Positions 1 to 64,000 of a DNA stretch of 64,000 nt are shown here, piece after piece; the first letter of the stretch is position 1; each line of letters starts with the position of its first letter. The DNA is from Schizochytrium sp. TIO01 (lineage: Eukaryota > Sar > Bigyra > Thraustochytrida > Thraustochytriidae), in contig SMSO01000032.1 of assembly GCA_004764695.1 (NCBI GenBank), positions 704,501-768,500 of the forward strand, in the 5' to 3' direction. The position numbers and the translations under genes were made by a program. The notes beneath the pieces are model-generated. The model was not told where the DNA came from. It did not search any database and worked only from the letters and a program-made list of their open reading frames with translations.

Positions 1-210
1 CAACCAGGCAGCAAACCACGCAGAGCAGAGGCCTGAAAAACCCGAGTTTTGTCGTCTGTTTATTCGCTGCCACCGCTGAGCAGCACGTCCGATGGGCCCA
101 TTCTGAGCTACTGTCGTCTGTTGTCAAGGTTTTATGGATTTCTTTCTTTATGGTTGTTTATTTGCATGCATTTTTTATTGCCCTCATCTGTCGTCAAATC
201 CACTGATTCG

Positions 211-289
211 CTCTTTCTTTCTTTCTTACTTTCTTACTTTCTTACTTTCTTTCTTTCTCTACGCTCACTCATCTCACATAAAGAAAGGA

Positions 290-369
<80 letters not shown>

Positions 370-385
370 GAATAAATAAATAAAT
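211..385. repeat. Compound tetranucleotide array with inverted CTTT/AAAG arms
   Basis: A CTTT/CTTA array (about 211-259) is followed by a spacer of about 20 bases, then an AAAG array (about 280-323), an AAGC array (324-370) and AATA units (to 385). The CTTT and AAAG arms are reverse complements, so the first half could fold into a long hairpin. Reading frames across it encode only low-complexity peptides and are not treated as genes. Confidence 0.95.
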
Positions 386-820
386 GGTAAGCATGTTCTT
401 CCTGTTGCTCTGTTTTGTTCCAGTTTTCATGCCCCAAAGTGTGCTAGGGTCGCGTCACATACGCGCAAAGGACCACATTCTCTGTGCGCCCTCCTCGTGC
501 CTTGTACATCCTGGCCTTTTCCTTACCGTTCTCAGTAATAGTCTCCCTAGCCTCCTTCACCCGAGTCATTCAGCTCAGGTATTTCCTGCATCCTTTTTAT
601 TTCTTTTCCCTTTTCCCTTCCTTCTTTTCCTTCAATTTTAAATAAAAGTTCAGGTTAATCAATAATTCAATAATAATAGTAATAATAATAAATAATAGTA
701 ATAAATAGAGGTTTAACAGAAAGAGAGTTTATGATCCTATTCCACCTTTGCTTTCTTCTCTCTGCGGTTCGAGCATCGCGCTCTTTGTAGAGCTTTGGTC
801 TTGCGAGGCCCTCGGTTTCG

Positions 821-874
821 CAGCAGCATCAGCATCAGCGGCAGCATCAGCGGCGGCAGCAGCAGCAGCAGAAG

Positions 875-904
<30 letters not shown>
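821..904. repeat. Mixed CAG/CAT/CGG triplets then (GAA) array
   Basis: Imperfect CAG, CAT and CGG triplets occupy 821-870 and run directly into about eleven GAA triplets (871-904). The open frames give runs of Ala, Ser, Glu or Leu and show no other protein character. Confidence 0.95.
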
Positions 905-905
<1 letters not shown>

Positions 906-3487
906 GGCTCAGTCGATGTCAAACGCCTGTCCAGGCAGCCGTCCACTCTTCAGGCCTCCCATGCAATCAATTCGATTTTCCCTCTGCTGGCTGGCGTTTG
1001 TTTCCCTGAGGAGGCTTCTAGCTGGCGCTCCATCTTCCCAGCCCTGTGTGAGTCCATGATATCAATGCGATTTTGCTAGCTAGCCCTACTAATAAGACGA
1101 GGGTGAGCCTGACCATCGAGCGAGATCTCAGATCTGTACGTAGTAGCTCTCTCTGCAGCTCCACGAGGCCTCTGCGCTCGCTCGCCACGCATACTATGTA
1201 AATCTCAAGCCAGGCATGAGGTTTATTTTGCCCTTTCTGAGAAACTAGGTAGGCATTTGTTGAAAAAGGATGGTAAGACGGATCGAAGGAAGCAAACCTA
1301 AGCAAGCCAAAGGAGAGCATGAGGATTCTTCATAGTTTCACGATTATGAGACACTTCACCAGTAGCAGCTGAGAGAGAAAGGGGCGAAAACAAAAACATG
1401 AGAGGAATCACTTTATTGACTATTTCTGTTCTATTGCAAAAAAAATATAAAAATATAATTTTAAATACGAAGAAGAAAACGAAAATAGTTGAAGTGAGAA
1501 ACCCGATCTTCGAATGCTAGCTAGAACGGTACTACACACTTGTCTAGTTGCTATACCCGGCATTAGAATACAGCATTTTCTTCATCAGCGTACTACTACT
1601 GATAGTAGCTAGCTAGTTACTCACTAGCTGAGTACCTAAGTACTACTATTTGAGGCAAATGAATGAGTGCATAAATCAGCAGTGAATTCCCGCCTGCATT
1701 TCTTCATACATGCGTGAGTAAAGAGCCCCGGCCGGGACGCTTGCCACGCTTATGCCAGGCTTTAACCCCTTTTCCTGTCTTCCATGGCGGTTATGGGCCT
1801 GCTCGTGGACAGGGTCGAGCTTTTGCGCACAGAGAAAGCTGTGAAGAGCTTTAATTTGGAGTTCCACTCGAGCTTAGAATTTGAAGAACTTGCTCGAACC
1901 TAAATTTATTCACTACTTCTCTAGTGGCACATGTTATTATTGGAGTTCTAGCAAGTAACTAGGGTGGCTTAGACAATCAATTGTTAAATCTTGCTACCAG
2001 GTTCCTGAGCAGTCGCTACCTATGTAGGTAGTAAGTGCCCTTGGCTTCGAAAGCTTTGGCTGTGCTGCGTCACAAACTCGGAGCAGAGAGGCACTCAGAG
2101 CAGAGCCAAGCATAAGGTTGAAAGCTGGGCCGCCGCATCCAATGCCATGTCGAGCGATCTTGAGCATTTCTGGCAATTGCTGTCGTAGCTTTTCTTGTTG
2201 GGCCTCTCACCTCATGCATGGAGGCAACTTGCTATAGTTAGTCAACCTCTTCTCTTTAGCATATGTACAGACCCAATACTTTCCTTTCTTCACTCAGTAC
2301 TAGGGATGGGATATACAATCATTAGAAAGAATAAGAGCAAGAGTGTATATAAATAAATATATGATTGATTACAAAGAGAAGAATATGAGAATAACTCTTA
2401 GACATGGTCAGAATCCAGTTCTCAAAGAAGGTTGGTCAAATGCCGGTTTTCAAAGAAAAGACAGAATAAGAAGAAAGAACTTTTTTTTTTTTGTTGAAAA
2501 AAATAATATTATTCTCAAAATAATAAATAATCAAAATTAAAAATTGAAGTTATTCAAAAAATATCAATTTTAAAGTGGAAAAAATGATAAAATAAATTAA
2601 AGAGAAAGGAAATGTAGAAATAAAAATAGTAATATTTTAAATTTATTTAATTCGTTTATTAGTAAAACTCATTCACTTTTCCCTTCGTGGTAGTAGGTAG
2701 GTTTGAAACTGGTGTATTGCATGAAGCTTGGAGGGCTCGTCAGCGCCCTCATTTGTACCTGCTGAAGGCAACGAGCGGAGGAGCAAAAGCAATCACAAAT
2801 ACAAAAGTTAAACAAAGCTCGTTCTCCCTGACAAGCACTTGCCTAGGTCTGCACCAGTCTATTGTGTAACTATTAGCTCCTTCCATCCATCATCGCGGCC
2901 TTTCCTTTGCTAGCGAAGTACGATCAAATCGAGCTTCGTCCATAAAAAACCAAGAAAAATAAAGATTATGCAATTTTGGAAAACGCTGTGTTATCATCAT
3001 TGATTGACAAAACCAAAATAATTTTGAAAAGATGATATATTCTATTAAAGAAAAAGAAGAAAGAGAGAGGAAAATGGAAGAAGAATATAAGCAGAAGAGA
3101 GAAGGACTTTAGAAACTCAACAACTTTGGAAGTAGACGATCTTTGATTGCGTCGATTCTTCGCTTTCGCTTTTTCAATTGCCGATTACTTTCAATCCCCA
3201 TCTTTTTCCCATTTCCATTTCTTTCTGTCACTTTGGCCATCCTCTTTTTCCCACTCCAGCGCCTGCTACAGCATTAAAAGAAGGCCCATAGACCGGTGGC
3301 CTCTCGAACGATGACGAGGCGGCCTTGCAGGAAGCAGGCTGCAGGTTCCGAGAGATCGAGAACTCGTGTGGAGTTTTACAATATAAGCTAGCCAGCAGCC
3401 AACGAAAGATCCCTCCCTGATCACAGAAGAACTTGAAAGCAGCCAAAAACAAAGGAGAACTATGGCCAATCGAATCATGCGCACCTT

Positions 3488-3520
3488 TTCAATTCAATTC
3501 AATTCAATTCAAAAAAAAAA
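3488..3520. repeat. (TTCAA) pentanucleotide array plus A10
   Basis: About four and a half TTCAA units are followed by ten A residues. Confidence 0.95.
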
Positions 3521-4229
3521 GTGTCTTGCTACACAAGGTGCTACTACTACTATCCAGCTACCGCTAGCTAGCTAGCGTTATAGCTAGCTATCCATCTACC
3601 TGCTATAAAGACTAAGCGAAGTGAGTGAATGAACGACGAAACGAATGAGCAAATAAGCGAGCGGATCGTCGGGTCTCGAGGCCGTTCCCGGCGCTGACAA
3701 GCGCTCGGCGCCAGTGGCTGCGACGCCTTCGGGAGGGCCTTCGTTGCCCTCAGCTGCGTCTGCGGCGGGTATTCCAGCCAAGCGCCAGCCGGCTTATAGC
3801 GGAAAGCAGCCAAAGCTGCTGCTGCTCGCGCAAGCTACGCCTTTCGCCCGTCCTATCGGCGAGGCGAAAGTATCTTTGCTCCTAAAGGATGCCGCCGCTC
3901 GGACGAAGAGCCCCATCTTCGCCGCCCTTTAAAAGGCCACCGGGGACCTCTCGAGCGTATCTCTGCCCAAACTCGCCCAGGGCCCCCCACTGTGCAGACC
4001 AAAGGCAGAAAGCCTGCTGGTGAGAGGTGTAGGTAGGACGTAGCGGAAAACCCTTGGGTTGACAGGATGGGATGCAAGGTTCACGGTGCTCGAGCATTTG
4101 TAATGGATAGGAATGAATTATTATTAGTGATCAGCGAATTTGACGCAGCGAGCTTTGGCTCATGTTGAGCTTGGAGCGGTGGTTCACGATGAGAAGCACT
4201 CGCTCTGCTCTTGCGTGAGATCTTTGGGC

Positions 4230-4258
4230 GTGGTGGTGGTGGTGGTGGTGGTGGTGGT
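4230..4258. repeat. (GGT) triplet array
   Basis: About nine perfect GGT triplets. Confidence 0.95.
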
Positions 4259-4440
4259 TTGTCTATACATACTGGCTGGCTGGCGGTTCCCATTGGCTGC
4301 GTGGGCTTCGCGTCACGAACCTGAGAAACGGCGGCTTGATGACGAGGCATGCGGCGAGGACGGCGTGGTTCCTGCTTGCTGGCTTGTCCATTTCGCGAAG
4401 TGCTTCTTTGTGTAGAGTTAGTTGCCTGCCGATTATTGGT

Positions 4441-4441
<1 letters not shown>

Positions 4442-4474
<33 letters not shown>
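4442..4474. repeat. (TAA) triplet array
   Basis: About eleven perfect TAA triplets, followed by two AAG triplets. Confidence 0.95.
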
Positions 4475-4698
4475 GAAGAAGCAAACCGCGAGCGAGAAGG
4501 AGTTTGGAGAAAGAGCACAGGGATGAATAAATAGAGGAAGCAAGCTTGCAAATAACATCATCTGAGGAGTCGTGACGACAAGTTGACCAGTCTTGGCGGG
4601 GCGCTCTGTGCTAGAGTTCCGCGTTTTCTTTCAGCAAGTCTGTTTGCAGGTATTTCAAGAAGAGAGAGAGTAACATTATACAAAAAGTTAACCTCTTG

Positions 4699-4752
4699 GT
4701 GTTGTAATTGTTGTAATTGTTGTTGTTGTTGTTGTCGTTGTTGTCGTTGTTG
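4699..4752. repeat. (TTG) triplet array with TCG and TAA interruptions
   Basis: TTG triplets with TAA interruptions at the left and TCG interruptions at the right. Confidence 0.95.
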
Positions 4753-6350
4753 TGATACACGCCATTTTTTCATTTTTCTTAACTGTCCTCAGGAATGGCG
4801 ATAACTCTGATGTGAAGGAATAAAATTTATCATTCCCCCATCCTGCAAATACTTTCCTACCAACGACGCACTCCCTCACTTCTATACTCGTTGCTTCTGC
4901 GAATTGTGTGGAATCGAATTTATAAATGTTGAACGAAATAAGAAGGAGAGCATTGAATGAGAATGACCGACTTCGTAGTTTTTTGTTGTTTTGATAAAAA
5001 GAAAAGAAAACAGCATCGTGCGTTTTACTAAAGCCTTGCAAATGCCTCAGTTTCAGACACAAATTGCAAACAAATGACTCGTCATCAGACATCCTTCCAC
5101 CGCACTCTTGTGCACATCAACATTATTTTAAAAAAAGAAGCGCTCAGCATTCAATTCCCAGTGCCATCAGCCTAAGCTCGCCAAGCATCGTATTTCCAGT
5201 CAACTTGACATCATCAATTAAATCAGCGCTCGCCATTGTTCCGGGTCTTGATGGGCCTCATTTTGCCAGTCCGAAAACACCGCTGCTGGAGGCTGAATTT
5301 CAAGCTCTTTCTCGCGATCTGCAAAGCTCTCAAATGCAGGCTCTCAAGCAAGCTCTCCAGCGAGCGCCTGACTGGTTGGCGCGTTCTTGGAAATTCGAGC
5401 CCAGGAAGGAGGTCCTTCCCGCGCCAGCGCCAATAAATGCCTTCGTACACATGAGAGTCGTCGCTCGTCGCCCCCTTATAAACAACACGCATCGCCGTGT
5501 GAGTAAGAAGCACGCAGTAAATGCCAAATGTCGCACACATCAAGAAACATTATGTGCAGAGTTATATTCATTTGGCGACTTATTGTCTTCACTTCGCAGG
5601 GAGGAGCGAGCTCTCGTTCTCTCCTTCTTGCTCGCAGCAACGCCAGAGGCACCGGGCCGGCAGCGCAACGATGACTCAGTGCCGTTGCCACATTTGGCTT
5701 CTCGAGGCCTCTTGAAGCTCTTGCCCGCCTGCTTGGATCGCTAGCAAGCACAAAGAGTTCTTGAAATTCCCGTGTGAGCACGCCAAGATCCAGCTATTAT
5801 CTACTACCAGGCTTAGCTACCTGCTACCTTCGAGCCCGGGGATAGGCCCTTCGCTAGCGTTTACGCTAGGGGCGGCGGCGGCATGTGCAGGCAGAGAACG
5901 CCAATTCGTTGTCAGGAATTACACGTGTGTTCTCTCCTCCTCCTGGTTTTCCCTGGTTACCTGCACGAAGGACCTCTCGTCCACGCGGGCAGCGAAATAA
6001 CAACTTGGGCATGGTGGGCGGGAGCTGTACGGCGGTGTGGAAGGAGGGCTCCAGCAGACGTTGTTTCAAGCTCAAGACAAGGCTTCTCGTCTTCCAGAGG
6101 AAAGGCAATCAATCTCAACCATCGCTATCTACTCTACTTGAAAAACGTGCCCATTTTTATGACGGAGTTTGGTAGCCATGAGAGCTAAGTATCAAAGACT
6201 GCTACTAGAACGATTATAAGCTCGGGTATCTTTCTTTCTAACGAACCCTTTGCTCATTATTAACACATAAAGAAAGCGGAAGAGAAGCTTCGCAGATTCC
6301 TTTTCCATGTCTTTCAAACCAATGCTATTTTGTAAAGAGAAAAATAACTA

Positions 6351-6735
<385 letters not shown>

Positions 6736-6756
6736 ATTCAAAAGTACTCAGTTAAA

Positions 6757-6780
6757 AAGAGAAAAGAGAAAAGAGAAAAG
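6757..6780. repeat. (AGAAA)-type pentanucleotide array
   Basis: A short array of AGAAA-type units lies just right of the ATT tract, with a few intervening bases. Confidence 0.85.
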
Positions 6781-9195
6781 TCAATAAGAATTTATTAAAA
6801 CGTTTCCATTAAAAAATAATAAAATATTAACACACACTCGGTCTATAACAGTTCTTATTTCTATTTTACGCTTCAATATCGTCTCTTCTTCTCTGTACCA
6901 CGTGCATAGCATAAAGAAACTAGAGCTGAATAAAGACCGGAAAGAACTTCTATATTTAGAAACATACACATTAAAAAAGAAACAAATCGACTAGGAAAAA
7001 GCGGCCTGGCAACTTCTAGTGGAAACTGATGAAGGCCAAACTACTCACCATCGAGGATATGCCTCTTCACAACACTCATGATCTGCCACAATAAGCAAAG
7101 CCAGCTTCGCGTGCCACCAAACGTTGCTTTGGTCTACCTTCAGAGTTAAAAAGGGCCATTCATACACCCTAATATTCTTGGCGCACTAAGTGCTAGATTG
7201 TACGCCACTAGGCTTTACGCATCCTGCAGCAAATTTAGTTCTGTGGATTGCCATCTTTTAACCCCATTTCAAGCTATGAACTATGCACTCGAGCTTGCTC
7301 TTGTGCCATGCAGTGGCGGCCGGAAGGTCAAGCAAGCAGAGGGCAGTTTCTGTTTCAAGGTAGATTTCATGCTCAATTTCAATCTCAACTTCAAGTTGGA
7401 GCTCTAGGTGCCCGCAACGCTGTTCCCGTCCACGCCGGAGCGGTCTCTGTTTGGTGCTGCGTCGCTCAACATGGAAGTTAGCTTGGCGGCATACGTGCAC
7501 AGATGGGCTGTGGGCGTTTGTACTTCCAGGAGATCTAAGCGTCCGTCTGTGCTGCACTGGGCATTCTTCACTATTCATTACTAGTGCAAAAGTGCAGTGT
7601 GGCAGCTTTGCCCTGCTTTGCAGATGAGAGGAGGCTTGTCTGCTGTGGGTATTTTCTCTCCTTTGTAATAGAGTGCGTGCCTGGCTTTTAGATTAGAGTA
7701 ATTAAATAGTCCTCTCATGACTACATTAAGAAAAACAAAAAACTGAAAAAACCAAAAAGGTTTTAAAACATTAAAAAAAAAAAGCTATTCATAAGACATT
7801 AAAAAAAAGAAGAAGAAGAAGAAAAAAAGAGTAAAATCTAGAGTAAAAATTGAAAATTGTTATGATTCAAAATAGAAGTTTTATAAAGAAGCACGAGTGA
7901 CCTCCGGCCCTTTGCTTTGCGGTGCGGTGCTGCAAAGGAGAAAGCTGGATTTAGAGAAAGCCGCGTGCCCTTGATTGAGGCGGTAATGAGTTTAATTGCA
8001 ATTCAACTTGAATATGACTCCCCTACCGAAGGCGTGAGCCAAATCGCTGGCTTTCTCGTGAAATTCTTGTTTGTGAATAATTCAATCCCATTGTCAACGT
8101 AAAAATGGACCGCCTGAGGCAAGCAAACTTTGGCTCATAGTCTATTCCTTAATGCGAGCTTAGGTCCAAAGCTTTCATGTAAATTAATGGTAAAGATGCA
8201 TGAAATTCTTGCCACTTAAATTTCAATCTTTGTTTGCAGTTGCTCTTATTTAGAAATTTAATCAGGGCTAAAATTCATGCATAATCTTCGATTGACGCAA
8301 GACCTTTTTCAGTTCGTATATAATTTATTTGACATCTCATGATTTTGAAACATTAATGCTAAAATGCACTTACTCATGTATGAATACTCTAGAAGGCAAC
8401 TAATAACTTAATCATTTCTAGAACAGGATCCGTAACAAAGCACGCATGTCTTAATGATTATTGAATCATTCTCATGCAGTTGCATCGACCAAATGAAATG
8501 CAAGATGGTGTATTTAGAAGCTGCTACAAGTTGAATTTTGCTGACTCGTAAGACTCGCATTCCGTAGATCTTCCTCAATAAATCTTGCATTGTCCTGAGA
8601 GTGTTCGTGTATTACACTACCTACTACACTTTTTTCACACATTTATTTGCTTGAATGGAGTGGACCTTCAATTTTGGTTCACGTCACGAATGGTTGGATT
8701 CTGGGCAGTCACCTTGGATGCAAACTTCCCAATAAAAATCAATCCTAGCTCCGTGATCTCATGGTCTAGCAGAGAGAACGTAATCAACGACACCACTTGT
8801 AAGATTTCGCGGCCGCTGTCGCTGTGTATATTGACTGATATATTTGGCTCTTGCCATGGACTATTGCTGCAGCACAGGCTTTTTCTATTTATTCAATTTT
8901 TCTCTCTCTTAAAGAAAAGCTATAATGAGGAAGAGATACCTGTTTTCTTTTTACATATTTTTACTTTATCAAAATTGATACTATTTCTAAATTAAAAAAA
9001 ATGTAGAAAAAAAAAAACAAAAAAAAAGCTAGAAAGAACTCTCTTCTTTCTATAGGCAAGATGAAAGAATAGAGGCTGGGGATTAAAAAAAGAAAAACAA
9101 AAAGACAAAAAACTTCTTCTACTCCTCGAAGAGCACGCAGCATCAGCGACGAGACTCAGATGATCTCCATAGGTGCCAAGCTACTATTCCCAGCT

Positions 9196-9262
9196 CTTCA
9201 GAAGTTGAAGTTCTCTTCAGAAGTTGAAGTTCTCTTCAAAAATTGAGGTTCTCTTCAAAGAT
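9196..9262. repeat. 19-base tandem direct repeat, about 3.5 copies
   Basis: The unit is CTTCAGAAGTTGAAGTTCT. Copies one (9196-9214) and two (9215-9233) are identical, copy three (9234-9252) is diverged, and a partial fourth follows. The unit contains CTTCAGAAG, which is nearly self-complementary. Confidence 0.95.
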
Positions 9263-9693
9263 TGCCAATCATAGGTATTTCTCTCCAACGTTTAGAGGTG
9301 GCCTTTCTCTCTTGAAAGGTTCTCTGCCGGCTTCGTCGAGAGAACGCTCCTCATTTCCCGAACTATGCGTAGCTACCCCAAACTCTAGGCCCCTTCTCCG
9401 CTCTTGTTCATCATCCGAAGCGTCCGGATGGCCGCCGCCTTGTGCTTTCTGTCCTGCCCAAGTCCAGTCCACGCTGCGTCGCCGCTGTTCAACTCGAAGA
9501 TGCCGCCATCGACGACCGCCTGCGTCCTTGCACCTAGCTAGCCAGGTTTTTTCTGTCTGCCTGCCTGTCTGGTGATCCGAGCAGCCCCTAAGGATGAATG
9601 TCTCGTCCTCTCTCGGGTTCTTGGTGCCGCATTCCGAGGCAAAGACCCTTTGAAGACGAAGAGCATTGCATTCTTCATTTCACGCATGCGCGC

Positions 9694-9694
<1 letters not shown>

Positions 9695-9724
<30 letters not shown>

Positions 9725-9725
9725 C
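9695..9725. repeat. (CTT) triplet array
   Basis: About ten perfect CTT triplets. Confidence 0.95.
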
Positions 9726-9930
9726 GCTCAGTTCTCGTCATGAGCCGTTCTCTCCGCCACGCACCGTAATCCGTTTTCCGACTTGACCTCAGATTCGCAG
9801 TAGTCATTCGCGAAGACAACATCTTCAGGAGTGCGGGCGTGAGACCCATGCTCCTGTTCTCGACAGACTGGGTACGAAGCTTTCTTTCCGTAGTTGGCAC
9901 TCGTGAGTTTGGAGTTCTTTCCTCTTTCGA

Positions 9931-9964
9931 GGGCTGATGACACGGGCTGATGACACGGGCTGAT
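9931..9964. repeat. 13-base tandem repeat, about 2.7 copies
   Basis: The unit GGGCTGATGACAC is repeated perfectly twice, with a partial third copy. Confidence 0.95.
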
Positions 9965-12108
9965 ATGGGCTTACTTACTTACAGCTGAACAGCTCAAGCC
10001 TCCTCGTTATTCATCCCTTGGGGCGCTCGAAGCCGCGGATTTCTGTTCTCTACACTCCCGCATTTCAAAGCTCGTCAGCAGCGTCGCTAACTTCCATGCC
10101 ACAGCAGGGACTTTCAAGTTCTCAGCCTGCAAGTCACGAGAGGCGTGATGGAAGAGGAACCTGCTCCACCATGCCGTGCTTTTGCTAGTCAGGCATTCAA
10201 TTGATAGATTGATAGATTGATTCATTCATGCATTCTTCAAGAGTGTTGCCACTTTCTGAGATTTGGCGACCAACGATTTGCTTGAACCCTGAGCAATTCG
10301 GACTCAGACTGGCAAAAATGCCTAGGAGGCTGCATGTGGCGTCGGGCAACGAGGAGCGCTTTCGGCAGACTGAGTGAAAAACAACAACAACAACAACAAG
10401 CGGATTTAGCCCAAGCGGCAGCAGATGAATTCATGAATTGCGTGTCTATATCACTCTCAAAATGCAATTTCATTCACAACTACGGTGGTACTCTGCTGTG
10501 ATGCATTGCAGAGACACGAATTGATCAGAATCTCCGGCCACCAAAATTTGAGCAAGAAGAGGGCACAATCGATAAGCAATAAAATGGTTGGTTTTGTTTG
10601 TTTTGGGGCGACGGCAAGAGCATGGAGCATAGTTTTTCCCGTCTCAGAAGACGAAGACAGGACTGATTCTCGCTTGAATTTTGCAATTCAACGGCCTTTG
10701 GCAAGACCGGGAGCTAGGGTGCGGCAATATAGCGTGGGCTTGAACGAGTTCTCTCGTCCAACAAGTTGCTGGCGTTGTCGTCTTCTTCCTCGTTCTTCAA
10801 TGTGGAAGCACGGAATTATTATCTGCACTGAAGTTCGCCGCTCCATCCACATAGGTAGTAGTAACCAGTTGCGCGACACACGAGTTTAGAGTTGCGGAGG
10901 TTGGGGTCCATCTACTCGCTTGCTGCTGTTTGTGCTTATCCAAGCATGCCAGTGATGTATTTCCTCCCCCTTCTTCTGTGCAGACATTCACGATTGCAAT
11001 ATTCTCACCCATATGCACCTCACATCTCGATAACAAACAGCCCTTGGAGTTTGAAACTCTAGATTTGCGTGCTTCTGGACGCAATTCCACGTTCCCAGCT
11101 CTTCAACCAACCTAAACCTGCCTTCCGCTCCTTTGGTGAAGAAGCGTCTTGCGGGCAAAGTCGCGCAGCAAGAAGCTTATTGCCAAGAATGGCCTTTTCC
11201 GTATATTGATTCCCTTTGCTTGGCAATAAGACCAGCCAGCATCGACCATAGTATACTTTATTTCATCGAAAGAAGACGACCTCTGCTTATAGAATGTAGG
11301 TAGGTACTACCTATTTTAAGTTCCATCTCAAATAAAAATTGACTTCCCTATAATGTTTTCCATATTACTACAAAAATAAAAATTGATCTTTAAACTTGAT
11401 AAAAAGAAAAGCAACATAAATACATGGTAAACCTTCATACATCAAAAAGTTATTTGTTTATTCCAAACGAAAGCTGGAAGAAAAATAGACAATAGTAACA
11501 GTACCTACCCAGTCAGCAGCAATAGGCTTGAATTAAAAAAACTTTAATTGCAAAAAACAGGAGCAGAATACTAAGACCCCGATACCCGCCTTAGCCTGAA
11601 AGCTTATGGAAAGGAAAGAATCGTGTCACATACGCAGCCTTTCTTTCACCGTGCTGAGCTACTTTCTGAATCTTAAACAACACATGCCTCGCCAGCCAGC
11701 TAGACAGCTAGCTCACCAGCAGTGGACCATGCATGGCATTCCTCGCTCATCTCGCTTGCTTCTGCAGCTCAACTACTCATCTATCTCGCATGAAAGAAGG
11801 AAGCAAGCAAGCAAGCAAGGAAGGAGAGCCTGCTTGCTTGCTATCTTTCGAAGCCCGTAACCTACGATCCCCTGTTGCATTACTCCCTTCTTCGTCCATC
11901 AATCTTGAGACCTCGCTCGCTCTCCGGATTCATTCCGAAGAAGCACGCTCTTCGGTAGCTCAAACTTGGTATCTACTCTTCACGTGGCCTCCAAAGGACG
12001 AGCGGACTTCCCTCTCGCGCTGTGCTGTCTCTCGAGCCTCGCCTCGAAAGGCGAACGACAAACCGCCGGCGGCTGAAAGTCGAAGAGAGTTCGAGGCAAG
12101 CTCCTGAA

Positions 12109-12140
12109 CGTACATACATTCATACATTCATACATTCATA
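12109..12140. repeat. (ATTCATAC) octanucleotide array
   Basis: About four units of an 8-base repeat. Confidence 0.9.
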
Positions 12141-14162
12141 TAGTTCTGGTTTTCAGGATTCAGACGAAGCCAGCTTTGAGCTGCTTCGAGCCGAGGTGGA
12201 CCTGGACAAGCTCGGCAGCCGCCTGTCTCTTGGGAACGCCACGAGTTCCTCTGGCTGGCTGTCCTCTGGGCCGCTTCTGCGCTCGCAGCCGCAGACCGTT
12301 GTCATCCCGCGCGGCAGGTGAACACGAGTCGCGCGGGGCAGATCCGTGTGTATCTTCGTCGCTGCACTGTAATACGGCATCGCGAGCAAGCAGCAGGCAA
12401 CAGCAAATAAGCCACGAGCTGCTGCTCAATCAAATCAGGGCGCCGCGGAGCCAAAGCAAAGCAGCCGGCTTGGAGAGCCAGGCACGCGTAGGTACACGAG
12501 CCAATCTTGGGCCGCTTCAAGAGCGTTGCTCCACGGGTAGATCGAAGGCCCAAACTTGCTCAAGCGATGGACGTAGCACGTTAACCGTGCAGGCCTTTGT
12601 TTGTTAGCTTTCTTTCACAAATCATGTCGCCGTTGATTGAAAGCTGAGCGGAGCTGCACTTCTTTTGCATCGAGTTCACGTTCAGGTCGAATGGAATGGG
12701 GTCGAGGTCGCTTTGGAGAAGAACATGATAGATGATACAGCCGCTTCTTCGTACTTTGGCTAATTTCTTTGCTTTCTGCAAAAGACCTCGAAACGGACAG
12801 GGCCGGATACGGAGTGGCGATCGATGGGGGGAGAAGGCAGAGCAGAGGGGAGGGCGCTGCGTCGCCGCGTACAGAGCGCATTCTGCACTCGCCTGCTCGG
12901 CGTCGCGTCGCCGTTCCCTCACCTTGGAGGTCCGTCCACCTGTTGTCGTGTTTTTTCGTCGTCTGGGCGCGTGCGAACTTTTGGGCGCCCCTTTTCAGAA
13001 TTTCATTATACCTGCCGCATCGTAGCATCTACCTACTGTTAGTAGGAGTCATTCTTCTTGGCGGATTGTTTCGTTTCTTCTGCGTTAGCTTATTGCGAGA
13101 GCTGAGAAGAAAAATGAAAAGAGGAGAAAAGATTGACTTTCCCCTTCTTTGTTAGTAGTTAAAATAAAAAGAAAATTATTAAAAGAAAATAATGTGATTT
13201 AAAAAGTAAAAACTTCGCATTTTTTAAAATAAAAAATATATAAACATTTAAAATTAAAAGGAAAGAAGAAGAAAAAAGATGGCAACAAACTAACATTTTA
13301 AAGTTTTAAATTAAAGGAAGTAATCAATGCTTTGGGGGAAAGAGGAAGGCCAGGTATTTCATCTGGACAGAAAGGCTACCCGAGAGAGGAAGATAATGGT
13401 TTCCGCCAAAATCATAGCTGATTGAAGCCGTGGATATAATATACAAACGAACTGCAATACTTTCTGCGCTTCAGGCCGCGGCGACTGAAGGGGGTCTTGC
13501 ATGTTCTCTTTTCCCCAAAGCCTCCTTTCTTGCAGCAGCTCGCATGCTTCAACATTTAGCTAACAGCGGGATTGCTGAATGAATAGGCCGTCATCATGAA
13601 TGAGAATACATTTCCGTAACTAAAAGAGGAAACGAAAAGTAAGAAACTATCACTCTCAAATTGATACTAAGACAGAAGAAGAAGAAGAAGAAGTAGAAGT
13701 TGAAACCATCTATATAGCGCGCAATGCGGTGAGAAAGAATCAAGAACTTGGTGAGCACACAATATAACACGAATTACTTCTGACGAGGCGCGTCGTGGAG
13801 CGTCTTGGCCTCGGCCGGCGTTTGCCCTTGCAGCACGCAGCAGACCATGATATGCAGGACCTGAAGAGCGTCCTTGCACGCGGCTTTAGCGAATTTATTT
13901 TAAGCCGGACAGCAGAGGCTTGCGAAGCAATCTCTTCAAGGATGGCGCTCTGGTTTTCCTGAGTTGTTCTGCCATTTCCTTCCTTTCACGAGAGGAGCAT
14001 ACTTGGCCGTGCCGACGCGAGTTCCAACAATCTCGGACGCTCATTCCTACTGCTTGACAAAAGTTACCTCTGATTGAATTCCGCCTCCATTTCCAGTATT
14101 TGGCGGCTTTGATCAGCTTCTTTCTGTTGAAAAGAGCAACAGGAAAGTCTTTCAAACAGAGC

Positions 14163-14204
14163 GATCGATCGATCGATCAATCAATCAATCAATCAATCAA
14201 TCAA
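14163..14204. repeat. (GATC) array passing into (AATC) array
   Basis: About four GATC units, which are self-complementary, change by a single base to about six AATC units. This looks like a repeat-unit substitution that spread. Confidence 0.95.
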
Positions 14205-15076
14205 CGATATATTGTGATTCGCGATGGATTTGTTTCTTTAGTGCCGCTTGCGAACTGGCTGGCTCGCAGTCTTTTGCGCAAAAAGGAGGAAATATGCGCC
14301 TTTGGAGTTGAGAGTTTAAAAAGTTTCTTTTAGTTTGAAGCAAACACATATAAAACTTTTCAGTTACTACCGCTTTAATTAAAACTAAAATGTTTTTTTG
14401 TTTTTTTAAAATAAACATTTTGAACGCGCTTTTAAAATGTTGACGCTAGACTTACACAGTAGGGTTACTACAGATCAAATAAATATTTTGAAACAAAATT
14501 GTTAAGAATATGGAAGAGCACCTGGCGGGCCTGATTTCTGTTGCTTAATTTTGTCAACATAGTTAGCGAATAGCGAACATGCGCCTTGCTTTCACTTTGT
14601 GAGCTGGGCTAGTAAAAGTTAGACGTTTACTCACAACAAGAGTCAATATGGGAGACGAAGCAGTAGTACCGTATTGTGAAAAGGTTGTGAAAGGGTATGA
14701 AAAACTACAAAGAAAAGAAGTTAAGAAGATAAGCAATAAAAGTTTAAAATGAAATTGTTCTTAAAAGGAATTGCGCAGTCTTTCTATTTTCTCCAGTGAG
14801 CCTGATGGTTATATTTGAAATTAATTTTAATCCATTGAGCGATCAAAGTTGATCAGAAAGAAGAGTCCGGGCATGACGTTCGCGAGAACCTAGAGATGAT
14901 GATTCTCCAGGGCCAAACGAGGTGCCTAGCTTTAGCCCAAGCACAGAGGGTGCTGGGAGGACGAGGATAGGAGGGTGCTGTTGCCTGTTCCTTCTTCGGC
15001 ACCAGAGCCGAGCCGCGACGATTGACTCACACCGCCGAGAGAGACCATCTTACTGACCTAGCAGCCTGTCCAGTCC

Positions 15077-15101
15077 TTTTTTTTTTTTTTTTTTTTTTTT
15101 T
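15077..15101. repeat. Poly-T tract (T25)
   Basis: An uninterrupted run of about 25 T. Confidence 0.95.
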
Positions 15102-15754
15102 CAACGTGAAAAGTTTAAAAGGAAAGGAGGGAAGAATAAAGAAAGTGGTCAAAAGTTGATTTTCCCAGATATTAGAAGAAAAAAAGTAAAAAAGTTTATG
15201 TTTTCAAAAAGAATTCCTTTGGAAAGAGTAAGGAAGTTTTTAAAAGTAATGGAAAACTTGGTAGACCTATTATTCAAGAAGGCGGCAAAATGTGTATAGA
15301 TAGCTTTTGCAGGCGAAAGGGAGCTTCATTACATTTGTACCTTCGCGAGGTTTCTTTTCTGTCCCTCCCCCTTCCCCTTTCCTCTGTTTCTTGACTTTGC
15401 TCTGATCAATATACTTTGTCGTGACTACAGCTGAGATGCTGATTCTTCTTCGCTTCCGAGTTTCTTCTTCCACCCTCCTCTGACTCTCTCTTCTTACCCC
15501 TTTTAAATATTATTTTAATATTTATCAAAAATATTTTGGCTCGAGAAATATTAGAAAAAGAGTAAAAGTGATTCAAACTCACTCCCAATGCTAAAAAGCT
15601 CATGCTGAGGCTTTTGTGTCTCTCTCGCATGACAGATATTGAACGACCAATGCATTCATACATCCCTACCTAAAGTACTTAAAATATGACCATCCGCCGC
15701 AATCTCAAAAACTAGTTTTATGAAAACCTACCTCTCTATTCTGCTTCGAAAAGA

Positions 15755-15862
15755 CTTTTTTTCTTTTCTTTTCTTTTCTTTTTCTTCTCAACTCTTCTCC
15801 TCAACTCTTTTCAATTCTTTTCAACTCTTTTCAATTCTTTTCTTTTTCTCCTTCTTCCTCTT
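15755..15862 (+). repeat. Polypyrimidine tract upstream of AQP-A
   Basis: About 108 bases made almost wholly of TTTTC, CAACTCTTTT and CAATTCTTTT units on the + strand, ending about 300 bases before the AQP-A start codon. It may lie in the promoter or distal leader. A role is inferred from position only. Confidence 0.7.
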
Positions 15863-16035
15863 AGTGGTGCTGCGTCGCCAGCCTGAAGACCAGACTCAGC
15901 TCAGAGGGCGCACAGCAAACAAAGAAAGAAACAAACCTACAATCTCCAGCAACCCGCTGACATTTTTGTTGGACGCACCCAAGCCACAGCCAAAGCCGAG
16001 CAAGAGTCGGTCAAGCTACCAGCCGGCAGGCAACA

Positions 16036-16049
16036 GCAAACCCGAAACT
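16036..16049 (+). promoter_or_regulatory. Upstream element of AQP-A (GCAAACCCGAAACT)
   Basis: It matches 12 of 14 positions of the element GCAAATCCCAAACT found before AQP-B and AQP-C, in the same orientation, and ends 115 bases before the AQP-A ATG. It may be a transcription-factor site or part of the core promoter/leader. No transcription start is known. Confidence 0.5.
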
Positions 16050-16077
16050 CGAAGACCTCGAACCACCAAACCCGAAA

Positions 16078-16096
16078 CAAGCAAGCAAGCAAGCAA
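16078..16096. repeat. (AAGC) array in the AQP-A upstream region
   Basis: About four to five AAGC units between the upstream element and the start codon. AAGC arrays recur at 324-370, near 11,798 and at 43,099-43,142. Confidence 0.9.
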
Positions 16097-16139
16097 GTGA
16101 GCCAAGCTCCAAGCTCCAAGCAGCTGACACTTGTAAAGG

Positions 16140-16151
16140 CAACATTACATC
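16140..16151 (+). promoter_or_regulatory. Start-proximal motif CAACATTACATC of AQP-A
   Basis: The same motif precedes the other two aquaporins, as CAACATTACGTC at 29,231 and CACCATTACTTC at 47,024. Here it lies 13 bases before the ATG. Its conservation suggests a common 5' leader inherited with the genes. Confidence 0.45.
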
Positions 16152-16164
16152 CAAAACAGAAATC

Positions 16165-17187
16165 ATGATTGTCGGTGATGAGGAACTCGGCCAGGGCCAG
16201 CAGGTCCGCAACGGCGGCATGGCCTCCCCTGAGCAGCCCGTCAGCATGAACATGAACGGATTCCAGCACAACGATGAGAAGAGCATTGAGCCCCAGAGCC
16301 TTCAGAAGCGCTACGTCGCCTGGGTCCAGTCTCTTCGCCAGAACCCCACCGAGTCTTCTGATGAGATGCGCACCCCTACCTTCACCCGTGAGCTCATTGC
16401 TGAGTTCATTGGTTGCTTCATCCTCATCCTCTTTGGCTGCGGTATGAACGCGACTGCCACTCTCTTCGCTGCAAACGCTGGTCTTTTCCAGGTATCAGTT
16501 GTTTGGGGCTTCGCTGTTATTCTTGCCGTCTGGACCGTCGGCTCTGTCTCTGGTGCTCACATTAACCCTGCCGTGAGTTTCGCCCTCTGCCTCCTTCGCC
16601 CCGAGGCCTTCCCCGCGTGGAAGCTCGTGCCTTACTGGATTGCTCAACTTGTTGGCTGCTTCTTTGGTGCTGCCATTGTTTACCTCATGATGGGTACCTC
16701 CATCCAGTCTTTTGAGGACGTCAACGGCCTCGTCCGTGGTGAATTGGGAAGCGAATGGTCTGCCTCCATCTTCAGCATGTACTACCCGAACCCTGGTTTC
16801 CGCAACAACGCCGACCTTAACTGGGCTTACGGCCATGTCTCCACTGCTGGTTCCCTCGGCTGCGAGTTCCTTGGTACTGCTATTCTCATGTTCTCCATTC
16901 TTGCAATGAACGATGCCCGCAACCAGATGCGCCTTTCTCCTGGTGCCGCTGCTTGGGGTGTCGGTATGGTTATTATGCTTCTCGTTGCTCTCTTTGGTGC
17001 CATCAACCAGGCTGGCTACAACCCTGCCCGTGACCTTGGTCCCCGTCTCCTTGCTGCCTGCGCTGGCTGGGGCGAGATGGCCTTCCCTGGCCCCAAGGGT
17101 GGCTTCTGGGTCTACACCATCGGCCCTCTCCTCGGTGCCCCCTTTGGAGGTGCCATCCACGACTTTGTGCTCATGCGTGGCCTGTAA
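16165..17187 (+). CDS. Aquaglyceroporin (MIP family), AQP-A
   Basis: This 340-residue membrane channel probably passes glycerol, other small polyols and water. Predicted membrane segments lie at about 77-100, 108-127, 152-175, 230-250, 262-282 and 313-336. The two pore half-helices carry NPA at 134-136 (in SGAHINPAV) and NPA at 286-288, followed by Arg289-Asp290. NPARD is the GlpF-type signature, and Trp114 falls where GlpF has its selectivity-filter Trp. The N-terminal tail (about 75 residues, Gln/Asn/Met-rich) is hydrophilic and cytoplasmic by family topology. The gene is a single uninterrupted frame from ATG, with codons leaning strongly to C/T endings, as in a well-expressed gene. It is the most diverged of the three paralogues here (roughly 40% identical by eye) but shares the pre-TM1 RY...PTES...MR.P block and the exact C-terminal MRGL. 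Actual solute preference cannot be read from sequence. Confidence 0.97.
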   Translation: MIVGDEELGQGQQVRNGGMASPEQPVSMNMNGFQHNDEKSIEPQSLQKRYVAWVQSLRQNPTESSDEMRTPTFTRELIAEFIGCFILILFGCGMNATATLFAANAGLFQVSVVWGFAVILAVWTVGSVSGAHINPAVSFALCLLRPEAFPAWKLVPYWIAQLVGCFFGAAIVYLMMGTSIQSFEDVNGLVRGELGSEWSASIFSMYYPNPGFRNNADLNWAYGHVSTAGSLGCEFLGTAILMFSILAMNDARNQMRLSPGAAAWGVGMVIMLLVALFGAINQAGYNPARDLGPRLLAACAGWGEMAFPGPKGGFWVYTIGPLLGAPFGGAIHDFVLMRGL

Positions 17188-20100
17188 AAAACATCGTATG
17201 CTTTTGCAAAACAACGACAACAACAATACTCATCTACCATCATGTGTCTAGCTGTCCCGATGTTTGTACTACGTTACCCCTCAAATACTCTTCATTTATT
17301 TCTCTTTCTAATCTCGAAACCTTTTTTTATAATATCATCTAGTCCTCAGGTTTGATGATACTCGCACTAAGTTATAAGCCGATTTATCTAATTTTCCAAG
17401 TCTCCATTCTCGTTCCTTCACCCTGCTCGCATGAGACTGTGAATTACCCGGCATCACGCGGAACTTCGATCTTTGAGGGAAATTGTATGACTTCATTTAC
17501 TCACCCGATGTAAGTTTGTGAACAGGTCTCGAGCTCGAAATTGCGCACATAGTTATGTTGTCTGATATACCAATTATAGTATCGAAGTAGTTGTTCAAGT
17601 GTCTGTCATATGACCAAGAAGATACAGCTTCAGCAATGTTTATTTCGTCGAAGCAATCATCACCCTTGACTAACTCTTTGCTGGTTAAATCCCTTGTGTC
17701 AACTTTTTAATTATTTGCCACAGTTCGCATAATGATATTTCTGATACATCAAGCCTGGGGCAAGTATAAAGGTGAAAATGTTCCCAGTATCTAGAACCTA
17801 TCGTCATGGTGCATGGAATTGCAGATTCACGTGCCTTCCTTTTGCGGTTCACATTTTCCTATAAAAGTTATTTATAGAAAACTCTACTCATAATACCTCC
17901 ACTAGTAGTTCTCTTACGATCCTGCTGGCCTTCATATGTTCGGAACTGAGTGTCTCCCAAAAGGGAGCTGGGGCGTACTAACCCACTTAGCATAATATCT
18001 ACTGTACCCGAGGATGAATCTGGATCAGAAAGAGTTCATTGCAACCTATATAACAGGTCGGTCTGACTCAGGTTGGCCCATAATAAGAGTAAGAAAAGGC
18101 AAATTGTCATTCATTTTATCGTCCATTCCAGTATGTTTTGGGCGACATTAGCGGTCGTGCTGGCGAAAGAGAAGGATAGCAAAGGCTCTGGAGGCATTAG
18201 CTTTGTTTCTGTGCAATTTTGGCGTTCAATAGAACCGAGGGGCCCTTTCAGTAACATTCGTTTCACTCGTTTCACTCGTGTCTACGCAGATTATGTTGCT
18301 GATGGCCAGTTTGGCCCCTCATGGCGGGTCTTTCATTATTTTAGTGCAACGATGGAGCCGCTTTAGCTTTGAAAGAGGGTCTATAGCAAGTAGAAACACA
18401 GGCAAAACTGAGGGTGAGATGGAAGGCAAGGGCGCGGTGGAAGAAAATGCAAGAGTGAAGAGGCAAACAAGGCTGAGCCTGAAGCACACGAAGGTTTACT
18501 CGAATTAAGTCCATGGAGATGCTGGGCCGGGGAGCACTTGGCCGAGTGCAGACGTCAAAGGAGGGAAAAGTGAGTCTCTGGCCCAGCTTGTGGGAGATAC
18601 GCAGATAAAGTTGACAAGGAGGTTAAACACACAACCAAGGCCTTGCTCTGGCAGATTCAATTCGAGGAGAGATGGTGTTTTTCTGATTTGAACTCCTAGG
18701 AAAGCGAAAAGCAAGTCTCTTAGTTGCGCTTCACCTGTTCTCCACCCTGCCTGGACACGTCAGAAACAGCAGAAAAAAACAGGAACTCCTATATGAATAT
18801 AGATATCAGGTGATCTTCAACCATCATTGCCGTAGTCAATACGAGCATGGGAAATCAAAAAAATCTAGAGTAAGATTTGCCCTCAAACCATGATTGGCAG
18901 TCCATGACTTCTGCATGAAAAGTAGCACATGATGGCGCTCGTTCAAAACAGTGGCCGAAGGGAGGCCCAGGCTTTACCAAAATCAACTATAGACCTCTAA
19001 TAGGTTGCGGAAACATCTTAGGTAGACTTCGATGCAGTCAATACAGATGAACAGGAAGGAGAATATACTTTCCAGTACTAGATCATCATCAAGTATACCT
19101 CAAACCCCTGTTGCTGAGTTGGTCGCCATAGCTCATCCATACTCCGTGGACATTTTCTTGCTTCTCTCGCACTATTTCAACCTTATTTTCATGAATACAC
19201 GAAAGAATAGAGTCAGCGGAGTTCTTGGATGCTGTCAACCGAGGAAGTACAGGAAGGACCACCGTACGAAGATATGCAAGATTTGGCTTTGGCTTCGACA
19301 TTCGGTGCATCATATTGTTTTTGAAGAAGCTCAAGTTAGCTAAAACCTTTATTTAGCTATGATGTGGAGTTCGGCTACGCGATAGAAAACCTCATCGGCA
19401 CTCTCCCTTCTTTTATCTCCAGTTCTGCAAATTAAACTGTGCTGACTTTTCTTGGGTGGAAAAAAGTACTACCTTCCTGGGCACCTACCAACTTGGATTG
19501 TTTCATTACTGAATCTGTAGCAGGATGAAGCTGGTGTAGGATCGATCTCTTAATTAATGGCAATAAATTCCAACCTTTGGTCTTTGCTATATGCGTACAC
19601 ATGCGCTACCTAGCCACAAAATAGGTCGTAAATGATCAAAACAGCCTCGTTGCATTTCCTGATTCATATTTCGCATGCCTAGTCTGTCGAGTGGAACGAG
19701 ATCCGAGAGCTCTCATCTTCAGATAAATCCGTCCCAGAACGAGGCCATTGGAAGCTATAGCAGTCTTTGCCTTAACATCATTTGTGTAGTTGCGAGTCAG
19801 AAAACAAACGATGAGAACCGTGGCATAAGCAAAGAGCATAAACAAACCAGTATTAAAGCAGTCAACAATCTATGTATGAAGAACTGTAGCGGAATTGTCC
19901 TTTTCAAATTCCCAGACTTTCTTGCAAGGCAGTATCTCTATTTTAAAGCGTCTATTAAATTAGAATGATACTGTCCGAGTCTTCAGCAACATGCGAGACA
20001 TAGCAAGTTCAAATTGTAGACTCCTATGGCTTGTCTGCATACACTTCACTCTACCCACCGTCCCATCATGTATTCGACATTTTAGAAAATCTCTGTCCTA

Positions 20101-23100
20101 GCGCATGGGTTCTTGAGCTTATATATCTGCAAATCAAAATCTAGTTCTTCTTCCTTTTCTAAAACCAATCACCAAGATAGTTCATTCTTGAGCTGATGAT
20201 GAAAAATAATCATTCAAGTCTAGCTTTGCTGCAATAGTCAATGCGAATAATTCATACGTTCTGCTACGACTTTCACCTCTAAAGCTGCTTGCGACTTCAA
20301 TTAACGGAGATTCAAAACAGTGTCTTCCCTCAGGAACGTCAACGAGACTGTTTTTGACAAAGGAACAATTTTTCTTCCCTAAAATTCATAAAGCTTGAAG
20401 AGGTAGCTGCGCAATCCTTTGTGTAAGAGAAAAGCGTAAATTCTGAAATTGTCAAGCTACCTCCAATTTTTGAGTTCCTCCATTATCTTGTCTTCAATGA
20501 AAAATATACATAGCAGCAACTGTGATGGTGGCGAAATTTCATTTGACAATACAAACCTTAGACATGACACTAACCTTAGTAAGAATTGAAACCTCTTAAG
20601 CCAAAGGTAACCTGACCTACTTTTCCAGGACTTGACTGAGGGAATGTTGCGCTGAGTGCGAAAGAGAAGTCTAAATTTGGTCAGCATGCACCTTCTAGAG
20701 ATACTAAGCAGCATGCATTGCATGCATTCATATTTTGCAGGCACGCAAAAGCAAAGTTCTCGCATAATTTGATCGCTCTACTCATTTCTCCTAATGTAGT
20801 ACGTTCAACAGAACAAAACCCAATGAAGCTTGTTCTCGCAACGAGGATCTCGTTTAAAAACAACATTTCGAACGCGGCCAACAAAGAAATCCTCAACGCG
20901 TAGTTAGCTGACAACGCTAACTTGATGCTTGAATTTTTCGCGGAACGTTAAATCCCAAATGACTATGATCCATGTTTTTTTCTTGGATCGCTTGAACTAC
21001 AGCTGAGGTCTGTTCTTCACAGCAACAACAAGAATAATCGAGGGAAGACAAATGAGACACACTCAAATTTGTTTGCGTAGGTCAAAGATGTTTCACTTGA
21101 AGATTTGCCAATTTGAATATGCTAAATTTTGACTAGTCCGCTCCGCTTGAAGTATTTTCTTGGTCTTCAAGCGGTCCACATTTCGTCCATGAGCAATTCA
21201 GAGGTAGTCCAACAGAGGTGAGCAAGATCTTAAACCGCCAAAACCCTGGGCTATACCTTTTCTGGTGACTTCAGCATTTAAATGCTACGATTTAGTGGTT
21301 TACATCTTCACATCCTTAAACGTGGCATGGTAGTTGTTGAACTGACCTTGGGAAGTTTCTTCTTCGCGCAACATTCTGCAGATCACTGCTTGTCAATCAT
21401 CTTCCCCAGGCTAGGCGAATACACAGATGAGAACGGTCAACTCCAGTAGTAAGTCGCCCAGCTCGCTGATTCCGTCCCTGTCAGTCGCTCTCCTCTCATG
21501 CGCTAAGAACTCTCTCGTTCAGTCTTTGCGTTGGAAACAAGAAAAACTGATGGCTTTAGCCGTGTCTAAAACTTCTCATTGAGATCTCGAGGCCGACTTT
21601 TGTGGACAGCCTTGGTCACTCACAAAGGTTTAAGGATGTCTGATCCAATAATCGACGTCAAAAAGTTTTTTCTTTTTCCTTTTACTCTTTTTTTTCCCTC
21701 ATGGGACCTCATTCCAATCTCAACAGCTGGATCTGCTATGTGAATATCTGTTGACTTGTGCGTTTTGCTGCTGTAATGAGAATGCCGTGAGCCACGAAGT
21801 TTGAGCGTGTGGTGAATTCGATCAAGTACTTTCGCTGCGTTTTTGAAAGCACTAATTTACCCCTTCCTTCCTCAAGGACAAAAAAATGCCAATTCACGAA
21901 TCCACAGTGAAGGTCCATGCAAGCAAACGTAGCCACTTTGGTCAATGGCAGTGTTTAATGAGAAAGGTAACAACACAATTGCATCAAGACGAATGCCTAA
22001 AGGTTGTCCAAACAAGACATACTTAAAGTGGCTTGAGAAAGATGACCGCATGTTCCAGAGGTACTGATCAACTCATCGTATCAGAATGTTAAGAAAGAGC
22101 CGGGTATGAAATAATAGAAGATGCATGAGGGTTGTCAAGTTGCAGATTGCTGGTCTCCAAGTGTTACCTAGTCTGTGCGCCTCAATACAAATAAATGTGT
22201 CGTGTTGTAGTATCGTCAGATGCCACATGCAAATTTTGATTTAATTTGGCTCTTCGCAACATCTCTGTGCGCATTTAGTAAAAAAAAAAATCAGACCCTA
22301 ATAAATTGAGATCATGGGCCACAACTTGAGGGGATATTTGAAATCGATCAACCAGACATATTTTTACTTCCTGCCAACCACACGATAAAATAACGAGAAA
22401 ACACCGCCATACGAATCCCGCACCGTTTATGAGTATCAATTCCGAATGACTATCAAGCAACAGAATAAAGTAGATTGCTAGTACCAAGAGAATTTCCACT
22501 TCTTTCTATGGTGCTGCGTTCGTAAGTAGCCACCAAACATTTGATTTCTTGTAACTTGTGGAACCGCAATTTCGAAGGCCCATAGTACATTTTTCCTGCG
22601 CGAAATCAAGGCGGCCTGTCACCAGCGAGTCATCTGCTGCCTAGATGTGACGACAGCCTCCGATGCAGCTTGCCAACGCTTTGTAGCACTTCGCGTTTCG
22701 ATCTGGCAGTTGAATCTGGGTTCTCGACAGCTAAGAGCAACTTGCAATTGAGCGGGCGGGGGATTCTTAGGGTGGAAATTCTTGCTTGACGAGTTTAAAG
22801 GTTGCTTACAACTGCCTGAGGATTGCCCACTCTGACTTTGTCCTTGCGCCCGCAAAATTGAAGGTCCCGACATATTGCACACGTATTTGATGTCATCCTT
22901 GCATAATACTTACTTGGCACACATTTTGCAGGGCCACTGCGATGCACTGCTGTACTCGCTGCGTCATCATCACCAGGCACGCGGAGTCTGTTGACTTGGT
23001 CCAAGACTAAAGACTAAAGTGCGACAAAGGCCCCTTTCTTTGCTTCATCTTCAAGTGAACTTCGATTTTGCTATTTTCGCAACAGCTGGCAGCGGTGGCC

Positions 23101-23640
23101 GCGAGCGAGGACACGGAAAGAGCTTGAGCTCTCACGAATTACAGATCTTGCTACTACGCACACCTCCCTATAACAAGGTTGCATACTTGCAAAAGTCAGG
23201 AATCACGATAGTAAGGAGTGAGCTAAAATAAAATTCACCAACTCGACGAGGTGCATAAAATTTTAATTGGAAGGCGCAACAGCCGACCTCGCGAAAGCAG
23301 ATCCTACTAGCAGACGCTGTTCGTTTAGAAAAAAAAATAAAAAGAATCAGGAAAGAAATTGCATAAAAACGGAAATAACGAGCAGCCGCTTTGGCCTGAT
23401 CGACCGACTGACAGATCGATCACTCACTCATGTGCATTCCTTTCACTTCCTCCTTGTGCGTGCGTGCAAAGGTTTCAAGTTTCTATCCAATCAAGCCAGC
23501 CGGCTTCGCTTTGACAAAACTGCGGCTTCACTCTTTTCCAAAGCTCTTCTCCAACTCGAAGAAGAGGAAGTGCCCAACTTGAACGAAGAACCCGCTCATT
23601 TCCTCAAACGAGGCACCGCGTTCGCCAACCCATCTATAAT
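17188..23640. other. Long segment without supported genes, poor in microsatellites
   Basis: Unlike the left end, this stretch has almost no simple repeats; only short A or T runs occur, near 21,665 and 22,280. It contains scattered short open frames on both strands (19,032-19,343 +, 20,457-20,914 -, 22,275-22,882 -) that match nothing I recognise. Its texture would suit old decayed coding sequence or unannotated non-coding genes. The first few hundred bases are probably the AQP-A 3' region. Confidence 0.5.
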
Positions 23641-24597
23641 CAATTCCATGTACGACATAACCAGAGTGAGTGAATGAGTGAGTGAGGCATGCTTGCCCAA
23701 ATGCAGCATATATAGATAGATAGCCACGGTAGTAGGTACATCCATCATTCATACGGACATACACAACAGATGCTGGAAAGAATTGGACAGCAGCGCCGCA
23801 TTCAAAATATAAGAAGACATAAGCGGCGAACGCGCTGCCTCTGCAAATGGAAGCGTAGGTGGGATTCAGAGGCCGCTTCGGACCCTGCTTTCTTCGCACC
23901 GTTTCCTTCTGCGAGAATTCGCGGGCTTGCTTCTTCCTAAAGCCTAGCGCACTCCCTATTCCAGTTAAGTTATACCCATCCATCTATATCAATCATGGCA
24001 AAAGAAAAACAGAAAGTAAGAAACCAGCGTCATCCCCATCTTGCCAAACTTGGTCATTTACAGCTGCGCCTGCTCCATAGCGCGCTCAGGCTCGCCGGTA
24101 CCTGGCCAACTCAACGTGCCGCAGCTGCACGATGGCAGGACCTCGCCATTCATTACAACGGCACCTGAGGCGAAGGATTTGAGAAGGAGAAAGTAAGAAA
24201 GCGAGAGAGAACGTTCTGTTAACCAGCCTCGAGAACAGAACGCAAAGCGAAGAACAGAACGAGGCGAAGAACTGGAGAAACCTCGAAAGAAGCTGTGGCT
24301 GCAGTCAGGTGAAGCCCGGCTCTGGCGCGAGAAGGCACACGCCGCGAGCAGATGGAGCGTTCGAGCCCAGCTGGCGGTGGCTGCATGCAGACAGGTTCCT
24401 CGGCACCACCGCAGAGCATCGAGGGAGACTGAAGATACGAGACGAAACCAGAGGTGAGGCAAAGCGAGGCAAAGGCCTTAAGAAGTGAACAAATGAAAGT
24501 ATGAATGAATGCATGCCTGGAGTTCTTTCTGTTCACAATAGTACTTTGGAACAGGGGAGGGTTTTGGAACACGCGGGCGGGCAGGTAGAGTGAACAC

Positions 24598-24621
24598 GAG
24601 AGAACAGAACAGAACAGAACG
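24598..24621. repeat. (AGAAC) pentanucleotide array
   Basis: About five AGAAC units. Related AGAAC words also cluster at 24,210-24,265. Confidence 0.9.
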
Positions 24622-27600
24622 GCTCGCAGAGAGCAGACAGAGCGCAGGAAGGGCAGACATAGACTGTCTCGAGTGAAGGGAGGTCTCCTTACTTACCTAC
24701 TTACTTATTATAACAGGAAGGTACCGCGTGACCACGACGATGGGTTTATGGGGGAATCGACCAATTCGAATGTGAAATAGAGAAACTTGAAAGGAACTGC
24801 AGCTTAGACGGACATGCATGAAAGAAAGAAAGAAAGCTCAACGGGAAAGGGGAGACGCGCCTAATACTTAGCTAGCGATGGATAGCAGCTGCAGCCGGTA
24901 AGTAGTTCTGGAGGAGGTGCTGTCGAGGCGGAGAACTCCTCCAACTGCAAGGGGACCAATCAGAAGCGGCAGAGGTCGCCGATCCGGGGCGAGCGAGTGA
25001 GGGAGGCGAGAACGCCGAGCAGCCACAAAGTCCGCATCTCCACGGTGCTGGCGAAGGCTGATAGGCCTGCAGCACAAATCTACGAGCGAGTGCAGGTGCC
25101 TTGGGATCCTTGTGTAGGTATTTTCGCCCTTCACGAATCTATTGCCTCCGCTTTTGCTGCTACCATTTTTACTCCTTTTCTACCTGCCATAGAGATACCA
25201 TATCATATCTAGCGGCACTTTCCCTTAGTTTTTTTTATTATTTTTGTTTGTACTCGCTCATTTACTTATTTATTTATTTATTTTGCAAACTTTGAAAATA
25301 AAGAAACAAACAAAAAATCACGAAAGTATGACACCTACCTACCTTCAAGCTCCCAGAGTGGTTGTTTTTTGTTGTTTTTGTTTTTTTGTTTTGCCCAACA
25401 CAAGCGCTTTTCGCTCGATCCTGACGCGCCTTCTGTCGATAAGGCCTCGCGGACTCTTCTCCTGCGCCAGCTATCCAAGATGACGACGGCCTCCTGGCGA
25501 GCGAAAGCAGGCCGTGGTGGAGATAGGCAGCGATGTCTCATTCCAAAGCTTGAGCATTTGAAAGAGAGAAAGAGACACCTTCGCCGTACAATCTTCTTCC
25601 TATGACGCTGCGTTCAGTGTCACCTCGTCTACTGGGATTTGAATCTGACTTCCAAAACGCGGTCCACAGGTTCCCAAAGCGAGGCTCGGGTAGGACCCCC
25701 TAAGGGCTGCCTAGGCGTAAACACCGATGATCAAGACACAGGCTTCCTTTCCCTCGAGCGCGCTTGCCGCCGTTTCTCGCTCAAACTAGGATCAAGAACT
25801 TAATACTCGCCTCTCGAGGGTTATTTCTCATCATCTTTGACAAGTACACATGCCTCCGATCGGAAGAAATTCGAAGAGATAGTGCATGCTGCATCATAAT
25901 GCTGGAGGTCCTCCGCTTGAAATTCCTAACTTCTTCTTCATCTTCTTGTGGTGATTTTACACTTTGAAGATGATGATTAAAAAATAACACGAAAGCGGAC
26001 ATACACATTACAGATTTTGAAGGAAAGCTTTGGTCATTGCGGCGAATCAAACTCCTGGCCGCTCTTCTCGAAAGGCTGGCAATGTAGCACTGCAGCGTCG
26101 AGGGCCGCGGCTGAATGGTGCAGTTCCCACGCAGCCGCGCTCGCTCGATCGCTGGCCCGCACCGCTTCGCTTCCACCTGCCGACCGCCGGGCGTGCTGCA
26201 GATTCCGGGGAGAGCGAGAAAAAACTTAAATCGCTAGCGCATGACATCCACTCCTACTATAATTTGTATCCAATTTTCAGATGAATGGTCTTGCTTGTGC
26301 AAACAATAACTAGAAGCACTTGACAAAATACTACTGCTCCTTAGAGTAATTGTTTTATGAAAACCTTGAAGACTTTGATTACGTTGTTGTAAATACTCTC
26401 TTTTCTGGCCGTCATGTCCTTTCCGATCTCGCTTCAAGTCCGTCAAGACGCTCTGCATCTTGGAATGCCAGAATGCGTACGTCAAGAGCCTGCAGCTCGC
26501 TTCTTGTAGCATGGAGCACTCCTCAAAATATTCGCACATATTTGCGACATGCAATCGCATGAGCCACCCAGGCCACTCGCTCTATAGGTCAATTCACTTG
26601 TCTTCGCCACCAATCTGAAGTCCCGCAGTCTGGGACGAGAATGCCACCAACGAGCTCGGAGCTGGCATTCGTTGCCTAAAGTCAGTCTCATGAATTAATT
26701 TGAAGACGATCAATGAACTTGTCAATAATCGCCGATCTGTCGTGAGACGAAAAACGGCCGGCTGGCCAAAGGATCGCTCGCCCAGGACACCGCTACTTGC
26801 CGCCCGTGGAACCGTAGGAGGAGCCAGGAGGCGTATCTTGGCTACCTGTTTCGGCGTATCGCGCGGCCTTAGCCCGCCTTGGCTCCACGCCTAGGGGCTG
26901 GTTATGGCCCGCTAGGCAGGACACGAAACTACACCAGAACAGCTCGATCCACGACTTTTATTTCTTTCTCATTCCTCAACTCGAAGGCTCGCACATCGCG
27001 TTGAAAGTAAGCAAGGCCAGAACTCTCAAAGGCTCTTCGGTAGTAGCTAGAATTTGTTAGCTCGCGGAGATTCCAACCTCTTACAGTTTTTTAGATAAAC
27101 AAATGGTTTTGTTCAATTTCCATTAACCAGAGCAGAAGGAAAGAGTTCCTCAAGTTCCTCCTCACTTCTTCTTTCTCCTCTCTGAGCCGTATGCGATTCA
27201 GCTGTGACTTTTTTTCTCCAACATTCTTTCTCCTCCATATTTCCTCCTCACTTTCCATACCTTCTACTGCGGCATCTAGCGGGTACTACTGCTCTAAACT
27301 TATTAAGCTTAAAGTCGCAGAGGAGGAGGAAGACCAAAAAAATCTCTCTGATAGCTAGCTAGCTCTAGCTAGAAAAACAACGCTCGTACCTGTGGAAATA
27401 AACAGATGGGTTCGTCAGAGTTGGCCATCCGCTCGCTCGCCGCGAGACGCTTGCGAAGGCACCGCCTCGGTTTGGTTCTGGGCTCAACGCTGTGCTGAGA
27501 GTGCAGCCAGAGGCCGCCGGCTGGCTGCTTTGCCGCTTTGCAGGGCAGCTGAAAAGGGTTCTTCGGGCGTGCAGAAGCGCACGAGGAAAGGCGAAGGAAA

Positions 27601-27959
27601 CGAAAGAAACGAATGAATGAAAGAATGAATACCAAATGGATCTCGACGGCTCCGTCTTCGCCCACGAGGAGCGTCGAACCATAGACGATGATTGAATCCG
27701 ACACCTTCTGCGCCTATCAAATCCTGAAACATGCAGGTCATACCGACGCTGAAAGGCGCGTTGTCTGATCCATTCTCCAGTTCGTCCTCAATCCATCACG
27801 ATCTCGTCGATGTTTTGATGGCGAAGACATTGCCGATGTTGGTATCGACAGCTCAATTCATTCAAACGCGATCGTGAGAATTAGGGATCACATTAATCGC
27901 GACTGCCACGAGAAGTTTAAAAGAACTTGGGCAGGCGGAACCCAGAGTGCTCAATTACC

Positions 27960-27992
27960 CAACTAACTAACTAACTAGCTAGCTAGCTAGCT
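27960..27992. repeat. (ACTA) passing into self-complementary (GCTA) array
   Basis: About four ACTA units change to about four GCTA units. GCTA arrays recur at many places in the window. Confidence 0.9.
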
Positions 27993-29035
27993 GTCAGGCC
28001 GACCAAGCTGTCATGGCAGCAGCAGCAGAGCAACGAGAATGACAGCAAGGCAGCATGAATTGTGTCATACCGCCCTCTCCGGCGAGGCCCACGAGTTAGA
28101 TCGATCTTAGGTCAATGGATAAACCGATCAGTAGCTGCCGAATTGCATCCAAAGCTGCTTCTCGTTAGAAGGCAAGCTTTAAAAGCATTTTAAAAACGTT
28201 TTTTAAAAATTAAATTTTTAAAAAAGATGCCAAGATTTCTGCCACTTGGTAGAAGAACCACGATCTACACACTCACTCGCTCCACAAGGCAGAAGTCCTA
28301 AAGAAAGACCAAGCCAACGAAGGCAGGCTTCCCTAGCTAACTAGGTAGCCACGCACAGCCGCGACAGCTTTCGTCTTCAGCGGCAGCATTGTCTGGCACT
28401 GCTAGCACCACGTCTGCTGCTTGGTCCTGTGCAGCGGCCAGGACAGCGCGATTGACGTGCGGGGGTTATGAAAATGATGTCCTTGCCTTTTTCAGCGAGA
28501 GAGGATTTTCATTCCTTTCTTTGTCTCTTTCGTTATTCAGGAATAAAAGAAACTTTGAAAGGAAAGAACTTACACAAAGAATCCTTTTTAGATTGATGAG
28601 TTGCCAAAAGCTCGGGAAGCACATCCATCATGATGGTCGTGTAATTTGTGCTGGTTTCAATGGCCCTCGTAGCCTAGTGCGAAGACGGTGTCGGCGTCAG
28701 TTAAAGCAATTCCCCCTAGAACGCGCAGTGATGATAGTTATTCTGCTCCTTATGTTGCCGCTCAGGCTGAGACTGTTTCTGTTTCCGTGTGAGCTGCTGC
28801 ACTGGGCAGACAGAACTCCTCTTCAGAGCTACTCATAGGTCATAACAAAAAGGAAGGAAGCCTTCTTTGGGAGCACTCCGTCAGTGGCAGTTCGAGGGAA
28901 TAATGTAAGTACGCTATTCGAAGTCAGTGCGTAAGAGTCTAGGTGCCTACGTAGAAAATGCTACTCAGCACAAAACTGACGAGAGCAAAGCTACGGCGAA
29001 TGGCGTATCCTAGAAGTGCTCGCCCACTGACCAAA

Positions 29036-29049
29036 GCAAATCCAGAACT
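29036..29049 (+). promoter_or_regulatory. Distal upstream element of AQP-B (GCAAATCCAGAACT)
   Basis: Shares CCAAAGCAAATCC with the proximal AQP-C element, and GCAAATCC.GAACTCC with the distal AQP-C element. It ends 227 bases before the AQP-B ATG; the matching AQP-C copy ends 215 bases before its own. An ancestral duplicated promoter is the simplest reading. Confidence 0.5.
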
Positions 29050-29158
29050 CCTCTGCAGACATCCAAGTCTGTCTAGGGGTTGACACACGCAAAGCATCAA
29101 ATATAACCGCAGCTTGTGACTTGAGTTGGGGAGTGCCCCGCGCAAGCACCAGCAAGCA

Positions 29159-29172
29159 GCAAATCCCAAACT
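29159..29172 (+). promoter_or_regulatory. Proximal upstream element of AQP-B (GCAAATCCCAAACT)
   Basis: Identical over all 14 bases to the element at 46,926-46,939 before AQP-C, although the surrounding sequence has diverged. It ends 104 bases before the ATG. Confidence 0.6.
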
Positions 29173-29276
29173 GCCACGGAGCCCGGAGCTACCGTGAATA
29201 AATCCCTTTCTCTCACTACAGAGCAGTACTCAACATTACGTCATTTCAACAGGAGCCGGGAGCATCAAAGCTCAAC

Positions 29277-30260
29277 ATGTTGGTCTACGACGCCGAAGAA
29301 GCGCAGGGTGAGAACATCCAGCAGTCCATCGTCAAGCGGGACGATGATATGGACCCCGAGGATCTGCAAACGCCGATGAAGAGGTACTCTGATTTCATTT
29401 TTCGCCTTCGTGGTGACCCCACGGAGTCTATGGATGATATGCGCGAACCTTCGCTTTTCCGCCAAGTCGTTGCTGAGGCAGTAGGCACTTTTATCATGGT
29501 ACTCTTTGGTCTCAGTATCAACGCCGCCACTGTGATCTGCGGTGCTCACTCAGGCCTCCTTGCAGCAGCCATTGTCTGGGGCATCGCAGTCATTTTCGGA
29601 CTTGTTTCTAGCATTAGTATTTCCGGAGGTCACGTCAACCCTTGCGTCTCTCTTTCGTTTGCTCTCTTGCGTCCTCATGAGTTCCCAGCCTACAAGCTCC
29701 TGCCGTACTGCGCAGGTCAGCTCTTTGGTTCTTTCATTGCTGGATGGGTTGTCTACATTGTGTACAGCCCGGCCATTGTTGCTTACGAAACCCTCAACAA
29801 CATTACCCGTGGTCAGCCTGGCTCTGAAATTACTGCTTCTGCTTTCCACGGCTACCCTCCCAACCCAGCCTTCGTCGGCGACGCTACAGGCTGGACCTGG
29901 AACACGTACTCAAGTACTGGAGCTATGGGAACCGAGGCCCTCAGCTGTGGTATTATGATGTTCATGGTTTTTGCTTTCACTGATCCTCGTAACCACCTGC
30001 AGCTCGGCGGTGGTGCCATTGCCTTTGGTATTGGCCTCAGTGTCACTGCTATTGTGGCTTGCTTCGGCGCTCTTGATGGAACCACCATCAACCCTGCTCG
30101 CGACTTTGGTCCCCGTATCGTGACCTGCCTCATGGGATGGTGGGACATCGCTATCCCGGGTCCTCCCAACGCGTCCATGTGGGGCTACATCATTGGACCT
30201 CTCATTGGTGCTCCCATTGGTGGCGCCATTTATGACCTCGTCGTCATGCGTGGACTGTAA
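29277..30260 (+). CDS. Aquaglyceroporin-like channel with NPC first motif, AQP-B
   Basis: A 327-residue six-helix MIP channel. The second half-helix has the GlpF-type NPARD at 272-276, and Trp101 matches the GlpF selectivity-filter Trp. The first half-helix reads SGGHVNPCV, with NPC at 121-123 in place of NPA. In animals an NPC first motif is known from the divergent AQP11 type; here the rest of the protein is an ordinary GlpF-like channel, so the change looks like local substitution in a paralogue. The core is about three quarters identical to AQP-C by my alignment, including the MLVYDAEE start, the RLRGDPTE.MDDMREPSL block before TM1 and the C-terminal MRGL. Codons are less C-biased than in AQP-C, which suggests lower expression or weaker selection. 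The frame is intact, with no stop or frameshift, so I call it a gene and not a pseudogene. Effect on pore selectivity is inference. Confidence 0.96.
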   Translation: MLVYDAEEAQGENIQQSIVKRDDDMDPEDLQTPMKRYSDFIFRLRGDPTESMDDMREPSLFRQVVAEAVGTFIMVLFGLSINAATVICGAHSGLLAAAIVWGIAVIFGLVSSISISGGHVNPCVSLSFALLRPHEFPAYKLLPYCAGQLFGSFIAGWVVYIVYSPAIVAYETLNNITRGQPGSEITASAFHGYPPNPAFVGDATGWTWNTYSSTGAMGTEALSCGIMMFMVFAFTDPRNHLQLGGGAIAFGIGLSVTAIVACFGALDGTTINPARDFGPRIVTCLMGWWDIAIPGPPNASMWGYIIGPLIGAPIGGAIYDLVVMRGL

Positions 30261-33200
30261 ACATTATCGTCTGCGAACAGCATCGACATTTGCTGCGCAA
30301 CTGTTAGCTGCAACTTCGATCTTTTTTTCACTGTCAGACTTCTTTCACTCTCTTCCTTTTTTTACTTATTTACTTACTTCTTATATCTCTAACCAACCCG
30401 TGCCCATCCTACATGCATAGAACATAGACACAGGGCTTTACGCCTCCCCGTAGAGTAAATGGCACGCTAATGTAAGCCTCCTGTCCATTTCTTTACTCTC
30501 TGTCGCTGCTTCATCCTTGTCCCTCCCATCACTTGAACTCCTCTTGGTTCCCTTCTTGCACTTTTTAATCACTGTAGGCTCGATCCTTGGGGGTTGACTG
30601 CTACTTCAACGTCGGAGCAAAGAACTTCTTCAAGACGTACCCTTGCGAGTATTCCTCTATATTCTAGGCAAAATAAACGCGAACCTCTTGAAATTCCTGT
30701 TCACTATCCCTTTCTCATAGCGATTCTTGTTTAGTTTGAATCGGTTGCTCGATGATAGTTATGTAGCTATCTACAAAATTCTTTGTTTCGCCTTCCTCCA
30801 GGAATTTGATATTTGACTTGTTCGGTGACCTAGAGAACTCCCAACTTCGCACATTGCGTCATCATGGTGGCATACTTCTTTAGTCGTCCAAAGGTAAACA
30901 AACACGCTTTTGACAAGAAGAATCTGTAAGCAAGAAAGCAAAGGCCAATGAAGTCCCCACTATTGCAGATGATATACTACTTCAAGTCAAGACAATTGAA
31001 GACCTAAGTACTCGCGTTCACCCGATCAAGACAGGGGTGATAAGTAGATCAGAAGGATGTTACCAACCTATCTTGAATTGTTGAGGGGTGAACTATTAAT
31101 CACAAATCAACAGATTGCGCGGACCTTAATCATGATAACAAGCATTGCAAAAAACCTGCTAGCAAGCCTGAAAAAGGTTTTCTTTGAGCTCCATGCAATG
31201 CAGTCAAAACCCTGATACGTGCCTGTACCTTAGAAACTTTATCCTTTATGTGTATTGCTGGTGGCTCCAAAACACAAATACAAAGCTTAGTCACTTAAAC
31301 ACTGGTGTTAAATGCACTCAATCTAGGGTGTCGGCATCGTATGAGCTACCTCAGTCCAATCTTGTCGATAAGACAGACGTGACCCTTTTAAAGAGTCAGG
31401 TTTTAGACTGTCTCATAGTGGGGAATGTTGCAAGCTCGACCGAGGAGGAGATTTAACGTGTCTCCGGGTGTGACCAGTCCATACGCGATTATGGGATCAC
31501 GCTTGAGTCAGCAGCAGATCTTCGCAGTTCGTTTTCTGCACATCAGTCCACACTCGGACCAACAACGAACAAGAACATGCCGGGCTCCACTAAACTCAGT
31601 CTCCAAATGCCACGCAATGAAAGCATTCATTCTGTAACGTTCTGCTCTTGCGACGTAGGAGAAAAAATCGTCTTTCATTTTGTGTTGCACTTCACCTCTA
31701 ATGCCAACACGCAGAGTCTGTATAACCTCAAAAAGGTCTATTTAATCTGCTGCTCGCTCCTTCAAGTCGCTTTGGAGAAATCCTTGGCTACGGCTACGGC
31801 TGCGGCTGCGACTCTTTGTGAGAAGCGACAACCTGTGAGAAGCGTGGGTAGCCCATTGTCATGCTCCACGCTGCTCAGTCGTGTCGATGATCCTGCGCAG
31901 CATCGACGCCAAAGTCATCGTCCTGCTCCAGAGCTCTGTCTTTACTAGTCTGCCAGTGCTCTGAGCAGGCTATGTCTGCACAAGCACCTCAACTTTCACT
32001 CGCTCCTGCAGTGCAAATGCAGTTTTATCAATTCACAAAACGTAGTTCTATCTTTTAGGCTAAAAGGTAGCTAATATCAATGGTATCTTCGCAAAGTTCT
32101 TATCATGTATCTATGATACCGCATGGTCCACTTGTTCGGACAGAGGAAAATGTCGAATCTGCAGAGCCTTGTATGCCAAATTATAGTAATGCGTTAGCGT
32201 GCATCATGCCACCCATTGCTTCGCGTAAGTTTAAATTTGTATCGGTCCCAAAGTAAACTATACTTGGAACTCGCTAGAAAAACATTTTAAAGTTGGACAA
32301 GACAACCTTTTTATTTCAACTATTTATATTTCTCTAATGATAAGCTATACGGGTTGCCTCCTAGAAGGGGAACAACTTGCACTGCACTTATGATTGAATG
32401 GGAGCCATCGTAACCCTTGAGTTTTTAGTTCTTGAAGAGTTTTAATAGTCAATCACTCCAACAGAGAGCCTCCATCTCATTGTTGTTGTTGTTGTTAGTG
32501 TTGTAAGCGTTGTAAGCGTTGGCAAAATCAGGAGAAGACTTGAATGGATCTTGGACTGCTCATTCCTGCCTCCGAGCTCAAGCCTTCGGCCAAGCCGTTC
32601 TTTCCCACGGACGACTGTCGCAGCGATACTTTGAAATGAATAAGCCAAGGAAGTCCAAGTTCAAGTTCAAGTTCAAGAAGAACCAACTTCTCGAGAGTCC
32701 AAGCCGAGCTTAGAAAAAAGCTAGCTCCGAGCAAGTGGAATCTGGACCGTGGCAGAACACACTTTGCATCGCCAGGAAGGGCAGATCCGATCTTCGTCTT
32801 GGTCGCTTCTGAATCGCAGAGGCAGTGCCGGAAAGGAGGCATAGCTGCCAACAAAATACAGCAACGGTAGCCAATCTTCTTCTCTTCTTCCCTGTCATAC
32901 GCATCGGGTATGCCTGTCTAGCTCGTTCAGAGCCGCGGCGTACGGCCTCTGTCCGAAGCCCCATCCTTTTCAGTAAAAAGGAAGAGAGAGTCGTCTCGTT
33001 TTAAAAACTTTTCATTTGCTTATGCATGTATTTAGTATTATAAAAAAAATTAAAATAAAAATCGAATGATGATAAATATAATTATTATCATTATGTGATC
33101 ATGGATCTTTGTTTAAAAAAATGAGGAGAGGAGGTCAAGGGACGCCGTTCTTTTGTACATGCAGGAACTACTAACAGTTAGGTGCGTGCTTGATTGCAGC

Positions 33201-36200
33201 TTGACCTTCGAGGTCCATCTTATGCGACAGATGGCTTGAACTTAAGGCTCCAAGTCTTGTGAACGCCGGTGTTCTGTGAGCGGCGTGGTTTCCTGAGGCG
33301 TAGAGGAAGTTCTGGCGGCGGCTGGGGCGGTTTTGCAGGAATCCGAGTAGGAAATTCTGCTGTTTGGAGGCGGGGGATCTGCGATGAAGTGGCAGTAGCT
33401 CGATTGAGGGAAACTTGAAGGAATCTTCGATCCAAGGCAACCAACCTCAAGGAGAGAGAATGCAGCTCCCTCCCTCGCACGCACACACGAAGCCAGACGT
33501 GCGAAGACCAACGAATGGGTGCACAGACGTGCCGTAACGTGCCGTACGTTAAGTCTCAAAGCTTTGTTTGCCTGCGCAAAGCGGATGGGATGACCTAGAG
33601 CGGACGATGGCCTGGCTTGACCAAAAGGACAGGAATTGCCTTGGAGGTAGACAGTAATGAAGCAAGCTAGCCTACAGACAAGATGAACTACACAGATTTA
33701 TGGCATCTTGAGCGCTCGGGAAGTGAGTTTTATAATATATAATAGTTACTTCCCAGTAGTCAAGTTTTAGCTTTGAAAAGAGAATAATTAGGCAAATGAG
33801 GATGCAAAGATGTTGTTAACCTTAGAAATAAACAGACATACCAACGACATCCTTCCAACGCTAAACAGTTGAGGGGGAACTTTAGAATGATCGTTGAGAG
33901 ATAGATTGTGTGCGCGTGAGTGCGCGATCTACTGACTTCAACTAATACCTGTGTCTGCACTCACTGCAACACATTCTAACAAAAGAGGACGACAACCGCG
34001 ATAACTGTGCGTCTCATTTAAGCGCAATCAAAGCTTTGCAAAAAATGCAGTGCTACACTTTGATAGGATATGCGATCTTTTTTTTTCTCTCTGCCAAGCC
34101 TTCTAGCCTTGTTGGATGTGTGGTAAGCAGGTGCAGCAATTAAGTGCTTTGCCGAGAGGCCCCGAGTAGCTATCACGACGAGGTAACACAACTAAATACA
34201 TAAAATTCTGGAGTCACTTACCCTAAAGAGATAAAATGCAAGTGAGAATTGAAAACTATTCCCCAAAAGTTAATCCTGGTTTAAATGCTGCCGAGGGGGT
34301 GCATATCTACAAAGAGTCGCTCTTGAAAGGCCACAACGAATGCTGAGGTTGCTAAGGTGATCCTTTAATAAATTGAAAAATGTCAGTGGACAGACTGATG
34401 ACAACACGAAAGTCTTCCATGCTGTCCAGAAAACGCTATGGCAACTCCTCAGTGAAGATGACAATGGAGAGGCTGTATTGATTAACGGAGGGGGGCTAGC
34501 CAAAGGCTACTTACTGTCAATTTTATTTGTCCTAACGCTTGAATTCGCTTACCTCAAAAATAAAAAACACTTCAACAAACTTGAATGGGTAGCTTGTACC
34601 TCTATACAAACTGCTATGCTGTTCTTATCACACAAAGGCTTACGAGTGCATGATGCGCTTTGCCCTTTGAGTTTCATTCCAGCCATCGATATTACACAAC
34701 GCTTCATACAATATGATTTTAACAAGATGGTTGTGGGACACTTGGATTAGAATGGTGTTTGCGATGGCGACCATGACGACGCTCCCCCTCTCATACATAG
34801 CTGCAGCAGCGACTGGGCAATGGTAGGAATTCAATTATACTTTTTATTTCTTTGAATGACGAGTCTAGCTTATTATTGTAGTGCATATATGTACTGGTTG
34901 AGAGCTGCGATCGAGACGCAGTTTTCATTAGTGTTCCAAATGCCCTCCTACCTTGGGGACACGAGCTCGAGATGGCCACTGAATTGTCAAACTCGAGTTG
35001 CAGATGGCGCGCGCCGGCTCCTGTGTAAGGCCGTCCAGTTCTTTATAGATGGTCTAGGGTTCAAACACAGATCTTAGAATACAGCAACGACGTCATCCAC
35101 ATGAGTACTCAAGGAATGGTTGTGAAGTTTTGTCCATCTCCCGCTCTTGACGAAGTGACTTCTGCATCTGACGTTGTACATGACTTACTTGAGATGAAGT
35201 CATTTTTCATTTTTGAGTGAGTTAAATAATAAATAAATTTAATTTTATTTATTTTGAGGTGTTGTAAATGTTGAATTGCAAAAAATTAAAAGGGTCATTG
35301 GTATCAAAACAAACGGAAATCTGAATTACTAGTCAACCTCTAAAAATCTGCAACCACCATTTATGCATTGATAAAGTATCTAGGAGACGGATCTACGCTT
35401 GTATCAATTTCCTTTATGATTAAACGCCGAGATTTGTGTCGAAATTTAGAAACTGTCGCATCGAGAGATCCCTTCAATTCTGCTTGCCATACCTCTCTTT
35501 GTCTACCATCCGTATTTAGAAATTTTCAATACTTTTTATATTTAGCACGTGTGATCCGTAAATCATGCAGCGCGATTCTCTTCAGCTTCGTTCTGCTGCA
35601 TTACTCGAACAAACTCTTCGAGAAATCAATCTGCCGTTGCATTCAAAATCTTGACTTTTTTGGTTGGACCGTGAAAACCCTGCTAAGTTTATACGGCTTC
35701 AAATTCACTGGTCGCATAAAACATGAAATTCGAGGCTTATTCATCCTTCGCCCCTCCGCAAAGATCACGATAGGCTGGGAACCAACTACAATCATCCTTG
35801 GCCGTTTATGTGTTTTCCTTTCGTCCTCCTCCAGTGACCATGATTTGAATGCGAGCTCAAGAGTTTATTCATTTGCAGCTGCTAATAAGCTGATCCCTCC
35901 GTTCATGCTTAAGCTGCCGCTTCCCTAGCACATTTCCCCTGCGTTTCCTTCGCTGTGCTATATGAAGCGCAGCTAAGCACATGCCATACTTAAGTACCCG
36001 GGGGTGCCCGTCTTACAAGTCACTATACCTGGGCTATAGCACCCTTGAGCGCTTTCAGCAGGAGCTCAGCAGGAGCCGGCTCTCTCGTTTCGCTCAGTTT
36101 TGATTGCTTTTGTTGCTTCTTTATTTCTTTGTTTCTTTGTTCACGCTGTTTCGTCGGAGAGGCGTAACAGTTCCGGCCTCTTGAGGCTTGTGTTTGTTTC

Positions 36201-36360
36201 TTTGGTGGGCGCCCTCGCTCGCCTCACCCGCCCATTTAAAGATCTTCGTTGCGACGTCTCGAAGAACCTCGAGCAGATCCCGCGCCCGAGAAAGCTGCCG
36301 ATCAACCTGCTTTCTCAGGCTCGTTGCGTCAATTCTGCGCGACAGCGAAGATCGCTTTGA
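30261..36360. other. Segment without supported genes
   Basis: It begins with the AQP-B 3' region (TTAC/TTTC-rich to about 30,390). Most of 30,400-32,400 and 33,560-36,000 is poor in simple repeats. TTG units with TAAGCG interruptions lie at 32,479-32,520 and TTCAAG units at 32,653-32,677. Open frames at 34,373-34,750 and 35,368-35,928 (186 codons) both start at TTG and resemble no family; a short, strongly hydrophobic frame at about 34,700-34,830 could be a membrane-protein remnant. Confidence 0.5.
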
Positions 36361-38500
36361 GCGAAGAAGAAGAAGAAGAAGAAGCAGAAGAAGGGTTCTT
36401 GAAAGATTTGGACTAAGTTCTTTTGATGTTCAAGAAGGAAGTAAAATTATAATTAGTTGCAAGTTCTTTTCCTTTTCTGTCTTTCTTCCATAATCTCAAT
36501 CTCGGCAACGCCGACCCTCAGAAGCTTTTCCCTTCCTTCAACACTTGCTATACCAAGGATACGCCTTTTCAAGGCCCAAGAGCAACCCGGAGAACTGAGG
36601 AAGCGCCCTTGCCTCCCTCCCTCCCTCCCACCAATGAAGGCGCATGGCGCCGAGCCGAGTTACACCTTCAATCAATCATCAAACCATCCTTGGAATCTGG
36701 ATGTTTCAAATTGCTAAATCGCTTTGAGACAACAAACAAATAGATAGATGAATGAATGAATGAATGAACATATATAATAAAAATAAAACGATATTATACG
36801 TATGTGATGAAAAAAAACTTATAATCGGAATATAAAATGTGAGAGTTTGTCAGAGTAGATACTTATCTACTTCCTAGCAGGGTACCTAGGTACCTCCTAG
36901 TGCTTCTTTCGAGACCTGGGCGGCACTTGCACTGCTGTCATAGTAGTTCTGCAGTGCCTCGCTCCTCGAGCCATTCCCTCATGCGATGGCCGTGTGTAAG
37001 TATTATACGCTATCCTGGGCGCCAACTCCATCCCGGAACTGGCTGGTTTGTGCACAGTACTAACTAGCGGCAATTCATGCAAGAAAAGAAATCATCTGGG
37101 AACCATCGAGCGTGCGAGCAGGCGTGCGAACGGTGTGCCCTCTCATTAATCTATCGATAAATAAATAGTTAATTAAACCAATGGTTCTTTTATTATATAT
37201 TGACAAACAAATAAATCATTGATTGATTGATTGATTGATTGAATAGTTCTTGCCAATATCGTCGTGACCATGATCATCATCGGAAGAGACGAGGGGATTC
37301 TAGGCTCGAGTACACTTCCTCGCGCTGACTGCCGTAGCCAAGCCCTAGGCTCTTTTTATTTTGCAAATCAATGTCTTTCTATTTTATTCTTCTAAATAAA
37401 TGTTATCTACTAGGATCAGTGTGACGCGCCGAGACTTATCCATCTTCAGACGCCTCTTCATGTTAAGCGAAGAGACAGAGTCCAGGAGCTGTGTTTTCAT
37501 TGTAAGCAAGAAAAAATAACATCCAAGAGCTAGCTAGCCCCCAATTTTTACAAAAAGAAAATACTACAAAAAACTGCCATTCTCGGCGAAGTTTGGCTCA
37601 ACCCCGGCCAATGCACGCGCCTGAGGGAGCATCCTGCGGGTTTGGAATTCTCTCCTGCAATCACAACCCTAGAGAGCGATACTCTGCGGCTCGAGGAAAA
37701 GCAACTTGGATTGGCAGATATCTCCACATCGCCACATTCTCATCCCTCCCTCCCTTCCCTTGGTAACAAAAACTTACAAGCATGCATTTCTTTTTATTTG
37801 TTTTCTATTCCTTTTAAAATAAAAGACGTAGAATGCTCTTTCACTTTCACTTTATACTTTTTTTAAAATCCATTTAAAAACTTTTTTTTGTTTTTAAATT
37901 AAATCCATAAAAAAAACATTTTTAACTTTATGTTTTCGTAAAGTTACAAAAAATGTAAAATGAAAACGTATCTTCTACTAAGTGCTGCTGGCATTGTATT
38001 TTCAAAACCTCGCGTCCGCTCGAGGACAATTGTGCCCGCACCGCATATGCCTGTCTTTCTTCTTGTTCTTGTGCAGGCTCTGCCTTTCCATTCTTCCGCT
38101 CCAACCTCTTTCCTCGCTCTCTCTTCCCTTCAGCAGCTCCGTTTCCCTCCCTTTCGTAAGCGAGCTTCCTTCGCCCCAAGATAACACGAAAGAAGGAGCG
38201 TGAGAATCTTGAATCGGAGCGGCAACTTGGATTTGGACCTGAAGCCCCTTTTAGGGCGCAGCAGATCGATTGTCGGAATGACCTTTGAAGAAGAATTGAA
38301 TCGTCGCGAGAGATGACCTCCGCAGCGCCCCTCGTCGCCTTGGGCGCAGGCCTCTTCAGGCGCCAGCCAAGCTAGCTAAAGCTCCTCAGGCTCAGGATGC
38401 GGAAGCTTTCGCTTCGGTCCCTGAAGTTCCTCGAACGGCCGTATCCTGGGACCCAAAGATCTCGAGCTCAGGTTTGCGGCTTCGAGCGCCGCGGCGCCCT

Positions 38501-38572
38501 CTCCAAAGAGGACTCCAAGGAGGACTCCAAAGAGGACTCCGAAAAGGACTCCAAAAAGGACTCCGAAGAGGT
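38501..38572. repeat. 12-base minisatellite, six copies
   Basis: The unit is CTCCAAAGAGGA, with A/G changes at a few positions. Because 12 is a multiple of three, it keeps reading frames open on both strands (Ser-Lys-Glu-Asp in one + frame). I do not take these as genes. Confidence 0.95.
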
Positions 38573-39066
38573 CTTCGCCTTGAGCTACGGAGACCAAGAT
38601 GTAGGAGGCCACGCAGGCCAAGGCGCAGGCCTGGGCGAAGCCTGGGAGGGAGGGCGCTGCGTAGCAGTATCATGATACTTGGGCTTGGAACGCGAGGGCT
38701 CTCGCAATTCAGAAGCCCGCCATGCGCGCGCCCCGAACTTGGATGAGGGCGTGGCGTCGATGAAGGCGGCGTCGGCCGGCTTAGTCCAACTTGGTCACTG
38801 GAAGGCTGAAGCTGATCTTGTCTTCACTTCACGCGTGCGTGGGCGGCGTCGATCGGGCGCGGACTCGGCCCGCTCGGGTCCGTGTGGAGGAGCATGGACG
38901 CGACCATCGCTCAGAGCTGTGCGTACCCGAACTCGCCGGCCAAGCTCGCCCTCGCGAGCCGAGCCTCTTTCAACGAGGCCAACTCCGGTCTCGAGCGAGC
39001 GAGGCCATGCCCAGGATAACTGAAGAAGACGCGGCAGAAACCACGGAGACGGATTCCCATACTCCA

Positions 39067-39211
39067 AATCGAACGAATCGAACGAATTGAACCAATTGAA
39101 CCAATTTTAACCAATTGAAACAATTGAATTAATTGAATTAATTGAATTAATTGAACCAATTGAACCAATTGAATTAATTGAAACAATTGAATTAATTGAA
39201 ACAATTGAATG
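39067..39211. repeat. 9-base minisatellite AATTGAANN, about 16 copies
   Basis: Sixteen tandem 9-base units, with one extra base in the fifth. The first seven bases are almost constant (AATCGAA in the two leftmost units) and the last two vary among CG, CC, AC, TT and TG. Each unit contains the palindrome AATT. Confidence 0.97.
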
Positions 39212-39577
39212 AACGACCTTTGACCTATGATCTGCGATCTATACGCCAACACGACTGACCGAGTAAGTGCCTATGCCATATATATGATATACAGATAGAT
39301 ACATATATGTATATATGGATGCATGTATTATTATATAATATAATATTATATTATATTATGTCATTGTATGAATGTATGTACGTCTGTATGTCTGTCTTGA
39401 ATAAGTAGGTACTTGGTATCAGGAGCAGCGTATTCAGAGGTCGCTCCAGCTGAATCGCCGCCTCGCGCTGCCCGTTCGCGGGGCGGTGAAATCCGGCGCG
39501 CCGCGTCTGCAATTGCAGCTGCCGGAGACGCTGGCTGGCCGACGCAGGCCTTCTTTGGAGGCATGACGACGGCCAGG

Positions 39578-39602
39578 CTGCCTGCCTGCCTGCCTGCCTG
39601 TC
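39578..39602. repeat. (GCCT) tetranucleotide array
   Basis: About six GCCT units followed by GTCA/GTCT variants. Confidence 0.9.
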
Positions 39603-41363
39603 AGTCTGTCAGTCTGCCGGCCGAGACGGCGAGACAGCGCGAGCCGAGTGACGCCGAGTGCGCGAGAAGAATGAGCGAAGAGTGAGAATAGTGGAGTGAG
39701 GGAACTGCAGAGCGATCTTTCTTTTCAATGATTGAGAGTTAATGTTAGGAATAGGATTCTTAAAAGGTAACAATAATGAAAGAATAAGATATTGTAGGAA
39801 GCTCTTTTACAATTTAACACAGGTTTTCTAGTTAACCATAGACCATCTTTCATAAGGATCGTCATGATCGTGGTATCATGTATCGTGAAAGGAAAGACAA
39901 CTGGAGTGGAGGACCTGGAAAGCGCAAGGAGGTCGCCACGGGCTGAGACCTCTACCCAGCCCCTCCTAGTCGAGGGCAATGGTCTTATGAACGAAAAGGT
40001 AGCCGACTGACTGATTCATTGAACGAGCGGTATCATGGAGGAACAGAAAGGGAGGATAAAGCAGGCTTAGCGGGTTTTGTGCTTGAGATTCCACCTTCAC
40101 TTTTAATCATCTTTGATTTCCCGTATTTTGGCGTCTCTTTTCCAGTTCCTTCCTTTTGTTTTTCCAGGATTTTTGGCAGAACATTAGCAAATCAGCTACA
40201 AGCTATAAGGCCAACTCTAGAGGTCCCGACTCCCAGTCTATACTTATTTTTTTAAAAGGGTTAGTTTGCCTTCACAAGCAATAATCCAATTAAGCGCGAA
40301 AACGACAAATGGCAGAACAGGACGCATACGCAGGCTAGGGAGGCAGCTAGGCGCAAGTACTAGGGCCTGTAGAGTCAGTAGGGCTGCGTAAGGGGCGCGT
40401 ACGCGACACACAGAAAATGATGCCTATGCAGAGAGATCTCGCTAGAATCGGGGCTGCCTCGAAGATCCCGAGGCTGCTTTTCGTTCTTGCTGAAAGGGAA
40501 ACTCTCTTGGCCTAGCGGTCTGCATCACTCTCCGCCTGGCTGTCTGACTTTCTGCATGTCTGCCGCAGCTCTTCGTTCCCTTGTGCTTGCTTTTGATTCC
40601 TCCTCGAGTTCTTCTCCGGGTTCTTCGCCTTCGCAAGCACACTAAACTGTCTGTTTTGTTCTGATTTGTTTCAAGACATTACTTATTACCTTTATACCCA
40701 TAGCTAGTCCTGCAGAGACGGTTTAGGATGCTGCTAGAACAGTTCAGCGTGACCACTCAGAACTGGATCTGTCACACCTTCAAGGGTTGCTTCCAAAAGA
40801 CAAAGTCAAGCAGACCTTTTTACTTCTTATAGAGAAAACGGTAGAACAGAAGCCTTTCATCTTATGATTAAATTTTTTAGTTTAAACAAGGGGGAAAAAA
40901 TCACTTCTTCGAAGATTTGTGTTGAGTTTTTGAATGAGGAAAAAAGGTCGAAATAATATTCTATAATAATTTTTCTTTTCTTTTATTGTAAACGAGGAAA
41001 GCCATGAAGGAGCTTGTGCAGGCTCGAAGATCTGGTGTGCATTCAACGTGGGCATGTTGCCCCCTACGTCACGCACTTCTCGGAGCAGCCGTTGGGCCTG
41101 CGTTAGTCGCGCTTTGGTTTGGCAAAGGAGTGTTTGCCTTGCTAACGCTGCGTTGTTTTGTCGGGTGCTGCGTTGTGCGAAGGTTTAAAATCCTTCGTTC
41201 CTGTCTTTGCGAATCCTCCCATAGGAAGTGCGAGTGTGTCCGCCCACCTCGCTCCCCGAGTCTCCTTTTCCCACTCACTCGCTTCTTTTCTTGTTTGTTA
41301 TTTATTTCTACACGCACAAATGGCAGGCCTATAAATAAAATAAAATAGCACAAAAAATTATTT

Positions 41364-41398
41364 AAAAAAAAAAAAACTTTAAAAAAAAAAAAAAAAAA
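41364..41398. repeat. Two adjacent poly-A tracts
   Basis: A13 and A18, separated by CTTT. Confidence 0.95.
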
Positions 41399-42820
41399 GG
41401 CGAGTGTCAGATTGAAGAACTGGGCGGATGCTGTCATTTGGAGTGCTCGGAGAAATCGCGCTGTCGCATATTGATGTTTGCTCGCAGGTGAACTGACGCT
41501 GACTCGTTCTGTGATGCCAAGATCTTTCCATTTCAGAGGGCGAAAAATGTATTTTTGAATAGACATTGGAAAGGAGCCTTTGGAGAAAGAAAAAAGGAAG
41601 CTTTTTTATATATTTATTTTTTTAAGTTTAATATTTCCAAGCATCTTTGGTTTCTAAGGTCGTACTCACAAACCTGGACAGAAATGAGAAATGGCCATGC
41701 ACCCAGGTTAATGTTGCGGCTATAAAGTATTCTAACAGTCTCGTTCTCCCAGAGGTCTTCAAGTTAGTCATCCAAAATAATTGAAATCAAGATGATAGCG
41801 CCAAGTTTGAAGCTTCGCGATGAAGATATCATTCAGAACTTCCATTACGACACAGGTGGCGGTATCTTTCGTCGCTGGGGCTGCCATTGTGCGCGTATCC
41901 TTGCAAATTTGTTACATCCGAGGCCGGGTAATCTGGTAGCCACACGACCTTCGCCATGGAATTTGAGCATTTCTTACTGGTACTGTCACATGGTGCCGTA
42001 TCTGCTTGCTTTACGGCAATTATCACGCGCAGATTACTTTTGCAGGAAACCTTTCATTTTCAGGTTGTAAAGTAACTTCTTTTCCTTTACAAAGTTCCTC
42101 CTAAGCTCATATAATCGTCCAAGGTCAATTTCACTTATTTTTTTAAATTTAAAATAATAGTATTTATAAAACAAAAATGAAGGAAGAATTTCCTATAAGA
42201 ACTATTAGGTTGCAGTGCTTCCCAATTTACTCCTCTTGAGCTGACCGACTGTCCATCGCGTATGCTAAAAGTATGCCATCGCACCAGTAAAGTCTTTGTT
42301 GTAAGGAAGAACCACCGACGATTCCTTTTTAAAGTTCTATGTTATGCATAATATTTGAAGTGGTGAGCTAGCTCAAAACCACCAAACTAGCCAATGAAAC
42401 GCAGAGCAAACCACCCTCTCAGTTACAGTGAAAGAAACCGCTTTGCAAAGTAAGCTCTCAGCACCAAAGGGTTCCAAGCGGTTGCGTTGCCCTCATCTCT
42501 TTGGTTCGAAGTACGCAGCAGCCTTGAACTGTCGATCTCAACTTGAGTGTCTCACTTCTAAGACTACTGCGTCCTGAGCTGCTCAAAATGGCAAGCATGA
42601 AGAACAGTACAAAGGGCCGTCCCCTCAGTTAAGGCACTGCGCGACACGCTTCTAGCTGAGCTCTGCATAGATGACGGCCAAGCTTTCTTTATGCTGCTGC
42701 TAGAAGGGCAACCAACAGCAATTGCCCACTGAATAGAGAAGAAAGAAGAGTGCGCCCTGCGACCATTTGCACCTTAACTCTAATCCAGGCAGCAGCAGTA
42801 CTAGGCTTCTTTGGGTTTGT

Positions 42821-42841
42821 AGCTAGCTAGCTAGCTAGCTA
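42821..42841. repeat. (GCTA) self-complementary array
   Basis: About five GCTA units; the array is palindromic and could extrude as a hairpin. Confidence 0.9.
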
Positions 42842-43098
42842 TCCACATGCTGATTCTGAGCCTACTGCACAGGCGCATAAGCATCTCCCTGAGAGGTACC
42901 TTCTTGCTTCAACAGTTTGATATCTTCAGGCATTCCCAATACGAAATGCCACCATCTGCCAGGAAGCGATAGAAAGGGTAGTGATGATGAGTGACACGGA
43001 CAGGACTGAGTAGACGGGCCTCGCTGGCGGTTGGCAGCGAAGAAAATTAGCAGCTTCTGGCCTCTGGGACGCGGCAGCGAGCGACTGTCGTTCGGAAG

Positions 43099-43107
43099 AA
43101 AGCAAGC

Positions 43108-43142
<35 letters not shown>
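43099..43142. repeat. (AAGC) tetranucleotide array
   Basis: About eleven AAGC units with one TAAG variant. Confidence 0.95.
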
Positions 43143-44843
43143 AAGAGCGCCTCGACCTGCTGCTTCAGAGTCCTCGAAGTCATCGATGTTTCCAGAGTTG
43201 GACTAGAAATCTGAACGCGCTAGGGCGTGAGTAGGTATCCTTCGCCAGCCACGCTATGACCGCCGGGTTCAGTGTCTCCTACGTGCAAATTCGGGTCTGA
43301 CGTCTTCCAAGAGCGAGCCTCGCACCAGTCTGTTTGTAAGTTGGACTTGCGACTCGGGAGCTTGGAAGTGGAGCAGTTGATTGATGATGTGGCAGTGAGT
43401 GCTTTGTATTCATGCGATTATGTATGTATTCTGCAGTGCAAAGGACTCGGATCTCTCCTTTGCCCGTCTTCAAAGCGGTTGTTTAGTTAGTGCAACGTCT
43501 TAGAAACGATCTATTTCCCAAACCCTTATTGATTGACGGATTTCATTAAAATCATGATATTTAAAATGAAAATGAAAATGTTTTTTAAAATGTTGTTTTG
43601 TTTTTTGTAATGAAATACAAACAGAAAATAATTTGAATTCAAGAAGCAATTGACTTTTCTTGCCGATAAATTGAGAGGCTTGCCAAGAATGATAGTTACT
43701 TGGGTGATGGTTACTCGAAAATCATCAGATGTCGTTGATGGTGAAGTGTGAAGGCATAAATAGCGGAATCCTGGGAAGATATGGGTGGGTTTTGCGCCCG
43801 CTTGTTTGTCTCGATTGAGGAACACCTGTAAACGGAAGGGTTTCAAGGCATTTTTCCTCAAAAGGTAGTATGTGCATTTAACTTTTATTTTAAATTAAAA
43901 GTTAAAAAGAAAAACGTTTTTATTTATTTATCATTAATTTGTTTTTAATTGAAAAAATGAAAAGGAGACTAAGGGTGATGATATCTATGCTCCGTTATAT
44001 ATATGATAAAGTTAGGAAAGCGATCTCCGACAAGCGGTCTACAAAATACTTTTTGCACATTTGCATTCAAATTTGTTCCCATGTGGATAATGGGATTTTG
44101 GTATCCAGTGGGATCTAAACATCTATGAAAACATCGAAGTGCATACTATATCTCAGAATTTAAGCACTATATATATGTTTTGGAATGCTTTGCTCTGTTT
44201 CTTTCCTCAAATTTGGAGAGTTGTCATAATTTGCCAAGCCAACCTTGAGTTCCGTATTTTACCTTTTTGTTTCTAATGCTTGTAGTAGAAATTTTAAAGA
44301 AAAGTATAGTGTGCTCAGGATAACACATTTTGGCCTGATTTTATATTGATATTGATAGACATATGCTCAAGTCTTGACCACCAGCAGCACATCATCGAAT
44401 GGATTGAAATATGGATACGTTGCGTTCCTAAGCCAATCGTACATCGTAAATCAAGAAGCCAGACATGTAAAACGAGCATAGGTACACAGGCACTCGCAAA
44501 GAAAACGAAAGCAAAGTAATTTAATCAAAGGGCACGAAATGAACTGCCAAAGGTGAGGCATTTAGATCTGACTAATTCGGTGCATGCTCGCGCATCGTAT
44601 TTATTCATGAATGTTTGTAGCCATCTATGGGTATGAGAAACATTCTCTATCGACGCTGGTAGAATTTGAATCACATGTTGATGCCAAATGGATCTCCGCC
44701 AGAGTTTTGTCCAGAGTCCGAGACCCGAGGAATTCTTCTCCTGAAAAACGAAGACCAGAACAGTGTCTCAATGCCTCGCGGGCTTCGGTTAGAGGCCCCA
44801 ACAAATCGGGTTGGCGAATATGTCGAGCGAACCCATGCATCAT

Positions 44844-45036
44844 CTAAGCATTTCCTACTGGTAATTCGGCCGAAATCGCGGCAATCATCCCAATTCCAGC
44901 AATTCCAAGGACGCACAAGACTCCAAATTCGGCGACATGCGTGCTTGCAAGTAAAGTGGGTGGGGGCTACGTCTTTAACAGACGTGAGTGTTTCAAAGCG
45001 CCCCATGTCTAGCCAGGCGTATCTTTGACGTTCGTA
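44844..45036 (-). pseudogene. Decayed N-terminal fragment of an aquaporin gene
   Basis: On the - strand one frame (from 45,036 down to about 44,955) reads ERQRYAWLDMGRFETLTS and then DVAPTHFT, which lines up with the AQP-A block RYVAW...R...TESSDEMRTPTFT before its first membrane helix. After a frameshift at about 44,935-44,955, a second frame reads AEFGVLCVLGIAGIGM and ends at TAG (44,844-44,846). That aligns without a gap to AQP-A TM1: AEF is followed by G-x-G-M-x-A at the same distance, then N-A. Nothing aquaporin-like follows, so the copy is truncated after TM1 as well as frameshifted. It is closest to AQP-A. It lies opposite in strand to the three intact genes, which suggests an inverted duplication that decayed. 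The identification rests on my own by-eye alignment. Confidence 0.6.
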
Positions 45037-45561
45037 AGCCCAGACGGTCGTGGAGAAACGAGATCTTCAGCAATTTTGAAGTTGTTAGCGCTCTTTTAAA
45101 ATTACCAATTCGTTGGTTTCCTCAAATATTATTGAAGGCAGCGGCTGTTGACTCTTATGATCAGATTGCCCTGGCATGATAATGGGCATTTGTTGTAGTT
45201 CCCCAAGGAGGAATTCACATTTTTGTAAGAATGAATAGTTCCTAGAGTTCTAGTTACACATGGTTTATTTAAACTGTCTTAGAAGTATTGCAACAGCTGA
45301 CGTGACACATGGAGAAAGGGAGCAAAGAACAAAGGCGGTGAATAGAAACAGAAAGCAACTATTTTAAAATTAAAAAGACTTTTGAAAAGAAATTCAGATC
45401 GAGCGATTTATTTGTACGGCTGCGTGCTTGGCATAGGCTTGCGCAAGTTTTGCGTCAGGATGTCGGTAGGTGAATCAGACTGGCACCTTGAACGGCATTA
45501 GAAAGCGGTGGAAATATAGACTGGTGCGATTTTCGCTCAACCTCAACGGTGTCATGACTTA

Positions 45562-45600
45562 TCTTCTTCTTCTTCTTCTTCTTCTTCTTCTTCTTCTTCT
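45562..45600. repeat. (TTC) triplet array
   Basis: About thirteen perfect TTC triplets. Confidence 0.95.
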
Positions 45601-46833
45601 GTGCTTCTTCTTACGCATCCATCCTGCGCAAATAAATGAGGTTTCAAATAAAAAGTAATATTTGTTTCTACTAAATGAATTAAATAAGTAAACGCTTTGT
45701 CTACGCAAGGCCCGAATGGTCTTACTCGCAAAGAGTCGTCGTCTTTCAGCGTGTAGAAGTATTCTGCATCCGATTTGCATATGAAAGACTTTTTCTTTCA
45801 AGAAAAACTAATATTCAACTTTTTTTCTTTCCTTAACCTTCTACTTCCTTTCTTTCGTATAGGACGATGCTCTTTCAAGACGACTACTATCAGTGTCACC
45901 GCTACTACTTTCTGACTCATCGAAGCGAGTTTTGAGCTCTTCAATTCATATTAAGTTTTTTATTTTAAAATACAATTTCAAAAAAACAAAAAAACTAAGG
46001 GAAAGACAGACAGGCGGAGGGAGAGAGGGCTTCCTCCAAAAGAGGCCATGCTGAAGAAAGAAGAGGGAACGCCTTCCTTCTCCTGCTCTGCCTCTCTCTA
46101 CACAGACTCAGCTCTGCGTCGCTCTCTCTGGCCGCCCTCCGCCTCGGTTGCGGCCCACCCCCCACCTCCTCCCCTTGTCAGCAAGAGAGCCACCGTCTGA
46201 GCCCTCGACGGCCGTTCGCTCAATCAAACCCTCCGTGCGGCCGCTATCCCTCCGAGTTAGCTTGCTCTCTCTTTGGTTTGAGCGACGAGTCTGAATAAAA
46301 AGTAGGTAGGCACACCGTTGATCCTACATTCATTGCATTTTATTGTAAGTTAGGAAAAAGATGATCAATAAATAAATAAAAATTAATATTTATACATGAA
46401 TATTAAGGAATAGAAGCAGTGAAGGTGGAAGGCATCGCACGCGTTATTGCAAACGAATGGAGGGTGTGGAGGAAGAAAATGGTGGAAAAGTAAACACATG
46501 TCTGCTCCTACAGCGTGGTGATTAGGAAACTTGAAGCATCTCTCGCTGATGTCCTCTTGCTTCTTTGTTATTTTTGGTTTTGTTTACAAGTTTGTTTAGT
46601 GTAACATTGTCTTTTTTTTTCTTCTTTCTTTCTTAGAGTGGATAGAGAGGAATGCTTACTCTTTTTTTTTTTTCTTTTTTTTAATTTTATAATTAATGTA
46701 ATAATAAAATAAGAAGAAGCCAAAAAACAAAAAATCGAATTAAGAGAGGAAGATCCCATGAGGCTGAACGCGCAGAGAAGAGGAATCAATTGACGGTGCA
46801 AGCGTATCTTGGAGTTGCTGTGCACGGCTTCAA

Positions 46834-46847
46834 GCAAATCCGGAACT
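46834..46847 (+). promoter_or_regulatory. Distal upstream element of AQP-C (GCAAATCCGGAACT)
   Basis: Counterpart of the AQP-B distal element (one base different over 14), ending 215 bases before the AQP-C ATG. Both are followed within about 25 bases by CATCCAAG. Confidence 0.5.
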
Positions 46848-46925
46848 CCCAAAGCATCCAAGCGAATCTCGAGCACTCGACTTCAGCATTAGCAAGAAGT
46901 TGCCCAGCGCGAGAAACCAACCAAA

Positions 46926-46939
46926 GCAAATCCCAAACT
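46926..46939 (+). promoter_or_regulatory. Proximal upstream element of AQP-C (GCAAATCCCAAACT)
   Basis: Identical to the 14-base element before AQP-B. It is preceded by CCAAA, as in the AQP-B distal copy, and ends 123 bases before the ATG. Confidence 0.6.
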
Positions 46940-46947
46940 CAGGAATC

Positions 46948-47015
46948 GTAAGTCGCCGGAGTCTTAAGCAGTACCAAGGAGTTTCCGCGGCTTAGGCAAC
47001 AGCCTTGCCTTACAG
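46948..47015 (+). other. Possible 5' leader intron of AQP-C
   Basis: A 68-base stretch begins with the donor-like GTAAGT and ends with the acceptor-like CCTTACAG, between the proximal element and the start-proximal motif CACCATTACTTC. AQP-B has CACTACAG at the aligned acceptor position (29,221), but its only nearby donor candidate would give an unusually short intron. No transcript evidence is available. Confidence 0.3.
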
Positions 47016-47062
47016 TTCTAGTCACCATTACTTCCTTTCAACAAGAACCTACTTCAACCAAC

Positions 47063-48043
47063 ATGCTTGTCTACGATGCCGAAGAGGGAGTCACTGACTC
47101 CTCGCAGTCGATTCGCAAGGATGTCGAGCGCAACCAGCCTGAAGAGGCCATGGGACCCTCCAAGCGCTACGCCAACTTCATCTTCCGCCTCCGTGGCGAC
47201 CCCACCGAGACTATGGACGATATGCGTGAGCCTTCCCTTCTCCAACAGGTGATGGCTGAGACAGCAGGTACCTGCCTCTTTGTAATCTTCGGTCTTGGCG
47301 TCAACGCGTCAACTATTGCCGCTGGCGCCCACTCCGGTCTCCTCGCTGCAGCTATCATTTGGGGTATCGCTGTCGGCTTTGGTATTATCTCGTGCATCAG
47401 TGTGTCTGGTGGCCACATCAACCCGGCCGCGTCCCTCACCTTCGCGCTCCTTCGCCCGCACGAATTCCCCTTCTACAAGCTCATCCCCTACTGCATTGGT
47501 CAGCTCATCGGTGCCATCATCGGTGCTCTTGTTGTGTATGCGCTCTACAACCCTGCAATTGTCGCGTTCGAGACGCTCAACGGCATCACTCGTGGTGAAG
47601 AGGGCTCTGAGATTACGGCCTCCATCTTCCACGGATTCCCCCCCAACCCTGGCTTCGTCGGCGACTCCACCGGCTGGACCTGGAACACCTACTCCAGTGC
47701 TGGTGCCATGGGTGTCGAGGCTGTCTGCACTGGCCTCATGATGTTCATCGTCTTCGCCATCACTGACTCCCGCAACCACCTCCAGCTCGGCGGTGGCACC
47801 ATCGCCTTCGGTATTGGCATGAGTGTCACTTGCATTGTCGCCTGCTTCGCTGCCCTCGACGGCACTTCTCTCAACCCTGCTCGTGACCTTGGTCCTCGCC
47901 TCATGACCTGCGCTCTTGGTTGGGGCGAGATCTCCATCCCGGGCCCCCCGAACACCTCCATGTGGGGCTACATCATCGGACCCCTCATCGGCGGCCCCAT
48001 CGGCGGCGCCTTCTACGATCTCTTCGTCATGCGTGGCCTTTAA
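47063..48043 (+). CDS. Aquaglyceroporin (MIP family), AQP-C
   Basis: A 326-residue six-helix channel, the closest paralogue of AQP-B. NPA is at 120-122 (SGGHINPAAS) and NPARD at 271-275; Trp100 sits at the GlpF selectivity-filter position, so glycerol and small-solute transport is the likely role. The N-terminal tail is acidic. The block RLRGDPTETMDDMREPSL precedes TM1, and the protein ends MRGL like the other two. Codons are very strongly C-ending, more so than in AQP-B, which points to high expression. That same bias opens a 278-codon antisense frame, which is not a gene. The start is the ATG in CCAACATG, and no upstream in-frame ATG is needed. The gene is transcribed toward the FYVE gene, whose stop lies 1.9 kb downstream on the other strand. 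Confidence 0.97.
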   Translation: MLVYDAEEGVTDSSQSIRKDVERNQPEEAMGPSKRYANFIFRLRGDPTETMDDMREPSLLQQVMAETAGTCLFVIFGLGVNASTIAAGAHSGLLAAAIIWGIAVGFGIISCISVSGGHINPAASLTFALLRPHEFPFYKLIPYCIGQLIGAIIGALVVYALYNPAIVAFETLNGITRGEEGSEITASIFHGFPPNPGFVGDSTGWTWNTYSSAGAMGVEAVCTGLMMFIVFAITDSRNHLQLGGGTIAFGIGMSVTCIVACFAALDGTSLNPARDLGPRLMTCALGWGEISIPGPPNTSMWGYIIGPLIGGPIGGAFYDLFVMRGL

Positions 48044-49941
48044 GCGTCTTCCAATGGCCCCCCGCCGCCCGCCCCAAGAAGCTCCAGCACTCCTCTGCAC
48101 TCGGGCGCGTTCTACCTTGCTCCCCTCCTCGTTTTCATCAGACAAGTCCGCTGCGGCATTGGTCGCACTCTTCGTTTCGCTTGATCTCAGTTCATCTCAT
48201 GATCTGTTGAGACTGTCACAAGTGACGGGACAGTGTAAAGGCGGCCTCTCTTGTCCTGAGCAAACAATGGGCAGGGTGCACAGAATTCACGAGAAAAAAA
48301 AAAGAGGCCATATGCTTGTATGCAATCCACCTCCACGCAAACCTATACCTTACAGTCTGTCCGCAGTAGCATCTAGCGAACCTGCGGTGACCTTTCTTCG
48401 CCATGGCATAGATCGGCATTTGTTGATGTCTGCCACGTACGACTTGTAATGGAATGTTTTCGTCTCTCTACCTCGTTTCCTATTTATAGTATTTTGCATC
48501 ATGCCACTTCATCTTTATATACATACTCTGGCAAACCCTTACAATCCATTTACTTATTTGTTTACTTTTATATACTTTCCCTTGCCCGCTGTTTTGTTGC
48601 CACTAGATACCTCTTTTCCGCTTGATTTGATTGTTTGAACTATTTACGAAGGTTTTCTATCTATTACTTGAGTCTTGCTGTTTGTTCTCATAAATGCAAG
48701 TGGGACAACTTGAAGTGGGCCACAAAGCGACTTTTTTTTTAAATGAATACTTTTAAAAACAAAAGCAAGATGGTGCCTCGAACGAGCACCTATAAATCAT
48801 TGAAAGAAAGGTGAAGTAGCGTTGTAACATAAACGCATCGACTCTTCCACGGCTGATTCTCACATCGCTTCAATACTTGAGTCCGCACTGACTTTTAGAG
48901 TCCACTATTAGCTTTTTCGCAGATGATAGAATGTCCAAGTTTAGCCGAGAATCCTTACCTTTACTTGGCTAGGCTCAGGCTGAAATCTTTGAAGTTAAAA
49001 AAACGTTGATGTACAGCTTGACTTGAGACATAGCCTAAGCATACGCGCTCTTCCTACTGACGGCGCTGCCATGAGTGCATGTAGAAGGATGCCCGTGTGA
49101 TATGTAAATAGCGAACACACTGCAGAATCACCCTGGCAAGATAGATGTACTGTGTCTCAATAGTACATGGCTTTCAAGGGCAGGTAAAGTCACTGAGTTG
49201 CCTTCTTTGGGCCTCTCGCAATAAAACCACGCTGACTTCTGAAGGAAAAAGATGACGCTTGTTTCGGAGAAGGTCAAGTAAGGCCTGTCAAATGAAACGA
49301 CGGAACATCGAGATTTGTGAAATAGCTTCAGTGCAAAGAGACCAACGAAAGGGTAAAAAAAATAAAACACCCAGGAACTTACTAAGATTGGTCGCATACG
49401 GCTCAGCGCTAAACTAATTATCAATTTCATGTTTCCGCGAAGTCTTAGGAGAATCCGCGAATCTTGTTGCCAACTTTGATATTTTTTTATTTTATTTTTT
49501 TTTGGGGGGGGGAGGGGGTAATGAGTGAAATAAAATACTCTAGTTGTACAATATGGCTGGCAAGATCGCAGTGATATGAAGCTAACATAGAGGTCCTAAT
49601 TGTTTAAGACAGATTTGACAAGAATTGATGCCACACGAAGCCTATTCCTGGCTTAATGTCCCTAGTGTTCGGGTGCAAAGAATTAAATCAGTGACAGCCA
49701 AATATGGAGAACAATGATAAGGGGGAAAATAGTTTGTTACTGTACCCGTCAGGATAGTTTAAGTTGGTCTAGATAGGTATATGGGTGTCTATTGTATGAA
49801 TTTATGTATGTATGTATATTTGTATATCTGTCCATGTACCATTCTCTGCTGAGAGAGGAAGTAGCGAAGTGGGAAGTGATTGCGTTGAAAATTGATGTGT
49901 TCATATAATAAAAAAGGAATGAGTCCCACGATCTGGCACTT
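48044..49941. other. Convergent intergenic region between AQP-C and the FYVE gene
   Basis: Shared 3' space of two convergent genes. It contains an A9-11 run near 48,293, a T/A-rich run followed by a G9-A-G5 run (about 49,481-49,517) and TATG units (49,800-49,820). No gene is supported; the frame 49,128-49,430 (-) has no recognisable domain. Confidence 0.55.
49481..49517. repeat. T-rich run followed by G9-A-G5
   Basis: A T/A-rich run abuts a G-rich run on the + strand. The G-run could form a G-quadruplex with neighbouring strands, or may simply be a homopolymer. Confidence 0.85.
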
Positions 49942-51816
49942 TCAATCACTATGTTCGTGAAAATCAAGTACAGCAGTCGGCGTTGGCGAGCTAGGCGCAG
50001 AAGATGATGGATTCATAACAGACATGAGCAGGCTCTGAGTAGTTTCACTGCCTTGTTCACGCAAAGTCTCTTGAATTTGCGGCATTTGAAGAAACGCGCG
50101 CATTGAATTAAGCAACACGCGGTGTGCCCACTTGCGGAAGGCGCGGTCATCAAGCGTTGTGGACTTGGAAATTTTTTCCACTGCATGAACGTAACTTTGC
50201 AAAGTGAGAATTAGATTTTCAGAAGATGGTTCGCGTAGGCAACTGTTTTCCATGCGACGGATACCATCGATGGCACTAGAGTAGGGCGTTTTGTTCACAC
50301 TACTGAAAGCAAGCCCTTGCTTAGCGGGGGATTTGGCGTTTTTTGAGCCTGCTGGTGGCAGACAGTCCAAGCACTGACGAACAGGATTGTGATAGCCGAA
50401 GTGTGGAATGGGCGCCTGATTGTCACTTGGTGCACAGTTTGCACACAGACAACGTCCACAACGCCGACAGTGATGGCGTCTCCTGTAAAAGTTGAATGGA
50501 AGATCACAGCGCTGGCAGCAGGGGCTGTCTGTGACCCACCGTGGCGCCTCTGTAGGTAGAGCTGATGTCTGTTTCTCCATGAGATCTTGAAGTTCAAAAG
50601 TAGCCAACTTCATGCGCAGCTCTTCAATCTCCTCTAGGCAAACCAGTCGTCTTTCCAAGAGGTCCTTTTCCTTCGCTTGATTTTCTGCTTGTTCTTGCGC
50701 TTGCATTAGTGCCAACTCCATGCGTGTGGCCATACGGTCGCTAATACTGCTATCAAGGTCATCTGTGGAATCATCTACAAATTCCAGAGGCCCAGGAGAG
50801 TGCATGTTTTCACGAAGCTCCAAGCCAAAGTAGCCTCCTCCTCCACTACCAACAGTATGGCCATTGCTCTCGCCACCAGTTGAACTTTCGTCACCACCAG
50901 AGTTGCTTCCGGCGTCGTTGCTATGATGTTCATGGGATGTTCCACGCGCGTGTTTCGAGTTGAAGGAAGATACTGCGGAGTTTGCCTTCTTGGAGGCCCT
51001 CGAGGCCCTTCTAGAGGCCTTCTTCACCTCAGACAGTTCATTCTCGAAGGTCTGCATGTACCATGCCTTGAGGTCCGCTGCAGAAGACGGGCTCATATTA
51101 GATGAAGACCCTAAAATCGCTTGCAAAAGCGGCGAGGGTGTTTCATCTCCATCAGTGGCATTATCAGAGCTTCCTCCTGTGCTAGGATCACGTGTTGCAT
51201 CAAGTGTTCGTTCAGAAGTCTGTGTAATGGCCGTCACTCCCACTTTGGGTGATAAAGAGTTTCTAGAGTTGTCCACATTCTTTTCTCCTAGCTCCTTTTC
51301 AGTTGCATTATTCTGCACGTCCTTAGGGTCTGCTGTTTCGTTGGAAGCATTTGTCACATTTCCTTGTTTCTTTACGTGTGTGGGATCATCGTTATCGTTT
51401 TGGTCGTTATTATCATTGCTGTTCTTCATAGAGTCATTTGCGCCTCGGCCAGTATCCACAGAGAGTCTTCTGCGTTGACGTGGCGAAGATGGCGCGGCTG
51501 TTTTGGCATCGCCCGACACGACCTCCTCAGCCGCATGATCAGCTTTCCGTCCTTCATGCTGAAGATTATCATTCAGCATCGCTTCACCCGAAGTGTTGTC
51601 GTTGCTGGCGAGGATGGACTCCCGCGCCTCGCATGGGCCATCGTCATCCTCCCCAGCGGATGACAGCGACATGGAGGCGCTCAGCCGTCGCAGGCACGCC
51701 TCCAGAGACCCTGTGCTCTGAACTCGCTCAGATCGACGCCGCAAACTGCGCTCCGCGATGCGCTCGTCGCTTTCAGTTCTGTGCCAAAGCCTTCTCTTAC
51801 TCGCCGATTTGAGCAT
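49942..51816 (-). CDS. FYVE zinc-finger protein with coiled coil
   Basis: This 624-residue protein probably binds phosphatidylinositol 3-phosphate on endosomal membranes. The FYVE domain spans about 427-486. It has WVTD (427-430), the basic RRRHHCR (445-451) and the eight zinc cysteines 434, 437, 450, 453, 458, 461, 482 and 485; the usual RVC is RQC here. Just before it (about 365-415) is a charged, heptad-like helix suited to a coiled coil, which in many FYVE proteins supports dimerisation. Residues 1-360 are Ser/Asn/Asp-rich and probably disordered, with a basic start (KRRLWHR) and an RRASRASKK patch near 269-277. Residues about 510-600 look helical, and I do not recognise them as a named domain. 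The start is ATG at 51,816. The region before it lacks the GCAAATCC element seen before the other five genes but has an inverted repeat (51,924-51,940). Cargo or partners cannot be inferred. Confidence 0.93.
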   Translation of the reverse strand: MLKSASKRRLWHRTESDERIAERSLRRRSERVQSTGSLEACLRRLSASMSLSSAGEDDDGPCEARESILASNDNTSGEAMLNDNLQHEGRKADHAAEEVVSGDAKTAAPSSPRQRRRLSVDTGRGANDSMKNSNDNNDQNDNDDPTHVKKQGNVTNASNETADPKDVQNNATEKELGEKNVDNSRNSLSPKVGVTAITQTSERTLDATRDPSTGGSSDNATDGDETPSPLLQAILGSSSNMSPSSAADLKAWYMQTFENELSEVKKASRRASRASKKANSAVSSFNSKHARGTSHEHHSNDAGSNSGGDESSTGGESNGHTVGSGGGGYFGLELRENMHSPGPLEFVDDSTDDLDSSISDRMATRMELALMQAQEQAENQAKEKDLLERRLVCLEEIEELRMKLATFELQDLMEKQTSALPTEAPRWVTDSPCCQRCDLPFNFYRRRHHCRRCGRCLCANCAPSDNQAPIPHFGYHNPVRQCLDCLPPAGSKNAKSPAKQGLAFSSVNKTPYSSAIDGIRRMENSCLREPSSENLILTLQSYVHAVEKISKSTTLDDRAFRKWAHRVLLNSMRAFLQMPQIQETLREQGSETTQSLLMSVMNPSSSAPSSPTPTAVLDFHEHSD

Positions 51817-54028
51817 TCTTTATCTCTGTTTTTTTCTCTCTCTTTCTTTTCAATAACTCGATCAATCTACTTCTTATGACAGAGACTATAGTGTCCAATA
51901 AGAGAAGAAAGGAAAAAGTCAAGCCGTAAGGAACTTACGGAACCTACGGAACTTCTGGCTACTGGCTTGGATAACCGCTACTGCTGAGGTTTAGCCTAGG
52001 AGGCAGATAAGAGTGGCAGGGATAAAGAAAGGGTCTTGATCAGATGAGGTTGGCTTTGGCTGTGGCTTTGGTTTGAGATTGAAGACGAAGTTGCGAATCA
52101 AATCGAAGTCGAGTACAAAGTTGAAGCAGAAGAAGAGAATGCGGGGAGTCGGGGAAAACGGAGAGCGAGAACCTGGTAAAGACCAGGAAGGTTTCAGGAA
52201 ATGGTGCGATTTTGATGGGGATAGATATATATATATAGATAGATGCAGCAGGTACTCCCTAAGCTAAGTTTTGGGAATTCAGGTGACTGGCTGCCAGGAT
52301 AAGAGTTAGTTCTCTGCTCTGCGGCAGTGGTGACACGGAATTGATCTGGGACCAGGCGCCTGAGGTTGACCAAGCTACTGACCCTCAGCGGGTGGCGACA
52401 GAATACGCTTCGCTGGAGAGACGAGACACCGGTTAGCAGAGATGGACCGTGTTTCTGGTTAATTTAGATTTGACGTGTGCAAAAGCAATTCTTCCTCTTA
52501 AAGTGAACAAGGTGCGCGCTCCCAAAGTGCTTTGATCGGGAGCTCGATCGCGACTTCTCTGCAATGGTTGGTTCACTTGAAGCACGTATCGTGAAACCAC
52601 GCAAGAGAGTTGTTCGATATGAGCCAAATGAGGTCAGCAAGGATTACTAGAGGGTCCTAACAGGTCAATCAATAGCAAGAGACAAGGAGATGAAACCCAT
52701 GAAACTCGTGAAACCCTGAGCGCAAGTAAGCTGCTGCTCCGGCACTGAGACCGCCAGAGCGTCTGCCAGCTAGATGATTAGGACTGGCGCTAGTGAGCAT
52801 CCGCTCGGGCTTGCCTCGAAACAGGGTGCTGCCAGGCAGCACCTTCCAGATGATTTGGCTCTGTTTGGTGCACAGAAATTGTGTGACCAATTGGTCTCGA
52901 ATTGAAGTCAAAAAAGGGATCTAATAGTCCCTATGTAAGTCTTACTTGATAGGTTAGTGGCGGTGTAACGGATCGACCGCATGATAAGCGATGTTGCGAT
53001 TGTTCAAAAAGAGTACAAGAAAGATATGCTGCCCTGTACAGGATGAACCCGCGGTATTTGAGCCTGACCAGCACTGCGGAGTTATAACATTTTTTTGCTA
53101 GAACCAGACCCGCTGGAGGTAACGAAGCACGAACCAACTTAATATGAATAGAATTTGTTGTAAATACTTTGCGTATCATGAAACACAAAATTTGGGAACC
53201 TCGGCAGTGGATCAAGTGACCCGGCATTTTGAGGAATCTTTGGGAAATACTGCGAAGTGAAGACGAAAAGGAGTGAACACTAGATAAGTAATGACAAAAA
53301 CATAAACAAAAAAGAACAAACAATTTAGAGTAACCAAGAGGGTAGGTAGGAAGAACCAGTATGGAGCAGCTGGCCTTAGAAGCTAGGACAGATTTATGAT
53401 AAAAATGGGTGAAGATCAGCTGCACAAATTGTGCAATGATCCGCAACCAGGGCAGGCCATAATGGTCATGATGTTTGCGCATAATTGGAACGGAACAACT
53501 GAAGAGGTTTTGGGGAAATGTTGCTTGTTATAGAGGTAGTAATCAGAGAGGGTCTATCGTAAAGAAGAAGAAAACAAACTCCTTGTGAGCGCTCCCTCAT
53601 GTTGCGTTGCGTTTGAGAGCTTATTTCATGCTTCTGCTTTTGCAACCTACAATTGTGGGGCTGGTTAATTCGCAAAAGTGATATATTGGAAACGAGAAAA
53701 CATCAAGAGAACTCAGCTCTTAAAGGTCACAGAATAATAGAGTCAACAAGTTCTGCTCAGCAGGTACATGAAGACAGAGCTAGCTCCAGTGTAGCAGTAA
53801 AGAAATCGAACCCATAACATTTTCATTTGTTTGGCCTCTAAATAATCAACACATGCTGCTGTTTCAAGAACTTTGATTGTTGGGAACTTGTACACATTTA
53901 CACCCAGAACATGTAGGCATTAATTGCTAGTGGCAGCTTGGGCGAGGCAGAACGGTATCTGAAGATTTTAGTCGATCTTCCATCTATACCAAGGCAACCT
54001 TATAACACATCGGCAGGAAGAGACGACC
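51817..54028. other. Intergenic region between the FYVE and ankyrin genes
   Basis: It contains the FYVE promoter side (C/T-rich to about 51,860; inverted repeat at 51,924-51,940) and the ankyrin gene's 3' side. A 183-codon ATG-started frame on the - strand (52,931-53,482) is the longest unexplained one here. Its Ser/Leu/Phe/His-rich content and lack of any motif make it probably a chance frame. Confidence 0.5.
51924..51940. promoter_or_regulatory. Perfect inverted repeat upstream of the FYVE gene
   Basis: CCGTAAG and CTTACGG flank GAA; a further TACGGAAC copy follows at about 51,945. The centre is about 115 bases upstream of the FYVE ATG, a plausible dimeric factor site. Function is inferred from symmetry and position only. 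Confidence 0.35.
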
Positions 54029-56350
54029 TTATGAGATTACACAGCATGCCTCGCCACTCCCTGTGCCTCCGCTTTTCGTGAAAATGCCTTCAAGCATATC
54101 TAATTCTGCAAGATCAAGCTCTTCGTCAAGCTGAACATGAACACCGAGGGGGGTTTCCACCTCAAGTTCAGGAGAGTCGAGGATAGTTTTTTGCTTAACA
54201 AAATCAGGCCATCCTTCAAACACACGGACTACAGATTGGTTACCAAAATGAAGTGCAATTTCGTAAGGGGTGAAAGGACAATCACTGACTGGCTTTACAA
54301 AAGCACCATAATCAAGCAAACGCTGCAGCGCAGCCCCGGCATCGTAACGCGCACAGTAATGCATCGCGGTCCATCCACTATCATCTGCCTTATCCATTCG
54401 CACACCTCGCTCAACAAGAGAAGAGATGTGTTCTGGGTCGTCAGAGAGTACAGCACAGTGCAACGCTGTTAAGCCTTCAGTACCCAAGGCCCTCACGTCT
54501 GCCTTTTTAGAAATGAGATACTCCACAAGATCAGTATGCCCAGGACGCATCACTGCATAAAATAACGGGGTCCAGCCACGACCATCACGTACGTTAACAT
54601 CGAGCTGGCGGTCGAGAAGTTCAGTCACAAGCTCCGGATCAGCGTATCGGCAAGCCATGTGAAGGGCAGAAATCTTATATTCTTCACTTGCAACCCGGAC
54701 GTTCGCCTGTGCATTGATAAGCATTTGCACAATCTCATGATCATTGTTTCTCAAGGCATAGTGCAAAGGTGTAAAGCCGAAGTGATCTGCGTCGTCCACA
54801 GCGGCGCCAGCCTCTAGAAGTAGGAATGTACACTGTTGACTTCCTCGCTTGACCGCAAGAGATAGAGCAGTCTCACCAGTATTACCTGCAGGATTGTCAA
54901 TCTCTTCACCAAACGTACGAAGATCGCGTGCCAAGCGTTTATCGTCGCGGTTCCAAGCTGCTACGTGTAAACGAGTCCAACCAATCTCCATATTAGGGCG
55001 CCAAGTCACTAAGCCTGCAGGACTGTGGTATAACTCCAAGGTCTCCTTTGATGGTTCTTCATAAATGCGAAAGTTGTTACGCGCCACTCGTGCTCCAGAT
55101 GCAGTAACCTTCAGCAAGCGCTGGATCTGTTGCAAGTGAGCATCCCGAAGGGAGTGAACATCATTGTACACTTGAGAATTTGACTTGTGACGTCTATCCT
55201 CATCGTCGAGCTTCTTTCCACGAAACGATTGCGAAAAGAACCTGGAAATTCTCTGTACACCGGAAACTCGCGAGGTACGTGTAGAAGAGGATGCCAAGGA
55301 AAGCTTTTTTGAAGAAGCAATAGGAAAATCATGTGTGCTCACCGAGCGCATTGAGGGTGTTCCACTTCTTGCAGACATGCGATTTGAAGAAAGGCGTTCT
55401 GTAGGGAGAGCGGCCCCGGTTCGACCTGTTGACTCTCGCAGAACTGATGAATGAGGGGACTTTGCAGCGACATGATCCTCACTTTGATCATCATCATCAG
55501 AGAGATCTTCAGTATCAACCTCTTCCAAATGTTTGACACTCGCACGTTGCTCGTCTGTCCGCTTGATACTTAAACGTTGCTCCTCGCGACTTTCGCTGCG
55601 TGGGATTCCCTTTGAAAACATATCTGAAACAGACCTTAGTGATGCGTTACTGTCAAAAGCCTCACTCGCACGACTCGCAAGTGATTCACGTAACCCTGAA
55701 CCTTTTTGCGTAGGAGTGTTTTCTTTTGCCTCTGTCGCAGCAGCACTGTTTTGCTCAACTTCCTCGTGATGCTCCTCAATCACAACTGGCGCAATTGCAG
55801 CTTGATCATTAGATTTGGACTGACGCTTGCTGCTGCCCCTTTTGCTTGCCAGAGAGAACTTGCGGCTTTGTGATGCTGACCCAACTGAGTTTCGAAGCAC
55901 GGACTCCTGGTGTGCATGTTCTAAATCATCTTCAAGGTCTACATCCTCAAAGCTATGTGCTGGCTCATCGCGTTGGTTTCGTGATACGTGACGCGCCGGG
56001 AAGCTTTCGGCCTCTGGTCCTGGCCCATGTGGCACGAACGATGACACAGTGCGCTCTCTTTGAGTACCAGGTTTGCCGCCATCTGCCCCACGATTCAAGT
56101 ATGAGAACAACGGTGCTTCGCTGGGGCCCTTTTTGGCTGGGTTGGTGGCTGATCTAAGGGCCTCATCGCTTTCAAGGTATGAAAACATTGGCCCCTCCTG
56201 CTCCAAAAATGCAGTGTGCTCGGCTTTTGGCAAGCCGCAGTGGACACATCTTTCTAAATACTTAAATGTTGGGCTTGGCTCGTACCCAGGGCACTTATCC
56301 AGAGCATTTTGCTTTTGCCTCCTCCTACGCGCTGCGCCTTTCGAGCTCAT
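54029..56350 (-). CDS. Ankyrin-repeat protein with C-terminal CAAX box
   Basis: The protein has 773 residues from the ATG at 56,350; the frame also runs upstream to a TTG, which I do not use. Eight ankyrin repeats of about 33-35 residues begin near 457, 491, 524, 559, 592, 626, 659 and 692, most with a recognisable TALH- or TPLH-like core, a protein-protein interaction surface. The protein ends CCVIS; CVIS fits a CAAX box with Ser at X, the type favoured by farnesyltransferase, and the preceding Cys could be palmitoylated, so membrane attachment is likely. The N-terminus has a basic run (RRRRQKQ), a CVHC...H motif (35-44) that could bind zinc, and three spaced copies of P-x-F-x-Y-L-E/N (27-33, 54-60, 80-86). 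Residues about 100-410 are Ser/Glu-rich and probably disordered. No enzymatic domain is visible. I do not recognise an orthologue. Confidence 0.92.
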   Translation of the reverse strand: MSSKGAARRRRQKQNALDKCPGYEPSPTFKYLERCVHCGLPKAEHTAFLEQEGPMFSYLESDEALRSATNPAKKGPSEAPLFSYLNRGADGGKPGTQRERTVSSFVPHGPGPEAESFPARHVSRNQRDEPAHSFEDVDLEDDLEHAHQESVLRNSVGSASQSRKFSLASKRGSSKRQSKSNDQAAIAPVVIEEHHEEVEQNSAAATEAKENTPTQKGSGLRESLASRASEAFDSNASLRSVSDMFSKGIPRSESREEQRLSIKRTDEQRASVKHLEEVDTEDLSDDDDQSEDHVAAKSPHSSVLRESTGRTGAALPTERLSSNRMSARSGTPSMRSVSTHDFPIASSKKLSLASSSTRTSRVSGVQRISRFFSQSFRGKKLDDEDRRHKSNSQVYNDVHSLRDAHLQQIQRLLKVTASGARVARNNFRIYEEPSKETLELYHSPAGLVTWRPNMEIGWTRLHVAAWNRDDKRLARDLRTFGEEIDNPAGNTGETALSLAVKRGSQQCTFLLLEAGAAVDDADHFGFTPLHYALRNNDHEIVQMLINAQANVRVASEEYKISALHMACRYADPELVTELLDRQLDVNVRDGRGWTPLFYAVMRPGHTDLVEYLISKKADVRALGTEGLTALHCAVLSDDPEHISSLVERGVRMDKADDSGWTAMHYCARYDAGAALQRLLDYGAFVKPVSDCPFTPYEIALHFGNQSVVRVFEGWPDFVKQKTILDSPELEVETPLGVHVQLDEELDLAELDMLEGIFTKSGGTGSGEACCVIS

Positions 56351-56485
56351 TTTCTCCGTTCGACTATTTCGCAGCTCGTCCAACTATAGTCCAAGTACCT
56401 TCGTGTTGCGCTTCGATTGGCGTACAACAGCTGTGATCTCAATGCTAAAATCAACGCAGCAAGAGCGCCTAATTAGTAGCAAGCA

Positions 56486-56493
56486 GGATTTGC
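56486..56493 (-). promoter_or_regulatory. Upstream element of the ankyrin gene (GCAAATCC)
   Basis: On the - strand this reads GCTGCAAATCCTGC. It is the same 8-mer, in the same gene orientation, as before AQP-B and AQP-C, with 135 bases between it and the ATG. Confidence 0.5.
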
Positions 56494-56644
56494 AGCGCAC
56501 GTGCACCGCCTCGGCACGTGCCGATCTCCGCGGCGGCTTCGCGCTGAGCGGGTGGTCTCGAGGCTCGCTTAAGCTCGCGTTATCTCTATAGGAGCACGCT
56601 CGCCAAGCTCTTGCACTGCCGGCGCTCGAGCTCGCTTCTTTGAT

Positions 56645-56695
56645 TGTCTGTCTGCGGGTCCTGTCTGTCTGCCTGCCTGTCTGCGAGTCTGTCTA
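56645..56695. repeat. (GTCT)/(GCCT) tetranucleotide array
   Basis: Interleaved GTCT and GCCT units. Confidence 0.9.
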
Positions 56696-57106
56696 AGATG
56701 CTGTGATCATCGAAAATAGTTAGTAAATGAATGAGTGAATGAGTGAAAAAAGTTATCCCTCCCACTAATGACTGTTACGATTAATTCCTAAAGAGTGCGC
56801 GAACTTGCGGAAAGAAGTGCCTTTTCTTCTCACTTTAGGTTCGCAGGATTATTACTTAGTGGGCTTTTGTGCTAGAGATTCTTGTAAGCATTTGGTGTCC
56901 TATTGCATGGGTCCCTAATGGTTTTCCTAGCACTGGGGCAAATTGAAAGAGAGGATCGATTGAGCAAAGTTTTGTTTTTTTGTTTTTTAAAGACATGCGA
57001 CTATTTGTCTCCATTGCCTTTCTCGTTGATGTCCCATTCCCATCTCAGTCACGGTTGCAAAGCTCTTGCGTTTTGCGAGTCCAAGCAGAAGGTGCGGCCC
57101 GTAGAG

Positions 57107-57163
57107 CTCGCTCTCTCTCTCTCGCTCGCTCGCTCGCTCGCTCGCTCGCTTGCTGGCTGGCTG
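57107..57163. repeat. (CT) array passing into (GCTC) and (GCTG) units
   Basis: About six CT units, then about eight GCTC units, then GCTG variants. Confidence 0.95.
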
Positions 57164-60100
57164 ATTAAACCCCCCTGTGGCAGAGCTGAGTCGAGAGCTC
57201 ACTAAACCGATAAACCTGAACTTTAAAAGTACACGACTACCGTGACTTATACCCTCGTTTGATTCTAAATGCTTGAAGCAGTAGCACACAAGTTTTCATG
57301 ATCTACAGGCAAGGACTTCTCTCCCCGAATACTACACGTTGCTCAAAGCAGCAACGATTGGCGTTGAACCCCCCCCTACTGCGGCAATGGCCCGCGCTGG
57401 TTTGGTATGAATACCTATGGTGTACTTTCTTTTGACAAGCTTGTTTGTTTATTCGATCAATTGCTCATGTCTTTTTTGTAGGAAAGCTCGTCGATCAAGT
57501 TCGTAATTCGGAAGGAATCTATCCCTGCACAGCAGCCCCAAAGACTGACAGGCGAGGCCTTCAACACTATAGCCTTGCACAAGTGTAAGCGCCCGGTGCA
57601 ACAGCAAGCAACAGCGTGGAGCGAAGGAGACGACGCTAGCAAGAGCGAGTGCTTCGATGGCTTATTACTTCTTGCTTGCCTTTCCCTCGCTCACTCGCAC
57701 ACAACTGAAGTTTCGATTGAATTACCGTGACTTTCTATCATTGAGCACACTACTGTGCCGGTAGACAGTCCTAGCTTAAAAGACTTCCCTCGGGCTGTAA
57801 TTTTTTTTCTTCAACCAAAGCCCTGCTGGCAACTAATTTCCAAATAAGTACTACTGCTAACAACATCAAAGACAAAACTGAAGACGGAAAGAGGCGAAAA
57901 GAGCGACGTTCTGTTCAATAAGTAAGTAGGTACCTGCTTTCCTATCTATCACCAGTAAGTAGGTAGGAAGGTAGTTAGTTAGAAGAACTGGAGCTAATAC
58001 AACTACATTTTTACTTGAGTTTTTGCCCAAATGAAGGGTTTCTGGGAATATACCCCCTGGCTAGTTGGAGTCGAGGCACTGCAGCAGTTGCGCGCGCTGG
58101 TCGGCTGGGCGCTCTGCAACGATCATCATCCCGCCAGTGGGGTCCAAAAGCAAGAGGTCGATAATGGCGGTGGTGAAGAAGTGAAGCAATTTGCTATAAT
58201 ATGGATGAAGTGGGATGGTCAGCACGTGCATGGAAGCTAGAGACGTATAACGAAATCCCTACTCGATCAGAAACAAGCCATTTGTATAAGCGAATTTTGA
58301 GACGAAAGGGGGCACCCTAGGATAACTTTCCGATAAGCTCTGAATTGCGTTGTGCAAAAGCTGCGTAACCAAAATGACCAAAATGGCAGAAAAGGAAAAG
58401 ACAAACTATTTATGGAGCTCGCCACAGCTGTGCAACTTGTGCAGGATAATACGCAGAGGTGATACACTATTGGTAGCCTCCGCGAGCAAGTCTTTCTGGA
58501 GCTGAGTTAGAATGCCAATTCGGGCCCTTTGCGTGGGGCCTTGCACATCATCCTTTTCTTCTTCTTCCTAACATCCTAACATGGTAGTAGTAGTGTTAAA
58601 TGGGAGTGTCAGTAACACTACGAGTGGAGGAACGAATGCAAAATCGTGACCATTATCACGGCTTCAAGGACTTGTGTCCTTCCGCCGGGTCGCGTGCCGG
58701 CACCTGGGTTTCTTAAGAAGGATGTGCCGAGCTTCAATCTCACTTCGCGTTCGTCGCTGCAGATTAAGGATCTCTGACACAACACTGCCGTAGCTTAAAG
58801 CGAGCTGAGCGCTGCTCATACGATCTGCTCACACACTGTAAGAATCACCCAACCAGCAGATTGGCAGATTGGTTGGTTAATGGAATAAAATTAAGATAAT
58901 TTTAGCTTTTGAACATAGCATTGCCAACAAAAGTAATGCAAGGATTTTAGTTTACATTCTGCTGGATAGCATTGCAGGAAAACAGAGATCTGATTCCATT
59001 GCTGGTCATTATTTAAAGAACGCGAGAGGCCAAACGTGGAATTCCCTTGGCTACCTCAAGAGGGGATCAACTTCAAGTATAGCCAAAATATTGAGCGTGT
59101 GCCAACTTTGCATAGTACGCACTGAAGAATTCATTCCTGCGTGCACATCATAAGAGGAAACGATAAAATAGTTGTAAATGACAGACTAAAGTTTAAAAAT
59201 TGCTAGCACAAACTTGAAGCTACACGGCCCTGAAAAGAGAAGCTGCAGCATATCAATAGTGTCCGGGTGTTTGGGCATGCGTTCGACAAATTCAAGTTGG
59301 GATTCAGGCCTAATAAATAGGTATTATGCTAATTACCTCTAGAGAAGCGGGGTGTGTATTTAGAGATTCAAATAAACGGTGTGCACAGTAAAATTTCAAG
59401 CTGCGGTGCCACCATTCTCGTAAGAACACTGGAAATTTTCTACGCATCAATGATTGCTCTATTATTTTAACTTGAAGCAGCTTCTAGTTTTACAAATCAA
59501 GGTCGTTTGACGCTAGAAGCTAGCAGGATTTTCAGTTTGATCCTTCAATAGTATCTCCTTGAAAACGAAGGATCGTGGGGTCTTGGAAAAGGACCAATGA
59601 AACGTATTTGTACTAAAAATATCAAGCTTTAAATCTACTAGCGAATTACTTTCACATAAAGTATACAGGTCTCCTAAAAGGTAAGAGATCTTTGAACAGC
59701 CACAACACATGATGTGAATGTCTTTGTGAGCTTAGTCTGACCAAGCCTGTACACTTTCTATTCATTCGCTCCTTTACATGCAAATACGTCTCTGAAAGAA
59801 TAGAATGGGCCCATGCTTCAACAGGGCTGAAATTACTTCATAAAAAGTGAGACTTTAGCAAGAAATTAACAGCGAGGTCAGTCCAAATTGCTCTGTTTGC
59901 GAAAAGGATTCCAAGGGAGATTATTATTTATAATTTGAAATGATCATGATGAAAGATGCGTATCTTCATCCTTTATCATGGATGATATTGGAAAAGTTTA
60001 TCACTCATAGGACTGGTTTGATACTTGCAAAACATAGATTTTCTATGAAGGTAGGTTCGATGAATAAGTCATAGTACTAAATTTCTAGAATGACAAAACA

Positions 60101-60710
60101 AGGTGCAGAGCTTGATTTCATTAATTTGTTATTATTCTTTTTTATCTACAACAGCCGATGTTCGAAGTAGTATGTATATGCAAATGTCCCAAATTTTGTT
60201 CTTTTCCTCAGTGACAATGAGAAAAAACTGAATAATTTCTAAATGTTTAGGTTTCTTTTTGAAAATGTAAACGATATGTTTTGCTTTGTAGTTGAGTAGA
60301 ATGGAGGGCCATGTTTTACAAAGATTCATGGTCACGAAATCCTATCCTCAATGAATGAAGATACAACAACATGGAAGGTCCAAACTTTGGAAAAGAAAAT
60401 CCAGGATCAAGTTTTTACTTTTATAGCTTTTGCGATCCACTGCATAACACGTTTCATGAAAGCGTAAAGCGAACTCCGTGTTGAAGAAAAACCGCTTGCC
60501 TTATGAGTGATCGAAGTGAGCAGCTTAAACTGCATTCCAAAAGATGTAATTTACACATCCTCAATGTGAAGATCAAGCTGAGATGAACGTAAGCGGTTTC
60601 TAGAAACGTTTTATGTTTTTAGATTATGGTACTATTTTCGCCTAAGCAACAGACATATATTTTGTTTTCGCAACTGCCATACAATATGATGACATTTGTA
60701 TTGGTGAAGT

Positions 60711-62115
60711 TTACGATGAGTGCTTCTTCTTTGATGCAGCATGAGCCTCGTCCTCAACCTTCTGAGCAATGTCTCCATAGAATCGAGTCACCATCTTCAA
60801 CGCCTCTTCGCGAGTTTCCGGGAGCACGGAGCAAAGTTCGCGCTGCTGCTCACCTTCTACTTCAAAGGTGAAGTTAAACGAATTTGAAACATGAGTGTTG
60901 GTGGCTTCAGGGTTCACCACAGACGCAAGGACCTCCACATGGATAGATGGATTTTTATGAAGGCTCTTTGACGTAAAGAGCACACAAGATTCAAAGTGCA
61001 CAAGGTCACCAACATCCACAGGTGTACGGAAAACAACTTCGTCTACCTCACGAAATCGCGGGACTGACCCTCCGAAGACATAGGCTGTGGCATATGCAAG
61101 CTCATAGGCACGGCGCACGAGAAATCCACCAAAAATACGCCCAGCAGTGTTTCTTTGCTGAGGCTGCATGATGAAAATGTTGGAGTGCCTTGTCTGCGAG
61201 ACTGGGATGCGGTTTTTCATGGCCACTGAAGGCATGAACAAACGTGGCTTGGAATCAGCATAAAGCTCCTCCGCAGCTTGCTCAATGGTAATAACAGCAG
61301 TCTCGTCGCTCGCCTCACTGGTCAGAATACCCTCCAGATGTGACCGGTACAGCTTGGCATCCTTATGCTGCGTACGGAGAAGTTTGCGGTATTCTGCGCG
61401 ACGACGGCCCATCCTCAAAGGCCTCCTTCTCCTCTTCAGTTACCGGCTGCAGAGGGTTGATCCGTCGGGCGCGACCACTGTTCTTGTCACGAGCAACAAA
61501 AGTGAAGAGGGCCTCAAGCCACGGTTCGTCAGACCAGTTTGACCTGGCCTGCATTTGAATCTCCATTGATGAAGAACCTACCCAAGAGACCTTTCCGGAG
61601 AGTGTGATATCATGCTCAACCTTGGCTCGGTGAGCCATAGTGATGCGATCAATTGAAGCTGTCACAAGCATGACGGAGTCAAAGTTCGCATGTGTTGCCG
61701 AACAGTGACGAAACGCAATGTTGCCTGCAAGGGCATCCAAATCTTCTACAATGCGTCCAACGCGAACATTTCCCCAAGGGTTTAAGTACTTGTCGCGTAA
61801 AGAAGAATCCTTAGTGAAATTGTATGCGACTTCGGTTGCCATGGGTTCTTGTGCCACGAGTTCTTCAAGTTCCTCCGGTTTACGCAAAGACTTCTCACGT
61901 TTCACCTCAGATCTGCGTTGTCTCTTCGCAGCATCTCGCAGTTCCCACAGAAGGTTCACAATCGGCGTTTTGTGTTGTCCAGCTGCACGCGGGTTTTCGC
62001 CATCGTCTTCATTCACTTCATCAGCAGGGGGTAGGGTCTTGATGCCGCGGAAGCAGCCAACTGCCTGAGGCCGCAGCCTCACGCGCCCTTGTCTAAACAA
62101 AGCGGTAGCGAGCAT
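60711..62115 (-). CDS. Mitochondrial acyl-CoA thioesterase, ACOT9-like, with one frameshift
   Basis: This is a double-hotdog thioesterase that would hydrolyse acyl-CoA to fatty acid and CoA in mitochondria. The first frame starts at ATG 62,115 with an Arg-rich, acid-free leader (MLATALFRQGRVRLRPQ), a good mitochondrial presequence. The first hotdog (about residues 110-225) carries RVGRIVEDLDALAGNIAFRH, the ACOT9-type signature. After EAFEDG this frame is lost and runs to an early stop at 61,363. The reading resumes in a neighbouring frame as RRRAEYRKLL and continues through the second hotdog, with NTAGRIFGGFLVRRAYELA, to the TAA at 60,711. Dropping one base from the GGG at 61,408-61,410 on the - strand joins the two frames without loss, so this is either a one-base error in the sequence or a real mutation. 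Both halves are otherwise well conserved, which favours error or a very recent lesion. The nearest upstream gene on the same strand is not in the window. Confidence 0.88.
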
Positions 62116-62191
62116 TCTTGATCCACGCGCACTGGTCTGGGGAGAAACGGTATTGCCCAACCAGCCTTCTTGGCTCTCCAGAGTTGATTCT

Positions 62192-62198
62192 GATTTGC
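62192..62198 (-). promoter_or_regulatory. Upstream element of the thioesterase gene (GCAAATC)
   Basis: On the - strand this reads AAGCAAATCAGAATC, similar to the distal AQP-B element. Seven of the eight core bases match, and 76 bases separate it from the ATG. Confidence 0.4.
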
Positions 62199-62760
62199 TT
62201 CTTGCAAATTTTACTATTTTTTCTAATTTTGCTTTTCAGCTTTGCAACCAACCTTGCAAGAGCAATAGCAGTACCGGTAGGTAGAGTATCCATTCTCTCA
62301 TATGCAATCCACGAGGCCAAGTTTTTCGCAGCCAAGATCGCACGATTACTGCCTAGCAGAACACTAGCAACACCTACGCATGGGCAGAAAGGTCTTGCTA
62401 CCAAAATCGAAATGTACTTTGTATTTCATTCCCGGTGTCCACGCTTTGTTAAAACTGGCCAATTGTCATTTCAACTGAGCCACAAACAGGACGCTCTACG
62501 AAACAGCGCCGTACAAGTCCTGAAGCGGCAAAAGTCCTCCGTAGGTTGAGGAATAGACTGGCATGGGGTTCTCGCGTTGTCCTCGAGTTGTTCTTGAAGA
62601 GGTTTTCCAAGTTGTCAAAGATATTAGACCACCAGCCACTAGGCATATCTCTGAAATGATTGATCAAATCGTCATTTCAACACCAGGAGACTCAACATAA
62701 ATTACCTTAGTGGGCCACCTCGTATGCTTTTAGACCGCTACAGGCGCTGCTGATGGCGTG
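62199..62760. other. Region upstream of the thioesterase gene, no supported gene
   Basis: A T-rich run and short frames on both strands. The - strand frame at about 62,570-62,680 (reading DDLINHFRDMPSGWW) is open and protein-like and may belong to the lipase-like remnant to its right, but I cannot prove it. Confidence 0.4.
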
Positions 62761-63060
62761 TCATACATGCGTTGATGGTTCTGAAACGCAAAGATGGGCC
62801 AAACCCCACATCAACGTTCGCTGGACATAGCCGCTAAGAGTAATTAAGTTGTCCTTAAGCAAATTGCTACGCCATATATCGCTGGTATTCTTGTAGACGT
62901 CGCTTCCACTACAGTGTAGCCAGGGGGCACCCCAAGCGAGCCAATTGTAACTCGCTCAGACCTTGGTGGACTGGCCCGTGAGATTGTGGCCCGCAATAAA
63001 AACTTTGATCGCGTCATAAATCTCTTTCACGCCTTGTGAATAGCCGGCGCAAGCCTTACC
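62761..63060 (-). pseudogene. Possible remnant of a class 3 lipase gene
   Basis: One - strand frame stays open for about 100 codons except for a single TGA (62,956-62,958). Before that stop it reads GVKEIYDAIKVFIAGHNLTG, which resembles the nucleophile-elbow region of class 3 lipases, whose core is GHSLGG; here Asn replaces the catalytic Ser. After it come LAWGAPW, then SDIWRSNLLKDNLITLSGY, which resemble the family's G-x-P strand and the D-[LI]-[VI] region around the catalytic Asp. The linker between the first two parts is short for the family, and no start, N-terminal part or catalytic His is identified. I regard this as a broken copy if it is a lipase at all. Confidence 0.33.
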
Positions 63061-64000
63061 CAGTAAAACCTATCCAGTACGGCTAGAGCCAAATTGGGTT
63101 GTCCTCGTCGTCATCGCCACTGATCGATTCTGAAGCCATTTCCATAGATTATGATGTTAAACACATCAACCATTTGGCCCACAACACTACACACCGTGTG
63201 TAGTACTGCTAACTATCATGATGGCAGTAGGTATCTCCCTGCTTGTTGAGCGCTTGATGGTAGTGGTGGTGATGGTGGTGACTGGCTGATAAGCAGGTTG
63301 TTCATAGGTCTGAGTACGTAAAAGATAGGACAGCTTATGTAATTGGAGGACAACGCAGTTTGATGGCATCGATGATTGGTTTGATTGGAGGAGATAGGAC
63401 CCAGTCCTTCTGTGCGCCGACAGTCCAGAAAGTGACGTAATGATTCGTGAAAATGAAACATCATTGACTGTTTGACAGAGGAATTAATCCTCTATCTAAT
63501 ATTCGAGTATGAAAGAGATCTAACTCAGGAATTTGCTTTGCTTCACAAAACATTAATGGTGCTGCAGCTGGTACCGATACTACTAGTTGTTTCTTATTGC
63601 GGTAGAGGGGTACCAGGTCTGCAATTGGAACTGTCAATGTTGTCGCATACGTTAGATCAAAGTACCAAGTATACATGTGAGGTTGGATTTTGAGTTACCC
63701 GGGGAGCGTAGCAATATGTGTATCAACCCGGAACACCTGACTTCCAGCACGTTCAATACTTACCTAACAGAATTGCCAGCACATCATCATAGTTGCTACT
63801 ATGCCTTGCACCGTAGAAGGTGAAGGTGTAAAGAATAAACCACGAATACTCTTGGCAGCAGCGCTGCATAAATCATTCAAACATCAGATATGGATGATTC
63901 CCAATTTTTTCAAATGTTCGTGGACAATAAGCGCCTTCAAACAAAACAACAATATCCCAGTATGCGCTTCTTCAATAAAATAAACGAAAAAGAAAAATAC
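63061..64000. other. Right end of the window, no supported gene
   Basis: It contains GGT/GAT triplets at 63,256-63,281. Short frames on both strands (63,461-63,676 -, 63,472-63,693 +) match nothing I know; the - strand one could be an upstream part of the lipase-like remnant, but there is no motif to support that. Confidence 0.45.

Follow-up and report, generated by a model that had tools for sequence, protein, structure and literature searches.

The 16-mer AGCAAAYCCNRAACTC is, as far as can be judged from sequence, probably a core-promoter element which depends on its orientation, belongs to the initiator region, and is located at the transcription start of a minority class of promoters in this thraustochytrid genome. 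Thraustochytrids are fungus-like marine protists. In the genome examined here the 16-mer is enriched, lies upstream of reading frames in a fixed orientation and marks a sharp boundary in the distribution of ATG triplets. An initiation-machinery component or a dedicated factor would read it on the DNA and would thereby fix both the site and the direction of the transcription start, as we infer.

The element in the aquaporin promoters

The window, i.e., the whole stretch of 64,000 nucleotides which was analysed, had been described as carrying the 8-mer GCAAATCC or a close variant before five of six genes. The positions of GCAAATCC (29036, 29159, 46834, and 46926 on the plus strand and 56486 on the minus strand), of the 7-mer GCAAATC (62192, minus strand), and of the variant GCAAACCC (16036) were confirmed, and the window holds no further copy of the 8-mer. 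The 7-mer is about as frequent as expected by chance, as had been stated (14 in the window versus 15.4 expected). The 8-mer itself is not enriched in the window, with 5 copies versus a mean of 3.00 expected and at least 5 in 17 of 100 shuffles.

The aquaporin copies of GCAAATCC proved to be part of the longer 16-mer (Table 1). Its core, CAAAYCCNRAAC, occurs six times in the window (16037, 16067, 29037, 29160, 46835, and 46927), always on the plus strand and with two copies per aquaporin promoter, where 0.20 copies are expected and none of 100 shuffles reached six. The proteins of aquaporins B and C show 43% identity to that of A. The promoters of B and C can be aligned in part, and that of A aligns poorly with both; the element is nevertheless kept. 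The two sense copies of each aquaporin gene might perhaps provide two alternative or reinforcing start positions. Doubled copies are atypical for a single-site initiator, which counts against the explanation preferred here.

Table 1: Copies of the element, candidate copies, and aquaporin reading frames in the window.
Feature	Sequence	Position	Strand	Remark
Aquaporin A, element copy 1	AGCAAACCCGAAACTC	16035..16050	+	0 mismatches to AGCAAAYCCNRAACTC
Aquaporin A, element copy 2	ACCAAACCCGAAACAA	16065..16080	+	3 mismatches; CAAACCCGAAAC core 16067-16078
Aquaporin A reading frame		16165..17187	+	MIP family, 340 aa
Aquaporin B, element copy 1	AGCAAATCCAGAACTC	29035..29050	+	
Aquaporin B, element copy 2	AGCAAATCCCAAACTG	29158..29173	+	
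Aquaporin B reading frame		29277..30260	+	MIP family, 327 aa
Aquaporin C, element copy 1	AGCAAATCCGGAACTC	46833..46848	+	
Aquaporin C, element copy 2	AGCAAATCCCAAACTC	46925..46940	+	exact T-form consensus
Aquaporin C reading frame		47063..48043	+	MIP family, 326 aa
8-mer before ankyrin gene	GCAAATCC	56486..56493	-	judged chance match, without NRAAC
7-mer before thioesterase-like gene	GCAAATC	62192..62198	-	judged chance match

The copy before the ankyrin gene (TGCAAATCCTGCTTGC) has five mismatches to the 16-mer consensus and the copy before the thioesterase-like gene (AGCAAATCAGAATCAA) has four. When random 250-nt stretches were drawn 2000 times from a genome sample, which still includes real copies of the element, the best match had at most five mismatches in 862 cases and at most four in 199. 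Three of the six genes, all of them aquaporin genes, are thus counted as carriers rather than five. Both copies lack the second half of the element and look like chance matches, and within the window the element seems to belong to the three aquaporin genes only. The earlier argument that the element precedes functionally unrelated genes thus loses its two examples in the window; unrelated carriers exist elsewhere in the genome.

Orientation and placement in the genome

In the 64 Mb genome GCAAAYCCNRAACTC was counted 108 times (61 + 47) and its reversed pattern twice (1 + 1). The T form of the element, GCAAATCCNRAAC, yielded 73 + 70 sites versus 9 + 5 for the reversed pattern, where a trinucleotide chain combined with the number of 8-mers predicts about 25, and GCAAACCCNRAAC yielded 134 + 117 versus 45 + 33. 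Taken together the strict T and C forms amount to 394 sites, 389 of which are located outside the window, versus 92 for the reversed patterns.

Placement was examined with T-form sites, taking every fifth site over many contigs. A reading frame on the same strand with at least 100 codons and a start 20–260 nt downstream of the site was regarded as qualifying. Such a frame follows 15 of 20 sampled GCAAATCCNRAAC sites and 2 of 20 in mirror image, which amounts to the fixed orientation relative to the gene that characterizes the Inr class. All 39 sampled T-form sites included 25 before a qualifying frame (10 of 19 in one set, 15 of 20 in the other). The remaining 14 count against the explanation preferred here; some of them sit inside frames, and some may lie ahead of short first exons. 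Nine sites with at most two mismatches were present in 11 unselected 10-kb loci, one of them half masked, and seven of the nine preceded a same-strand frame by 63–239 nt. Of 26 unselected frames, 4 were carriers (95% interval 4–35%).

The bias of the plain 8-mer near gene starts, whose absence the preliminary description had itself named as refuting, was not found in the copies sampled. GCAAATCC stands upstream of a same-strand frame in only 2 of 18 hand-picked regions, all from contigs C2 and C3 and with L080 and L083 of the original 20 omitted as off-centre (Fisher P 9e-5 versus 15 of 20 for the T form, the contigs of the two sets being unmatched). In the whole genome the 8-mer occurs 2722 times and its reversed control 646 times. 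This contrast was not used as evidence because the reversed word contains CG and because a number close to 2722 results when the dinucleotide expectation of the window, 3.0 copies per 64 kb, is scaled up to the genome. With background frequency in the window and no placement bias in the 18 sampled copies, GCAAATCC alone was rejected as the element. The proposal of a general core-promoter or initiator element in gene orientation therefore survives for the 16-mer in the genome as a whole and fails for the 8-mer.

These counts also bear on another reading of the window, namely, that the promoters of three neighbouring aquaporin genes merely share ancestry and that the 8-mers at the ankyrin and thioesterase genes arose by chance. 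Two points favour it, as the ankyrin and thioesterase copies probably are chance matches and the B and C promoters are alignable in part. As a full explanation it is refuted by the 108 versus 2 copies of GCAAAYCCNRAACTC and by the oriented placement in 15 of 20 cases; the strict copies outside the window and the sampled T-form copies oriented before unrelated genes likewise leave it very improbable.

The ATG boundary and the genes downstream

In 25 promoters elsewhere in the genome, stretches of equal length contain 29 ATG triplets upstream of the element and 1 downstream, as compared to 30 versus 22 for CAT. Without selection for frames the genome-wide numbers are 41 at 30–59 nt upstream, 32 at 0–29 nt upstream, and 4 at 0–29 nt downstream. 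The frequency of ATG thus stays close to background until the element is reached and falls almost to zero directly after it, and this loss suggests that the element lies at the transcription start, which would be situated within about 10 nt of AGCAAAYCCNRAACTC. On the position of the closest upstream ATG the two data sets disagree, with none in the last 20 nt in the 25 promoters and a gap of 0–19 nt in 22 of 32 upstream hits genome-wide. The similar distance to the ATG described for the window did not extend to these 25 promoters, where it ranges from 27 to 259 nt with a median of 107. If the element sets the start, this distance is the length of the 5' UTR, which would vary accordingly. A TATA box was considered and rejected; TATAWA showed no strand bias (8 versus 8). 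TTTAT is commoner in the 90 nt upstream (8 versus 2.4).

Pfam matches were obtained for 17 of the 25 carrier frames, although that of L046 does not reach the curated cut-off. The matches are distributed over many families, which is the functional diversity expected of a general core-promoter element. Carriers include histone H2A, glutamine synthetase, a globin/FAD-binding protein, sugar, ammonium, and sulphate transporters, methionine sulphoxide reductase, and an ankyrin protein. Second copies with at most three mismatches are present in 5 of the 25 promoters, besides the three aquaporins.

The motif might instead work in RNA, where it would form the extreme 5' end of certain mRNAs and control their translation or stability; many carriers are nutrient-transport and metabolic genes. 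The 5' terminal oligopyrimidine tracts of vertebrates are a comparable motif at the RNA level. Sense orientation, the presumed location at the 5' end, and second copies within an ATG-free leader would fit such a role equally well. However, the break in the genome-wide ATG profile coincides with the element, which would be expected of a sequence that sets the start, and a pure RNA motif need not sit exactly at that boundary; we regard this reading as unlikely. Somewhat more doubtful is a transcription-factor site of a nutrient-uptake regulon which coincides with the start site by chance and is no general core element. Eight of the 25 carriers resemble transporters (four Sugar_tr, one each of sulphate, ammonium, and BT1, and a cation-efflux match that stays under its cut-off), to which the aquaporins are to be added. 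Of 46 Sugar_tr candidates 9 were scored, and in 4 of these a listed strict copy precedes the region matched by the profile by no more than 345 nt. The excess of transporters over background is nevertheless not significant (8 of 25 versus 2 of 19, P 0.15; background from the 19 frames without the element among 23 of 26 unselected frames scanned), counts paralogues, which are not independent, and is suggestive only. The presence of histone H2A, methionine sulphoxide reductase, and the ankyrin protein among the carriers also speaks against such a regulon, and strict orientation is seldom seen for ordinary transcription-factor sites.

A core-promoter element acting as DNA remains the preferred reading. 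A more far-reaching and tentative version of it, which we hold to be possible rather than probable, is that the Labyrinthulomycetes use an undescribed initiator class, AGCAAAYCCNRAACTC, with a dedicated or diverged reader, at nutrient-uptake and metabolic genes and often doubled in sense orientation.

Comparison with known core-promoter systems

Among the papers listed by literature searches, judged by titles and the beginnings of abstracts, none deals with core-promoter elements of thraustochytrids, and the papers listed for the literal GCAAATCC look unrelated. Excerpts of an ATAC-seq study of thraustochytrids, which include industrial DHA producers, name the BPC, MYB, and OBP motif classes and print no similar sequence (PMC10840233). 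Peaks of 6mA in Aurantiochytrium are mentioned in excerpts of another paper (PMC12695648). A short, strict, and oriented start element would provide a handle on transcription starts, annotation of 5' ends, and choice of promoters, and it makes the divergence of eukaryotic initiators directly testable with 5'-end RNA data.

If the start lies within the element, it would work like the mammalian-type Initiator, for which excerpts of Roy et al. 2013 quote the consensus YYANWYY (PMC3599244). It differs in its greater length and its A/C-rich composition, and it does not conform to this consensus. Of the 25 promoters, 6 have a YYANWYY within the element and 19 do not; among five aquaporin copies that were checked, two contain one. 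Among the oomycete elements described in the same excerpts, DPEP (SAASMMS) is a downstream element of Peronosporales about 25 nt past the start (PMC3599244). DPEP and the element are both A/C-rich and sense-biased, although the DPEP pattern does not match the element. SAASMMS itself occurs 44 times on the sense strand of the 25 promoters and 10 times on the other. Its number exceeds the shuffles upstream of the element (24 versus a mean of 10.2) and stays inside the shuffle range downstream of it (19 versus a mean of 12.9), where DPEP would be expected.

The other oomycete elements are INR (YCAYTYY), FPR (MWTTTNC), and a 16-nt block combining the two, which occurs in about 13% of genes (excerpts of PMC3599244). 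A strict block (GCTCATTYYNCAWTTT, or YCAYTYY plus MWTTTNC) was at chance level in our genome (0 + 2 versus 1 + 0 reversed), and a Phytophthora-like organism with INR+FPR was rejected on this count. A match to a PUFA synthase points to a thraustochytrid instead. INR is rarer on the sense than on the other strand of the 25 promoters (4 versus 15). Four versions of the element match none of INR, FPR, and DPEP on either strand. While thus unrelated in sequence, AGCAAAYCCNRAACTC resembles the oomycete INR and FPR, as far as the excerpts describe them, in belonging to a stramenopile, in its length of about 16 nt, in its probable location near the transcription start, in its sense bias, and in its restriction to a minority of genes.

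Sequence and abundance of the element

The consensus of the element is AGCAAAYCCNRAACTC, and its core CAAAYCCNRAAC occurs in six copies in 64 kb, two of them ahead of every aquaporin gene, where 0.2 copies are expected. In 25 promoters with the T form, one of its two variants, the base preceding G is A in 88%, the N position is taken by C, A, or G, and AAC is followed by T in 48% and then by C in 56%. The Y of the consensus derives from the C form, the variant found in L014, L015, and L021, three loci that had not been selected for the motif. One genome was searched (64.06 Mb in 37 contigs), with reversed patterns as the control. The T-form pattern GCAAATCCNRAAC was found 143 times in the whole genome (reversed, 14), the C-form pattern GCAAACCCNRAAC 251 times (reversed, 78), GCAAAYCCNRAACTC 108 times (reversed, 2), and AGCAAATCCCAAACTC with up to three mismatches 1753 times (reversed, 497). 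NRAAC follows the plain 8-mer GCAAATCC 143 times, compared to about 25 predicted by a trinucleotide chain.

The preliminary description had rightly placed this 8-mer at five places and nowhere else in the window, and the 7-mer GCAAATC is, as it said, close to chance there (14 seen, 15.4 expected). As a word the 8-mer is unremarkable in the window, with 5 seen and 3.0 expected. The common element proposed for five genes is retained for the three aquaporins, where the flanks continue alike, and dropped for the ankyrin and thioesterase-like genes, where the flanks differ. These copies have five and four mismatches to the consensus, respectively; among 2000 random 250-nt stretches, 862 contain a match at least as good as the ankyrin copy and 199 one at least as good as the thioesterase copy. 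A further block, CATTAC(N)TC, stands before the ATG in all three aquaporin genes and is followed by TTTCAACA in aquaporins B and C.

Coordinates of aquaporin promoter features in the window and of gene matches on contigs C4 and C13
Feature	Location	Strand
Last ATG upstream of copy 1, aquaporin A	15720	
Last ATG upstream of copy 1, aquaporin B	29000	
Last ATG upstream of copy 1, aquaporin C	46758	
Region with the CATTAC(N)TC block, aquaporin A	16140-16164	
Region with the CATTAC(N)TC block, aquaporin B	29230-29276	
Region with the CATTAC(N)TC block, aquaporin C	47020-47062	
Sugar-transporter gene cluster	C4:284379-351249	
Sugar-transporter gene cluster	C13:3154834-3178173	
PfaA-type PUFA-synthase match	C4:591651-617209	+

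Placement relative to reading frames

Placement was sampled in the T form only, and frames were counted as genes without gene models. Listed were 100 of the 143 GCAAATCCNRAAC places, four of them in the window, and 39 sites were taken at regular steps from the remaining 96. At 25 of the 39 sites (10/19 and 15/20) a frame of 100 codons or more begins 20-260 nt downstream on the same strand, and 14 are left without explanation by such a frame. Among 20 symmetric T-form regions the frame lay forward in 15 and mirrored in 2, one site having both. For the plain 8-mer, 20 of 100 listed places were fetched, and the 18 usable copies, from contigs C2 and C3 only, comprised 2 forward, 1 mirrored, and 9 inside frames only, so that the proposed placement of this 8-mer near starts is not borne out there. 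Eleven ten-kb loci picked independently of the motif contained nine sites with up to two mismatches, seven of them with a same-strand frame downstream; of these seven, two overlap in one promoter and the site in locus L019 also lies within another frame. Starting from genes, we examined the upstream DNA of 37 frames in window and loci, at most 400 nt each: with up to three mismatches allowed, the element is present in sense in seven and on the other strand in none; outside the window it was present in 4 of 26 (95% interval 4-35%).

Upstream of the element in the T-form promoters (L025-L062), SAASMMS, the oomycete DPEP, has 24 sense-strand matches (shuffle mean 10.2, largest 21), concentrated at -80 to -40 relative to the element; they may mark a second, upstream component of the promoter or just reflect simple repeats rich in A/C and A/G. 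TTTAT, perhaps a weak AT-rich box, lies within 90 nt upstream in 8 of 25 promoters (2.4 expected).

The ATG boundary and the probable start of transcription

Over the 25 promoters, 29 ATG triplets were counted ahead of the element and one in the equal-length stretch from element to start codon, the counts for the reverse complement CAT being 30 and 22. Taking the earliest in-frame ATG as start codon may by itself produce up to a third of this contrast, and the count was therefore redone genome-wide without frame choice at the 108 GCAAAYCCNRAACTC sites. Upstream, 41 ATG lie at 30-59 nt and 32 at 0-29 nt (8, 14, and 10 at gaps of 0-9, 10-19, and 20-29 nt); downstream, 4 lie at 0-29 nt and 25 at 60-89 nt, the zone where true start codons are expected. 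The aquaporin promoters show the same boundary, with no ATG between copy 1 and the start codon in any of the three. Judged from this avoidance of ATG in the leaders, the RNA seems to start at the element.

The element is probably an initiator-region core element fixing start and direction of transcription. If it sets the start, its distance to the ATG would equal the leader length and hence be variable; the distance spreads from 27 to 259 nt among element-bearing promoters, contrary to the similar distance described preliminarily. Second copies, present in 5 of 25 other promoters besides the double sense copies of the aquaporins, suggest alternative starts. All these extra copies are also compatible with the main rival explanation, an RNA element. 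Transporters are frequent among the carriers (8/25, one under the Pfam cut-off); this share is, however, not significantly above that of background genes (2/19, P 0.15). Among the matches listed (100 of 143 and 100 of 251), four of nine scored Sugar_tr genes have a copy 204-345 nt ahead of the profile match, the nine being drawn from 46 candidates and including some tandem paralogues.

In the two sugar-transporter clusters only some genes have a strict upstream copy among the matches listed, which makes them well suited for comparing promoters that carry the element with those that lack it. Contig C4 also holds a PfaA-type PUFA-synthase match above the family cut-off (TIGR02813) spanning two open stretches, one of 1031 codons and one of 2172; close by, a frame of 2044 codons on the - strand gives a further, partial match. 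We take this synthase to be a marker of the thraustochytrid gene set, pointing to a thraustochytrid.

Comparison with known core-promoter elements

No description of the element was found in the titles and abstract openings of the literature searched. Among described kinds, the oomycete elements INR, FPR, and DPEP (PMC3599244) come nearest; they are matched by none of four versions of the element on either strand, and strict INR+FPR is at chance level across the whole genome. In only 6 of 25 promoters does the element contain YYANWYY, the general Inr consensus, which is therefore not a defining part of it. By its sequence the element belongs to neither the INR/FPR/DPEP nor the YYANWYY class, yet it would act like an initiator.
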